64,000 bases of DNA from Sipunculus nudus (taxonomy: Eukaryota > Annelida > Sipuncula > Golfingiida > Sipunculidae). The translations under genes and the position numbers were made by a program. The notes below the pieces were generated by a model. The model was given only the letters and a program-made list of their open reading frames with translations, was not told the DNA's origin and ran no database searches. Numbering within the stretch: position 1 is the stretch's first letter; every line of letters starts with the position of its first letter. The DNA lies in NCBI GenBank assembly GCA_026874595.1, contig CM049321.1:48713297-48777296 (forward strand), given 5' to 3'. Below are positions 1 to 64,000 of this stretch, one piece after another.

Positions 1-802
1 ATTCACATTAACTTTTTGAAAGTATTACTCTCCAAATAAATGATTTCGTTTTTCGTTTCCATGCCAAGAAGCTGAGTATGGTCCAGTTGAAAATAATCCG
101 AAATACTGACAAAATAATGATGCAAAACGAAACTTTTTTTAATTTTTAATTACAAGCACGACTTTTATATAACTGTAACGATTAGATGATTAATTACTGA
201 TACAATGAAATACAAATCAGATCAGATTTTTTAATTGTTTTTAAATAAATTGTCAAACGCTGAAAACGCATTGCAACAGGGATAAATATCTACATAATGA
301 GATAGCTGCTATTTGGATAAAAGTGACATTCATTAAGCAAATAGCATTCACGTAAATACGACATTATCTCATGAATGAAGATGCTCTTCACCATGCATTT
401 AGCAAGTAAGTGTCGATGCTGTAGACCTCTTTTATAAGACTAAATGTTCCTTTTAGTATCAGTGCCACGTGTTCTGCTCAGGGGCGTATTTTCTTAAACA
501 CTAAACTTGTCTACGTTTTTGCCTTTCACTGTAATTATTTACTGTCTTGGCTGCAGTGTAAACGGATAGCCCAAAAGTGCAATAATTTTCTTATGACTTA
601 TCTTCACTATCCTTGACAGTATAAGAATAGTTGCGCAAGCCCTTGCAGGAGCACAGTTTATATACTTAACTCAATTTTACACTATTTTGTCTGTGAAGTT
701 TTTTACGGGTTTATATAGCAGCGCTATCACAGGGAAAAACCAATGAGGTCGTTTAGGATACGATGGTAAAAAAATAAACCAATAGTTACTGATGTGTTAT
801 AT

Positions 803-2668
803 TTAACACGCAACTTCCTGTTCACATAGAGCTTCATTATAAACGCCCTTTGATTCATCAGACCATGTGAAACCAGGTTTTAAAACAATATATCTGTTCC
901 ATGACAAATTGGAGGGTTTCATAATGGCTCAACGCGTATACTGGATTTCTGTTCCGCCTCCGGTCCAAACCCATTTTCCGTCGTCTTCTCGGTGCCCGAA
1001 TGTCCAGTAGCTTTTAGGTAGCTCAACTATTTACACAAAAATAAACCAAGAACAATGTGGCAATAGTTAAAAGTGTTTTACCTGAAAGCAAAAGCCAAAC
1101 GGAAAAGGGAACACCAGAAATAGTAGTCAAGTGAAGATGAAACGTATACAAGTACGGGGTCATTCCTCCATTTGTTCCATCAATTCTTAGAAATTGTACT
1201 TTTTTTTCGCAAGGGGCAATTGCAGGGCCATTTATCAGGAACTATGCGAACTCTTTAGCCACGAGTAATTTATATCAGTATAATATGTATTATATCAGTA
1301 TGATATGTATTACCGTCTGAACGTAGCACTCTCTCTAGATCTATCATCTCTACCCTAGTTTCGATGCTGAGAAGACTAGCATGTCTCATCCGACAATCAC
1401 GCCAGGCACCGGCTTGTGTCCGGAATTCAGGGACAAAACTTGACCAGTAACAAGACGCTGTACCCTTCCCAGCCTCTTGATAAGGATAAGCGAAGCCATT
1501 TGGTGTCAATAATGTATCGATATTTTTACAAGCATGACTACAACTGATTTACTGTTATAGAATTAAGGTAACTATAACAAATTTAGATTTGGATGAGTAA
1601 ATTGCCGAAAGCCCGTGTTAACATTCATTGTGGTTGTTGTAGAAAATAGCAGGAATGGAAAGAAATGGTCTAAATAGGGTCTAATGATCTGATGATCAAA
1701 GCAAATTGACCCCTCAAAATCAATTCACCCGAAAACACTTGGTGCCATTATATTTTTATACAAAGCAAGTATCGTAATAGGTATCACAATGCGCTATAAC
1801 ATATTGTAATATAGTAAACCTCGCCTTACGACCACCTGGTTTTAGCGACAACCTCATAATAACGACCACTTTCTCATGATCCCAATTCTTATTTGCTCTA
1901 TATCACACCTCGCTTCGACGAACACCTCAAAAGTGTTACCAATTTATCGAGGTCCCTTTGGTGGTCGTAAGTTCGAGGTTTAACTGTTTATTGCAATACG
2001 AACATCATAGGCAATGTGTACTCACGGCATTTGCTTCTGCGAGGTTTAGCGCACGAGGACTGGATACTCGTTGCCATGGATATGACGTCACTGAACGGGA
2101 CACTGAGCTGTATTCCTTGAGGACATGTGCCAAAGCATTTTCGCTCAAGTACTTTTGGTTTCCCTTTTATAGGCCTACCATCCAGTGTTGTCCCGTGAGT
2201 AGTCAGGACGTAACCTTACCATAAATGAATAGATAAAATATTTATGCCTGAATATGTTTCTCTTTTTGTTTTGCATTCAAGAGGGCGAAGAAATTACAAT
2301 TGTAATATATTTTTGTTAATCTTATCAGCATACCAAAAGCTGATGTATTAAATTAATCCTGATTTCGTTGAAGAAAATGATCCTTGTTTTTAAAAATTAG
2401 TCACATTTATCATTTTAACTCATATTTATTTAGAACAACTAAATGTAAACAAAGAAAAATTCATGAATACTTCATCTTCGACGAATTGGCGTTAGTTTAT
2501 TTACTGAGCTTCCTTCTATTAAAATGAGCATACATTGAAACTAATCTTTGATACTAAAAAATCAGTGTCCCCTCTAGGAGAAGGATGGTTATCCTATTTT
2601 TTGTTGTAAAGAAGATATATATTTTTACCTGTCAGAACGGGCACACTTAAGAAAGTGTTGAGAAGCAT
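803..2668 (-). pseudogene. Decayed C-type lectin gene copy (four exon relics)
   Basis: Second copy of the lectin gene at 9,424-11,801, in the same order. Exon 1 is 2,629-2,668 (40 nt, start MLLNTFLSV, donor G|GTAAAA). Exon 2 is 2,026-2,214 (189 nt, PAN/apple-like, donor GTGAGT). Exon 3 is about 1,314-1,508 (first half of the lectin domain, with GTASCYW and CRMRHASLLSIE). Exon 4 is 803-1,026 (second half, with YWTFGHRE, WVWTGGG, WSDES and ALCEQEVAC). Exons 1 and 2 have exactly the lengths of the intact copy. Three defects are visible: a TGA at 929-931 where the paralogue has Trp (in YTRW), no AG acceptor before exon 3, and loss of the first domain cysteine, which lies in RCPEHF in the paralogue. 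Exon 2 also has Ser for one conserved Cys. This looks like a pseudogene; a sequencing error could explain the stop but not the missing acceptor. Confidence 0.75.
1816..1981. mobile_element. Short inverted-repeat element (MITE), pogo-like ends
   Basis: The ends are inverted repeats: AAACCTCGCCTTACGACCAC on the left (1,816-1,835) and its near complement at 1,961-1,981 (GTGGTCGTAA then CGAGGTTT). The interior is non-coding. AAACCTCG ends with ACGACCACC are typical of small Tc1/mariner-pogo derivatives. It sits in the intron of the decayed lectin copy, about 45 bp from exon 2. A half copy is present at about 33,595-33,665. Confidence 0.65.
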
Positions 2669-3959
2669 GAAGTTTTGTTTGAAGGCATATGCTGAAACTG
2701 TAAAGTTTAGAATATTCAGAGATATCGTACATTTTTAGATGACCAGGTATTACCATTATTATCACGTGTTTAAATAATTATATCTGTAATATCGTACAGT
2801 GCTTCGAGTGAGAATACAATAGAATTGTTCATAGGAGTTAACGTAAGTTGAAACAGACAAATACTAATATTTATAAAATGAGAGTGGTATATTAGAAAAG
2901 GTCCAGAGACAATATCCTTATCTTTCAACAGCCAGGTGTTTAAAGGAAAACATCACATCTAAAAAGTACTACAGTTCAGCAAAGAGTTCGGATAAAGTGA
3001 ACTGTGGTCCAGTTTGTAAGGAAGTACGGCTAACTTAAATATGTTATATTTATTTATTATAAGTAAACGAAACACTTACAAGCAGACTGGCATAAACTGT
3101 AGAACTAGGTGAGTTCGTAGTGTCGTATGCTATATTGGTGGCAGGAATATGTTCCATAAAATTGTTTAACTACCTTACTTGTAGAAAATTTGATTGAAAC
3201 CCGAATCAAAACAGAAGAAAACAAGCCACTCTTCCCAAACCCGTGAAGGCAGTGTGATTAGAAACATTAAAACACTAATCTGAACCTACAACCGCTATGA
3301 CTGATCAGGAGTGCCCTTTTTAACCTGATGCATTTGGTTTAGGACTTTTATGTGTTATGCCAGTGAACCCTTAGATTCCATATTTTGACGCTTTGTTTTG
3401 TGTTTGACAGAAGCATTCGTTGTTTCTGTTTTTATTCCCAAAAACAATAGTCCTTTATAACATGTTCCTGGTAGTGAAACCATTTTGAGCCTCCAATACT
3501 CCGACCAATAAAGGTGTTCAAATTATTAAAATCGACCATATCCTTCTATAATAAAGTCATTTTTTATACTAAATTGAGCTCAGCAGCCTGAATGAACATC
3601 CGTCTGATACATGATATTTAAAATGCTATTTTTGACGTTGATGGAGTGCATTCAATAAGAACAAAATGGAAGGTAGGAAAAAGGAAGCCTTTCCTGTTAA
3701 AACTGGACTCTAATGCATTGAATCAGAAAGGATAATTGTACTTTGAATGGACAGAAACCTGAAATGCATTTAAAAGGAAGTACTTAATATTTGACAGGAA
3801 AAATCAAAACAGTTCATGGGCTTTGATATTACTCCTGTTCGTGACGAGATAATTATCCAGATAAGAAGTAGGCTTGTAATTTGCGGCCGGGATGACAATC
3901 TATTATTGCATGAATGAAGAGCAGAATAACAAAAAAATCCTACTGCTCCCACCTTTCCA
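2669..3959. other. Upstream flank of the decayed lectin copy
   Basis: 2,880-3,010 still resembles 11,880-12,010 upstream of the intact copy (for example GTGTTTAAAGGAAAACATC versus GTGCTTAAAGTAAAACATC). Nothing else recognisable. Confidence 0.4.
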
Positions 3960-4700
3960 GTGAAATAAAAATATTCTCATTTGTAGCTGGAACGCCGTGG
4001 TGCCCTTCATCTCCCTCTATGGTGAATGCATTTGTGGCGGAATGGTAGAATCCTTTACTAAGGCTTAATGTTTTTATATCAGTGTCATCTGTCATGCTTA
4101 TAAGTGTAGCTTCATTAGACTTAACTTGCCCACGTTTTTTCCTTATCAGTAACCGTTGTATTTTTTTTCTGGCCTACTCGGTAGTGTACATTATGTCAAA
4201 TTGATGTGCAATATTTCTAATGACACGTTTGAAAACATTGAATATGAAATAAAAGTTGACATTAAACAAATAATGTTACAATACAAGGTGATACTGCTAT
4301 TGCTTTCTAGTGTCCAAACATTGATCAAGTTAGGTGCTTTAAACATTTTCCGTATCGATCAAATGTTGGCATGCGTAAAACTAGTATCTATTTCATTGCA
4401 TTTTTTGCAACATTTTACTATTCAAGTAAACCCTTTATTGTACTATACGAGGAAACGCAGGTAATTTACATTATGAATGTGTTATGCTCCTGTGATCCCT
4501 GATAGGAAATTGGGTGCTGAGTGGTATTGTAGTAATGAATAATCAACCACTTGACATTTGTCAGGCAACTTCTCTGTGCCCTGGCCACGGAGATGTGAAG
4601 GGTCTGTTGCATAGATATATATCGGGAACTATAAGTAATACTCCAAGGCAAGTAAAACTAATATGTTAATAACTAATAAGCTATTTATGTTCGTTTTTAC

Positions 4701-4725
4701 CTCTGAACGTATCACTCCTAATGAT
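4701..4725 (-). pseudogene. Vestige of lectin exon 3 (3' end only)
   Basis: On the minus strand the last bases of the first lectin-domain exon survive (GTGATACGTTCAGAG, coding ...VIRSE) followed by a GTAAAAAC donor, as in the intact copy at 10,563. The rest of the exon is gone. It marks a third, deleted lectin copy. Confidence 0.5.
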
Positions 4726-5684
4726 TTATATGAATCCGATGAATTATATTTTATAAACCCAACTAAAATTAAATTTTAGTTAGGCTTATTTTAGTAAAAT
4801 TAATATGTTGTAGAAAGACACAAACACACACATATAAATATTTAACATGTATGTAGAAAATGTTATCGTAATCTGGATCAGCAGACATAAAAGATAACTT
4901 TTCCCAAACAAATTAAGCCAACGTGAAAAGAAAACTGGTAACACAGTTAAATGAAGCTACCTGACCACGTGACCGAATAGTACCTATTATATCTAGTGGA
5001 ACGACTTTAGGATAAGTTTGGGTGACATAAGTTCAGATGAGTCAACCTAAAATTTAGTATTTTGAATACGGCTTTCTTACGTGTCGGTTCGAACCTATTG
5101 TATTCAGGTTTATTCTGCCAGAGAACAGCATGCTTTTCTAACCGGTTCCTGGCACCAGTGCATATGTTCATTGCTGAATCTATGCTGGTTTATAAAATAA
5201 TATAAATCAACCAATGGCTTGGATAATAGGTTATTTATCAGTTGTATACAGTGCTCAGAAGAATGATGAAAGGATCTAACGGGACTTATTGATTAAAACG
5301 GCATTTTTAAGGCAGATAGAGCGAATTAAATGAGCTTTATATAACAGGTAGAAAAAACCGACTCTTTCCGGGTAAAACCTGACTAGCATGCTTTTATTAT
5401 TAGCTGTTCTTTGAATGGTGCAGAAATGTGAAATACACTCAAGCGGATGCACGTTAACATTTGTTACAAAACAATGTTCAAGAATAGTGATTTTATTCGC
5501 GACGAGGCAATTACCGAGGAGAAAAAACTTGTACAGTTATGATAACCGAGAGAAAAGTGTTTTAAGAGGACTATGCTGTTCGCAAGCCGTAATAGAGGAG
5601 AAAGTGTGGACTAAGTAACTCTGCTATATAAAGTTCAAGGTCAGCTCAGGTAAAATTACATAGTAATGTCAACAGAAATATGAG

Positions 5685-5835
5685 CTTTACAGAGATATTG
5701 GACCTTTACAATCTCAGACCACACGAAGTCGGACCACTTCAGATCGGACAACTGCGACGTCGGACCACGGACGCAACGATCTTGGACCACTTTATCTTGG
5801 ACATCACGATAATAGAACAGGATCTCAGGTTTCTT
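5685..5835 (+). repeat. Degenerate CGGACCAC minisatellite, block B
   Basis: Roughly 25-30 bp units built on GATCTCGGACCAC(T/G) and TTGGACCAC. The related and longer array is at 12,395-12,690 in block C, so the array predates the duplication. Confidence 0.55.
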
Positions 5836-6298
5836 TCAAATATAGTTCTGTTTGCTTATCCAGCTTTGAAACATGCCTGTTAAAACCAAACACTTAGTTA
5901 GGCCCCTGGTGAGTGATATATAAATAAAGAATATGCCATTTAAATTCACAAAATCATATCAGTTTATCTTAGAAAAAATATGGAAATATATGGAAAAAAA
6001 GCTACTCTGAAACTAGCTTAAAAACCTGAACATGAAAACAAATATTAATAGTCATATTATATTTACATAAATAATAAAATGGCATGATTATGATAAAAGA
6101 TGATTTTATCGAGGAGTTTAAGAAATATAAATTATAATATATTTAACAAAAAAATAAGTATGACATATGTTTAAGTGTTTACTAATTACCGTTATAGGAA
6201 TTGTAATAAAAATATACCTTTGTATAGTAAATCAGTATTTTGAGAATTCTTCAAGTTTATAAGTAAAATAAGTATTATTTGACAGAGGAGGAGCTTGG

Positions 6299-6767
<469 letters not shown>

Positions 6768-9423
6768 ATGAGCAGTGATAAAAGTCAGTGCTCAGATAGA
6801 GTGTAATTACATTTCTTGGACAATAAATAAGACTGAAAGCTGATCTAGCAACGATGGAATCGATCATTGCATTGCCAGCACCTACTAATGTCACCGACTT
6901 ACAGATGCCGGAAAGAATGGTCACCTACGCAGTAAAGTAGCTGTCAAAGTTATTAAATGTATTTGAACCCATAGGATTACTAACAAGGAAAGCTGTTACT
7001 TGATAATGGGGCCACGCACTTACTGTCCAGATCATATCTACCACCAACTTAAGGTGCTGAAAGATTTCAAACTATGAGGAATGTGTCTCAGCTTCCAGTC
7101 ATAAAGAGAAGACTTCATATGATGTAGCAGATTACAGACTCTGATTATGCCTTGCAGAAATTGAGAGAGGTAATACGGTCAGGTGGACCTTGTCAGAAGA
7201 GAGACTGTCCTATTGTGCACCCTTACTCCAATTTCCGTGAAGAAATGACCTTTCTCGGATGGATACGTATCTAAGTGCCGACAGGCGCATTGGATTTATT
7301 CAAGTATTCCGTGAATACTAGTAATGGACAGCATGCCAAACTTTATTAGTTATGAGATCGCAACATTCACAGGACACTGTTATATAGAATATAGGGCTAG
7401 GATGGTTAAAAAGCAGTGAAAATGGCTAAGCTCATAATCGGAGAGATCTTTATATTGCAATCCTAGAACAGAGAAATGTTCGGCAGAAGATGCAGGTCCC
7501 AGAATGTTTGGTCGCATGTTAATAACACACATAAAAGTGAGAACAGATTTGCTTAAAGCAAGAGAAAGCACTGTGGTGCAGGAAAATTAGCTGCTATGTA
7601 ATACGTAATCTAATGAAGGAATAACCGAACAGACAAAAAACAAAAGTTAAGAGGCGAAGTAACAACAAATGCAACAGAGACTCCAAGTACAGAGAGTGTA
7701 GGTGAGGAGAAAACCCCCAGACGACCCACACCTGAATGAAAACCACCAACAATTGTTAAAGACTATGTATAACATTTAAAGTGATATTGGGAAATGATTT
7801 AATTCTCGCTTTACGTCTACGTCACTAAGACACTTCTGTCAAAATCCTTCACAAAATATGCAGGGATACCTAGTATAACTCTTACACGGAAATCTAACAA
7901 TTTCAGTCGAAATCTGATAGTTAAGATTCATATGATCTCACTCATGTTTTACCCTCAAAACTATCTACACCTATTTATAATTAAAGTATGGCAGTTGATT
8001 TTAATTGGTGCATGCTCCGGGTACCAAAGAGTACTAGTAGTATATAGGATGGGTACTAACTTGGTCTATGGTACGTTACGACACCGTGTGGCAACTATTG
8101 GTACTATATATGTGTGTTTGTGCGACGAACATGGCAGAAATTAAATGTTTCATCTTAGTCTCTTGATGTTTGGGTTGTAATGACGCGTGCAGGTCTATGT
8201 CCAGCAACACTGGCTTATATAGTTTTGAAATTCATTTATGACTTATTTTGACCAAATGCTTTTTGTATAAGTTATGAAATCTAATAATATACAAGTCAGA
8301 TGATTAAGTAGTGGCAGTTTAGAGCAGCCTGTTAGCATGAAGCTGGTAGCCTTATACCAGTTACATTCAGGAGGCTTCTAGCGTGACTGCCATCAAAATC
8401 ATGCAGCTGAGAGCATTAACACAGTGACAATCATGAGGATTATAGCGTTAAACTAGTGACAATGATGAAGCCGATATTATTAATGCAGTGACATTCAGTT
8501 AGATTACATAATTTACTTTAAAATGTCAATATTGCATGAATGACGAAGAGAATTAAGAACACGTACTGCTTCCACGTTGTTACATTACTGGAAAGCTGTT
8601 TGTTAATTCTTCGAACATGATTGAAATACAAGATACCATTTAAAGAAAGATAAATCGATTAGAATTGGAAGTTTGTTTGTTCAAGTGTAGGGAAATTATC
8701 AATTGTAGCTTTAACACCAGCGCGCCCTTCACGGCCCTGTATGGTGAATTCCGTTGCCGATGGTGGAATTCTTTTCTTATCTACAATGTTTTCATGTGAT
8801 ATTGATGCCACTTGATATGCTCATCATCTGCACATAAGTGTAAATTCATAACAATAAGCTGATTAACGTTTTTGCCTCACACATGCACATTTATTTTATC
8901 TGGCCTGCGCTGTAGTGTACAATTATGTTCAAAGAATGTGCGATATTTCTAATGAATTCTGAGTACCATGTATATCTTGAAATGGGTTGAATAGTTGCGC
9001 AGGGCTTTACAGAAGCACAATTCAAATATTTAACTGGTCTTCTGTACCGTTTACGGCAACATAGTATAGGACTTAATGTTGGTTTACGACCAACATTCGG
9101 TATGGGATAAAAGTCAACATTAGACAATAAATATTGCAATAAATGTGACACTGCTGTTGCTTCTTAGCGCCACCTAGTGTCCAAACATTGATCAACTTAG
9201 CTCTTTGAAATATATTCCCTTTTTATCAAACGGTATGCTATCTATTCTACTCTATAAGGAATTTCCTGTCTAATATACAGTATGATCGTGTTACGCACAT
9301 GTAATCAATGATTTTTGAATCGGAATTGCGGTATTGTAATAATGAATAATCAACCCGACTGTGCGTCCTTTTTAACGATATAGCATACGGTGACCGAATA
9401 CGCACTATATTGGATAAGGTGTA

Positions 9424-11801
9424 TTATATTTGACACGTAGCCTCCTTTTCACATATAATTCCATGATAAACAATGCTTGATTCATCAGACCATGTAAAAT
9501 CCTCTTTTAAAACAATGTATTTTTCCCATGGTACATTAGAAGGTTCCATAACGGACCAGCGGGTATACTTGATTTTCTTTCCACTTCCGGTCCAAACCCA
9601 TGTTCCATCAACTTCTCGACGCCCGGATGTCCAGTAGTTTCCATGTAGGTTATCTGTTAGACCAGAAGTTACCCAGAACAATAAAATTACAACTAAATAA
9701 CCATGCACAAAAAATACAAATGTAAGTGATATATTTTGGAAATGAAAATTGTATCCACTGTTTTTAACATTATTGATATGTGATACTTATTTGAATCACG
9801 TAAAACTATTTTTTTGTTTTTACTCTAAAACCACTGTGTTGAGTAGAACGCAGTCGGACGCATATATAAGCCAGCAACCAGACATGGATCCACTTGCACG
9901 AACAATTACCTGATTAGCCCAAAACTACGAAAAAATCACCACATGTACATAATATTTGAAATTAGATATGCACAAGAAGAAAAACAGAAATTAAGAGAAG
10001 ACGAATCTTATCAATTAAGTCAATTATTACATTACATTTCCTTAATATATATTTTCACTGACGTTTTGTATGAAAGCAAAATTCAACTCTTTCAGGTAAT
10101 TCAACATCTTGCTCACTGATCACCACTTTCGATAAAGCTTTATGTTATTTGTGGACAGCATGCTATTTGGTATAGTTTATTAAAAAACATGCTTTCAGGT
10201 AAAAGAACAAAGTAAAATATTTGATTTGTTATTTGCATAATTTGTTTTCTTTCCCTGTAGTTCAAGTAACTAAATCCTGACAAATCAAATATATTATAAC
10301 TGACGGTAGTAGCGCTCGACTTTTGTCAAGCAACTTCACTGTGCCATGGAGATGCATTTATTTTTGTCTTGGACTCTCTTGAACGATACCAAGTGTGTCC
10401 TAAGCGGGCTTTTTCCTTTTTATTCTATTGATCCCGAGGAATTAGATATTTGTTTTTGCGAAGGGTTTTTTAAAGCTGTCTATCAGGAACTATGAGCACT
10501 TATCAAGAGCGGGTAAAACTAATATGTTCATACCTAACATGCCATCTAACACTTGTTTTTACCTGCTGAACGTATCACTCTCTCCAGATGCATCATCTCA
10601 TCTCGACTTTCAATGCTGATAAGACTAGCATGTCTATTCCCACATTGACGTGAGGCAACGTCATGTGTCCGAAATAAAGTGAATGAACTAAACATGTAAC
10701 AAGACGCTGTGCCGTTCGGATTCTCTTGATAATGGTGAGCAAAGTGTTCGGGGCACCTTGGTTCTGAAAATATAAAAAAATAAGGCTGCAAGATATTATC
10801 AATATAACAGTATGTCGCGATAAGGCGATTCGCATATTATCGCGGTACCATTTTCATATTTCAATATTTTTTTATATTTTTATCAAGCGTTTAAAAATCA
10901 TTGATTGTAATACAATTAAGCTTTCTATTTCGAATTCAGACGTCTATATAATTTGGGATTGGAAAAATGCTGAATACCAGTTTCAACCGCTACTGTCTAT
11001 TGTAGAAAATAGGTGGGGGAGGTGCAAGTTGTCTGAACAGACCTGATGATAAAGGAAATTTTACCCAGGAGATTCATCAGAAAACACGCATTTTCCATAA
11101 ACTGATACAATGAAAATATATTGTGATACATCTACATATTGTCAAACGAAAAACTTGGGCAATATGTCCTCACGGCTTTTGCTTCTGAGAGGCTTAGCGC
11201 ACGAAGACAGGATACTGGTGGCCATGGATGTGACATCACTCACAGACACGCAGAGCGTTATTCCTCGTAGACATGTCCCAAAACATTTGTGATCAAGTGC
11301 TCTTGGTTTCTCTGTAAAAGGTCTACCATCAAGTGCTGTCCCATATGCACACAGAACGTGGCCTTGTAATGAAACATTAGATAAAATACACATGGAAAGT
11401 CTCTAAAATGGAAAATGGAAAATCTTGCAAGAAAACGTCTAAATTACTAATGTAGTCACATTATGTAAATCTAAGCTGATGTATAAAAGGAACCAGAATT
11501 TGTTATGGAAAATATACCCGAGCGTTTTTAAAAATAATTTTCATTGATCATACTTGCTCAATTTACTTGGAAAACAAAATAAAAATGTAAAATTTGAAAA
11601 ATATTTATCTGCGAGAATGCGGCGTTCATAATAAATTTGTATTATATCAGGAATAAAGAATGCATCGTTCGACTATGAACATTCGGATACATACTATATA
11701 CGCTTTAAGAGTAGAAAAAACTGTCACGTAAATGTGTACGACTTTTAACACTTTCTTTTACCTGTCGGAATAGACAGAATCATAATGGTGTGGAGAAACA
11801 T
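9424..11801 (-). CDS. Secreted PAN-like plus C-type lectin protein, 4 exons, 219 aa
   Basis: Exons: 11,762-11,801; 11,174-11,362; 10,563-10,763; 9,424-9,653. The total is 660 nt and all introns are phase 1 with GT-AG ends. Residues 1-20 (MFLHTIMILSIPTGHVLCA) are a short hydrophobic leader. Residues 14-76 hold GTALDGRP and a Cys pattern (C-x3-C in KCFGTC, then LC and SSC) like a PAN/apple fold. A C-type lectin domain follows from RCPEHF: GTASCY, RQCGNRHASLISIE, YWTSGRRE, WVWTGSG, EPSN, WSDES, IICEKEATC. The outer disulfide cysteines are kept. The inner pair is absent and WND is WSD, so classical calcium-dependent sugar binding is doubtful. The start is the only Met in frame before the donor. 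TATATTTAAG lies about 70 bp upstream. No other gene overlaps. Family known, ligand unknown. Confidence 0.82.
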
Positions 11802-12394
11802 GGAGCGTTGACAGAAGGCATCTGCTGAACCTTCAAAAATAATGTAGCAGAATTGTTCAGATCGTTTTACTTAAATATATGCAGAGAAAGCCTAATGTTT
11901 AAAAATAATCCATAAATGGTACATAAAAAGTCAAAAAGACAAAATGCTAAACCAACGTGCTTAAAGTAAAACATCTGTTCTAAGTAGGAGTACAGTTCGG
12001 TAATAATCGTCCCCTATATTTATATATAAATGTATATTAAACATGCATGTAGAAAATATTTTTGTAATCATAATCAGCAGATATACAGTTAAACATCTTT
12101 CTGGAACCAAGGAACCCAACGTGAAAAGAAAACCGTTAACGCAAATATTTGAACCAACTTACCACGTGACCGAATAGAAGTAACCATTTGGTTCTATGAA
12201 TTTCAGATGAGTCGATTCCAACATTTAGTATTTTGAATACTGCTTGTTTTGTGAATCGGCTCGAACCAATTGTTATTTAGCGTTTATTCCAGAGACCAGC
12301 AAACTTTTTTAACCGGTTATTGTATATGAACGATATGCTCGAAAATGGTTTAAAAATAATGCAACTCCACAAAGTGCTCGGATAATAGGTTATT

Positions 12395-12690
12395 TCAACG
12401 TCGGACCACACGAAGTCGAACCACTTCAGATCGAACGACTGCGATCTCGGACCATCTAAGTTAGGACAAGTATAATATTGGAGCAGTGGCCTCACGTTCT
12501 CAGACTACTTTCGTTTGGAAAACTAAGATCTCGGACTACGGGCCCGACGATCTCGAACCACTTTAGTTACGACAACTACGATATTGGAACAGTGGCCCGG
12601 AGATCTCGGACCACTTTAGTGTGGACCACTACGATCCCGGACCACGGGCCCGACGATCTCGGCCGCTTTAGTTTAGACCATTACGATCTT
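12395..12690 (+). repeat. Degenerate CGGACCAC minisatellite, block C
   Basis: Tandem units of about 28-30 bp, with core GATCTCGGACCACTTTAGTT and spacers such as GGGCCCGACGATC, running from about 12,395 to 12,690. Homologous to 5,685-5,835. No coding signal is credible in it. Confidence 0.65.
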
Positions 12691-13329
12691 GATTAAATGT
12701 ACTTCTTAAAAGTAAAAATAATGCAACAAACCCCGCTTTCTTTTAACTGTTACTTTGTTTGAGCGCGCATCATGTTAGTCAACACAGAGAATATTTCATT
12801 TTCATGCTCATACAAACGTCTATGTTTATCTTAGAAAAATGTATAAAAAGGTATAGAAAACTATCGGAACAGCCAGTGAGACTAGCTTAAAGACCGACTT
12901 TGATAACAAATATTTAATAATCATTTAATAATATTTTAAAAATAATTTGAATAATGAAACAGCATCATTGTAATATATATTAATAATATTAATATATATT
13001 AATGATAAGCTTTTGTAATTTTATCGAGAAGTTTAAGCAATATAAGTTTTATTTAATATTTCATTAAAAACCATAAAACATATTTGTATGTGTTTACACA
13101 TTACCGTTATATAAACTGCAATTGATATTACACCCGAAATAATTTATGTACGTATAGTTATTCATTTTTCTGAGATTTCCTCAGGTTTATAGTTAAAATA
13201 ATTCTTTAAAAAATCTTACTTGACAGAGGAGGAGCTTTGCGAATAGATAAATATGATGTTTTTTTCAAATCTCAGGTCGATTTCATGGCATTTTTAAATA
13301 ACACTTCATTTAGTCTAAGTGATGACTTG

Positions 13330-13332
<3 letters not shown>

Positions 13333-13379
<47 letters not shown>
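13333..13379. repeat. (TA)n microsatellite
   Basis: About 46 bp of uninterrupted TA. Confidence 0.95.
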
Positions 13380-13383
<4 letters not shown>

Positions 13384-13690
13384 CGTGTTTGGCTTTTTAT
13401 AATAACCTTTGTTTGGTAAACTCTTAATACTGGAATAGCCAGACCAGTACTCGTTTGTTTTGCATCAACTTATGAAAACCGCTCTTGTTCTCTTCCCATA
13501 TTGCTCTCCAATATTTTTTGGAGGGATATGAATGTATTTGTGCGCTCTCTCTCTCTCTCTCTCCTCTTTAAATATGCGTGTGTGTATAGATATATATTAT
13601 AACATGTAAGTGTATGTATTTATATTTAGGGGTAATTATAAAAACAATATATTTATATATAGTTTTAAGTGGTTAATCAGTGCTAAAAGT

Positions 13691-13874
13691 AAAGGTTATA
13701 TTGGGATTAACCAGGGTTTCAGTTTAAACAATTAGTTTCAACATTTCCTCTCCATCCAGATGTGTTTAAATAGATATGAACGAAAGGTTATATTGGGATT
13801 AACCAGGGTTTCAGTTTAAACAATTAGTTTCAACATTTCCTCTCCATCCAGATGTGTTTAAATAGATATGAACG
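13691..13874 (+). repeat. Exact 92-bp tandem duplication
   Basis: 13,691-13,782 and 13,783-13,874 read identically, both starting AAAGGTTATATTGGG and ending GATATGAACG. No mismatch was seen, so it is recent. Confidence 0.92.
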
Positions 13875-14699
13875 AACCCAAGGTTGTGGTCCCTGATAGA
13901 TATGGATGTACATTGCTAAATTTCTGTTCAGATATTATTTACCACAAACTAAAGGTGCTGAAAGATTTGAAACTATGAATAATGTGTCTCAGCTTTCTGT
14001 CAGAAATGAAAGACTTCAGAGGATGTAGGAGACAATAGGGTCGAACAGGTCCTGGAAAATTGAGAGCAGTCGGGTTGAATAAAGAACAGGGTGCAGGAAA
14101 ATCAACAGGCGCGTAACCTAATGAAGGAATGTTCCTCTAACAAAAGAATAAAGACCTTGACCGCTTCATTGAAGGCCAAAGACAGTGTGAGACCAATGAC
14201 CTTGAGGGGTGATGTATGTTGAAAGCTATACGAAACGAATCGATGAGAGAGTTTTTGTCTGAGTGACATGGAATAGCATACGACTAATGAACAGGCAGAA
14301 ACTCAGAAATTAGATTTGCAGCCAACACGAATATACAGGAGAGACTTCAAGTACATATACTATGCGTGAGGAGAAAACACCCAGAAGATCAACAAGTGAA
14401 AGAATTATACTAACAATCTGATGACGATAACTAAAAGATGACGACTGAAACCCTATAAGATAACAACACCCTTTTCTGAGCTGGATAAAGTTATAAAGGA
14501 ATCCTTTTGGCCTCACGGAATTCAATGCCGGAAAAATGTAAACGCTCGGCGAAAAATTGATTCTTTTTGTTTTTCATTTTTACATTTTTCATTTTTTTTC
14601 CATTGCTTTAGAATGCAATTTTTAACTTACAATCAAACTTGCTTGGTAACATATGCAAAACGAATTTTCTTTGCCATCTTTTACTTAATGAACATGATG

Positions 14700-16200
14700 A
14701 TAATGTTTATTCCATGTGACGTGGATTTCCCAGTCGAGTTACCAGGTGTTGGGTAAAGTAAGTGCTGAGTATATGTTCACGGCTAATAGTGGTATTGAGA
14801 GTAGAGGAACTATTCTTCAAAGTCAGCCATATGGCTGTGTTGCTATCATGTGGAAAAAGACCTTGTCGAACGTAAATCAAATTAAATGTGAACATAAGCG
14901 CATCTGTGCTGTTGTGGGGCCCTTGTGTTATTAATTGGCCCCTATTTGTTCTGTGACAACTATTTTATATGTTGATGTTAATACATCATATATTGAATGT
15001 CTTAGTTATGTCCAATGTCTACTTGAAAATATTTAGCCCAGTGCTATTATAAAAGCTGGGGGATTGAAATAAATATATTCAGAGAAATAATGCATAATCC
15101 AGATATATCAGAGAGTAATGTCGTACCTTAGATCTTCAAATGGTATTAAGAGCCAGTTTATCCTAAGATGTCTGGTATGAAGATGGCCAAGGACGTACTT
15201 CCACTATTGATATTTTTTTATATGTTCAGAGAACCTTTTTAATAATATAGTTTCAGTAAATGTACTGAACAGTGTATTGAATAGTTCATTTCACAAACCT
15301 GTCATTAAAGGCGGACGTAGTCCTTAACGACTGCACAGTGAAATATTCAGATAGTGTTGTAAATAAATTGAACTTGATCCAGGTTTCAAATGAAGATCTT
15401 TATTCATATCGCAGCATTCTTGACAGTCTCATAAGTCATTTAGGAGCATAAAATAGTGATGCATTTACCTTTTAAGATAGAATGTGCGATGATATAAAAG
15501 ATGCACAATAAATAAATTAGGTATGTGTAGATTTAAAAAAACAAATGCATCAGTGCATATCTGAGTTATATCAGAAAAAAGCTCCCCCTTAAAGAATAAC
15601 TTTACTCAAATGAGTGAGTTAAGTCGCATAAATACAGAGAAATTTTCTGGCATACCATGTGGGTCCTGTGTGGCAGACCACAAAACGCGCTGGTAGTAGA
15701 TATTTGTAGGGCAACGAGGGAGCGATATCATACCGAAATAAAACATTTGGAGAAGTAAAAACATGTTACGAATGTCCGGATTAGTTTGCATTAATAACAA
15801 GAGAGACTTCTTGGGTGAGCTTAAGAAGATGGAAATATATAATAAAATACTTCCAAATATTACTGACGAACAGTGCAAAGATGATTATATTGTCCAGTGT
15901 TTTAAGACTAAATATTGTAACTTGTATAACAGTGTCGTAACTGATCTGATTATGGTGAAATAGCCTCCATTAGACAACAAACTTCAAGATGGATATCGCA
16001 TTGCCATAAGATAAGTGCCATATACACAGATCATGTAAAACAGATAGCCCAGCTTCAAATATCAGGAAAAGGTGATGAAAATAGGAGGATATCTCCAGAT
16101 CATATCATTCAGGGATCTCATCATTTTTATTTTGGTTTTATTGTTACTTCTGTTTAATTCGATGCATTTGCATGGATGTATATACTTGATTATATACTTG
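14700..16200 (+). mobile_element. Decayed non-LTR retrotransposon (LINE) fragment
   Basis: Conceptual translation shows endonuclease-like stretches: PYGCVAIMWKKTLSNV and IKCEHKRICAV at 14,820-14,915, VNTSYIECLSYVQCLLENI at 14,970-15,035, and SAIIKAG (as before the GDWN motif) near 15,045. Further on are FKTKYCNLYNSVVTD (about 15,900) and DHIIQGSHHFYFGF (about 16,100), which resemble the stretch joining endonuclease and reverse transcriptase in CR1-like LINEs. Several stops and frameshifts break it and the main reverse transcriptase part is missing. No tail or target duplication was found. A dead fragment. Confidence 0.6.
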
Positions 16201-16329
16201 AAGCTGTTACTTTTACATACAAAAGGATAATTTATCAAGCATAGGAAATTATCAAGGTATCTTGTTAATATATATATATATATATATGTATGTATTCCAT
16301 GAAATAATTAACTTCTATGGACGCAGAAG

Positions 16330-17420
16330 AACAAAACACCACAGTCCCTATACTCCGCCCCCTTGAAGTAATTATGCTAAGAGACCCAAAAAATGCTCAT
16401 ACACGGAAGGGTTTCCTTATAGTGACATCACAAAGACGTCATTAAGGTCTATGGCGTATGAAGTCGCATTGACTGACGTCATCAGTTGGAATTACTATAT
16501 CTCTGTTCGCCAGTGATAAATATATCGGAATCATTGGGAAATATTTTTTTTAAATTACTTGTCTCGTACGAAATTATTTTGTTCAAAGCGGAAATGCTTC
16601 TGTAACCTTTGACCTTAATTCTTTTATGTTACCGTATTTGTATAAAAAAAATTCCGGAAAATCATGTGGACAGGGGTTTTGTACATATAACATCAATACA
16701 AATGTTCTGCTTGGGAGAGTTACCCAAATTATGCAAATTCTGCGCTTGTTGCGAGATTGACTGCTTAAGTTACAAACGGTTAAGGAACTTTAATCGTTTG
16801 CCCGCCAGTGATCTGCCCATGATAATGCCTTGAATTAGTATGCGATTAAGTCACATAGAGTTCATGGTAAGGTCAATGTAATCCAAATTAGCAGACAGGA
16901 AACCAAAGCACGTTTCTCAAATAGGCGAAACGAATGAAAAGAGCAAGAGGTTATAAAAATATATGGTGAACCTACCTGTTCCGTCACTAGAATTGTTTGT
17001 TTTACCTGATAAATAGCTTTTAGACAAATATTTATGCCAGGTTTGCAGACGAATCCACTCTAACATTAAGTATATTGAAGCTTTTTGTGTTTGCTAGAAC
17101 CAATAGATTTTCAGCTTTTATGTCGGAAATCATTACCCTTTTGTAACCTGTCCTTCGCAGTGACTGCATTGTATACCTTCACTCATCTGATCCATTATGG
17201 TTTTCTGATGATGTAGCTCAACCAACTGCTCGGATAATACAGTTGTTTTCAATTGTTTACAAAACTCAGCAGACCAAATAAAACACCTTCCTTGAAACAT
17301 ATTGATTAAAACGCCATTTTGAGGGAATTAAATGAGGGTCCCATTTGAAACATGACAAGTACGCTTTGACGTATTAAAGGAAAATGATACATGCAATTTT
17401 ACAAAAGAAAGTTTAAAGCA
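16330..17420. repeat. Older duplicate block D
   Basis: Its left half resembles 21,970-22,250 plus 23,620-23,930 (block E): both contain TGACGTC/GACGTC stretches, ATTGGGAA, and GCGATTA(A/G)GTCACATA followed by AGTTCATGGTAAG. Its right half resembles block B and C sequence (CAGACGAATCCACTCTAACATT; ATTGATTAAAACGCCATTTT, compare 5,290). It holds no gene that can be supported. Confidence 0.5.
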
Positions 17421-17451
17421 GATTCATTCGTTATATTAAATGTTTATAATA

Positions 17452-18729
17452 CAGTAGAACGTGAATATCCGAACACCATTTATCCGAAAATTGTTCATCC
17501 GAAATTAAAAAACGTAGAACCGAAATTTTAACCATTAATCCGAAATCTGAACAATGACAAAAAATCCAGAATTAAAATGGTATAAAAGCTTGTCTGATTA
17601 AAAACAAAGGTAGCCACATCAGCGTTGATACATATTGCCGACTAATTTGTGCACCCGAGCGTAGGCAGCAGGTGTCAAAACACAGCCACGCCAGCCGGGG
17701 TTGTCCTGGCTTTAATCAGAATGCCCAGGCCGGGGTAATAACCCGTACAAACAAAATGTTACAGCAGACCATAATAGGTTGTACGTGTGACAAACTTTAA
17801 AGGATAGCTTTGATCTTCGTTCCGGCAGTCGTCAAGGCCTTAATACAACCGTGAGCATTATTTGAGTTAATATGCGCCTCCGTTTTTTTTCTCACAAAGT
17901 TTACTGGCCAGATTGTTTCTGCCCAATATATAGGCTAGAGTCGTTGCTTAAGACTGCAGTTGAGGAAGTCTGAGGTATATATAAACCATGCTAGAAAGCT
18001 TATTTAACCAATGTGATAGTCAATGTCAACACGATTTACTGCTCATTCTGGTTATTCTCCACGTGAATTTTTACATACTGTTAACTCGTTCTCGTCAAGG
18101 GGGTCACGTAAGTGCCATGTCCTGTCAGTTGATGACAAGGTGTCGATCCTTGCAAGACTTGACATGTGTACCAAGCAAACTGTACTCGCCAGAGAATTCA
18201 TCGTCGAAAGATCTACGATCAGCGACATTTACGTTTTGTTTGATTTATTTGAAGCACAACTGTGTACATTACCTTGTTAACATGTGCATCACCGACGCTC
18301 TCGCTTGTCATTTCAATTAAAATACAGTACAAATATAAAGGTTCCCGAAGCTAACCTATCTGCCGAGAGATGGCAGCACTTTCGATGTCATCACAGGTCA
18401 TTCCAGTTATCATGGCAGCCACGCTGGGAAATGATGTAGGTACGATACCGATTGTTTCCATCGCAGGGCTGTTCGCTAATAATAATATTAATTTTATAAT
18501 AATGTGTTCTACATTATAAATTTAATAAATCGATAAAAAAATATTAAAATATATTGCCACACGTTTATCAGGGGCTAGCTTAATTAATTTGTATCTGGTA
18601 ATGTCCCGAAATGGGCGGTAGACCTAATCACGGTGATGCCAAGAGCAATTTCTTGCGAATTCCTTCATCCGAACGATCGTTTAGCCGAACATAAAGCTTG
18701 TCCCCGAGGCTCTCTACGACTCTCTACTG
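17452..18729 (+). mobile_element. Pogo/Tigger-like DNA transposon remnant
   Basis: The element starts CAGTAGAACGTGAATATCCG and ends ...CTCTACTG. Both ends carry CAGTAG and internal CCGAA(C) subrepeats and are flanked by TA (17,450-17,451 and 18,730-18,731), the Tc1/mariner-type target. The interior at about 18,100-18,230 encodes a CENP-B/pogo N-terminal helix-turn-helix: VLSVDDKVSILARLD then KQTVLAREF and STISDI. No DDE catalytic domain is present, so it is a deletion derivative of about 1.28 kb that cannot move itself. Confidence 0.75.
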
Positions 18730-18731
18730 TA

Positions 18732-21223
18732 CATGTATAAGACCATATAAACTGTAGTTCTTCCACCTTTCGGCTTTGTGGCTAACAAAAAAATGTTTGT
18801 TGTCTCAACCAGGAAGTAGCGAGTTCAAATATCAGCCAGAGGTTAGATTGTTCGGAATTCTGCATGATTATTGGGAAGGCTGCGCCCTACGATCGTGTTT
18901 TACTCATAAATTAGTTCAAATTTTGGAAGGTGTTGTGACCCAGCAATTGTAATGATTACGAACCAATAGTCCACAGGTGTCACAAAATCCAAAACATGAC
19001 TTTAATTCAAAAATCAAAAATAGTATATATATTGGCAAAAAGTTAATATTTATGTATAATAGTATATATATATCTCAGCTAATATGATGTCATAAATCTC
19101 TAACTGAACCATGAGGTTCTTTCTAATATTTTTTTTTTAAATACATTTGCAAACCTACGATGGTAGCAAATTCGATCTATACCCACAGACAGCATTGTTC
19201 CTGTCCTTTAAAAATGTGAGCAAAATGGAATTTATCTTCAAAAAGGTGTTTTATTAAAGTATATCGATCACATTTTGTCAAGGAAATTGAAGGTATATCA
19301 ACCTCCGATTAATTGTTTTTATATTCAGTCCGTGTGTTTTACTGTTTGATCGTGGGACCGCAGCAAGATAATTATTCTTCAACTAGTAAACAGGATATCT
19401 TTAAACCTAAGACCCTGGAATAATTCTTTCAGTCCTCGGGATTATTCAGACATTCAGTAATCACTTGTGTACCTTTTAAACGTATTACCTTCTCATGTGT
19501 CATTTCTTCTTCAGTTTTGCTGCTGACGACATGGGCATCGAATCGTCAACAGCAAAATGACGTGGTCACACGTGTGTGCAACGATTCGAAGACACTAGGG
19601 AAGTTGTAAGATATTGTGTCGATTTCATCCTCAATAAATGGGTGAGCGAATTCCCCAGGCATTTTGGCTTTACGTGCAGGAACACGGGAAGACCCTCATA
19701 ATACCAACGACAATATCAAGAGGCAAACCCAAAGAAAAGCGTTCTGTGACATGATTATTACTCAACAATCGACTAACCGGTTCCAACAATACGATATATT
19801 ATTTTTTATTAATAAAACATTAGTGCATAAATACTTGCTTGCAGAAATGATAAAATCTGACCTATCTTCGGAAACTCTCTAAAGGATAATTATCGTTAAT
19901 AATGACTTGATAAGGTATCATTGTTGAAGATATTTGCTATTGAAATGCTAGTACTTTCCACCTAAAGGAATTTCTTCAAGAATATTTAATATATTATTTA
20001 TTGGACACATATATATAATATTGCTCTACAAGATATACTAAAAAAATGTTAAGTTCATCACTCTCCCTCATTACCCTACAGTTTAGTTTGCCTTTCTAGA
20101 CTGCAAATAACGTTATATTTTTAGGTCCTCAATGAACAGGGGCACCAATTATATTTGTAAATTTAGCCAAAACGAGACAGACAATATTTAAATGGCCCTT
20201 AGGAGAGTATATGTCATTGTAGTTTCTTTCGCATTTGTGTACTTTTTAACAATGAAAGGACCAGAATACACTTTTTATTCAGTAGTTGCAGAAGTTTTAT
20301 ATAAGCAGCATATATAAAGGTCAAGATGGGGTCTATATGCTAGTTGCTACTGGTATTGATGTTTTTGTATATTACTGTTCTTCTGGAGGAAATAAGGTAT
20401 TCCATGTACTCTATACATCCACGGGAATCCATCAGTTAGTCCATTATGAAGGATAATCACATATACACATATATAATCATACAAAATAAATGAATGCAAA
20501 TATACATTTATACTGTGTAAGTTCTTTTATTCATTAAAATATATACATTAGACAAAATTAGACTAAAATATCAAGAGAGGTTGTACGCATTGTTTGGCAA
20601 AGTAAGAAAGTTTTCCCATTTTTTTTTTCTTTTGCGAAAGTTTCATGTCACAAAATAATCATATTGAATACCCAAACACGTATATCCCTTTTCCACCGTT
20701 ATTTTTCATTTAGTGTTTAAATGACCGTTTTCCTTTCACATTTTTATTTATTTTTTCCTTCTAGTTATTGATTTATAACATTATTCGGCATCATCCGCCT
20801 TATTCAACCTGCATTTCTCTATTTGATGCCTACTTGCAAGAAGTCTAGAATTTCAGCTCCTTACACATCCTGAAGGGACAGGGAATGGACCGCCGCGGAA
20901 ACTAATCCACAGCAGAATACGGTTTCTAGGATAAAGTTTTATAGAGAAATATTACCAACCCACTTGTTTCGGCTAGGATCAGTTAATATTTTCCTAAATT
21001 TTTATAAATATATATTTTTATTTTTTATCAGTTTATAGTTAACGGATTTATTCACCTCCTTCAAGAAGAGTAAGATTCCTTCATGGATGTAAATTTTCAT
21101 AATACAATTCAAGGCTACACGATACAGGAATTTTGCCACCACCTAGTCTAATTGACTCGCCACTGCTTAGGTATTTTACGTATCAAATATTACTTATTCA
21201 AACGGCATGCAGTGTTCCATTTT
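18732..21223. other. Gene-poor stretch
   Basis: No gene supported. It holds a possible SINE-like piece with a box-B-like GAGTTCAAATAT (about 18,775-18,960), a 15-bp-arm hairpin at 19,514-19,556, short AT repeats near 19,025-19,070, and otherwise AT-rich DNA up to the 3' end of the protease homologue. Confidence 0.5.
19514..19556. repeat. Short hairpin with 15-bp arms
   Basis: TTTTGCTGCTGACGA and TCGTCAACAGCAAAA are complementary except at one position, with a 13-nt spacer. Too short for a normal microRNA precursor; function unknown. Confidence 0.5.
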
Positions 21224-21229
21224 TTTATT
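21224..21229 (-). terminator. Polyadenylation signal of the protease homologue
   Basis: AATAAA on the minus strand, about 73 bases beyond the stop codon at 21,302-21,304. It gives the gene a short 3' UTR. Confidence 0.6.
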
Positions 21230-21301
21230 AAACTGCAAATGTATTACACTGATCGAGAATAGCTTGGTCGGTTCAAGTTATGTTTTATAAACTTTACAGG
21301 T

Positions 21302-21475
21302 TTATGTACAGTTCCCACATGTGTCCAAGATCCAATCGAGGTGTTCATCGATCTGTGCGAAGCCAATTGGCTCCCCTGGTTTATCGCAGATGTCATTAAC
21401 GGTGAACGTGGACACTCCGGCGAGTACATAATTGTTATCACCCTGGTTGCACATGAGGGGGTCCCCAAGGTCGTA
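21302..21475 (-). CDS. Protease homologue exon 11: mutated Ser site and C-terminus
   Basis: Acceptor TTTATTTCAG. With the end of exon 10 it gives CKYDLGDPLMC in place of C-x-GDSGGPL-x-C: the catalytic Ser is Leu and the first Gly is Tyr. It continues YVLAGVSTF and GFAQIDEHLDWILDTC and ends TGT ACA TAA. Confidence 0.92.
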   Translation of the reverse strand, partial: YDLGDPLMCNQGDNNYVLAGVSTFTVNDICDKPGEPIGFAQIDEHLDWILDTCGNCT

Positions 21476-24400
21476 CTGAAATAAAAAAAAAGTTTTACAG
21501 GTATGTTTTCTTATTAGTAGAAAGATATACTGTGGTTGTCCTTTTGTTCACGAGGGCTTCAATTTCGCGTTACTCGTAAAAGAGGAATATAATCTTTTTT
21601 CATGAGGTCCTATTGTTGAAGGTAAAGTTGAAATAATATATTATTACATACCGTTTATGTTCAAAGATTGATAATTTAAATGATAACATATCTTCCCAAT
21701 TGTCTGTCATTAATGAACATTCCTTTTTGTTAATATAATTTTTGCACGTAACATTTGATATAAAAAATTCTCAAAAAGTGGTTGTACTCTGTGTTTAGGA
21801 TGAAGAATATAAAATAAATATAAAAGTTTACCCCGCGAATATGAAGTCAATCATAGTATGTACAGGACCAGGAAAATATGAACCGAAAAGTTTAAAGGAA
21901 AATACCAGTGATTTCTTATTAAAACTATGTTAGTGCAGAGTACATATTCTCTAATGCAGATACAGAAGTGCATATCTTTTGACCTGACCACCACTGCCCT
22001 TAACCTCCGCCCATTTCACCTAATTACCCTAATGAAATCCCCAAAAGCTCCACAGAGGTTTTCCATGCCTATGGTTGCAGTTGCTGTTTATAAGACAATA
22101 ATGACGTCCCAAATGGTGGGTCGTGTTTGCCAGTCGGCCACTGATTGACATGATCAGCTTGAATTGTTATATTTCTGTTCTCTCAAAATGGTATATCGCA
22201 ATCATTGGGAAGCGTTTGGCCATCTTATGGATAATTAGTCTCATACGAATTCAGAGCAAGGTTTGAAATTATTTATTTAATGCAGTCATTATCAATGCCT
22301 GAAGACGTCGCCATTGAACTTAACCGCATTATTTTCCGGTTCATATGGAAAAAACGTTACAACAATAAAAGAGCTTTCGAAAAAGCGAAAAGAAACACGA
22401 TGACTCTTGATTATGATTATGGAGGTCTAAAAGTCATTGATGTAAAAGTTATGCAGCAAGCGCTATTAATTAAATGGGTCAAATTGTTTACAAATCAATC
22501 TGAGGAAACCTGGAAAAATATTCCGGTGTACTACTTTAATAAACTGGGTAGAAATAGAAGCATTTTACAAGCAAACACCTTACCGAAAGTTTTTTTAAAA
22601 TTTACATGTTATTAAAAACGAATTTTACCGTAACGTATTAAATACGTGGCTTTTAACGCAAAAACGAGGGTCTGCAGACCCAGCTTCACCGGTACTATGG
22701 AGCAATACCGCCTTTACATATAGAGACAACATTCTTTTCTTTAACGACTGGGTACAGAGAGAGCTTATCTACTTTTCTGATATGGTACAAAATGGTCTTA
22801 TCATGAGTTTTGAAGACGTGGTCAGAAAATTAGGCAGTAGTCCGAAAATTTGCTGGAGTATAATGTAGTACAGACGGCAGTTAAAAATTTTATACGCAAG
22901 AATGGTTCCCCAGTTTTCTAGCCACCAGATATTCAGTTTCGAGGCGAGCCAATTACAGCGCTTACTGTGAAATCCATTAGTAACTTAATAAAGCAGGATA
23001 ACATCGTGACTCCCTACTCTGAAAAGTTCTGGCTAAATAAATGTCCAAGTAGACGCCTTACATCAGCGGACTGGTATACAGCAAAGAAATGTTGTAAAGA
23101 GGTCAGGTTACAACTACTCCACTGGAAAATACTTCATAATATATTTCCCACCAATGTGTTGCTATATAAAATGGGTATAAAGGACTCTATTAAATGTAAT
23201 TTTTGTGACGAAACAGACTACATTGAACACTTTTTCTATTCATGTGGAAATCTAAAACATTTTTGGTTGAAAGTAGAAAGTAAAATTTCGGTAATAGCTG
23301 GCAAAAGTGTCAAATTATCGGAAGCTGACGTAATATTCGGATACAAATGTGAAGATAATAGTGAGACAACATCAAAAGTCAATCACATTATTCTCATAGC
23401 AAAAATGTGCATCAGTAAATTCAAATATGGCAATACAGGCAACCTGAAATTTGTCTTCGAAGTAGAAATGGACAATAGAATTTAAACTATTATTGTACAT
23501 TAATTGCATTGTACCATATGTAATATCCTACGGTCCTAGGTTCTAGCTGTCGGAACCAGATCGGATCTAATTGGTAAAAGGCAGCTTTGAGTAATAAACT
23601 GTGAAAAAAAAAGGTTTGAAATTATTATATACTCGGTGGTCGGCGGGGTAGCTCCTGCAGCCCTCGGCCCATATTTTTTATACTTTTTCTTTTGTATAGA
23701 AAAGTTGCTTATCAGGTTACTGACTATTTACATTACAAGCGGAATGTTGCTTGGTTGTTGCTACTGCTCATGATTATTCACTGAATGAATATGCGATTAG
23801 GGTCACATACAGTTCATGGTAAGGGCGATTGTTTGACCTGCTGATAGCAAGACGTTTGTATGTTGAAAAAAAATACTGAGGTAATGGTAGAACACATAAA
23901 AAAATCAAATAGTATTCTTAAAATAATGCACAATTCATTAATTGTTGGTTAATCTTTATTGCGGTTTAGGCAGTCTAATAACTAGACAGTCGGAGAACTC
24001 ACGAATCCGCAAGTATGGGTGTGGCAAAAGCCTAAGTCCGCATGCAGATCCATGCAAAAATTTAATAACACATTCAGTGCTTACAGCGTACTTGTACGTC
24101 CTTTATTATGATTCTTAAGTGCCTAAGACGTATGAGTACGTCCGATCTTTTTCAGTGGGTTTACTTAAGAATTGTCAGAAATATCTCGAAAACCCAGTTC
24201 ACAGATAAGTAGTAATACTCTTCGTTAATGATCTCGCGGGTCGAGTCTTTATGCAAACATCATTTGAATGCACGTATGCCATGAAGCGGCAGCAAAATCC
24301 ACGGCGCGCAGCATTTACAGTGGAACAGGTGCTTGACGCCCTTATGCACGGGGCTGATTCCGACACTGGTTACTCCTGTAAATCCAGCAAGAGTGATCAC

Positions 24401-27400
24401 GGTAAGGATTTTTAATTTTGTTATAATACGACGTATTTTGTCCACTTATTCTCAGCTCGTACTCAGGTAGTGTCATCCAGGTGGGATACATCGTTCATTG
24501 ATAGTTCATTGACCCCTTCCTTACAACATTCTGCAATGTTTTCCTTTAATTCATAAGCAAACAAATTGTTGTGCTTTTAACAAATGGTTCTATTGAATTA
24601 ATCCATACCCATGCATATCCATGCGTCATTCCAGAACTGACTTATATTATGTGAAAAATACATACAATTTTGTTTTGTGTTTCGAAAGATGGCGGAGTTT
24701 TTAGATCTACAGCCATGGTAAAGTTTAACCAATAATTGTTACAGGTCATCAAAAACGTGGTTGGTAAGGTAAGTACATATCTATGCCAAATTTTATAATA
24801 CTTTGCCTCCTACAATATTTCGCCCTTAAAGTGCTGTGCATAATCAAAGTTTGATTTACTTAAAGGTGCAAATATTGACCCAGTTAGCAGTAATTTAGGA
24901 TGTAAAACTATTTTAAAACAAAGAATTACACTGTAATTACAAAGTAATTTTCAGGTAATGTTATTAACCTATAAAATCGTAAGTGATGATATTGTAATTT
25001 TGGACCTTATATGATAAACAATGTGATTTAGAATAATCTATACTTGAAAGAAAAAATATTTTGGACATATAGAACAGAATACTACTGAATTAAAATGTAG
25101 GGCCGGCTATATCTTTTTTAACACTCGCTGATAGCCTTTTCTCATGTGTCTATGCAAATTCGTAATTTTCTTTTATATGTTTTGATTTAATTACAGTATA
25201 AAGTCATTGTTTTAAATGTAAACTTCCATATACATTCAAAGAATTAACATGCAGTGCATCGTGTGTTTTTTACATTTTTTTTATTGAACCGCATGATATC
25301 GTAGGACAAGGCCTTCGGTAAATTTCGGGAATATTCCTTTCTTTGGTCAAAATTTATGAGTATGGGACACTCTTACATAATTTTACGCAATCAAATTCGT
25401 CAAGCATCGTGGCAAAATAACGGTGGCCGTATAAGTATTACTAAAGGTTTTAGGTGAGAATGGCTCATCTTACCTTGCATAGTTGTCCACCATTAGACGC
25501 TTCAGCGCAAATGACGCCACCATTTTGAACCCAGGGACGAGAAGTTGCGTTTGCACATTCTTCATCACTCAAAAGCCTGTCGATTCCATTAACGCTCAAC
25601 CAATGGGATGGATTTACTGTAAATTATAACCAGGTGTAATGATTTTTAATACTGTGCACACATTAAGCATATGCGCCATTGATAGTCGGGTTTCTATTAA
25701 AGCAGTGGCGTCAATTTTTCTCTTAAGGTGAGGGACGAATCGCATTCACCACATTATATAAATATATATTTTATTGTGTGTGTGACAAATTTATTTCAAA
25801 TAATTCACAATTAAGTACATGTATAAGGTTTTAAAAAAAATTAAGTATAATGTTTCGTGTTTAGGTGACTTCTAAACCAGGTTTAAATATAAAATATTTA
25901 AGATTTAACACGGAAGTGGAAAGAAGTATGTAATTCTAATTATTAATATATTTCTTTTTCAATATATAAATATGAATTTCTGAATAGCAGGCTAAAAAAG
26001 GGAGGAGACTATATATTCCTCTATTGACGCTCCTTTCTTTAAGCAAGTTATGAAAAATATGCTATTATCAATTAAGCGGGCGGTGGACTACTCATGCAAA
26101 TTAATGTGAGATGACCTACAGGAGATACCATATACTTATTTTTAGGCTAAAGGAGAATTTTCTGGGACCTGTCTTCATATACGAAGTTAATATTATAGTT
26201 TTGTTATGTTCCCTACTTATCGTTTGAGTATATTTGAAGGCATTCTCAATATGAGACCTAGGGATTTTCTTTCACACACAGCAAAATCATGTAAGACAGT
26301 GAATTTCGGAATGATGCATATTAAAAGCATCATAACTGAACAAAAAAAGTACAACCCGTTGCTTATAAATGCATAATTTAAATTTTTATATAGATGTTCT
26401 TCATCAAGTTGATGGCACCACTGCAGGATACATATAAAATATTTGCGCACGATAGACTGATGCCATAGAAAAACTTTACTATTAGAAATGCTTTATCATA
26501 TATTTGATTTCATACTGAGGTAATGATCCTGAATTTAGGATGTCACTTCCATATGAACCTTTATAGGAAATTATAGAAAAATATAAACTCTTAATGAAAA
26601 ATAATATCTAAAACACGGTGGACACGATGTGTCGGAACGGAGTATAAGAAATAGACTGAAACACATGAAAGAGCATATTAATATGTCATGTTTTTCATCA
26701 GTACTATACAAAAAATCATGTTCCTTACCTAAATTCTGCACTACTGGACCGAAACCAGCGTAGTAACAATTAGTGTAAGATGCCCCATCTGGATTTGGCA
26801 AACAAATCGGTCTGAGGGTATTTTTGAGTGTGAAGTTCCGATCCAATTCCAGCAGAGCAATATCATGTTTCGCCCTTATAAGAAAACAAATTTAACAATT
26901 TAATATTTTCATTATCTTAATAAAACACCCTTGCACTCCTATTTCGGTATCTTATATTTTCTTTTATTCTAATAAAACACTCCTGCACTCCCTTTCCGGT
27001 TACTTATATTTAGCCTACCCTAAATAAGCCTCCCCGTACTCCCTCTTCGGAAGTATAAACAATTTAAAATACCGAAAAATTAGAGTAGGGATTTTATTTT
27101 TAGGATGAATGATATATTAGGATAAAAGAAAATTTGTTTCCAAAAAGGGAGTGCAGGGATGTTTAAATATGATAAAAGAAAATGAAAGTAACCCCAAAAG
27201 CAGTGCAGGGATATTTTCTTTGGATAATAGATTATATAAGTTCCCGAAAAGGAAGTGCTAGGATGTTTTATAAGTTTAAGGGGAATATAAGTAACCGAAA
27301 TTTCAAGTGCAAGGATGATATATTCGGATAAAAGAAAATATGTTACCGAAAAGGGTGTGCAGGGATGTTTAAAAAGGGTAAAATAAAATTAAAATTACCA

Positions 27401-30400
27401 AAAAAAATAAAATGCAGGGATGTTTTATTAGGATAAAAGAATATTAAAATTACCGAAATGCTAGTGAAGGGATGCTTTATTAGGATAAAAGAAAATATAA
27501 CTTACTTTAAAATGAGTGCAGGGATGTTATAATAGGAGAAAAACAATATAAATTTACCGAAAAGGGATTGCAGGGGTGTTATATTAGAATAAGACTAAAT
27601 ATACATTACCGCGGTGAAAATGTAGGGATCTTAAATTAGGTTGGGACTAAACATAGATGGTCGAACAAAAGGTGTAGGGATGTTTTATAAGGACGAAAGA
27701 AAAATATGTTACCGAAAAGGGAGTGCTGGGATGTTTGTTAGGATTAAAGAAAATATAAATTCCCGGAAAGGGACTGCAGTATTGTTATATTAGGATAAAA
27801 GAAAATATAAGTTATAGAAAAAGGATTGCAGGGATTTTATACTAGGGTAAAAGAAATATACGTTACGAAGAGGGATTGTATGGATGGTTCCTTTGGAAGA
27901 TAAAAAAAATAAATAACTTAAAAAAAGAGTGCAGGAATGTTTTGTCAGGGGAAAAAAATAGAAGTTACCCATAAGGACGGGCAGGGGTGTTTTATTAGGA
28001 TACAAGAAAATAGTAGGTACCAAAAAGGGAGAGAGGGATGTTTTGTTTAGGATAAAGGAAAATCAAAATTTATCCAAAACGGAGTGCAGGGGTGTTTTAT
28101 TTAGGATTAAAGAAAATATAAATTCCCAACAATGGAGTGCAGTGATTCTATATCTAGAATAAGACTAAATATACATTACCGCGGTGAAAATGTAGGGATC
28201 TTAAATTCGGTTGGGACTAAACATAGATGGTCGAACAAAAGGTGTAGGGATGTTTTATAAGGACGAAAGAAAAATATGTTACCGAAAAGGGAGTGCTGGG
28301 ATGTTTGTTAGGATTAAAGAAAATATAAATTCCCGGAAAGGGACTGCAGTATTGTTATATTAGGATAAAAGAAAATATAAGTTATAGAAAAAGGATTGCA
28401 GGGATTTTATACTAGGGTAAAAGAAATATACGTTACGAAGAGGGATTGTATGGATGGTTCCTTTGGAAGATAAAAAAAATAAATAACTTAAAAAAAGAGT
28501 GCAGGAATGTTTTGTCAGGGGAAAAAAATAGAAGTTACCCATAAGGACGGGCAGGGGTGTTTTATTAGGATACAAGAAAATAGTAGGTACCAAAAAGGGC
28601 GAGAGGGATGTTTTGTTTAGGATAAAGGAAAATCAAAATTTATCCATAACGGAGTGCAGGGGTGTTTTATTTAGGATTAAAGAAAATATAAATTCCCAAC
28701 AATGGAGTGCAGTGATTCTATATCTAGAATAAGACTAAATATACATTACCGCGGTGAAAATGTAGGGATCTTAAATTCGGTTGGGACTAAACATAGATGG
28801 TCGAACAAAAGGTGTAGGGATGTTTTATAAGGACGAAAGAAAAATATGTTACCGAAAAGGGAGTGCTGGGATGTTTGTTAGGATTAAAGAAAATATAAAT
28901 TCCCGGAAAGGGACTGCAGTATTGTTATATTAGGATAAAAGAAAATATAAGTTATAGAAAAAGGATTGCAGGGATTTTATACTAGGGTAAAAGAAATATA
29001 CGTTACGAAGAGGGATTGTATGGATGGTTCCTTTGGAAGATAAAAAAAATAAATAACTTAAAAAAAGAGTGCAGGAATGTTTTGTCAGGGGAAAAAAATA
29101 GAAGTTACCCATAAGGACGGGCAGGGGTGTTTTATTAGGATACAAGAAAATAGTAGGTACCAAAAAGGGCGAGAGGGATGTTTTGTTTAGGATAAAGGAA
29201 AATCAAAATTTATCCAAAACGGAGTGCAGGGGTGTTTTATTTAGGATTAAAGAAAATATAAATTCCCAACAATGGAGTGCAGTGATTCTATATCTAGAAT
29301 AAGACTAAATATACATTACCGCGGTGAAAATGTAGGGATCTTAAATTCGGTTGGGACTAAACATAGATGGTCGAACAAAAGGTGTAGGGATGTTTTATAA
29401 GGACGAAAGAAAAATATGTTACCGAAAAGGGAGTGCTTGGATGTTTGTTAGGATTAAAGAAAATATAAATTCCCGGAAAGGGACTGCAGTATTGTTATAT
29501 TAGGATAAAAGAAAATATAAGTAATCGAAAAGGGATTGCAAGGATGTTATATTAGGATAAAAGAAAATATAAGTTACCGAAAAAGGAGTGTAGGAATGTT
29601 ATATTAGGATAAAATAAACCTTACATTATTGAAAGAGAGCTAGAGATGTTATAATAGGAAAATATTAATATAAATTATCGAATATGAGTGTAGCTATATT
29701 TTATTAGGATAAAAGAAACCATAAAGTGTCAAAATTGGGGTGTAGTGATGTTATAAAGGATAAGAGAAAATATAAATTATCCACAATGGAGTAGGAATGA
29801 ATGATAAATAATTGAAAAGGCAGCAGAAGACGTTATATGAGGAAAAGATAAATATCAATTATCGAAACATGAGTGTAGGGATGTTGTATTCATATAAGAG
29901 AAAACATTCATTATCCAAAAAGCAGTGCAGGGATGTACAAGGTAAGAGAAAACATAATTTCATTGAAAAGGGAGTGTAGGAATGTTATATTACGATAAGA
30001 TGAAATGTAATTATCATCTTAATGTTACTTTTCCGAGGTGTAATTTTTTTTTTAAGGCGGCATGACATTTGAAGCAATGATGTTTGAAACAATCATGCTA
30101 ATTTTGATTTTCGTCTTTCAAGAAGATAAAATAAAACAATTTTGGTACGATTTCCTATGTTATGTAGTGCTTTTACATGTTAAGCAAAAAACCCCGTTAT
30201 TTTCATGCTTTTACATAATCATATGACATTTAATTCAAACATACAAAGAAGTCAAAAATAAAATACCGCCCGCCCGCAGAGATTTCTGAAAAAAAGTGCC
30301 TGAGACCCATACCTTTTTATTTTTTTGCCTAACTTCTACCAATAACATTCTCGAGGAACAAAGGTATAAAGCGGGATGTTATACGATGACCTACCCGTTA

Positions 30401-33400
30401 GACATATCCACGTAGCTCGGGTTGAAATAAATTTGCGTAATATTGGCCCGTTGACGAGCACCTGGTTCAAAAGTATGACCCGCGAAAACACTTGCTGAGC
30501 TGAGGTTCGTCTCCAATCTAAACACAATAATTAGTATAAATTATATATCATACTTCCATTATCTATAATTAATCATATGTCATTAACTGACTGGTTCGTA
30601 TTCATGCCCATTGGTCTGAAAGTGCCAATAGCGACCCTTAAGGCTGCCCGAAGGCCAATAAGGAGTTGAGTCCCAACAAGTGACTTCATACCATTTTTAT
30701 GAAACAACTATTAATTCACCCAACTGTATACAGACACTCTATGTCCACACAGAACACAAGCAAAAATCTTAAAAATCGCACATGCAAAAAAATCGTACAC
30801 CCGCAACTTCACATGCGACCTGGTGTAAGTTATTTTTAAAATGGCTACCAAGATGGCCGCAAAGACGCTTAAATTGCCATAAATCATTTTGCAATCTTGC
30901 AAAAAAAAACAGGTTTCACAAATCAAACAATTTTGTTATCAACTTCTAGATTTTTGGGGTTAAAATCCATTGAAACCTATGAAAACATCTCTACGTCCTC
31001 ATCAAAATGGTGAATCCGAATTGGCGATCAAAATAACCACCAAGTCCCTAAGAATGGTTATTTATTACTGTTTTTTTATTTGTATCTTGGTAATATTATG
31101 CGTCTCGTTTAATAGTGGATAATAGTGTCCACGTTAGATATGCGCACTCGGGGCCACGATTTTGCGGACCAATTATTTATATAAGTAATTCATATAATAA
31201 TCGATGTAGTCTGTGTAGGTCATTATATCTGAGATGAGATCGAGAACATGTGGATATTAAAACTTTTTTTTTTTTCGAGTAAAAAGTTTATTTTAAAATT
31301 ACAAATATATAAGCATTCTGCAGCATTTAACTTGCTTCAGAATCAGAGCACATGAAATTCCATGACCTTCAACATAATTTGCACTAGGCAGAATTGGACT
31401 CACAAGAGGTGGTTATTGGATGTAGGCATAGAAATTCTTTCCCCCACCATACACTGGGACTTCTGAAAACACCAGCAGCTTAGGTAAAAATTTAAAGAGG
31501 ACGGTAATATGGTTGCTTTATATATGTCGGACAAGAATTGTTTCAAGGTAAATTACATGAACATATATATGATTATTTGTGGTCATTATAATAAGTAATA
31601 TTTTGTATTCATGTTTATTGCATCCTCGTCAGGCAATGCCTGTATCTGAGTTCACGTCTACTTTTCTACAGAATCGGCTAGCACTGGGCTGTGAAAATTC
31701 CAAATGAAATAAATAATAAACATGACGTATCACAAAACGCTGATCACATTATATTCCTTATACAGTAAAACAAAAGCACCGCCAGGGTTCATAACACCCC
31801 CACCATATGCATTGTGTAATTTGACATCATCAAATAATTCAGAAGAGAAACTAAATTGATAAATATTTATAATAGATTTTTTAGAAATCTATCATACTTT
31901 TGTAGTTCATCATTGCGTCACGAAATTTGGGTAACCTATGAACATCATTGATTTTGCAGGGAATCAAACTTTTGTGGGATATATTGGTTAATAATTTTGT
32001 TGAGTTTCATCCAAATTAATGTATTATATTCCAGGTAAGATAACACGGCAAACTAAAAAGAATTCCGTTGACCTCTGGCCTCATTACATATTCGTGGAGA
32101 ACTGAAAGCCGGGGAAAATATTTTGGTCAGTAGTTGTAATCAGTTTCGAGAATATCCATCAGGGCGACACTAAGAGTTATCGGACGAACGGAGGGTACAA
32201 TATGATATGATAAGGAGAGCAAATATAAAGACCTAGTAACCTCAACAACGTGTGTTCCTAGGGTTTTCCTAAGGTATCAACGAATAGAAAATTTGCACGT
32301 AAGGAGCAGGGGCCTCCACCAAGGCGGCACATTACCGCCATAAGTCATAGTCAAAAATGTTTGATAAAAACACGAGATAAAAATCGCTGAACGATATAGC
32401 ATACTGACACTGAGCACCACCAAGTTGCAAAATCTGAACAAGGTTGGCTATTACCCAATATTGAATTGTTAGAAATGCAGCATATCCTTGAAACAGTAAT
32501 GGACCCAGATGGTGGTCCGAATCTACCAAAAAATCAATCTTTTGTTTGTTTTCCAAAATTAATTTTGTTCCTTGTATCATTTCCAAGCGACCTAGAAAAA
32601 ATCATCAAAATCCGTCAATAATTCTTTGAGTGACGTTGCTAACAGACCTACAGACAAACAAAGAAAATATAACTCCTGCGTCGGTGAACATTAGCTTTGC
32701 TGATCTAGAAGGGGTTCTTATATCCTCGTTCACAGGTAACATGCTCGCCTTACTACCTCAATGTCATTTTATATAATCATAAATCTTTGGCCTAGTGTAT
32801 TTCTATGACATTGTGCAGCGTTGTGTCATGTCTGGATATGTTCAGACAACTATGCGTAAAACTTGAAGTTTTTCGGTAATGTATGAATGTCTTACAGTTT
32901 GCCACACGTGGCGCTGGTGATAACCCATTTAGGATGTATAATGGCCCCGGCACATTCAGTCTGTGTTAGCCGAATCCCTACCTGTGAAAGAAAATATTCC
33001 ATGGTTATGTCATGACAAACATTTCAAAAACATTAAATTCTTAGTCATAAAGTTATATTTCCTATGTATATTTCAAAGGATTTATCAATCTTTATTCACC
33101 ATATCTATGTGTATATCGTTTTCGTACTAACTTTGTCTAAAATTTGTATTGTCTCTGAATTCAAACATTTTTGTCAAATTTTTCATTTCTCTAGCGGAGG
33201 GAGCGCAAACAACGGTCTGCCAGTCTACGTGTGACCCGGTCTGTTGGATGCCGCTCCTGGTGATTGAAATATTACATTTCAGCTGCTTGAGCCAAAATTA
33301 GTGTAACACTTGCGCACCGCTGGCTTAAATAGTCGCGCAGACTCATTAAGACAGGCATCCAACACACGGGGTCACAACAGGTGCTAAATAAGCAGTGAAG

Positions 33401-36400
33401 TAAGATGCCTGTGGCTCTGTATAAATTACGGAGCCACAACTTGGTCTATGATGTTACGAGTGGCATCTTCACTTGATGCATCCTACCTCTCAGCGATTAG
33501 AGGTACATGAAAATCTCCCCTCACGACCGCATCAGTCAAAACTACTTTTTCAAAGTCACAATTTCTTTTTCCTCTTCTTCTTTTTCTTTCTCTTTATATC
33601 AGACCTCGCTTAGATGACCGTTTTATCGAGGACCCGCTGGTGGACGTAATTTCTAGGTTACACTAGATTAACTTGATATCGGGCTATTTGTTATGAAACA
33701 ACTGCATTATCACATTTTTCCATAAAAACAGCTTGCTGACATGTGTACGATGATGTTCTGTGGATTTTTACATACTTTGGTTTAAATTTTTTTATCAGAA
33801 TTATAAATCAGCTGTTTACTTATTTAGCATACACTTTATCCGTATTTACAAATCACTAAAATTTATAAGTCGATGATTCAATTTGATGGAACTTTCGGGT
33901 TACCTCTGGTAACACATTTTACAGTACTGGTAAAAGACTGTTTCTATAGCTACCGTATAATTCCATGTATAATTTATAATCGACTACCTTATTCCATGTA
34001 TGGTTCCACAACCACTCTCAAATTCTACGTTTGGTGTCACAGCTACTGTCTAATTCTATTTATTTTTTTCCACAGCGGTGCCCTCATTCTACATATGATT
34101 CCTAAGCTCCTCCCTAATTCTATGTATTTGTCCACATCTACTCCCTTATTCCACGTATGATTACATAGGAACTCCCTAATTCTATTTATGGTTCATTAGG
34201 TGATCCGAAATTTTACGTATGGTTCGAAAGTTTCCCCAACAGTCAGCGTATGGTTCCAAAGCTGCGCCCTAATTCCATGTATGGTTCCACAACTACTCCC
34301 TAATTTTACGTATGGCTACACAGGAGCTCCCTTATTCAATGTATGTTTAAAAAGATACAAATTATACGTATAGTTTTACAACTATTCTAATTCTATGTAT
34401 CTTTCCAAAGTAGCCCCCTATTTCACGTATTTTTCCACAGCTACCCCCTAAACCTACAGGTACTCCCTGAGTCCACGTATGATTCCACAGCTCCTCCCTA
34501 ATTCTATGTACGTGTTGATATTTACTCCCTAACTACACGGGAACTCTAAATTATGTATCTTTCTGCGGCGGCTCCCTTATTCCACGTATGGATCCACAGC
34601 TCCTCCCTAATTCTATGTAACTGTTGTTATTTGCCCCCTGACTACACGGGAACTTTAATTTTATGTATCTTTCTGCGGCGGCTCCCTTATTCCACGTATG
34701 ATTCCACAGCTCCTCCCTCATTCTATGTAAGTGTTGATATTTGCCCCCTGACTACACGGGAACTCTAATTTTATGTATTTTTCTGCGGCGGCTCCCTTAT
34801 TCCACGTATGATTCCACAGCTCCTCCCTCATTCTATGTAAGTGTTGATATTTGCCCCCTGACTACATGTGAACTCTAATTTTATGTATCTTTCTGCGGCG
34901 GCTCCCTTATTCCACGTATGATTCCACAGCTCCTCCCTCATTCTATGTAAGTGTTGATATTTGCCCCCTGACTACACGGGAACTCTAATTTTATGTATTT
35001 TTCTGCGGCGGCTCCCTTATTCCACGTATGATTCCACAGCTCCTCCCTCATTCTATGCAAGTGTTGATATTTGCCCCCTGACTACACGTGAACTCTAATT
35101 TTATGTATCTTTCTGCGGCGACTCCCTTATTCCACGTAGGATTCCACAGCTCCTCCCTAATTCTATGTAAGTGTTGATATTTGCCCCCTGCCTACACGGG
35201 AACTCTAATTTTATGTATCTTTCTGCGGCGGCTCCCTTATTCCACGTATGATTCCACAGCTCCTCCCTAATTCTATGTAAGTGTTGATATTTGCCCCCTG
35301 ACTACACGGGAACTCTAATTTTATGTATCTTTCTGCGGCGGCTCCCTTATTCCACGTATGGATCCACAGCTTCCCCTTAAATGTACGGTGTCTATCCACA
35401 ATTACTTCCTCATTCTGCGTATGTTTCCAAGGCTATTCCCAAAATCCATATATGATTGTTAAGCTGCTTAAGCTACTAAGCTATTTTTTTTTTTATTTTT
35501 TCTTTTTCTTTGCTTTTGATTGTCCAGCTACTTTCTAATTCTATGTATGGATCCACAGGTACTCCGCAATATCACGTATGATTCCACAGATACTCGCTGA
35601 CTCAAGATACATTAGTTACAGTTATTCTGCTTTTTGCTGTGGCCACAGGTCATTTTCCTGTTATTACTGAACTGCACCTACTTTATTGGGGATTATTTAC
35701 CTCTGTAAGCTGGTAAAGTAAGTCTGTCTGCCTTTATATAACCATTGGTTGATCCCATATCTGACGTCTTTTAACTCAAAATATGTAACTAGGACCCCCG
35801 ATTCGACCACACATAGGCTGTTCTTTTATGTGTGAATCTACGTGTTTGAAAATTAAATAATCCCAACACTATCTACAAGGACATCTGTCAGGCAAACCGA
35901 TGTTTTGCAAAGGGCATTTTGATACTTATGACCTCAGCTTCCGCACACATGCAACTCACCACCTTGGTTTCTGTTTCTTATCAACATTACTACATGTACT
36001 GTTTTACTAACATACTCTCTTCTATAGTCCGCTCGACCAACCTGTGTCCAAATGTTTTTGGAGATAATTGTTTTAACATGTTTATACTATTCAATAATTT
36101 CCTAGAAAACTACATATGGATGTGAAACCATACTAAAGAAATTAAGAATTTTACAATAAATCTCGAGTTAATGTTTCACAGATTTTGGGTCACTCCACAA
36201 TGATCTGACAGATCAGATATGGCCCTGTATGAGTAGCCAATGTTTTCTTCAGGTGGTTATATTTAGAGGGCCTTAGCATGATATCTTCCATTCAGCAGGT
36301 GTCTATTGAAAAAAAAATTCAATTCTTAGGTAAAAAAATAAAAGATATGGTTCTCAGGCACTTTTTTTCAGAAATCTCTGCGGGCGGGCGGTATTTTATT

Positions 36401-36877
36401 TTAGACCTTTTTTGTATGTTTTAATAAAAATGTCATATGATCAGGGAAAGCATGAAAATAATATTTTTTTTCTTTTGCTAAAGGGGTAATAGCACTACAT
36501 AACAAAAGAAATCGTATCAAAATTGTATTATTTTACCTTCTTAAAAGACGAAAATCAAAATAAAATTGTTTGATGCGGGGGGGGGGGGGGGGGTAAAATT
36601 GACGCAGGCGGGGTCTGAGAAACAAAATCTTATTTTTTTTCTTACTGCACTTTCTAACTTTTTGATGATCTTGGAATTGTAAAAAAAACAAGAACAGTTG
36701 TAATAAACACCAACCTACCACCCAGGGAATATGTTCTCGATTGAAAACATACTTTCCACCACTTATAAAGTTGGTACCACCTCCCATTAATCCACAACCT
36801 ACAGTCAACAAAAGAAAAACCTCTGCAATATTGAATGTTATGCATTAATGAACCCACAATAATTATATCATTCTCAC

Positions 36878-36923
<46 letters not shown>

Positions 36924-39900
36924 GAACCCACAATTAATTTACCCTCTCTCCAATATATATGTGTGTGTGTCATAGAAAACATTGAAATCCGAGCGGATTT
37001 CAAATCTGAACAAATGAGGTTGCAATTGCATCCATGGCGAGTTTAAAATTTTCCTGAGCGGGATTGAAACGATGGTCTGATGGTATTTCATTATATAATA
37101 AGCATTGTAAATTACGTATGAGGAAGTTTATAGTAAGGCACTTACAAAGCTACTATAGGTATGGTATATGGCAATTTTACATGGAATATTTCTGATACCT
37201 TGCCAGCTTTATATAGAGTAACTATAATTATGATATATAGGGTAGTTTTAGCAATATTTTTTATTTATTTGATGTCTTACACATCAGGATAAATTGCATG
37301 CTTCATTTTACCCATGCCTCCATGATTCGGTTAATATCTTTAGTCTCTTGTCTACTGCCCGTGTTGCAATTGTGTATATAGTTGTATTCGAGAACGAAAT
37401 GCAAATGCTCCTTCGATCTCACAGTATTATTGTTACGTCTGTCATGTATATACAGTTGCTTGTGCATCAATTAAAGCAAATCAAACATAAAAGCATTTTA
37501 TGATCCCTATTGACATTTTGCATCCGTCTAACATGACATGATCATAGAATTTACATATACGTAATACATTTATTTATTGACTTTTAGGTGAATTAAAAAT
37601 ATAACCCTAAACTTAATTGAATTTTCAATTATTAAATTTAAAAAATGTTTACTTGAAATTACGTAAGAAAATATTCAAAACTACAAAAACATGGCAGTAG
37701 TGTTGTACCAGAGTCTGTTTTGTGAAAAGTGAGAGTTAGACTATGATTACGAGAGCTGACGGACGGAGAGGTCCAGGGACGTCCACATGGGGGCGTGAGG
37801 CATAAATATTTCATTTTTTTCAGAAAATCATTTTAAATATTGAAATTACGAATAATTATAAATTAATTTGAAATATGCATTTACATGAAATTTTGAATAA
37901 TAATAATGATAACAATCATACACATTTTTAATATATAAATTTATGTATATATGTAAATAGATAATTTGCTGTGACCGAGTTGCTGCTTGAAAACAGGGTT
38001 CAGACCATTCTAGAGCGTTCACACGACACTTTAGCAAAGAGGATAACAAGATTAGCATTCTAAACGATTTGAAACCACCGCCTGAGCATGAATCAAATCG
38101 TTTTGGCCAAAAAGGATGAAAAAAGCTTTGGATTGTCGCGTTAACACTCAAATGCGCATCGAACGGCCTGAAACTGGTTTGCATTTGCCGTGCGAACAAT
38201 GGTCAAATATACCCATTGAGTCAGGTTTGTCTCGGCAGTTGCATATCTTTTGGTTTCGTTTTGTAGCCTTTGTGATAATATTCTTGTGTTTTTGGCCTTG
38301 GGTGTATACTTTAACTGGAGAAATTGATAATTCAGTACTGTTTTGTTTATTTAAGGATGCCTAACCCCCCTCCGCTGAATCGTCAATCCAACCCTTAAAG
38401 ATAAATCGATGCCAATGGGGAGAGTGTAGCCACAGAAATTTACTGCTCAAATACAAAGAATTCGAGATAAATAGTTAGGCAATCAAGGTGAGCATGTGGG
38501 ATAGAAGACATCACTCACCATAACAATCGTCGGGGGAACCTTCGTCTCGTGGACCGGCTCCTGCTTTATACCCTTCAAATGCAGTCACTAGTTCAGTCAT
38601 GTTTTTTCCCTGATATTTCTTAAAATTCTGAAAGATAAAGAAAAACTTAAGTTCCCTCTAGCTGGGTTTGTACATTCGGCTGATTTGTTTTAAACGTAGT
38701 TTAGAATCTCTAATATTTAGGGAGTATCAATATTTCTCTGATTTCATTAGCCTGTTCATTCTTCTTGTTTATAAATATATGGCCAACCGGCAAAGCAACT
38801 TGAAAAAAAATGGATATCTAAGTCTTTTCTCTTAATAATGCTGGCCAAACAGAACATTAAAAGAACATATTTGTAAAATTGCATTTTCAAACTGATTTTT
38901 ACACCATGCTCCTAGTTGCTATAGTTACCTTGTCCGTGCATTTCATTATTTGATAAACCTGGGCAATAGTATTTATATTACACCAATTTGTAAATATGAT
39001 TCACAAGGATATAAATCCCTTTACTTTTGTTCATATTCTGAATCTTAAAAGATGTCACATATAACAATTCCGGACAAAATTAGATTTACTGCCTTCGCTA
39101 GGGGGTATGCGTTCATTGTACTGAGTGTGTGTTTGTTCACAAAAAGTCACGCACTCATTTATTAAATCCAATGAACATTCAGGGCATCTAGGGAATGGAC
39201 CATAGAAGAATCAATAAGATTTTGGTGTGGTTCGGCTTACGATCTAGGAAGGACTTTCAGAAGTAATCGCAAATACAGTCACATATGCATGATTGAACAT
39301 GGGAATATTGGCAGAATAAATCAATGATTGTAAAGAAACTTTAACACCAATAAAACGGAGAATATGGGATCAATAAAGTAATGAAAACACGGGGTGCGGA
39401 ATACCCAACGTAAAGGATCGCCAGGCGGAGGCCTGCTTTCCTGAAAATGCATTTTAATTCTTGAATGTCTTCAACTGGAAAACATTTCCTTGTCTGTGCA
39501 GCCCGACTGCTTAATATATAACTCTCGGACGAATTATGGTGTTTATCTATAATCAAAAATCACTCATATAATTAAGGCTACACGTTCGTTTTCTTAACGT
39601 CCGCTTATCAAACTTTTTCTAAGTGTTTTGTAAAGCACAGAATGCAGTTCTGTCTGAACTGATATTGAACCACAGATATATTCTTTGCAAATATTGTTTC
39701 ATTTGAATCTGTGACCATGAAAACTTGAGTCTAGATTCGATGTTCGATCAGTTATCATGATTAATTCTGGAGATATGGAATATGGTAGATTTTTCATCAA
39801 TGGCGACCCTAATTTGCATAAATAAATTTAAATGCGAATTGTATCGTAAATATTGTATTACTTGAATCATTAACCACGAAAACCTATGTCTAGACATCAA

Positions 39901-42900
39901 ATATAGTAGAATTTTCATCAATTTTGGCCCTCATTTGCATATTGAAATGTAATATACGAAATTAATTGTCGTTAATATTGTTTAATTAACATCTTTGGCC
40001 GTGAAAATCTATGTCTAGACACAAAGTTCGACCAGGTATCTTGTTTAGTTCTGAAAACATATAAAAGGTAGCCTTTTCATCAGTGGCAGTCCTAAACTGC
40101 ATATTTAAATATTAAAAAAAAACCCAAATAAATCGTTGTTATTAATGTGTCATTTGATTTTTTTTTTTTGCCATGGACACCTAGACACAGTGTTGAACTA
40201 GTTCTCATGGTTGGTACTGGAGATATCGAAAAAAATCGAATAACTGTAACAAAAAATGCCGATGGTCGTCGTCAGGACAGCCAATCTTAAAACATCAAAA
40301 GACCCCTTCCATCACAAATCCATCACAAAATTGTACTATAGACAATTCTTATATTCGCTATGGAATATATAAAGGCCACAACTTGTCTTTACATGGTATT
40401 TTTTTAATGTTGTATTTTCAAAAACTATAAGTGAAACAGCTTGTTGCAGCAACGCACAAAACAAGTTTATGCCGGCATTGATAAACACATGGATAAACGG
40501 AAGAAAGACTAAGCATAAAACGACTGTACCAACCTTTCCTAATGAAGGAGATTTTAGCCCTGAGGTAAAACACCCGGCGTCAGCCCAGAGTCCGAACAAA
40601 CACTCCGCCGTGTACGGACCATTTTCACCCGAGCTTTCACAACCTGTAATTCAGAGAGAAAGTTAATAAAAAATTTGCGCAGACCTCCGCCAAGGTAGCT
40701 CATTATCTCCATATGGCATTTTCAGAGATGCAGTATTTTTTTCTTTTTTTTTTTTAAATGCTGGATTCAGATGCACATTGAATGCTAGTACACTCAGGAG
40801 ATACATGTGCTCCCACCTGATATGAGATCAGTAAAAAAGGCAGCTCATTACTCCCATATGACATCGTCAGAAATATAACATTTAAGCAACTGTTTCTTGA
40901 ATCATTGACGAGCTTTCCTGAAAATTTCATCAAAATCCGCCCATAGCACTATAAGAACTGTAGCTAACAGACAGAGAGACAAACAGACAAAACAACGCGA
41001 GCATAAACATAAACCCTGCTTGGTAGAAGTGATAAATATTAGTTTGGTCGAGGCTCCAATCTCTCTCAGAGTAAAATCTACATATGTTAATGTTTTCAAA
41101 GACCGTGATTCCTCGACCCGACCTGGTGTCTATTCCAGGAACACTTAAGGCCAGCAAGTTTTTGAACTAAAATCACAACTGTCAATCAAATCCAACGATA
41201 AAAATGTAACCAATACACTCATTCGGGGGGCGTCAATAATAGGGGGATGAGGGGTATATATCCCCCTATTTTTAACCAGGGGGATGGTCAATGTAATCAT
41301 GACCCCCCCCTCCCCTTCCCCTACTATTCAGAGAGTACTATTTATATATTGCGAATGAAATATATTAATAATATAATTATAGACTTTGGTTCCATATATG
41401 TGTTTTCTGTGTTATATTATTGTATATACTCTAAATATAAAACTTATGTGTTTAATTATATATATATATATATATATATTTTTGAAATTTGTCATACAGA
41501 TGGTATAAAGGTAGGTGTGTGTGTGTTATCTATCCCCCCCCCCCCCCCGGAACTAAAAGTAACGCCACTGCACTATTTGCACGTCTTCAAAACAAAACAA
41601 ACGGGGCAGAATCGTTGGCAAGATTCTCGATGCCTTTCCGGCAATACTAAACGTGTGGAACATGTGTATGTGAGAACGGTCAATTGCTTTATTCATTATT
41701 CATGAAACAGACGCGAGAGAGGGTCGCGGAATCAAGGTTTTGGAAAGCAAAGCCAAAACATCGGTAGCATAAAGATGTATGACTTTTAATCGGCGGGTAG
41801 TGGGGGGAAAACCGTTTTAGTGCCCTGGAAGCAAGATCCAGTTTCTCCTTGGAAACCAGAACTTAGTTCACTGTGTCTTATTTTGTGTGCCACGGGGGAA
41901 ACATAATACGATCACTGTGAATATATCACAAATCATGACAGTTGGATCAGAACGTATGGGTTGATTGCTCATCCAGAACCCGCAGGTGCGAGAGACACCG
42001 GGCCTGGGTGTCACCAGGATTAAAAAAAATAATATAACAGAAAGCGAGTACTACTGGCCTGTCACGTGGTCCGACACTGGAATGGAACTCTGCATATGTT
42101 CATACAAAGATTAAGAATAAGATAAGAGAGCATAAAAAATGGAGGCGGTCATCTCCACCAAAAGAAAAATCTTTTTAAAAAAAAATCCTGCTAGGTCAGT
42201 GTAATGCAAACCATTCAAATAACGGATTACATCCAATTTTTTTCAAGTATTTTTATAATCCACCTCAATTATTTACTCACCTCCAGTTATGTTGAAACAC
42301 ATTGTCATGTATTCTGTCCCGGCATCAGGCCCAGTCTTCACGGTCCATCCTCTCATGGCCCTCTTCCTGACCTTGCTCATTTCCTTTTTCATATCATGTA
42401 TCGTCATATTACGCCATTCCTCTGTCTTGGCCTATCAAATGATATTTGTTTTATTTTCTTTACTTCATTAATTTAGGCTTTTCTGCAGTATTGGGCAATA
42501 AAAACGTTTGTGAAATAGCTTTTCACTTGAGGGCATTTAAAAATATTTTGTACAAACGCAATTTAACATATAGTGTGGCAGTAGAAAATGGGGACCCGTT
42601 GGGTCCTGTTGCAGCGGATTGGGTGCCCAGAACTCCAGAATCTTCAGACCGGGAGAGAACTAGACTCATTGTTCTCAATTGAGTCACAGAAGGCGCCTCT
42701 TTCTCCGCATTTTTCAGTGTGGTCTGAGGTGTGCTGGAAAAATACTGGCAGGTATATGCAATAAAGCTTTATTTTCAATGATAATATTTAGCAAAAATCA
42801 GCAGTATTGGGCAATAAAAACGTTTGTGAAATAGCTTTTCACTTGAGGGCATTTAAAAATATTTTGTACAAACGCAATTTAACATATAGTGTGACAGTAG

Positions 42901-45590
42901 AAAATGGGGACCCGTTGGGTCCTGTTGCAGCGGATTGGGTGCCCAGAACTCCAGAATCTTCAGACCGGGAGAGAACTAGACTCATTGTTCTCAATTGAGT
43001 CACAGAAGGCGCCTCTTTCTCCGCATTTTTCAGTGTGGTCTGAGGTGTGCTGGAAAAATATGGGCAGGTATATGCAATAAAGCTTTATTTTCAATGATAA
43101 TATTTAGCAAAAATCATGCATATGACTGACCTATATGTTGTTTCAAATAAAGTATTTATACCTTGGATGACCCATGACACATACATTGGATAAATCACAC
43201 GAGGTAAAGCATAGATTAGGCCTAGACCTTTTCTAACTTCATCAAAATAGCGATCGCAACGGATTTTGTAACTCATTAAGAAAGCACAGGAGATTGTGAG
43301 ATCGAATTTCAGCCGAAGGGGTGAAATTTTTCACGGCCTGCCGTCCACCAGGGTGAGCGCTCTGCAGGCTTAATGGGAAGGTCGTGCCCAGTGGCGCAGT
43401 TCATCTCAAACAAGAGTGCGAATTTGGGGGCATACCACCCAGCAATGAAAATATTTAACACTCAGGGCCCGCAGGTGCGTAATAACTGGGCCTAGTTAAA
43501 CCAGGATATGAAATGAGAGCTTATTACTGCTCTGTCAAGTAGTCCGAAACAGAGGTGGAATTCAGCTGATGTTTATAATTAGTTGAGGTAACATTTTAAA
43601 AATTAAGGGAGCTACCTCATACAAAAATATAAAAAAAAAAAAAACAACTATGGGATCGGTATTGGAAAGGGTATTGACATAACTGGAATTAAGAAATTAA
43701 GTGAGTTGTTAGGATTTGTTTTAGATTGTGTAGCTGTGATTATTTTAAAGATACAAAAACCTTTGCTGCAGTATGTGTATTTTCCCAGGTTGTAAGTCGA
43801 TTGTGGATGAATACAAAGTTTTCAAACAAAACTATCCCGCAACACAGCCTTGATATATCCAGTTAAACCTGTTTCATTCGCTGTTGTGGGTGAGTGAAGG
43901 GGTGAGTGAGTGAGTGGGTAAGTCAGTCATTGATTCAGTCAGTCAGTTAGCGAGTTGGTCAATGAGTCTGTCAGTGAGTCAGTCAGTGACTGTTTACCAC
44001 AACTAGAGTTCCGATTTTACGAACGTCTGAAAATTATGTGTAAGTTTTGGGCCAATGGTGGTGCTATTTGCAAGTTTATTCACCCCTCTTTACAGTACGA
44101 AGCAAACGATTTTATAATGAAATATTTGTAGATACTTACATATTTTAAGGAGAATACACTATAATTTATTTATATTTAAAGTACCTGTTATGTGAATAGG
44201 CCCCTTAAGACTGCGAAGAGAGCGGGTACCTAAGAATTTTGACGGACTTACAAAACAGGCGTATCTGCGAGAAAATGCTGCCGCTATCAGTTAAGGTTGG
44301 AATGTATTCTCCAATAAATAATGACGTTAATCACACACTAATGAATCAGCTTCATTTATGAAAAAAATAGAATAATAAATGGTTTCATTGATATTGGGCA
44401 TGTAACCGCAACAGGCCGCCTCCCTCTGGGGCCTATCCTGTCACACTCCTGTAACGTTACAGTAGGGTTACACTTTGTATGTAATTTGTAACTGCTTCCT
44501 GTGGACTGTAAACTGGTAGCTGTCTGTTGTTAACTCTAAGTACACAGCTGTCAGTTTTATAGGGACATATTCAGAAACAATATTATGCATATTCTTTCGC
44601 ACTATCAGTTCAGTTTGATGCAGCCCAGCACACAGTCTCAATACGTCGCATACGGCCGTTTAGTACCTGACAGGAGGTCCGATTGTGAGCCGGAACACGC
44701 GGTGTTTCAGCCAGCGGAAACATGTATTACATTTATTGAGCCAAGTCAGTCAGAGCAGCTTCATATTGACAGGAAGTTGTGGCTCCGCGATGCACACGGT
44801 CCCACACGCTGTGTTTATGTTTACATCTGTATTCGCGCCCAGTTCACTGTTTCTAACGTCCGTTTATAGGAGTAAGCAAACGGGTGCAAAGCAGTATTTG
44901 GGTAGGTACAGATGTATTTTAAAGGTAAGAATCTATTTTTCATGTTAATTTAATATGCTTAATAGGTGATTGTGCCCCTTTAAGTAATGTGAGATCACAC
45001 ATAATGCCAGTGATGTTGTCGAGTTCACAGTGATCGAGTCCTACTGCAAGTCTAAGTCCAGGCCACACGAGTCCAAGTCCGAATCCTTGAGATTCGAGTC
45101 CAAGCCCACCTTCTTCGAATCCTAGTCATTTGGATACCGAGTCCGAGTCCAATACACATATCCTTAAAAATCATTGCAAAATGGAAATTTCAGATTATCA
45201 TGTACATTTTTCCGTTAGTTGACACAGGCTTGAACTAAAATGGTGAATTATATTCATAGCTCCCTGTGCTGAGCAAAGATTGGTCCGAGTAGCGACGTCA
45301 ATTTAGGGGGTATATATAACCCCCCCCACACACACACACACACACACACACTGTTTTGGCAAGGGGGGGATGATCAAAGGAATCATCCCAACACTATTCA
45401 GAGAATAATTAGAAAAAATTGTATATTGTGAATGAAATATATCAAAAAATAGAATTTTAGACTTTGGTTCCATATATGAGTTAACTATGAAATATAATAT
45501 ACCAAATGGTTTAGAATTACCTTTTTTCCGTAAAACCTTGTACTTGTATATGTATATGTATATGTATTTGGAATGCGTCACACAGATAAT

Positions 45591-45643
<53 letters not shown>

Positions 45644-48600
45644 TTATCCTGCGATTCATCCCCTCACCAATGATGATAAATTAACCCCCACTGAGTCCGA
45701 GTTCAGGATCCTTGAGCCCAAATAAAATTCCTCTCTAAAACAGTGGACTCGCATCACTGCATAATACCAAATCACAATTAAAACTTAACTTCTCGTAAGT
45801 ATCACATGACCGTCCCAGATCTCCACCTATCCAACCCCCACCCCGACTATCCACTGTTGGGTATTCCAACTGATCTTAGAACATCTTATCTATCTCTAAA
45901 AGAGTTAGTGTTCTGTAAAACAAATGATGCTTTGTCATTCTTTCTCTAGGTTTCACATGTGCACAGCTGAGAATTATGAGGTCACATTTTCGTATATATA
46001 CCAGGATATCATTAAAAACCATGAAAGATATCACTACCAAACTTGCCACTGCACTTCTACATACTTTTAAAAGACACATGTCTGTAAAAGTTTAAATTTC
46101 TAGGTTTTAAATGTTTATCTTGAAATGTAGCCTTAAAGTGCAGAGTCGCCCATCTCGTATGGTTCTGCATGAGTGAATTCGAATGTTATGCCATAGGCTT
46201 GTTAGGAACCGGATTGAGTAATGACATTTTGATATATTTATCTGTTCCCCTATATGAATAAAAAAATCTACATTTAAATTTTGAAAACAAACTTTTTGAC
46301 CCCTGTGAAGTTGAAAATTAAGCCAAGGTTACTGAAAGTGAATAAAATTAATCGGATCGTGGTATTGAAGGTACATTAAATATTGATAATATCTTAGAAA
46401 AAAAAGGAGCAAATGATAAGATTAAGAAGAATAGTGCCAAAAAAGAGACAATTATCTCCACCCATCCATATTATTCCATAACAATAAAGGCATAAAGAGA
46501 CAATGTTTTAAACGACAATGATACTTTAGGAAAAGTAGTGACATACTTGCTCATGAGACGATGTTCTATTCGCAGTTACGTCAATTTATCTCAAAGGTTG
46601 GGTGGGTGGGGAGTGACTCGCAGAGAAATTAAAGTTCCGAAAAATTATACATACATATATTTATATTTAATATATATATATATAAGGTTTGAAAATATCA
46701 GCTTTGTCTCCAGTAAAAGTTTATGCTAAACCATGTCTATATATACAGGTATATAATATTTCATGGAACTAAAGTCTAAAATTATAATTATTCTTATATT
46801 TCATTCCCAATATATAAATATTACCCTCTGAATATCAGGGGGGATGATTACATAGAACCCACCCCCCTTTGTTAAACGTGGTAGGATATAAACTACCCCC
46901 CCCCCCCACACACACACACACACATACACTCACTACCCTGTATTGACGCCATTGGTTGTAGGGATATCTTATGTAGAAGATGAAAGTTTACCCCGAAAGG
47001 TGGCGCTGCTGTACCGTCTGCACTACATCCGGTATATAACCACTTATTCAACAGGCACTTGTCACTGTGAGGTGGATCGGAGCAGGCTTCTGTAAAAAAG
47101 TACGGGAAACTTAAATCTAGATATTCACCTGTCCTATTTGTAAAATCCATATACATATGTGTACAACTATGCATATTAATGAACTCTAGGAAATTCATGT
47201 TCAGAAAGCCCCTTAATTATAATGTCTCTGTGGTTGCTTAGCTTGTTAATCTAAATGTTGTTAGAAAACACGGCACATTGGCTAGTATTGTCAATCAGAA
47301 ATACTACGCAACACTTTGTGGCTGGTTGCAAATTTCCTTCACATGATAGGTTACAAGATGCAAACTGACGTTACACCAGACATGTTTGCGTCATTTTGGC
47401 TCCCGTACACATGTTATAAACACATTGATATACAAAATTCGAACTGTCAACATATTATGAACCGTGGGATCGGCGATTTCTCACCTATTACTATGAAATG
47501 TTCAAGGAAAAAAGCCCCATTTACACGCGTATTTCTGGAGCGCTCTACATCGTTTAGCGCCCGCCAAGTCCCCCAAACGCGCCAGATTTTGATGATTTTC
47601 GGTCTAGATTGCGCTACATGTTGACCACCGGTTTAGGTCGGTTCTACATTCTAGCGCGTGCCAACCAGCGTCTGGCGCGGCTTACATTTGTACTTCGAAC
47701 GTGTGTAAACAGTGGAGCGCGCTATCTATATAGCGCACTCTAGCAAGACACGGCTGTCATGTGACTGGGATTTACCCATGCGCGCAAGGGGGAATCCAAT
47801 CTAGACCACGCTAGATTGCAGTATTTATCTGCGTGTAAACGCAATGCAGATTCTAGGCCAGGCAAAGTGCAATGTGACAGGGTAGCGCTCTCTGCATGGT
47901 CACTTGGTCCAGTACAGTGCGAACGCAAGATAACATGTAGCCCGCTCAACATTAATTTGGACCGGTCTAGCTCCTGCCACAATTTTCTCGTGTTAATGGG
48001 GCTATTGTCTTTATTTAACTGGCGTACTGACCTGCTATCAAACCATTTCTAAAACTGTCCAACGTCCCGTCTGTATGCATGTTACCTATTAATGTTTGAA
48101 TTGTAAAATCACGGATAGTCTCCATACATCTTACATTCTGCGACTATTCACTTTTATGCCGTTTTAGGTGTTCACACGCGCCAATGTAGGGTTCTCCCCA
48201 CAGATAAAATAAAAAAAAGCCATTTAAGTTTTAAATCACCGAATAGCCGAAAGGTCTAAATGAAACTGGAATGTATGTTAATACATAGCAAAAACACATA
48301 TTGCCAGTCTATTAGTTAAAAGCGATCGTCAATTAACTATACAAACGTTTTGGGTGATATCAATAAAAGTTCCCTCAATGTTAAGCCCTTAGCACCCCAT
48401 TGTGACCTGACCAAGTGCCAATCCATACGTCTGTATCATTCAGGACCTAAAGAACATGTGAGGTTTTTCCTCCCGGCCCAAGGGCAGTCTCATTTAACAT
48501 AGGGGTAGTCTGTTAATGGTTGAACCCAATTAGAGTGAGGAAGGGTGGTAAGTAGGTCTATCTAACAACCTGTCTGACAATGAGAAAAGGCAGACTGCAC

Positions 48601-50516
48601 ATTCTTTCATTAATTTTGCCTGAAACCTAAAATTGATCAAGCCGTGAATATAAAACATTTACAGTGGGCTGTATCATGTATCCTGTTGCAAAAATGTCGT
48701 GGTAAACAACCTATAAACTAATTATAAGGTTACGAATGATGAATTAATTGAACAGAACATATGTGAACTCACAAACTGAAAATCCGTCTGTATGGTACAG
48801 AATCATTTTCTGCTGTCCAGTGACGCATACGACTATGCTTGAATTCATGCGATCTAACATTTAACAAACATGCAGAGGGATTTTCCAATATGCTCAGTTA
48901 AAACGGACTTTTCTTCCACATGGTAGGTGTTGTTTAAAAGTATACCAAAAAACTTATGATTGGTCTGGCTAATGTCAAGTGACAGCGTCCGCATACTCAA
49001 AAATGACGAACATATTTGCATCTTGATATAGTCTAACAGTGCGGTCCTCGATGCAAGATGTTACGGAACTCTAACGCCAGGGCAATATTCAAGTAAGTTT
49101 GTCTGATTTCAAGCAGAATATTTAAGTTTAATTAAAAAGTAATTTAGAACTAATTAAAATTACAGGGTATATTTCAAAGTAATTAATCACAATTACAATT
49201 ACTTGTCATTTGAAATATGCTACATATAAAAAAATACTTTCAGTTACATGAAATCACGTAATAAATTATATTCAATTATATTTATCTTTCCAATTACCCC
49301 CGCCCTCGCTCTGGTCGTAGACCATCTAATGTCAGAGTGCCAGAATGGCTTTAAAGCTTATCTATATCCAGACTCATAGAAAAGCATCGAAAATAGAGTG
49401 ATTATTTTTCCGGGGATAAATGACAGGTGTGGATAATGTCAATTAGCTGGAAACTGCTTTCAAATTAAGAAAAAAAATCACGTCAGATCTAGTAGGGTGC
49501 CCGGGGCCTGATATGACAGATTTCTCTCTCTGATATATTTGCTCATAACATTTCTGAGAACCATGCTAACCGGCACCCCGCTTGCAGAGGCCAGTGTTAG
49601 AGTCCTGCTTGGGTCTGAATTTAGTGCCCGCAACCGCCCCGCAAAACAAGCGTTCAGCCTGCAACCGCCCCGCCCGTAGTTGAAAAAAAACCGCCCCGCA
49701 CTTGCAAAGAAAAAGGTGACCCGCACCCGCCCCGCACCTTAAGGTTTCAGTCCGCACCCGACCCGCACCGCATTTTTGTCCAAATTTCAGCCTGAGTTCA
49801 ACCAGCAAACAGACAAAATAGAGAACGAATATGAAATCCTATTAAATATTTTTCATTTTTTAATATAATTTTAATAAATGACAGTTAGTGAATGGAAGCA
49901 TTACCGTGTTTTGTTGATATAGTATGACTATTCCAGTTTTTTCGTTGTTATACGTTAACGAATGAGTGATGTCTAATTACCACTTACCAAAATACAATTA
50001 ATTAGTGCCATATATACAGAAAATGCCTTTACAGATGCAAGGAAATAAGTGGAAATGTTAGTGACTTAAACGCATTAATATTGATTTCCTGTATCCTAAA
50101 TTTTTTTAAAGTAAGAATAAATTAAACATATCTGAATACTTTTACAAATGACAAATTAGCCCAAATTCAGCACATATTTCTGAAGTACTTACTGACTTCA
50201 TGTGATTATAAAAAATTAATATAAATTTATTTGAATGATCAGCAGTAAATTAAAACAATAATTTACTGAAAAACAACAGCTACTTTTTTCAAACATATTG
50301 TATATAAGTTATGCTTCTGATGAAGCAGCACACAATCCGTGATGTTTTGCAAGAACACAGATTTTAAACCTAGTCATGAATATCTGTTCATATATAACTG
50401 TAATGTTGTAAAGAAACAACAAGACTGGTATACTGCACAATAATGAATTCACTGATGCTACATGTATTCATTCGTGATGATCACTGGTATACATACAAGT
50501 ACCAGGGCGTGTACAT

Positions 50517-50577
<61 letters not shown>

Positions 50578-51525
50578 CATGCTACCATGCATGCAGGGGG
50601 GGGGGACACTCCCAAGGACATCTGTCAAAGAACCTTACAGATTTAACGAGAAATTGTTGGGCAAGGCCTTAAGGGTGTTTACAGGGCTGCTGGTAAGTGT
50701 TAACCTTGAAGGTATCATGATGGACACTACAATAACAATAAATATATATCTTTTACAACATGTACCATACAAACTTTACTATATGTTCAATTTAGCTTAC
50801 GTGGCCTAAATACACATTGCAGTATATAATTCTTTAAACGGTTATTTTTTACATGATTTTGTACAAATCTACTTGTACCTGAAATAACCGAAGGAATATG
50901 GACAGACCTTGACATTACGTTTTGGTAAATTTTACCTTCCCCTCACTATTACACAACCATATGTTTGGCCCGCAGAAACCTGCATTAAAAATCATGTAGC
51001 CCGCCCCGTATATTACAGCTTTTAGCCCGCACCCGCTCCGCCCCATAGTTATTTTTTTACCAACCCCACAACATCAAGAAAAAGTCAACCAAGGGGGGGG
51101 GGGGGGGGCGCGGGGCGGGGCGGGTTCTGGCCCGCGTAGGCCTTTAGCCCGTGTGCCTGCGGGATGATGACAGCTGCTAATTAAAAGCTATTTAGTAAAA
51201 ATATGATAAGCAAAACAAATGTTGCTGTACGAATTCAGAGACACATTTGATATGTCAGATCAGTGTAAAGAGTCCAAAAAGCAAACAAACTGCAGATTTA
51301 TTCTAAAATGCTTGCTTGTTATATTAGGCCGTCCCTTCCATTTGCATCTTCCAAGATCATTGTTAAAAAATGAAAAATATTTAAAAAATTAAGACAAGTA
51401 TCTAAACAATTTTCGGCACATCTATCAATAGAAATCAATGGTTTTCGACACTCACTTTTATTTGGTGCTCCCTCACTCACCCCCAGGAAAGCAGACAGGA
51501 CGCCAAAGACTATAACGGCATTCAT
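21302..51525 (-). CDS. Secreted S1 serine protease homologue (pseudoprotease), 11 exons, 429 aa
   Basis: Exons from the 5' end: 51,456-51,525; 46,992-47,089; 42,281-42,431; 40,534-40,643; 38,519-38,627; 36,719-36,798; 32,896-32,981; 30,395-30,517; 26,729-26,874; 25,474-25,616; 21,302-21,475. They sum to 1,290 nt and every intron phase agrees. Residues 1-20 are a signal peptide. Residues 25-106 and 108-179 are two copies of a four-cysteine module. Residues 181-429 are an S1 domain: CGLMGGG, FISGG, PWVVGI, ECAGAIIHPKWVITSATC, HDIALLELD, RPICLPN, CKYDLGDPLMC, YVLAGVSTF, GFAQIDEHLDWI. The family norms TAAHC and GDSGGPL are altered: His to Thr and Ser to Leu; Asp stays. Activation IVGG is ISGG with Phe before it. 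At least seven N-glycosylation sequons are present. A non-enzymatic secreted role (binding or regulation) is inferred from the family. The acceptor of exon 3 is the least certain junction. Confidence 0.9.
21970..23930. repeat. Duplicate block E, split by a LINE
   Basis: 21,970-22,250 and 23,640-23,930 match block D (16,330-16,870) in order (TGACGTC-type stretches, ATTGGGAA, GCGATTAGGGTCACATA). The LINE at 22,274-23,610 sits between the halves. It lies in intron 10 of the protease homologue. Confidence 0.5.
22274..23610 (+). mobile_element. 5'-truncated LINE with target-site duplication (L1/Tx1-like)
   Basis: Flanked by the 16-bp direct repeat AAGGTTTGAAATTATT at 22,258-22,273 and 23,611-23,626, with an A-rich end after AATAAACTGTG. 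The coding part is the C-terminal end of a reverse transcriptase ORF: RIIFRFIWKKRYNNK, GGLKVIDVKVMQQAL, KICWSIM, then WLNKCPSRRLTSADWY, LLHWKILHNIFPTNVLLY, KCNFCDETDYIEHFFYSC (a C-C-H-C type end) and KHFWLKVES. It lacks endonuclease and catalytic core. A frame change near 22,610, one near 22,850, and a stop near 22,920 break the frame. It lies in intron 10, sense opposite to the host gene. Confidence 0.85.
24060..24465 (+). mobile_element. Possible piggyBac-like fragment
   Basis: GCGTACTTGTACGTCC and GTATGAGTACGTCC subrepeats at 24,087-24,150 resemble piggyBac terminal regions. 24,252-24,405 reads MKRQQNPRRAAFTVEQVLDA then DSDTG and ends at a GTAAGG donor, like the N-terminus of piggyBac-derived transposases (FTVEEAL...DSD). 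No catalytic part is seen. Weak call, in intron 10. Confidence 0.35.
25474..25616 (-). CDS. Protease homologue exon 10
   Basis: Acceptor ATTTACAG, donor AAG|GTAAGA. Codes LLSDEECANATSRPW, GGVICAEASNGGQLCK. These match the LS-EEC and ICA...G...C stretches that precede the catalytic Ser in S1 proteins. Confidence 0.88.
26729..26874 (-). CDS. Protease homologue exon 9: catalytic Asp region
   Basis: Acceptor TTTTCTTATAAG, donor G|GTAAGG. Codes AKHDIALLELDRNFTLKNTL, RPICLPNPDG and CYYAGFGPV. The Asp of DIALL is kept, as are the Pro-Ile-Cys-Leu-Pro and Ala-Gly-Phe-Gly stretches (AGFG replaces the usual GWG). Confidence 0.9.
26925..30010 (-). repeat. Minisatellite of ~52-bp units with 570-bp higher-order repeat
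   Basis: The whole stretch is built of ~52-bp units (GGGATGTTTTATTAGGATAA, AAGAAAATATAAGTTACCGA, AAAGGGAGTGCA on the plus strand). Within it, 570-bp blocks begin at about 27,591, 28,161, 28,731 and 29,301 and are nearly identical (3.4 copies, about 11 units each), while outer units are more diverged. It fills most of intron 8 of the protease homologue. The repeated 77-codon frames inside it are by-products. Confidence 0.92.
30030..30315 (-). mobile_element. MITE family 1, copy 1
   Basis: Inverted relative of 36,345-36,626. It shares ATTTTGATTTTCGTCTTTCA, ATCATATGACATTT, CCGCCCGCCCGCAGAGATTT, and ends AGTGCCTGAGACCCATACC. No coding capacity. It lies about 80 bp from exon 8. Confidence 0.65.
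30395..30517 (-). CDS. Protease homologue exon 8
   Basis: Acceptor TGTGTTTAG, donor GG|GTAGGT. Codes LETNLSSASVFAGHTFEPGA and RQRANITQIYFNPSY, the usual strand pair before the Asp motif, with sequons NLS and NIT. Confidence 0.85.
32290..32715. repeat. Dispersed repeat with CTCCNCCAAGG and AACAGAC ends, copy 1
   Basis: Shares with 40,674-41,045 an end CCTCC(A/G)CCAAGG, CAAAATCCG(T/C)C, and a GCTAACAGAC-rich end with CAGAC repeats. Known in many invertebrate genomes as an anonymous interspersed repeat. Non-coding, in intron 7. Confidence 0.55.
32896..32981 (-). CDS. Protease homologue exon 7: mutated His site
   Basis: Acceptor CTTTCACAG, donor CT|GTAAGA. Codes VGIRLTQTECAGAIIHPKWV then ITSATCGK. 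The cysteine pair around the His loop is kept, but the catalytic His of TAAHC is Thr (TSATC). Confidence 0.9.
33228..33438. repeat. Inverted repeat pair plus adjacent hairpin
   Basis: TGACCC..TGTTGGATGCC at about 33,230-33,252 and its inverted match GGCATCCAACA...GGGGTCACA at 33,355-33,377 enclose about 100 bp. The neighbouring 33,412-33,438 folds as GTGGCTCTGT/ACGGAGCCAC with a 7-nt loop. Fold-back element or MITE, unclassified. Confidence 0.5.
33595..33665. mobile_element. Partial copy of the 1,816-1,981 MITE
   Basis: ATATCAGACCTCGCTTAGA, TTATCGAGGACCCGCTGGTG and TTCTAGGTTACACTAG match the right half of the element at 1,816-1,981 (ATATCACACCTCGCTTCGA, TTATCGAGGTCCCTTTGGTG). Confidence 0.5.
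33890..35600 (+). repeat. ~37-bp minisatellite with 110-bp higher-order array
   Basis: The base unit is about 37 bp (CTCCCTAATTCTATGTATGG, TTCCACAGCTA). From about 34,535 to 35,380 it is organised as eight near-identical 110-bp blocks marked by TTCTGCGGCGGCTCCCTTAT at 34,561, 34,671, 34,781, 34,891, 35,001, 35,111, 35,221 and 35,331. The flanks are single diverged units. It lies in intron 6. Confidence 0.92.
36345..36626 (+). mobile_element. MITE family 1, copy 2
   Basis: Left end ATATGGTTCTCAGGCACTTT, then GCGGGCGGGCGG, TCATATGATCAGG, GAAAATCAAAATAAAATTGT, a G16-18 run, and right end GCAGGCGGGGTCTGAGAA. The terminal inverted repeat is GGTTCTCAGGCAC / G-(T)GCCTGAGAAC across the family. In intron 6, about 90 bp from exon 6. 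Confidence 0.7.
36719..36798 (-). CDS. Protease homologue exon 6: S1 N-terminus
   Basis: Acceptor TGACTGTAG, donor GTG|GTAGGT. Codes CGLMGGGTNFISGGKYVF and EHIPWV. ISGG sits where active S1 enzymes have IVGG after an Arg or Lys; here Phe precedes it, so normal zymogen cleavage is not expected. Confidence 0.85.
36881..36970. repeat. (TA)n tract within a short direct repeat
   Basis: About 40 bp of (TA)n, with TATGAACCCACAAT(A)AATT... on its right similar to 36,848-36,870 on its left, then a (GT)n run. Confidence 0.7.
36971..38518. other. Intron 5 body and flank without recognisable elements
   Basis: AT-rich, no exon with splice signals, no clear transposon. Short open frames here look random. 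Confidence 0.45.
38519..38627 (-). CDS. Protease homologue exon 5: module 2, second half
   Basis: Acceptor ATCTTTCAG, donor G|GTGAGT. Codes KNMTELVTAFEGYKAGAGP ... DDCYG, parallel to exon 3 (NMT, GP, final Cys plus aromatic). Confidence 0.88.
39620..40290. repeat. Diverged ~150-bp tandem repeat in intron 4
   Basis: Four weak units marked by GTCTAGA(T/C) (about 39,729, 39,890, 40,013, 40,180), each preceded by ...CATG/CGTGAAAA and followed by TCATCA and TGCATA stretches. Old array; no coding sense. Confidence 0.5.
40534..40643 (-). CDS. Protease homologue exon 4: module 2, first half
   Basis: Acceptor AATTACAG, donor AAG|GTTGGT. Codes C-x12-CLFGLWADAGC then GLKSPSLGK, matching exon 2 in Cys, Trp, Gly-Cys and Pro-x-Gly positions. 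Confidence 0.88.
40674..41045. repeat. Dispersed repeat with CTCCNCCAAGG and AACAGAC ends, copy 2
   Basis: Same family and orientation as 32,290-32,715: CAGACCTCCGCCAAGG at the left, CATCAAAATCCGCCCATAGC, then GCTAACAGACAGAGAGACAA. In intron 3. Confidence 0.55.
41222..41571 (+). mobile_element. GGCGTCAATA element, copy 1 (MITE-like)
   Basis: Starts GGGGGGCGTCAATAATAG and ends AAAAGTAACGCCACTG, so the termini are inverted. Inside are a CCCCC run, ACTATTCAGAGAGTA, GCGAATGAAATATATTA, TAGACTTTGGTTCCATATAT and a (TA)n tract. Related copies are at 45,290-45,665, 46,620-46,952 and 56,540-57,010. Confidence 0.6.
41940..42105 (+). mobile_element. SINE-like repeat, copy 1
   Basis: Shares CCCGCAGGTGCG, GGGCCTGG, ACCAGGAT, TACT(A)CTG and GTCACGTGGTCCGA...TGGAA with 43,290-43,580. 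Short, non-coding. In intron 3. Confidence 0.5.
42281..42431 (-). CDS. Protease homologue exon 3: module 1, second half
   Basis: Codes EEWRNMTIHDMKKEM ... GWTVKTGPDAGTEYMTMCFNITG, donor G|GTGAGT (phase 1). Contains sequons NMT and NIT. The acceptor is placed at TTTGATAG|GCC; CCAAG|ACA six bases downstream would also keep the frame and drop two residues. Confidence 0.8.
42485..43116 (+). repeat. 316-bp near-exact tandem duplication
   Basis: 42,485-42,800 and 42,801-43,116 differ at only a few positions (for example GTGGCAG versus GTGACAG). Each carries GGGGACCCGTTGGGTCCTG and an AATAAAGC box near its end. The array begins 54 bp upstream of the exon 3 acceptor of the protease homologue (intron 2). 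Confidence 0.92.
43285..43580 (+). mobile_element. SINE-like repeat, copy 2
   Basis: A box-B-like GATCGAATTTCAGCC lies near 43,302, then GGTGAGCGCTCTGCAGG, CCCGCAGGTGCG, CTGGGCCTAGTTAAACCAGG and ATATGAAATGAGAG. The last two match, in inverse, the copies at 53,140-53,345 and 58,825-59,035. Likely tRNA-derived. Confidence 0.55.
45008..45759. mobile_element. Non-autonomous hAT-like element with 8-bp target duplication
   Basis: Left end CAGTGATGTTGTCGAGTTCA, right end TGGACTCGCATCACTG, which are inverted repeats. The flanks are CATAATGC (45,000-45,007) and CATAATAC (45,760-45,767), 7 of 8 identical, the hAT hallmark length. Subterminal GAGTCC/AAGTCC motifs repeat many times at 45,030-45,160. There is no transposase. 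The GGCGTCAATA element at 45,290-45,665 is nested inside. In intron 2. Confidence 0.75.
45290..45665 (+). mobile_element. GGCGTCAATA element, copy 2, nested in hAT-like element
   Basis: CGACGTCAATTTAGGGGG, C-run with (CA)n, GGCAAGGGGGG, ACTATTCAGAGAATA, GTGAATGAAATATATCA, TAGACTTTGGTTCCATATAT and a 40-bp (TA)n tract, in the order of copy 1. Confidence 0.6.
46620..46952 (-). mobile_element. GGCGTCAATA element, copy 3 (inverted)
   Basis: Reverse orientation: ATGGAACTAAAGTCTAAAAT, ATATTTCATTCCCAATATAT, CTGAATATCAGGGGGGATGA, C-run with (CA)n and TATTGACGCCATTGG. It ends about 40 bp from exon 2 of the protease homologue. Confidence 0.55.
46992..47089 (-). CDS. Protease homologue exon 2: module 1, first half
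   Basis: Acceptor TTTTTTACAG and donor GGG|GTAAAC (phase 1 to 0). Codes C-x8-CLLNKWLYTGC with a Pro-Gly end, the same pattern as exon 4. Confidence 0.88.
47513..48003. mobile_element. MITE with AGCCCCATTTACACG ends
   Basis: AGCCCCATTTACACG (47,513-47,527) and CGTGTTAATGGGGCT (47,989-48,003) are inverted repeats with one mismatch. The interior is GC-richer than its surroundings, with many TAGCGC/GCGCTA and CTAGATT palindromes. No coding sequence. In intron 1. Confidence 0.7.
48004..49590. other. Intron 1 stretch without recognisable elements
   Basis: No exon or transposon end was identified; a TAATTA/AATTAC-rich patch at 49,130-49,290 resembles terminal parts of small AT-rich MITEs but has no clear borders. 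Confidence 0.4.
49600..51165. mobile_element. Probable hAT-type non-autonomous element with CCCGCACCCGC subrepeats
   Basis: CCGCACCCGCCCCGCA-type subrepeats cluster at both ends (49,625-49,775 and 50,965-51,160) around an AT-rich, non-coding centre with a (TA)n tract at 50,522-50,574. GC-rich subterminal arrays of this kind occur in hAT derivatives. Exact ends and target duplication were not found. Confidence 0.45.
50522..50574. repeat. (TA)n microsatellite
   Basis: About 50 bp of TA repeat. Confidence 0.95.
51456..51525 (-). CDS. Protease homologue exon 1: signal peptide
   Basis: Codes MNAVIVFGVLSAFLGVSEGA then PNK, a typical signal peptide with cleavage near residues 19-20. The donor is A|GTGAGT (phase 1). 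A TTTCAG|GTTCC acceptor ends at 51,536, ten bases before the ATG, so an untranslated first exon probably lies further upstream. Confidence 0.85.
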
Positions 51526-51999
51526 GTTGAGGAACCTGAAATTGAACTGAAGGATAATCAGAAGACGTTATATTTATATTAGCGTGATATTTATGCATGA
51601 CTTCTCATTTCCCATGTGGTGGGCATGCCGGTCATGGCTGGATTCCATCTTTGAATAGAACGTTAACATTTAAAATTATGTATTCATGTTTGTGGTAACC
51701 ATGGCCTTTTCCCCAAGCGTTACCCGTGCATGACTTGTGCGCGCCTGACTTCCAAACCATCTATAACAAGCAACGATGTAAAAGGTTCTCATTAATGAAA
51801 TATACCAATATTCATGATTTTGTGGTGTGTTTTAAAACAAAGAATCACGAATCTTCAGTATTGCAGAACGTAAAAAGGCATTTCTGCAAGGAAATAATCG
51901 ACTTATCCCATTTTGTTATGATAAATATGTTAGAACGGGTGCGTTATAAGATTAAAAAGGATATTACTGACAGGTCGGGCAGCCAGAAAACGTAAACAA

Positions 52000-52412
52000 T
52001 CGATATGAACTACTGATCGAAATCAATTAAATATCATAGTAAAATGTGACTAGTCAACATGAACTACAGATCGAAATCAATGAGATATCATAGAAAAATG
52101 TGACTAGTCAACATGAACTACAGATCGAAATCAATGAGATATCATAGAAAAATGTTACTAGTCAACATAAACTACAGATTGAAATCAATGAGATATCATA
52201 GAAAAATATGACTTGACAATATGAACTACAGAATGAAATCAATCAGATATCATAGAAGAATGTGACTAGTCAACATGAACTACAGATCGAAAGCATTGAG
52301 ATATCATAGAAAAAGGTGACTTGTCCATATGAACTACAGAATGAAATCAATGAGATATCATAGAAAAATGCGACTAGTTGATATGAACTACAGATCGAAA
52401 TCAATGAGATGA
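52000..52412 (+). repeat. 54-bp minisatellite upstream of the protease homologue
   Basis: About 7.6 units of 54 bp (CATGAACTACAGATCGAAAT, CAATGAGATATCATAGAAAA, ATGTGACTAGTCAA), diverged a few percent to 15 percent from each other. The array begins about 475 bp upstream of the coding start at 51,525. Confidence 0.92.
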
Positions 52413-53139
52413 CAGTTCGGTATTACTGTAGTTTTCTTACTTAGCCATAAACACGGTGTTGATGAATAGCACATTGCACATAACTGGTAAATCACACCAG
52501 TGTTCACACCTGTTCCTTTGTTATGCTCTGCCTGTCATCTTTGTCGCTCTCTCGACCTGTGTCAGAAGTTACATACCAACGTGTTAAGGTAGCGGTTTTT
52601 GTGCGTTGATGCATGGTCACCTTGAACTTTCTTCCGAGCACCAACGTGACATGCCGAGGGTTGCGGGCTCTCACTTAACCTTCCCGGGTCCATTTGTCTG
52701 CCCTTGAATGACTATTTGCCCAAACCAGCGGAGTCGATTTGTCTTCCAAAGAAAACGTGACACTGGTGGGTGCATTTATGTGATAGGTCGAAAAGAAAAC
52801 ACAGATTGAAACGAAATCATATAACGACACATCACCTGGTCCACTGTCAAGCACGGTTAATTATTGCCTGCGACTCAAGGGCAGGACGAACAGCCGTATG
52901 GTCCCGCAATTAACTATATTATACATTATGTTCCTGGTCTCTATTTATTGCTTTAGGTTTTAATACGCCGCAAAATCAAGGATACAATACTCACCCATAC
53001 AGACCCCCATATGTACACTCCTGTTAAAATGTATGATTTTGTTGCTTTTGGTCCGATTTTTCATGCTTAATAAGTATAATAACTTTAATACTTAGGTTAG
53101 TATACATCTAAGAATTCCATTCCGTTTTCAGGCTACATC

Positions 53140-53345
53140 TTGGGCAGCTGCAGAATCTTCCTCTCATTTTATATCCTGGGTTAACCAGGCCCGGTGAACT
53201 CTGAACCTGCTGGTCCTGGGTGTGTAATCGTCCCCATAGCCGATTCACACCAACGAGGAATCCCCGAAAAGAAATGAAACACCGCCGTGGGCCACAGCCG
53301 TCAAATGCGCCCTTCAGAGCGCTCACCATGGGTTGGGCTGAAATA
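53140..53345 (-). mobile_element. SINE-like repeat, copy 3 (in P)
   Basis: Inverse of the family at 43,285-43,580: GGTGAGCGCTCTGAAGGGCG, GTTTCATTTC, GGGCCTGGTTAACCCAGGAT and ATAAAATGAGAGGAAG when read on the minus strand. The P and Q copies derive from one insertion that was duplicated. Confidence 0.55.
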
Positions 53346-55285
53346 TCACGTGACCTTTATTATATCGTTATATTTCATTAAAATTCCTCATTCCATGGGA
53401 ATTTCATGATGAAAATTGTAAACATACAAAATCTTAAAGCCAATAACCATGATAATCTAAAGAACCATGTTGCAATCATTTCTCTCATCTGCTGTTTCAT
53501 GGTAAACAGATGGTCATGGTCAGGGTTTTTCACATTTCCATTTTTTCAGATTTAGTTTCCATTCAGTACGATTTTTATAAAGAAGGCATCATTTTAAACT
53601 GCTTATAATCATATAAATTTATGAAAATATATTGCCCATTTCCTTGCAGTTTCAAGGTCTATAAAAAAGGTCAAGCTTATGGCTTTTAGCGGTTTTTTTT
53701 ACAAAGACTACGTATCCCTCGTCAGTAGTATTTTTTTGTGTAAACTTTTCTAAGGTCCATGTCATAATACATAATCAAGGTTACTAAAGGTCAATGCAAT
53801 GAGCTGATAGTTCAGGGTCAACCATCAGCTTATACCTACCTTGAAAACAGGAAACTGCATGTCTATGGTCAAGTCTTGGGAACTGTAAAACATGTATTGC
53901 TATTTGTCTCTCAAGAAGATTAATGTCAAATATCATTTAGTGCAAAATGGAAGACTATTTTACAGTTTTCATTATTTATCCTGCAAAACAGTTTACATAT
54001 GTATATAATAAAATCAATTAAAACCACTCTTATAGATGATTAATTATTTGTAATTAGCTCAACATAATATTATTAACGAGAATTAAATATAATTAAATAT
54101 CATCATCAAAATCTTCATCAACGTTTTCATCCCCTGTCCTGAATAAAATCTTAATCGTATAATTTTCATAATTTTCCACATATGTAACACGGAAATAAAT
54201 ATATAAACTGTGTAAAGAATGCTATTAATTACAAGCACAATTTTTACGAGATGAATTACATTTTTAAGGCTAAAACGGACAGGTTCTTTAACTTTGGGAC
54301 ATAACCATATATGTGTCAGGCTAGAAATGTCTCAAACGAGCTACCAAGCATACAAACAAGCATAGTAATTTGTAAAGCATCCATGTGTTATAGGTATTAA
54401 TCCATCTATTAAGTATTGAGAGATTAGAGCTTTACATGGATCATTTCATGACATTACCTGATCACAGTGAAATTGTTACATCTGACATAAGTAAAGAATT
54501 TGTTTGGTTCTTTTTTTTCATATTTTTTTTATTTATTTTCTGTGTTGTTTAAAGACTGGTCTAGAAATGAAGGATACGTGTATATTATTTTGATTTTGTA
54601 ATCCATTAATGCTAAATGATTTTTCAACTAACCTAATCATGTTGTAGCTTTCTGAGTGGCAACAAGTATGTTTTGCTCATGTAATATTTGTCTCGTTGAA
54701 TCACGGGTGTCTAAGGTAATTTCAGCATCTGGTTGTCAGTGTTACAAACAGTAACACGTTTGAAAATTCTCCTGTCAAAACCAAAACTAGTTCTGTGTGA
54801 CCTACTTTTAAGAGTAAAATGTAATATTTTCGTTTTTAATTGATATCCTAATGTTACATTTTACGAATCCCTGTCATGTAATCCTATTATTTTCTATATG
54901 GGTTTTCCAATGCATTGGCTCGCCATTGTTAAGTTTAACAAATAACTGTTAAGTGATTACAGTTTCCGAAGGGACCATGATATTATTTAAAATCAGTCTG
55001 GTATGCAGAAGTCACACAGTTCGCAAATCGTCAATCTGGCTGAACGTTTGGTTTGCTTGAATAAGGGTACCCAGCAGCTTAACAATAACAACATACCATG
55101 TTGTTGATTAAATATAACATACAAATAATCGATACAATGGATAATGAGTCAGGACGGATTGTGATTTCCAATCTAATGGTAATTTATTATAGGATGATCC
55201 AAAATGGACCATATATGACACAATGACGTAATCTTTTTAATTGAGATTAAAATTGAATAATAAAAGAAAATTAAATGAAAATGTT

Positions 55286-55635
55286 AGTAGACCCTCGATT
55301 TGTTTTGTATTTTTCCCCGTTCATTCGTTTTTCTGAAATTTAAATTGAGAAACCGAAATTTATATCTTTTTACCGAAACGTACAAATAGGACAATCGGAT
55401 AATGTATTGTTTCCCAAATCACCGAATTAAATCGACTGCGAGGACAACTTGCTCAGTAGCGTTTATTCGCCCAGGAAGAAAAACAAATGACCCAATCAGC
55501 TCATCAGCTAAATTCGAACTTAACTATAGGAATAGTAGAAATATTGAAAAAAATAGTGTTCGTCGCATATCGGAAACCTCGCATATCCGAACAAATTCTA
55601 TGTCAACTTTTTGGACATTCGAGGTTCTATTATAG
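55286..55635. mobile_element. Pogo-like MITE in P
   Basis: Ends AGTAGACCCTCGATTTG and TTCGAGGTTCTATTATAG are inverted; inside are ACCGAAA and CATATCCGAAC subrepeats as in the pogo-like element at 17,452. The homologue in Q is 62,595-62,951. Confidence 0.55.
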
Positions 55636-55704
55636 TCCTTTTATGAAGCAGGTTAATCATTGGATCATGGGGCAATTGGAAATGGTGAGTTTACCTTGCC
55701 TTAA

Positions 55705-55707
<3 letters not shown>

Positions 55708-55762
<55 letters not shown>
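55708..55762. repeat. (TA)n microsatellite at the border of P
   Basis: About 54 bp of TA, exactly where similarity to Q stops. Confidence 0.9.
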
Positions 55763-55763
<1 letters not shown>

Positions 55764-55861
55764 CCTGCTGTGTAATACAGTTAAAAATAATTATACTTAA
55801 GAAGTATGACAGGAGCTTGACGTAAATGGCGATTTAGAAAAAAATCTTTTAATGGCAAAAA

Positions 55862-56140
55862 AAGGTATGGTTTTTAGGTACTTTTTTTCAGAAATCATTG
55901 CGAGCAGGCGATTTCTTTTACCTTGTTTTGTATGTTTCGATAAAAAAAAAATCATATGATCAGGAAAACAATAATAATAACAGAATTTTGGGCTAAACAG
56001 GTAAAAGCACTACAAAACAAAGGAAATCTCATTACAATTGTATTAATTTATCTTCTGGAAAGATGAAAATCAAAAATAACATATTTTGTAGGGGGGGGGG
56101 GGTTAAATTGAGGCAGGCGGTGCCTGAGAACTATACCCCT
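55862..56140 (+). mobile_element. MITE family 1, copy 3
   Basis: GGTATGGTTTTTAGGTACTT, TTTTCAGAAATCATTGCGAG, TCATATGATCAGG, GATGAAAATCAAAAATAAC, G-run, and the right end GCGGTGCCTGAGAACTATACC. Same order and orientation as 36,345-36,626. Confidence 0.7.
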
Positions 56141-56505
56141 TTAATTGGCCTTGGGGTATCTTTTGAAATGAAAATAATTTCCTACATCAACATGGGTACA
56201 AGGCAATTGCGACACAAAATTAATTTCTATGTTTTCATTTTTAGTTTTTATTTGACTTGTAAACTTTTAACTGACTTGTACCTGACTGACATCTTGTACC
56301 TGAAAACAATCTGCATAATGGTTTAGAAATGTTATTAAACGCTCTGTTTCTTTGATACGGTCTACTCTGGCTATTCAATATCTCTGCTTTGATGAACTCG
56401 GGTCCGTCTTGAATGAAGGGATACACGTCTAGTTTGTAACCTTGACCTTTTACCAAGCATTCCACGTGACGGCGCATGGAACGTTAACTACACTTTTCCG
56501 GTTCC

Positions 56506-57010
56506 TTGCGTCTTTCAGGAGGTAGTGACCTATTTTTCTGTTATTCTTATCTTTCAATCAATGTATAGGGAGAAAAATATTACCATCCCTCACTTCTTGG
56601 CAAGGGGGGATGGTCAAAGGGATCATACCCCGCTTTCCGGAGATTTTACATATTGCAAATGAAATACATTATAACAATAAATTATGGCCTTTGGTTACAT
56701 TTATGGGATTACTATGAGATATATTCAATCTGAACCCGGTAAAAAATTAATTGCGTCTTCCAGGAGGCAGTGACCTATTTTTCTGTTAATCTTCTGTTCC
56801 AGTCAGGGGGGTCAATGTATAGGGAGAAAAATATCACCATCCCTCACTTCTTGGCAAGGGGGGATGGTCAAAGTGATCATACCCCGCTATCCAGAGATTT
56901 TACATATTGCAAATGAAATACATTATTAAAATAAATTATGGCCTTTGGTTACATTTATGGGATTACTATGAGATATATTCAATCTGAACCCGGTTAAAAA
57001 TTAATTTCCT
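56506..57010 (+). repeat. ~250-bp tandem duplication of a GGCGTCAATA-family piece
   Basis: Two copies (about 56,506-56,755 and 56,756-57,005) sharing CAGGAGG(T/C)AGTGACCTATTT, CATCCCTCACTTCTTGGCAA, GATCATACCCCGCT, TTTACATATTGCAAATGAAA and TCAATCTGAACCCGGT. The GGCAAGGGGGGATGGTCAAA and GCAAATGAAATACATTA stretches link it to the elements at 41,222 and 45,290. Confidence 0.85.
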
Positions 57011-57091
57011 TTTTTTTAACGTTACACTTTAATGTAATATATTTAATATATATAATGTAATATATGTATAGATTAAAGGGAAAATACGGGC

Positions 57092-57095
<4 letters not shown>

Positions 57096-57130
<35 letters not shown>
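57096..57130. repeat. (TA)n microsatellite
   Basis: About 35 bp of TA repeat after the tandem duplication. Confidence 0.9.
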
Positions 57131-57131
<1 letters not shown>

Positions 57132-57389
57132 CCAGGGCCGCGCATTCAACATGTTGTTTTATTATGGGGTTCCAGACACAAATCCACAGATTTATACATT
57201 CATGAGGAGATATACATTACATGCTCACATTTATGTTGTATTATATGAAAGTAAAATGTATATTAAATAATGACTTAAACATATAAATACATAGCTGGCC
57301 TGAATATGACATAAATATAAACATATAGAATAAAGAAAATAGAAAACATCAGTGGCGTGTCTTAAATCATATGAAAGTTTATTAAGTTG

Positions 57390-58090
57390 CCTAAAAATAT
57401 GCAATTGAAACAACACTGTGAACATAAAATATTATTGGACTGTAAATCTGCATACAGAGCCAACCGATCATGTGAAACAGCCCTGGTAAAAAATATGAAT
57501 GATAGACTTTGGGCGATGGAACACAAAAAAATAACTGCACTGATAACCATTGACCTTAGTGCAGCATTCGACCCAGTGGATCATACAGTGTTACTTGATG
57601 TTATAAGTTATCGGTTAGGGTATGTAATTCTGCACTAAACCGGTTCAGGACTTATCTCAGGCGAAGGAAATGTGTGTATACACACTCACACACACACACA
57701 CACATATATGTATACATGTAGGTATTGAATATTCTAAGAAATACGACCTCACATTTTCTGCCCCAAAAGGTTCCTGTGCCGTTCCTTTCATTTTTCTGAC
57801 ATATACCAGTACACTAAAGGAAATTATTCCATAATCTGTCGATTAATATGGCTTTGCTGACGCCCATGTGTTGGAGAATGAGTTCGTTGCCGAGTACTAT
57901 CAAGCCGTGCTAAAAGCGTCAGGATTTAGGGTGTACCCTTCAGCATGTGACCAGCAGAATGATGCATGCATGGCAAATAGATTAAAATCATATTTTACTT
58001 TGGAGGCATGTAAAATATTGATGTCAACAAGTGTATTATCACATTTTGATTATGCAAATGCAATCTTTAGTGAATTTCCAGAGTGAATGA
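57390..58090 (+). mobile_element. LINE reverse transcriptase relic with internal deletion
   Basis: 57,435-57,605 codes SAYRANRSCETALVKNMNDR and ITALITIDLSAAFDPVDHTV with LLDVI, the start of a CR1/Rex-type reverse transcriptase domain (usual form S-AYR-HST-TALL, LDLSAAFDTVDH). 57,995-58,086 codes LEACKILMSTSVLSHFDYAN and AIFSEFP, the C-terminal stretch (SRLDYCNSLL-G-P). The catalytic YADD part is missing and a (CA)n tract at 57,677-57,704 lies between. Dead fragment. Confidence 0.7.
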
Positions 58091-58613
58091 TTCACAAATT
58101 ACAAGTTCACTTAAAGTCTTTAGACATTTATTTAGTCTTATATGATATTTGAGTATTTTCAAGTGCACTTTTGTATTGTCATACGAACATTTAACTACCT
58201 GTTTAAGATAATGTTTTCGGGGATAGATAAACTTTTTATCCCATTTTATTTTTTTTTCAGCGATTATATTGTAAAGAGCAATGAAGACTAATATGTGTTG
58301 GGAGTTAGCGCTGTTAAAATATATACATTTACATTGACGTTATTGAAATAATGCTACATGGAAAAACGTGACATGGGTGGGTACATTAATGTGACAGGTC
58401 GAGGCGAGCCACAGATCCAAACACGCCTTGTCCACTGTCAAGCATGGTTAATTATTGCCTGCGACTCAAGGGCAGGTCATGGAGCCATATGGTCCCGCCC
58501 TTAACTATACAAAACATTATTTTCCTGTTGACAGTTTATTGCTTTAGACAGTTTATTGCTTTAGGTTTTAATATGCCGCAAAATCAAGAATACAATACTC
58601 ACTAACAGAGACC

Positions 58614-58615
<2 letters not shown>

Positions 58616-58669
<54 letters not shown>

Positions 58670-58692
58670 TCATCATCATCATCATCATCATC
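58616..58692. repeat. (TA)n(CAT)n compound microsatellite
   Basis: About 52 bp of TA followed by eight CAT units; absent from duplicate P. Confidence 0.93.
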
Positions 58693-58824
58693 AGACAGTC
58701 CTGTTAGCATGTAAGATTTTGTTGCTGTTGGTCCGATTTTTCATGCTTTATAACTATAATAACTTTAATACTTAAGTAAGTACATGTATATACATCTTAG
58801 AATTCCATTCCGTTTTCAAGCTAC

Positions 58825-59035
58825 ATGTCAGGGCAGAATCTTCCTCTCATTTTATATCTTGTGTTAACCAGGCCTGGAGACTACTGCACCTGCTGGTCCT
58901 GGGTGTGTAATCGTCCCCATTGCTGATTCACACCACCGAGGAATCCCCGAAAAGAAATGAAACACCGCCATGGGACAGAGTCGTCCTATGCGCCCTGCAG
59001 AGCGCTCAACCTGGGTGGAGCTGAAAAATTTCGTG
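58825..59035 (-). mobile_element. SINE-like repeat, copy 4 (in Q)
   Basis: Homologue of 53,140-53,345 by segmental duplication. Reads GGTTGAGCGCTCTGCAGGGC and AGGCCTGGTTAACACAAGAT on the minus strand. Confidence 0.55.
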
Positions 59036-60685
59036 CCCTGTAATATTTATTTTATTTATTCATTTATGTCAATATGTTTATACAGGTTAGCCTGTTCAGT
59101 AATATAGTCTGTTCTTCCACAGGGCCCTGTAACCTTAAAACATGATGTTATAATTCCTGGTACAAAGATTATAAAATACACAGTATGCCTACGTAACACA
59201 ATATTATATCATCAAAGATACATATACATATATATTATATACAGGACAAATAAGTCAGTCATGATATGCTACAATACTTTAAACGCTACAATAGGTATAA
59301 TTCACTTTATGCGTTAACAACATAGTCGTATATAAAATAACGTAATAAATTCAATGGGTAATGTATGTAAGAAAACGAGTAAAACGCACTATAATCATAA
59401 AACCTAGTTTAGACGCGGTTATAATAGAATCCAAACAATAAAGACAGGTATTGACAATGCATATTAGGAAATAACAGTGTTGTTAGGTTGTCATACTAAG
59501 ACCTTAAAAGAAACGCTTTGGTCTTTTGTTTAAAAGTATTTAAAAATTTTATAGATCTAATCTCGTATGGTAAGGTATTCCATACCGAAGGGCCTCTGCA
59601 TTAAAAGCTATTTTTGAAGAATTCATTTTTCGGTTTGGGCAATAACAGAAGGCCACTTTCAGCGGATCTGGTAGAATGATTATTCCTATCACTGACCCAT
59701 GTGAACTGTTTTGGATTATAGATATTCATTTGATTTACATATTTATGCATGAGGATACAAATGAAATACTCACAAGGTTTAGAGACTGTTAGCCATTGTA
59801 GCTGTTGTATCAGAGTGGCTCTTGGGATTTCATAATCATAGCAGCTAGTAACAATACGTGCAGCACGATTTTAATTTTTTTGCAGTTTTCTGTGGCGAAT
59901 TGAGGATTTCGTTGTGCCCCATACACTTATATGTCGATATGTGGCTAGATCATGGTATTATAGACTGTTATTAATGTACTTATGGATAGTACTTTACTAA
60001 GGCGGTGTATCAGAGCTTAGTATTATGACAACTTTTTACATATGGTACTTTCATGTGAGAACCATGATAAATTAGCATCAATAGTTACACCTAATAGTTT
60101 GATTTCTGTCGATTCTCTGAACTGTATGTCATTAGAAGTGATACAAAGGTCATTGTTATTTACACAATCTTTTATTGTACCAAGAAGCGTAACTGTAGAT
60201 TTGTTAATATTTATGGTTAACTTATTAGCATCGAACCAGCTGCAAGCAGCGTTTACGGCTAGTTACAAGGTTTGCTGCACCAAGGGTATGGTAAAACCAT
60301 GACAATATATGGTGGTATCGTCAGCATAGGCGATGCATTTTGCAGGTCTCAGGCGATGGAAGAGGTCATGGATATATAAAGGAAAGAGAACAGGACCATA
60401 AACAGTACCTTGGGGCACTCCTATATTAACCGTGTGTACCCTAGAAGTTTTGCCATTACAATGTACTCTTTGGTGACGATATTTTAAATAAGCACTAAAC
60501 TAGGTTATGGTCTTCATAGTTAAGCCTAGCAAGCCTAGCTTATAGATGTGTATAGGATGATTTATTGTGTCAACACCTTTGGTTAGATCGAGATAGCAAG
60601 CAGTGGTGATATCTTCTCTGTCTATATAAGAGTACTTAAAGTTGATTTGTTGGGCATGCTATATGTCTTTATAATCATCAAAAGT
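59036..60685 (-). mobile_element. LINE (CR1/Jockey-like) inserted into Q
   Basis: On the minus strand the reverse transcriptase core is legible: CYLDLTKGVDTINHPIHIYK, GVPQGTVYGPVLFPLYIHDL, CIAYADDTTIYCHG, KLLGVTIDANLSW, then WNTLPYEIRSIKFLNTFKQK near the C-terminus. The 3' end is ATAAATGAATAAATAAAATA at about 59,040-59,065. Several stops and frame changes break it, and the endonuclease is absent (5'-truncated). Duplicate P has no LINE at the matching place (about 53,355), so it entered after the duplication or was lost from P. Confidence 0.8.
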
Positions 60686-62594
60686 GTTCATTCCATGTGA
60701 ATTTCATGATGAAAATTTGAAACATACACAATTTTGAAGCCATAACCATGTAAATTTAAAGAACCATGTTGCAATCATTTCTCTTATCTGCTGATTCATG
60801 TTAAACATAAGGTCATGGTCAGGGTTTATAATATTTCTTTTTCAGATTTAGTTCCCATTCTATACGATTTTTATAAAGAAGGCATCATTTTAAACTGATT
60901 ATCATGTCAGTTTATGAAAACATATTGCCCATTTCCCTGCAGTTTCAAGGTCTATAAAAAAGGTCAAGCTTATGGCTTTTAGCGTTTTTTTTTACAAAGA
61001 CTACGTTTCCCTGGTCAGTAGTATTTTTTTGTGTAAACTTTTCTAAGGTCCATGTCATAATACATGATCAAGGTTACTAAAGGTCAATGCAATGAGCTGA
61101 TAGTTCAGGGTCAACCATCAGCTTATACTTACCTGGAAGACAGGAAGCTGCATGTCAATGGTCAAGTCTTGGGAATTGTAAACATGTATTGCCATTTTCT
61201 CTCAAGAAGTTTAATGTCAAATATCCCTTTAGTGCAAAATGTAAGACTATTTAACAGTTTTCATTATTTATCCTGTTAAAAACAGTATACATATGTATAT
61301 AATAAAATCAATTAAACAACTCTTATAGATGATTAATTATTTGTAATTAGACATGCACCTCACATAATATTATTAATGAGAATAAAATATAATTAAATAT
61401 CATCATAAATATTTTCATCAACGTTTTCATCCTCTGTCCTAAATAGAATGTTCATCGTAACATTTTCATAATTTTCCACATCTGTCCCACAGATATAACT
61501 GTATAAACTGTGTAAAGATGGAATTTTTAGAACAAGCACAATTTTTTTACGAGATGAAGGACTCTCTCTAAGGCTAAAACGGTCAGGTTCTTTGGCTTTG
61601 GTACATAACCATATATGCGGCGGACATGAAATGTCTCAAACAAGCTACCAAGTACAAAAAAGCATAGTAAATTGTAAAGCATCCATGTGTTCGGTCTTAA
61701 TCCATCATTTAAGTATTGAGAAAAAGAGGTTTTTACATGGATTATTTCATGACATCACCTGAACACCGTGAGATTATTCCATCTGACATCAGAAAAAAAT
61801 CTGTTTGGTTCATTTTCTTTTGTTCATTTTTCTTTATTTTCCATAGTGTGTAAGGACTGGTCCAGGAATAAAGTTTACGTGTATATTATTTTGACTTTGT
61901 GATTCATGCATGCTAAATATTTGTTCAACAACTCAATAATATTGAAGCTTTCAGAGTGGCAAAATGTATGTTTTTGCTCACGTAATATTTGTCACGTTGA
62001 ATCACTGGTGTGTAAGGAAAATTCAATATCTGGTTTTCAATGTTACCAACAGGAAGACTTTTGAAAATTCTCCTGTCAAACCATAAATCTAGTGACCTTT
62101 TTTTAGAATAAAGGTTATATTTTTGTTTTGAATCGAAATCCTGACGTTACTTTTCACGAATCCCTGTCATGTAATCCTATTGTTTTCTATTTAGGTTTTC
62201 CGATGCATTGGCTTTTCCATTGTTAAATTTGACAAATAACTATTAAGTGATTACAGTTTTCTAGGAGACCATGTCATTATATAAGATCAGTCTAGTATGC
62301 AGAAGTCAAACAGTGCGCAAATCTTCAATCTAGCTGACCCTTTGGTTTGCTTGTATAAGGGTACCCAGGCAACAACTCAACAATAACAACATCCCATGTT
62401 GTTGAATTAAAATAACATCAATACAAATGGTTAATGAGTAAGAAGGGATTTTGATTTCCAATCTATGGTAATTTATTGGAGGATGATCCAAACTGAAACA
62501 TAGATAACATTATGACGTAATCATTAGCCATTTTAAATCAGTTTAAAATTGAATAAAATAAAAGAAAAGTAAATGAAAATGATATTATAATTAT

Positions 62595-62951
62595 TACAGA
62601 AGAACCTCGAATTATTGTATATTTCTTCCCCGTAAAGAGGTTTTTCCTAAAATTAAATTGAGAAACCGAAATTTATCTCTTTTACCGAAAGGTAGAAATA
62701 CGACAATCGTATAATGTTTTTTTCCCCCAAATTACCGAATTAACCTGACTGTGAGGACTACTCGTGGAGTAGCTTTCACTCGCGTGTGAAAACAAACAAA
62801 TGACCCGATCAGCGCATCAGCTATATGGGAACTTTGAAATGTTCACGCGTACCTATAGTAATAGTAGAAATAGTGTTCGTCGCAAATCTGAATCTCGCAT
62901 ATTCGAACAAATTCTATGTCAACTTTTTGGACATTCGAGGTTCTATTGTAG
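62595..62951. mobile_element. Pogo-like MITE in Q
   Basis: Ends CAGAAGAACCTCGAATT and TTCGAGGTTCTATTGTAG are inverted repeats. Homologue of 55,286-55,635. Confidence 0.55.
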
Positions 62952-63129
62952 TCATTTTATGAAGAAAGTTAATCATTGGATCATGGGGCAATTGGTAATT
63001 GTGAGTTTACCTTGCCTTAAATCCTAGGTTTCTTAGGTTGTCAATTAATGATCAATATAAACAAAACTTAAAACACGTTAATTCAAGTTTCAGATGTGAG
63101 TAAAATGATTTTGACCATGAGGACAGTTT

Positions 63130-63960
63130 ATCCCAAAGTAATAAGTACTACTAACCAAGGATAACCAGCGGAAGGGGTTATGCTACATTCATGTTATCGA
63201 AAGTATTCATTTCTTAAGTTTTGTCTCCTTTCCTCATGACATGCCCATGGAATTACATTCAACCCTAGAAAAATCAAGAGATATTAAATGACTTGACCTT
63301 GAACATGCCTTTACACCTTGAACCTAGGTGAAAACCAGAACAAGCCTTTTTAGATTGATATGGTTTCACATATAAACGGATGTACGTTGCATGTTTTCCT
63401 TGAAAAAATCCTCACGGAATGACAATTGACCTTTGAAAAAAAATCAAGAAAAATTAATGCCATGACCTCGACCTTGTTTGTTGACCTTGAACATAAAAAG
63501 AAATTACAGCAACATTGGTTTATAGATTGATAAGGTTATAAGCTTTAAAGTGGTGCATGATTTTTCTGCTTTTTTCAAGGAATTTTCAGGGAATGAAAAC
63601 TGAACAATGAAGAAAAAGTATGATAAACTAAAAGCCATTACCTTCACATAGATTGTTGACCTTTTAAATACAGATTAAATATGGCAACATTTGTTTTTAT
63701 GTTGAAAAAGGTATAAGCTTTAAAAATGTACCTTTATGTTGCGAATTATTTTCTTGAAAATTCTTGAAAGCCATGACCTTGACTGCATGAGATTGCTGAC
63801 CAGGAACCAAGAAAAAGGCAACATTTATTTTTAGATTTGATGAAGTTTTAAGCTTCATAATGCTGTGTTACCAGCATTCTTCATGAAAATCCCACTGGAG
63901 TTTATAATTTAACAACTGACCCTCGACTGCTCCTTTTTAACGGAAATTTTAATGGATATT
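63130..63960 (+). repeat. Diverged ~170-190-bp tandem repeat with GACCTTGA motifs
   Basis: About four units, each with ATGACCTTGAC(C), TGTTGACC, GCAACATT(T), TTTTAGATTGAT(A/G)AGGTT and AAGCTTTAAA. Old non-coding array running to the end of the window. Confidence 0.65.
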
Positions 63961-64000
63961 TAAATATAAATTTTTAAGTTAGTTTACGAATATTTTTTAC

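Follow-up and report, generated by a model that had tools for sequence, protein, structure and literature searches.

The locus analysed here, on the minus strand of a 64 kb window (the whole stretch of DNA that was analysed, 64,000 nucleotides), raises the question of whether a gene for an S1 serine protease homologue with a dismantled cutting site is decaying or is maintained, and, if maintained, what its product does. A preliminary description had claimed an intact 11-exon gene. A codon score and an approximate splice matrix served to find minus-strand exons; those of the S1 part were joined by hand first, and the front part followed. The rebuilt gene runs from 51525 to 21302 in 11 exons and 429 codons. 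The claim was borne out in that the frame contains 0 internal stops and all ten introns have a GT donor, an AG acceptor and consistent phases. The exons, in the order of transcription, are as follows.

Exon 1, 51456..51525, minus strand: start codon and signal-peptide-like MNAVIVFGVLSAFLGVSEGAPNK, ending in phase 1 at donor GTGAGT.
Exon 2, 46992..47089, minus strand: first half of module 1 (C...CLxxWxxxGC...G...P).
Exon 3, 42281..42431, minus strand: second half of module 1, with the fourth Cys and the sequon NMT; acceptor score 2.8.
Exon 4, 40534..40643, minus strand: first half of module 2, with intron phases as in exon 2.
Exon 5, 38519..38627, minus strand: second half of module 2; like exon 3, it has an NMT sequon.
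Exon 6, 36719..36798, minus strand: Cys1-like residue and activation region CGLMGGGTNF|ISGG...PWV, placed by eye.
Exon 7, 32896..32981, minus strand: TSATC, with Thr231 (ACG) at the His57 position.
Exon 8, 30395..30517, minus strand: S1 domain residues preceding Asp102.
Exon 9, 26729..26874, minus strand: Asp102 kept as Asp280 (GAT), in KHDIALL.
Exon 10, 25474..25616, minus strand: Cys168, Cys182, Cys191 and specificity-pocket position 189.
Exon 11, 21302..21475, minus strand: YDLGDPL, C-terminal CGNC and stop codon.

The motifs on which the reading of the active site depends lie at 32918 (TSATC), at 26864 (DIALL) and from 21475 (YDLGDPL). Base composition sets the exons apart from their surroundings: introns, which range from 1112 to 4560 bases, are 35.8% GC and the pooled exons 47.5%, and the GC fraction of every exon (11/11) is 0.41-0.53 versus 0.29-0.36 in its 250-base flanks. 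The chance product for intronic DNA being open at these lengths and phases is 4e-12, a figure that ignores the selection of the exons for openness. On the approximate generic splice matrix, three acceptors score low (2.8 for exon 3, 3.2 for exon 8 and 3.7 for exon 10). In the 1 kb downstream of the stop codon there are five AATAAA or ATTAAA signals, among which the first AATAAA occurs at 21229. Of 26 pattern matches to the whole protein in a scan of prokaryotic contigs, 0 were relatives by tblastn. The locus is apparently an intact animal gene.

At the 5' end, exon 1 accounts for the 17-residue stretches of highest hydrophobicity in the protein, and by hydropathy the first 20 or so residues resemble a signal peptide. 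Between 60000 and 47150, exon 1 alone among ATG-to-phase-1-donor stretches of 40-159 bases passed a filter that required a hydrophobic core over 2.0 and a donor score of at least 5, the filter having been set with knowledge of the exon. Two GTGAGT donors are present, and the exon 1 donor was assigned to 51455 because it is the only one that joins exon 2 directly in phase. An exon 1 end at 51481 joined directly to exon 2 was rejected because exon 2 would then have to begin at 47087, where no AG precedes it. Variants with 12 exons, in which exon 1 ends at 51481 and is followed by an extra phase 0-to-1 exon, are phase-compatible and may occur; candidates for the extra exon, for example 50026-49981 or 49700-49571, were omitted for low or repetitive content. 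Among the matches listed for LWxxxxC is one at 58432, within a short open stretch.

Several repeats and other features were found within and around the gene. Tandem arrays occupy parts of intron 8 (26903-29618, 52/103-base units), intron 6 (34463-35371, 110-base units, 8.3 copies, 95% matches) and intron 2 (42485-43116, a 316-base unit present twice, 99%), and a further array lies upstream of the gene (52005-52410, 54-base units, 7.5 copies). Two inverted-repeat pairs (30090-30325/36332-36572; 84% and 91% complementary) are located in introns 8 and 6, where they flank exons 7 and 8, and are perhaps two copies of one transposon. Intron 10 contains likely non-LTR retrotransposon remains (22235-23485, plus strand), with a Pfam zf-RVT match at 22922-23482 (E=1.1e-07) and no Pfam match at 22235-22612. 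Fragments of reverse transcriptase (Pfam RVT_1) were also detected at 57375-57635 (plus strand, E=5.3e-05, below cut-off) and 60266-60499 (minus strand, E=3e-11). A C-type lectin-like frame at 9427-9786 (minus strand) has a Pfam Lectin_C match below cut-off (E=0.012), and two more such frames at 10549-10836 and 1273-1548 (both minus strand), mutually similar by eye, have no Pfam match; these frames suggest lectin genes downstream of the pseudoprotease gene. A tRNA-Ser (GGA) was called at 6527-6598 (plus strand) by ARAGORN, and as a tRNA by Rfam, with an (AG)n run 78 bases on.

Exons 6-11 encode the S1 domain, which matches the Pfam Trypsin family (PF00089) with E=1.3e-27 over profile positions 7-220 of 220, placing it in the S1A family, and gives a weaker match to DUF1986 (26.3 bits, cut-off 25.2). 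Distinct PDB sequences matching at E<=0.001 numbered 468, the best being TMPRSS13 (E=1.6e-19); the best 60 of the 468 were listed and five, all active S1 enzymes, were aligned, and the residue replacements reported below were read from those five. The protein has 20 cysteines in total, distributed among the front modules (8), the standard S1 pairs (10) and the CGNC tail (2), along with seven N-glycosylation sequons, a count that leaves out an extra NCT at the very end of the protein. Cysteines are present for all five standard S1 disulfides (181/300, 216/232, 312/381, 345/361 and 371/402). Nine of them were placed by alignment to active S1 enzymes and Cys181, the Cys1-like residue, by eye, and we assumed that they pair as is standard for the family. 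The S1 fold is probably retained as a scaffold.

The alignments agree with what had been described for the catalytic residues. The position of His57 is occupied by Thr231 (ACG), such that the AAHC motif reads SATC, and that of Ser195 by Leu375 (CTT), with YDLGDPL in place of GDSGGPL. Asp102 is retained as Asp280, and the DIA around it is intact. The same five alignments place Tyr373 at the oxyanion-hole Gly193 and Asp377 at Gly197; at position 189 four of them show Gln, and the one against TMPRSS13 has a gap. Neither the catalytic triad of an active peptidase (read here as Thr231, Asp280 and Leu375) nor its oxyanion-hole glycine was found. Getting from either His codon to the Thr codon ACG takes three base changes, and from any Ser codon to the Leu codon CTT at least two, so that neither Thr231 nor Leu375 can be put down to an error in a single base. 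With Gly193 and Gly197 replaced as well and the cysteines of the five disulfides kept, the earlier designation as a pseudoprotease is well supported.

The activation region reads NF|ISGG, with Phe and neither Lys nor Arg before Ile16. It was assigned by eye against what we take to be the standard motif, as the alignments start later, at HIPWV. In active zymogens, the residue before Ile16 is Arg or Lys. From the replacements in the active site, we infer that the protein is unable to cleave peptides.

Exons 7 and 11, which carry the His57 and Ser195 positions, are separate and could in principle be swapped for alternative exons bearing HC and GDSGG motifs, in which case the gene would also make an active protease. 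However, no match to [TS][AS][AGS]HC, GD[SA]G or D[SA]GG[PS] was found in six frames across the 64 kb window, in a search that motifs split by introns escape, and we regard this alternative as extremely unlikely.

A more serious concern is that the gene is a young pseudogene, derived from an active S1 gene whose constraint lapsed so lately that a stop or frameshift is yet to come. Neutral drift was simulated on the coding sequence with 500 runs per level and an assumed 0.1 indels per substitution. With indels, 49% of runs at 0.005 substitutions per site kept the frame whole, as did 6% (30/500) at 0.02 and 0/500 at each of 0.05, 0.1, 0.2 and 0.3. Scored by stops alone, which needs no indel assumption, the frame stayed open in 80% of runs at 0.005, 63% at 0.01, 41% at 0.02, 10% at 0.05 and 1.4% at 0.1 substitutions per site. 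The three low-scoring acceptors speak for recent loss of constraint, and the stops-alone survival at 0.01 and 0.05 leaves room for it. Against it, several active-site positions have been altered, His57 by a three-base and Ser195 by at least a two-base codon change, yet all remaining codons are open and the cysteines of all five disulfides are kept; the survival of the frame with indels, 6% at 0.02 and none at 0.05, points the same way. With several codons of the active site altered, two of them at two or three bases, in a frame that is still intact, unconstrained decay is unlikely, and a recent loss of constraint is improbable, though conceivable. The claim that the gene is under selection thus gains support of an indirect kind, from a frame which neutral drift should break in simulation.

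The part of the protein that precedes the S1 domain consists of two copies of a four-cysteine module, at residues 25-106 and 107-180. Both share the core CLxxWxxxGCxxxGxxxPxxG, which begins CLLNKW in copy 1 and CLFGLW in copy 2. Local alignment of one copy against the other scored 64, whereas 20000 shuffles gave a mean of 24.9, a standard deviation of 4.5 and no score above 57, which demonstrates the duplication. The copies are 26% identical over the full alignment. The NMT sequon found in both is aligned in one alignment and two columns apart in the other. Each module is encoded by two exons with entry in phase 1, a split in phase 0 and exit in phase 1, and these matching phase 1-0-1 introns fit duplication of an exon pair. 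No family for the modules was found in Pfam or NCBIfam, with no Pfam match of any kind, including a clip domain, over residues 1-180 at E up to 10, and comparison with PDB sequences gave chance-level matches alone (E 1.1 and 0.46). As the modules have no annotated relative in these three sources, no ligand is suggested for them. The combination of front modules with a dead S1 domain was likewise not found in the mollusc and lophotrochozoan literature, as covered by titles and abstract openings among the matches listed. Any novelty of the protein is confined at most to the duplicated front modules.

A misjoining of two neighbouring genes, one for a short secreted protein (exons 1-5) and the other for an S1 homologue (exons 6-11), would be in keeping with the lack of a known Pfam or NCBIfam domain in the front part. 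However, the exon 5/exon 6 junction is in phase 1 on both sides with splice scores of 10.0 and 8.1, and exon 6 itself holds the Cys that would link a propeptide to the S1 domain. Two separate genes are therefore improbable, and we treat the modules and the S1 domain as parts of one protein.

Taken as a whole, the evidence makes it probable that the gene encodes a secreted, disulfide-rich S1A non-peptidase homologue that acts by binding, with the S1 fold as the scaffold; our confidence is lower for any single partner. Binding rather than cutting is probable because the S1 cutting site has been dismantled in a protein that otherwise has the build of digestive and blood proteases. The signal peptide would direct secretion of a protein composed of two tandem four-cysteine modules and an S1A non-peptidase domain. 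Most likely the protein would bind an active S1 protease, or the inhibitor of one, as cofactor or decoy, or would work in recognition in body fluid; specificity for a partner or surface would come from the front modules. A chymotrypsin-like cut could, speculatively, still switch the shape of the protein, which is conceivable given that Ile16 and Asp194 are seemingly kept and that Phe stands before Ile16. The non-enzymatic role proposed in the preliminary description stands as regards proteolysis, with a putative function in binding.

A non-catalytic structural or storage protein, for instance of a matrix or egg fluid, is a possible though less favoured alternative to a protease regulator. Apparent secretion, seven sequons and 20 cysteines would all suit such a protein, but on inspection the sequence is non-repetitive except for the two front modules. 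Within the preferred reading of a secreted binding protein, we tentatively suggest that this gene might be the founder of an unnamed animal family that unites duplicated CLxxWxxxGC modules with a permanently inactive S1 domain from which the trypsin-type activation site would be missing too; its product would act as a binder, either constitutively or after a chymotrypsin-like cut has switched it. Were the gene expressed and conserved, it would add a pseudoprotease of the S1 type whose front module is unclassified, and it could teach what such a scaffold binds when it has lost catalysis as well as the usual zymogen activation. The active-site losses themselves are ordinary, and as things stand the gene is one further case of a frequent evolutionary event.

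The closest active relatives by PDB match are TMPRSS13, enteropeptidase and plasma kallikrein (E 1.6e-19 to 2e-17), S1A enzymes that have the cysteine pattern in common with the protein described here. The five aligned active S1A chains retain His57, Ser195 and Gly193, all of which are replaced here. At the activation site, the three enzymes named carry a basic residue. Among vertebrate S1 non-peptidases, haptoglobin, HGF, protein Z and azurocidin use the S1 fold as a binding scaffold after loss of the triad, with front domains that differ from those found here. Insect SPHs such as mosquito CLIPA28 likewise have a secreted S1A domain from which triad residues have been lost, some of them with cysteine-rich front modules; in contrast to these, the present protein has no clip or other Pfam front domain and no link to melanization. 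S1 homologues that lack the triad are common in animals. In a study of the beetle Tenebrio, the triad is not conserved in 125 of 269 S1A sequences; His57 is missing from 83 of these 125 SPHs and Leu occupies position 195 in 10. A signal peptide is present in most of them, and the usual processing site is not identifiable in some. Mosquito clip-domain S1 homologues are reported to be non-catalytic and yet required for melanization, and to need proteolytic cleavage in order to act. The missing basic activation residue, as read by eye, counts against an analogy with such cleavage-dependent homologues. The mosquito proteins indicate that dead S1 domains can serve as cofactors.
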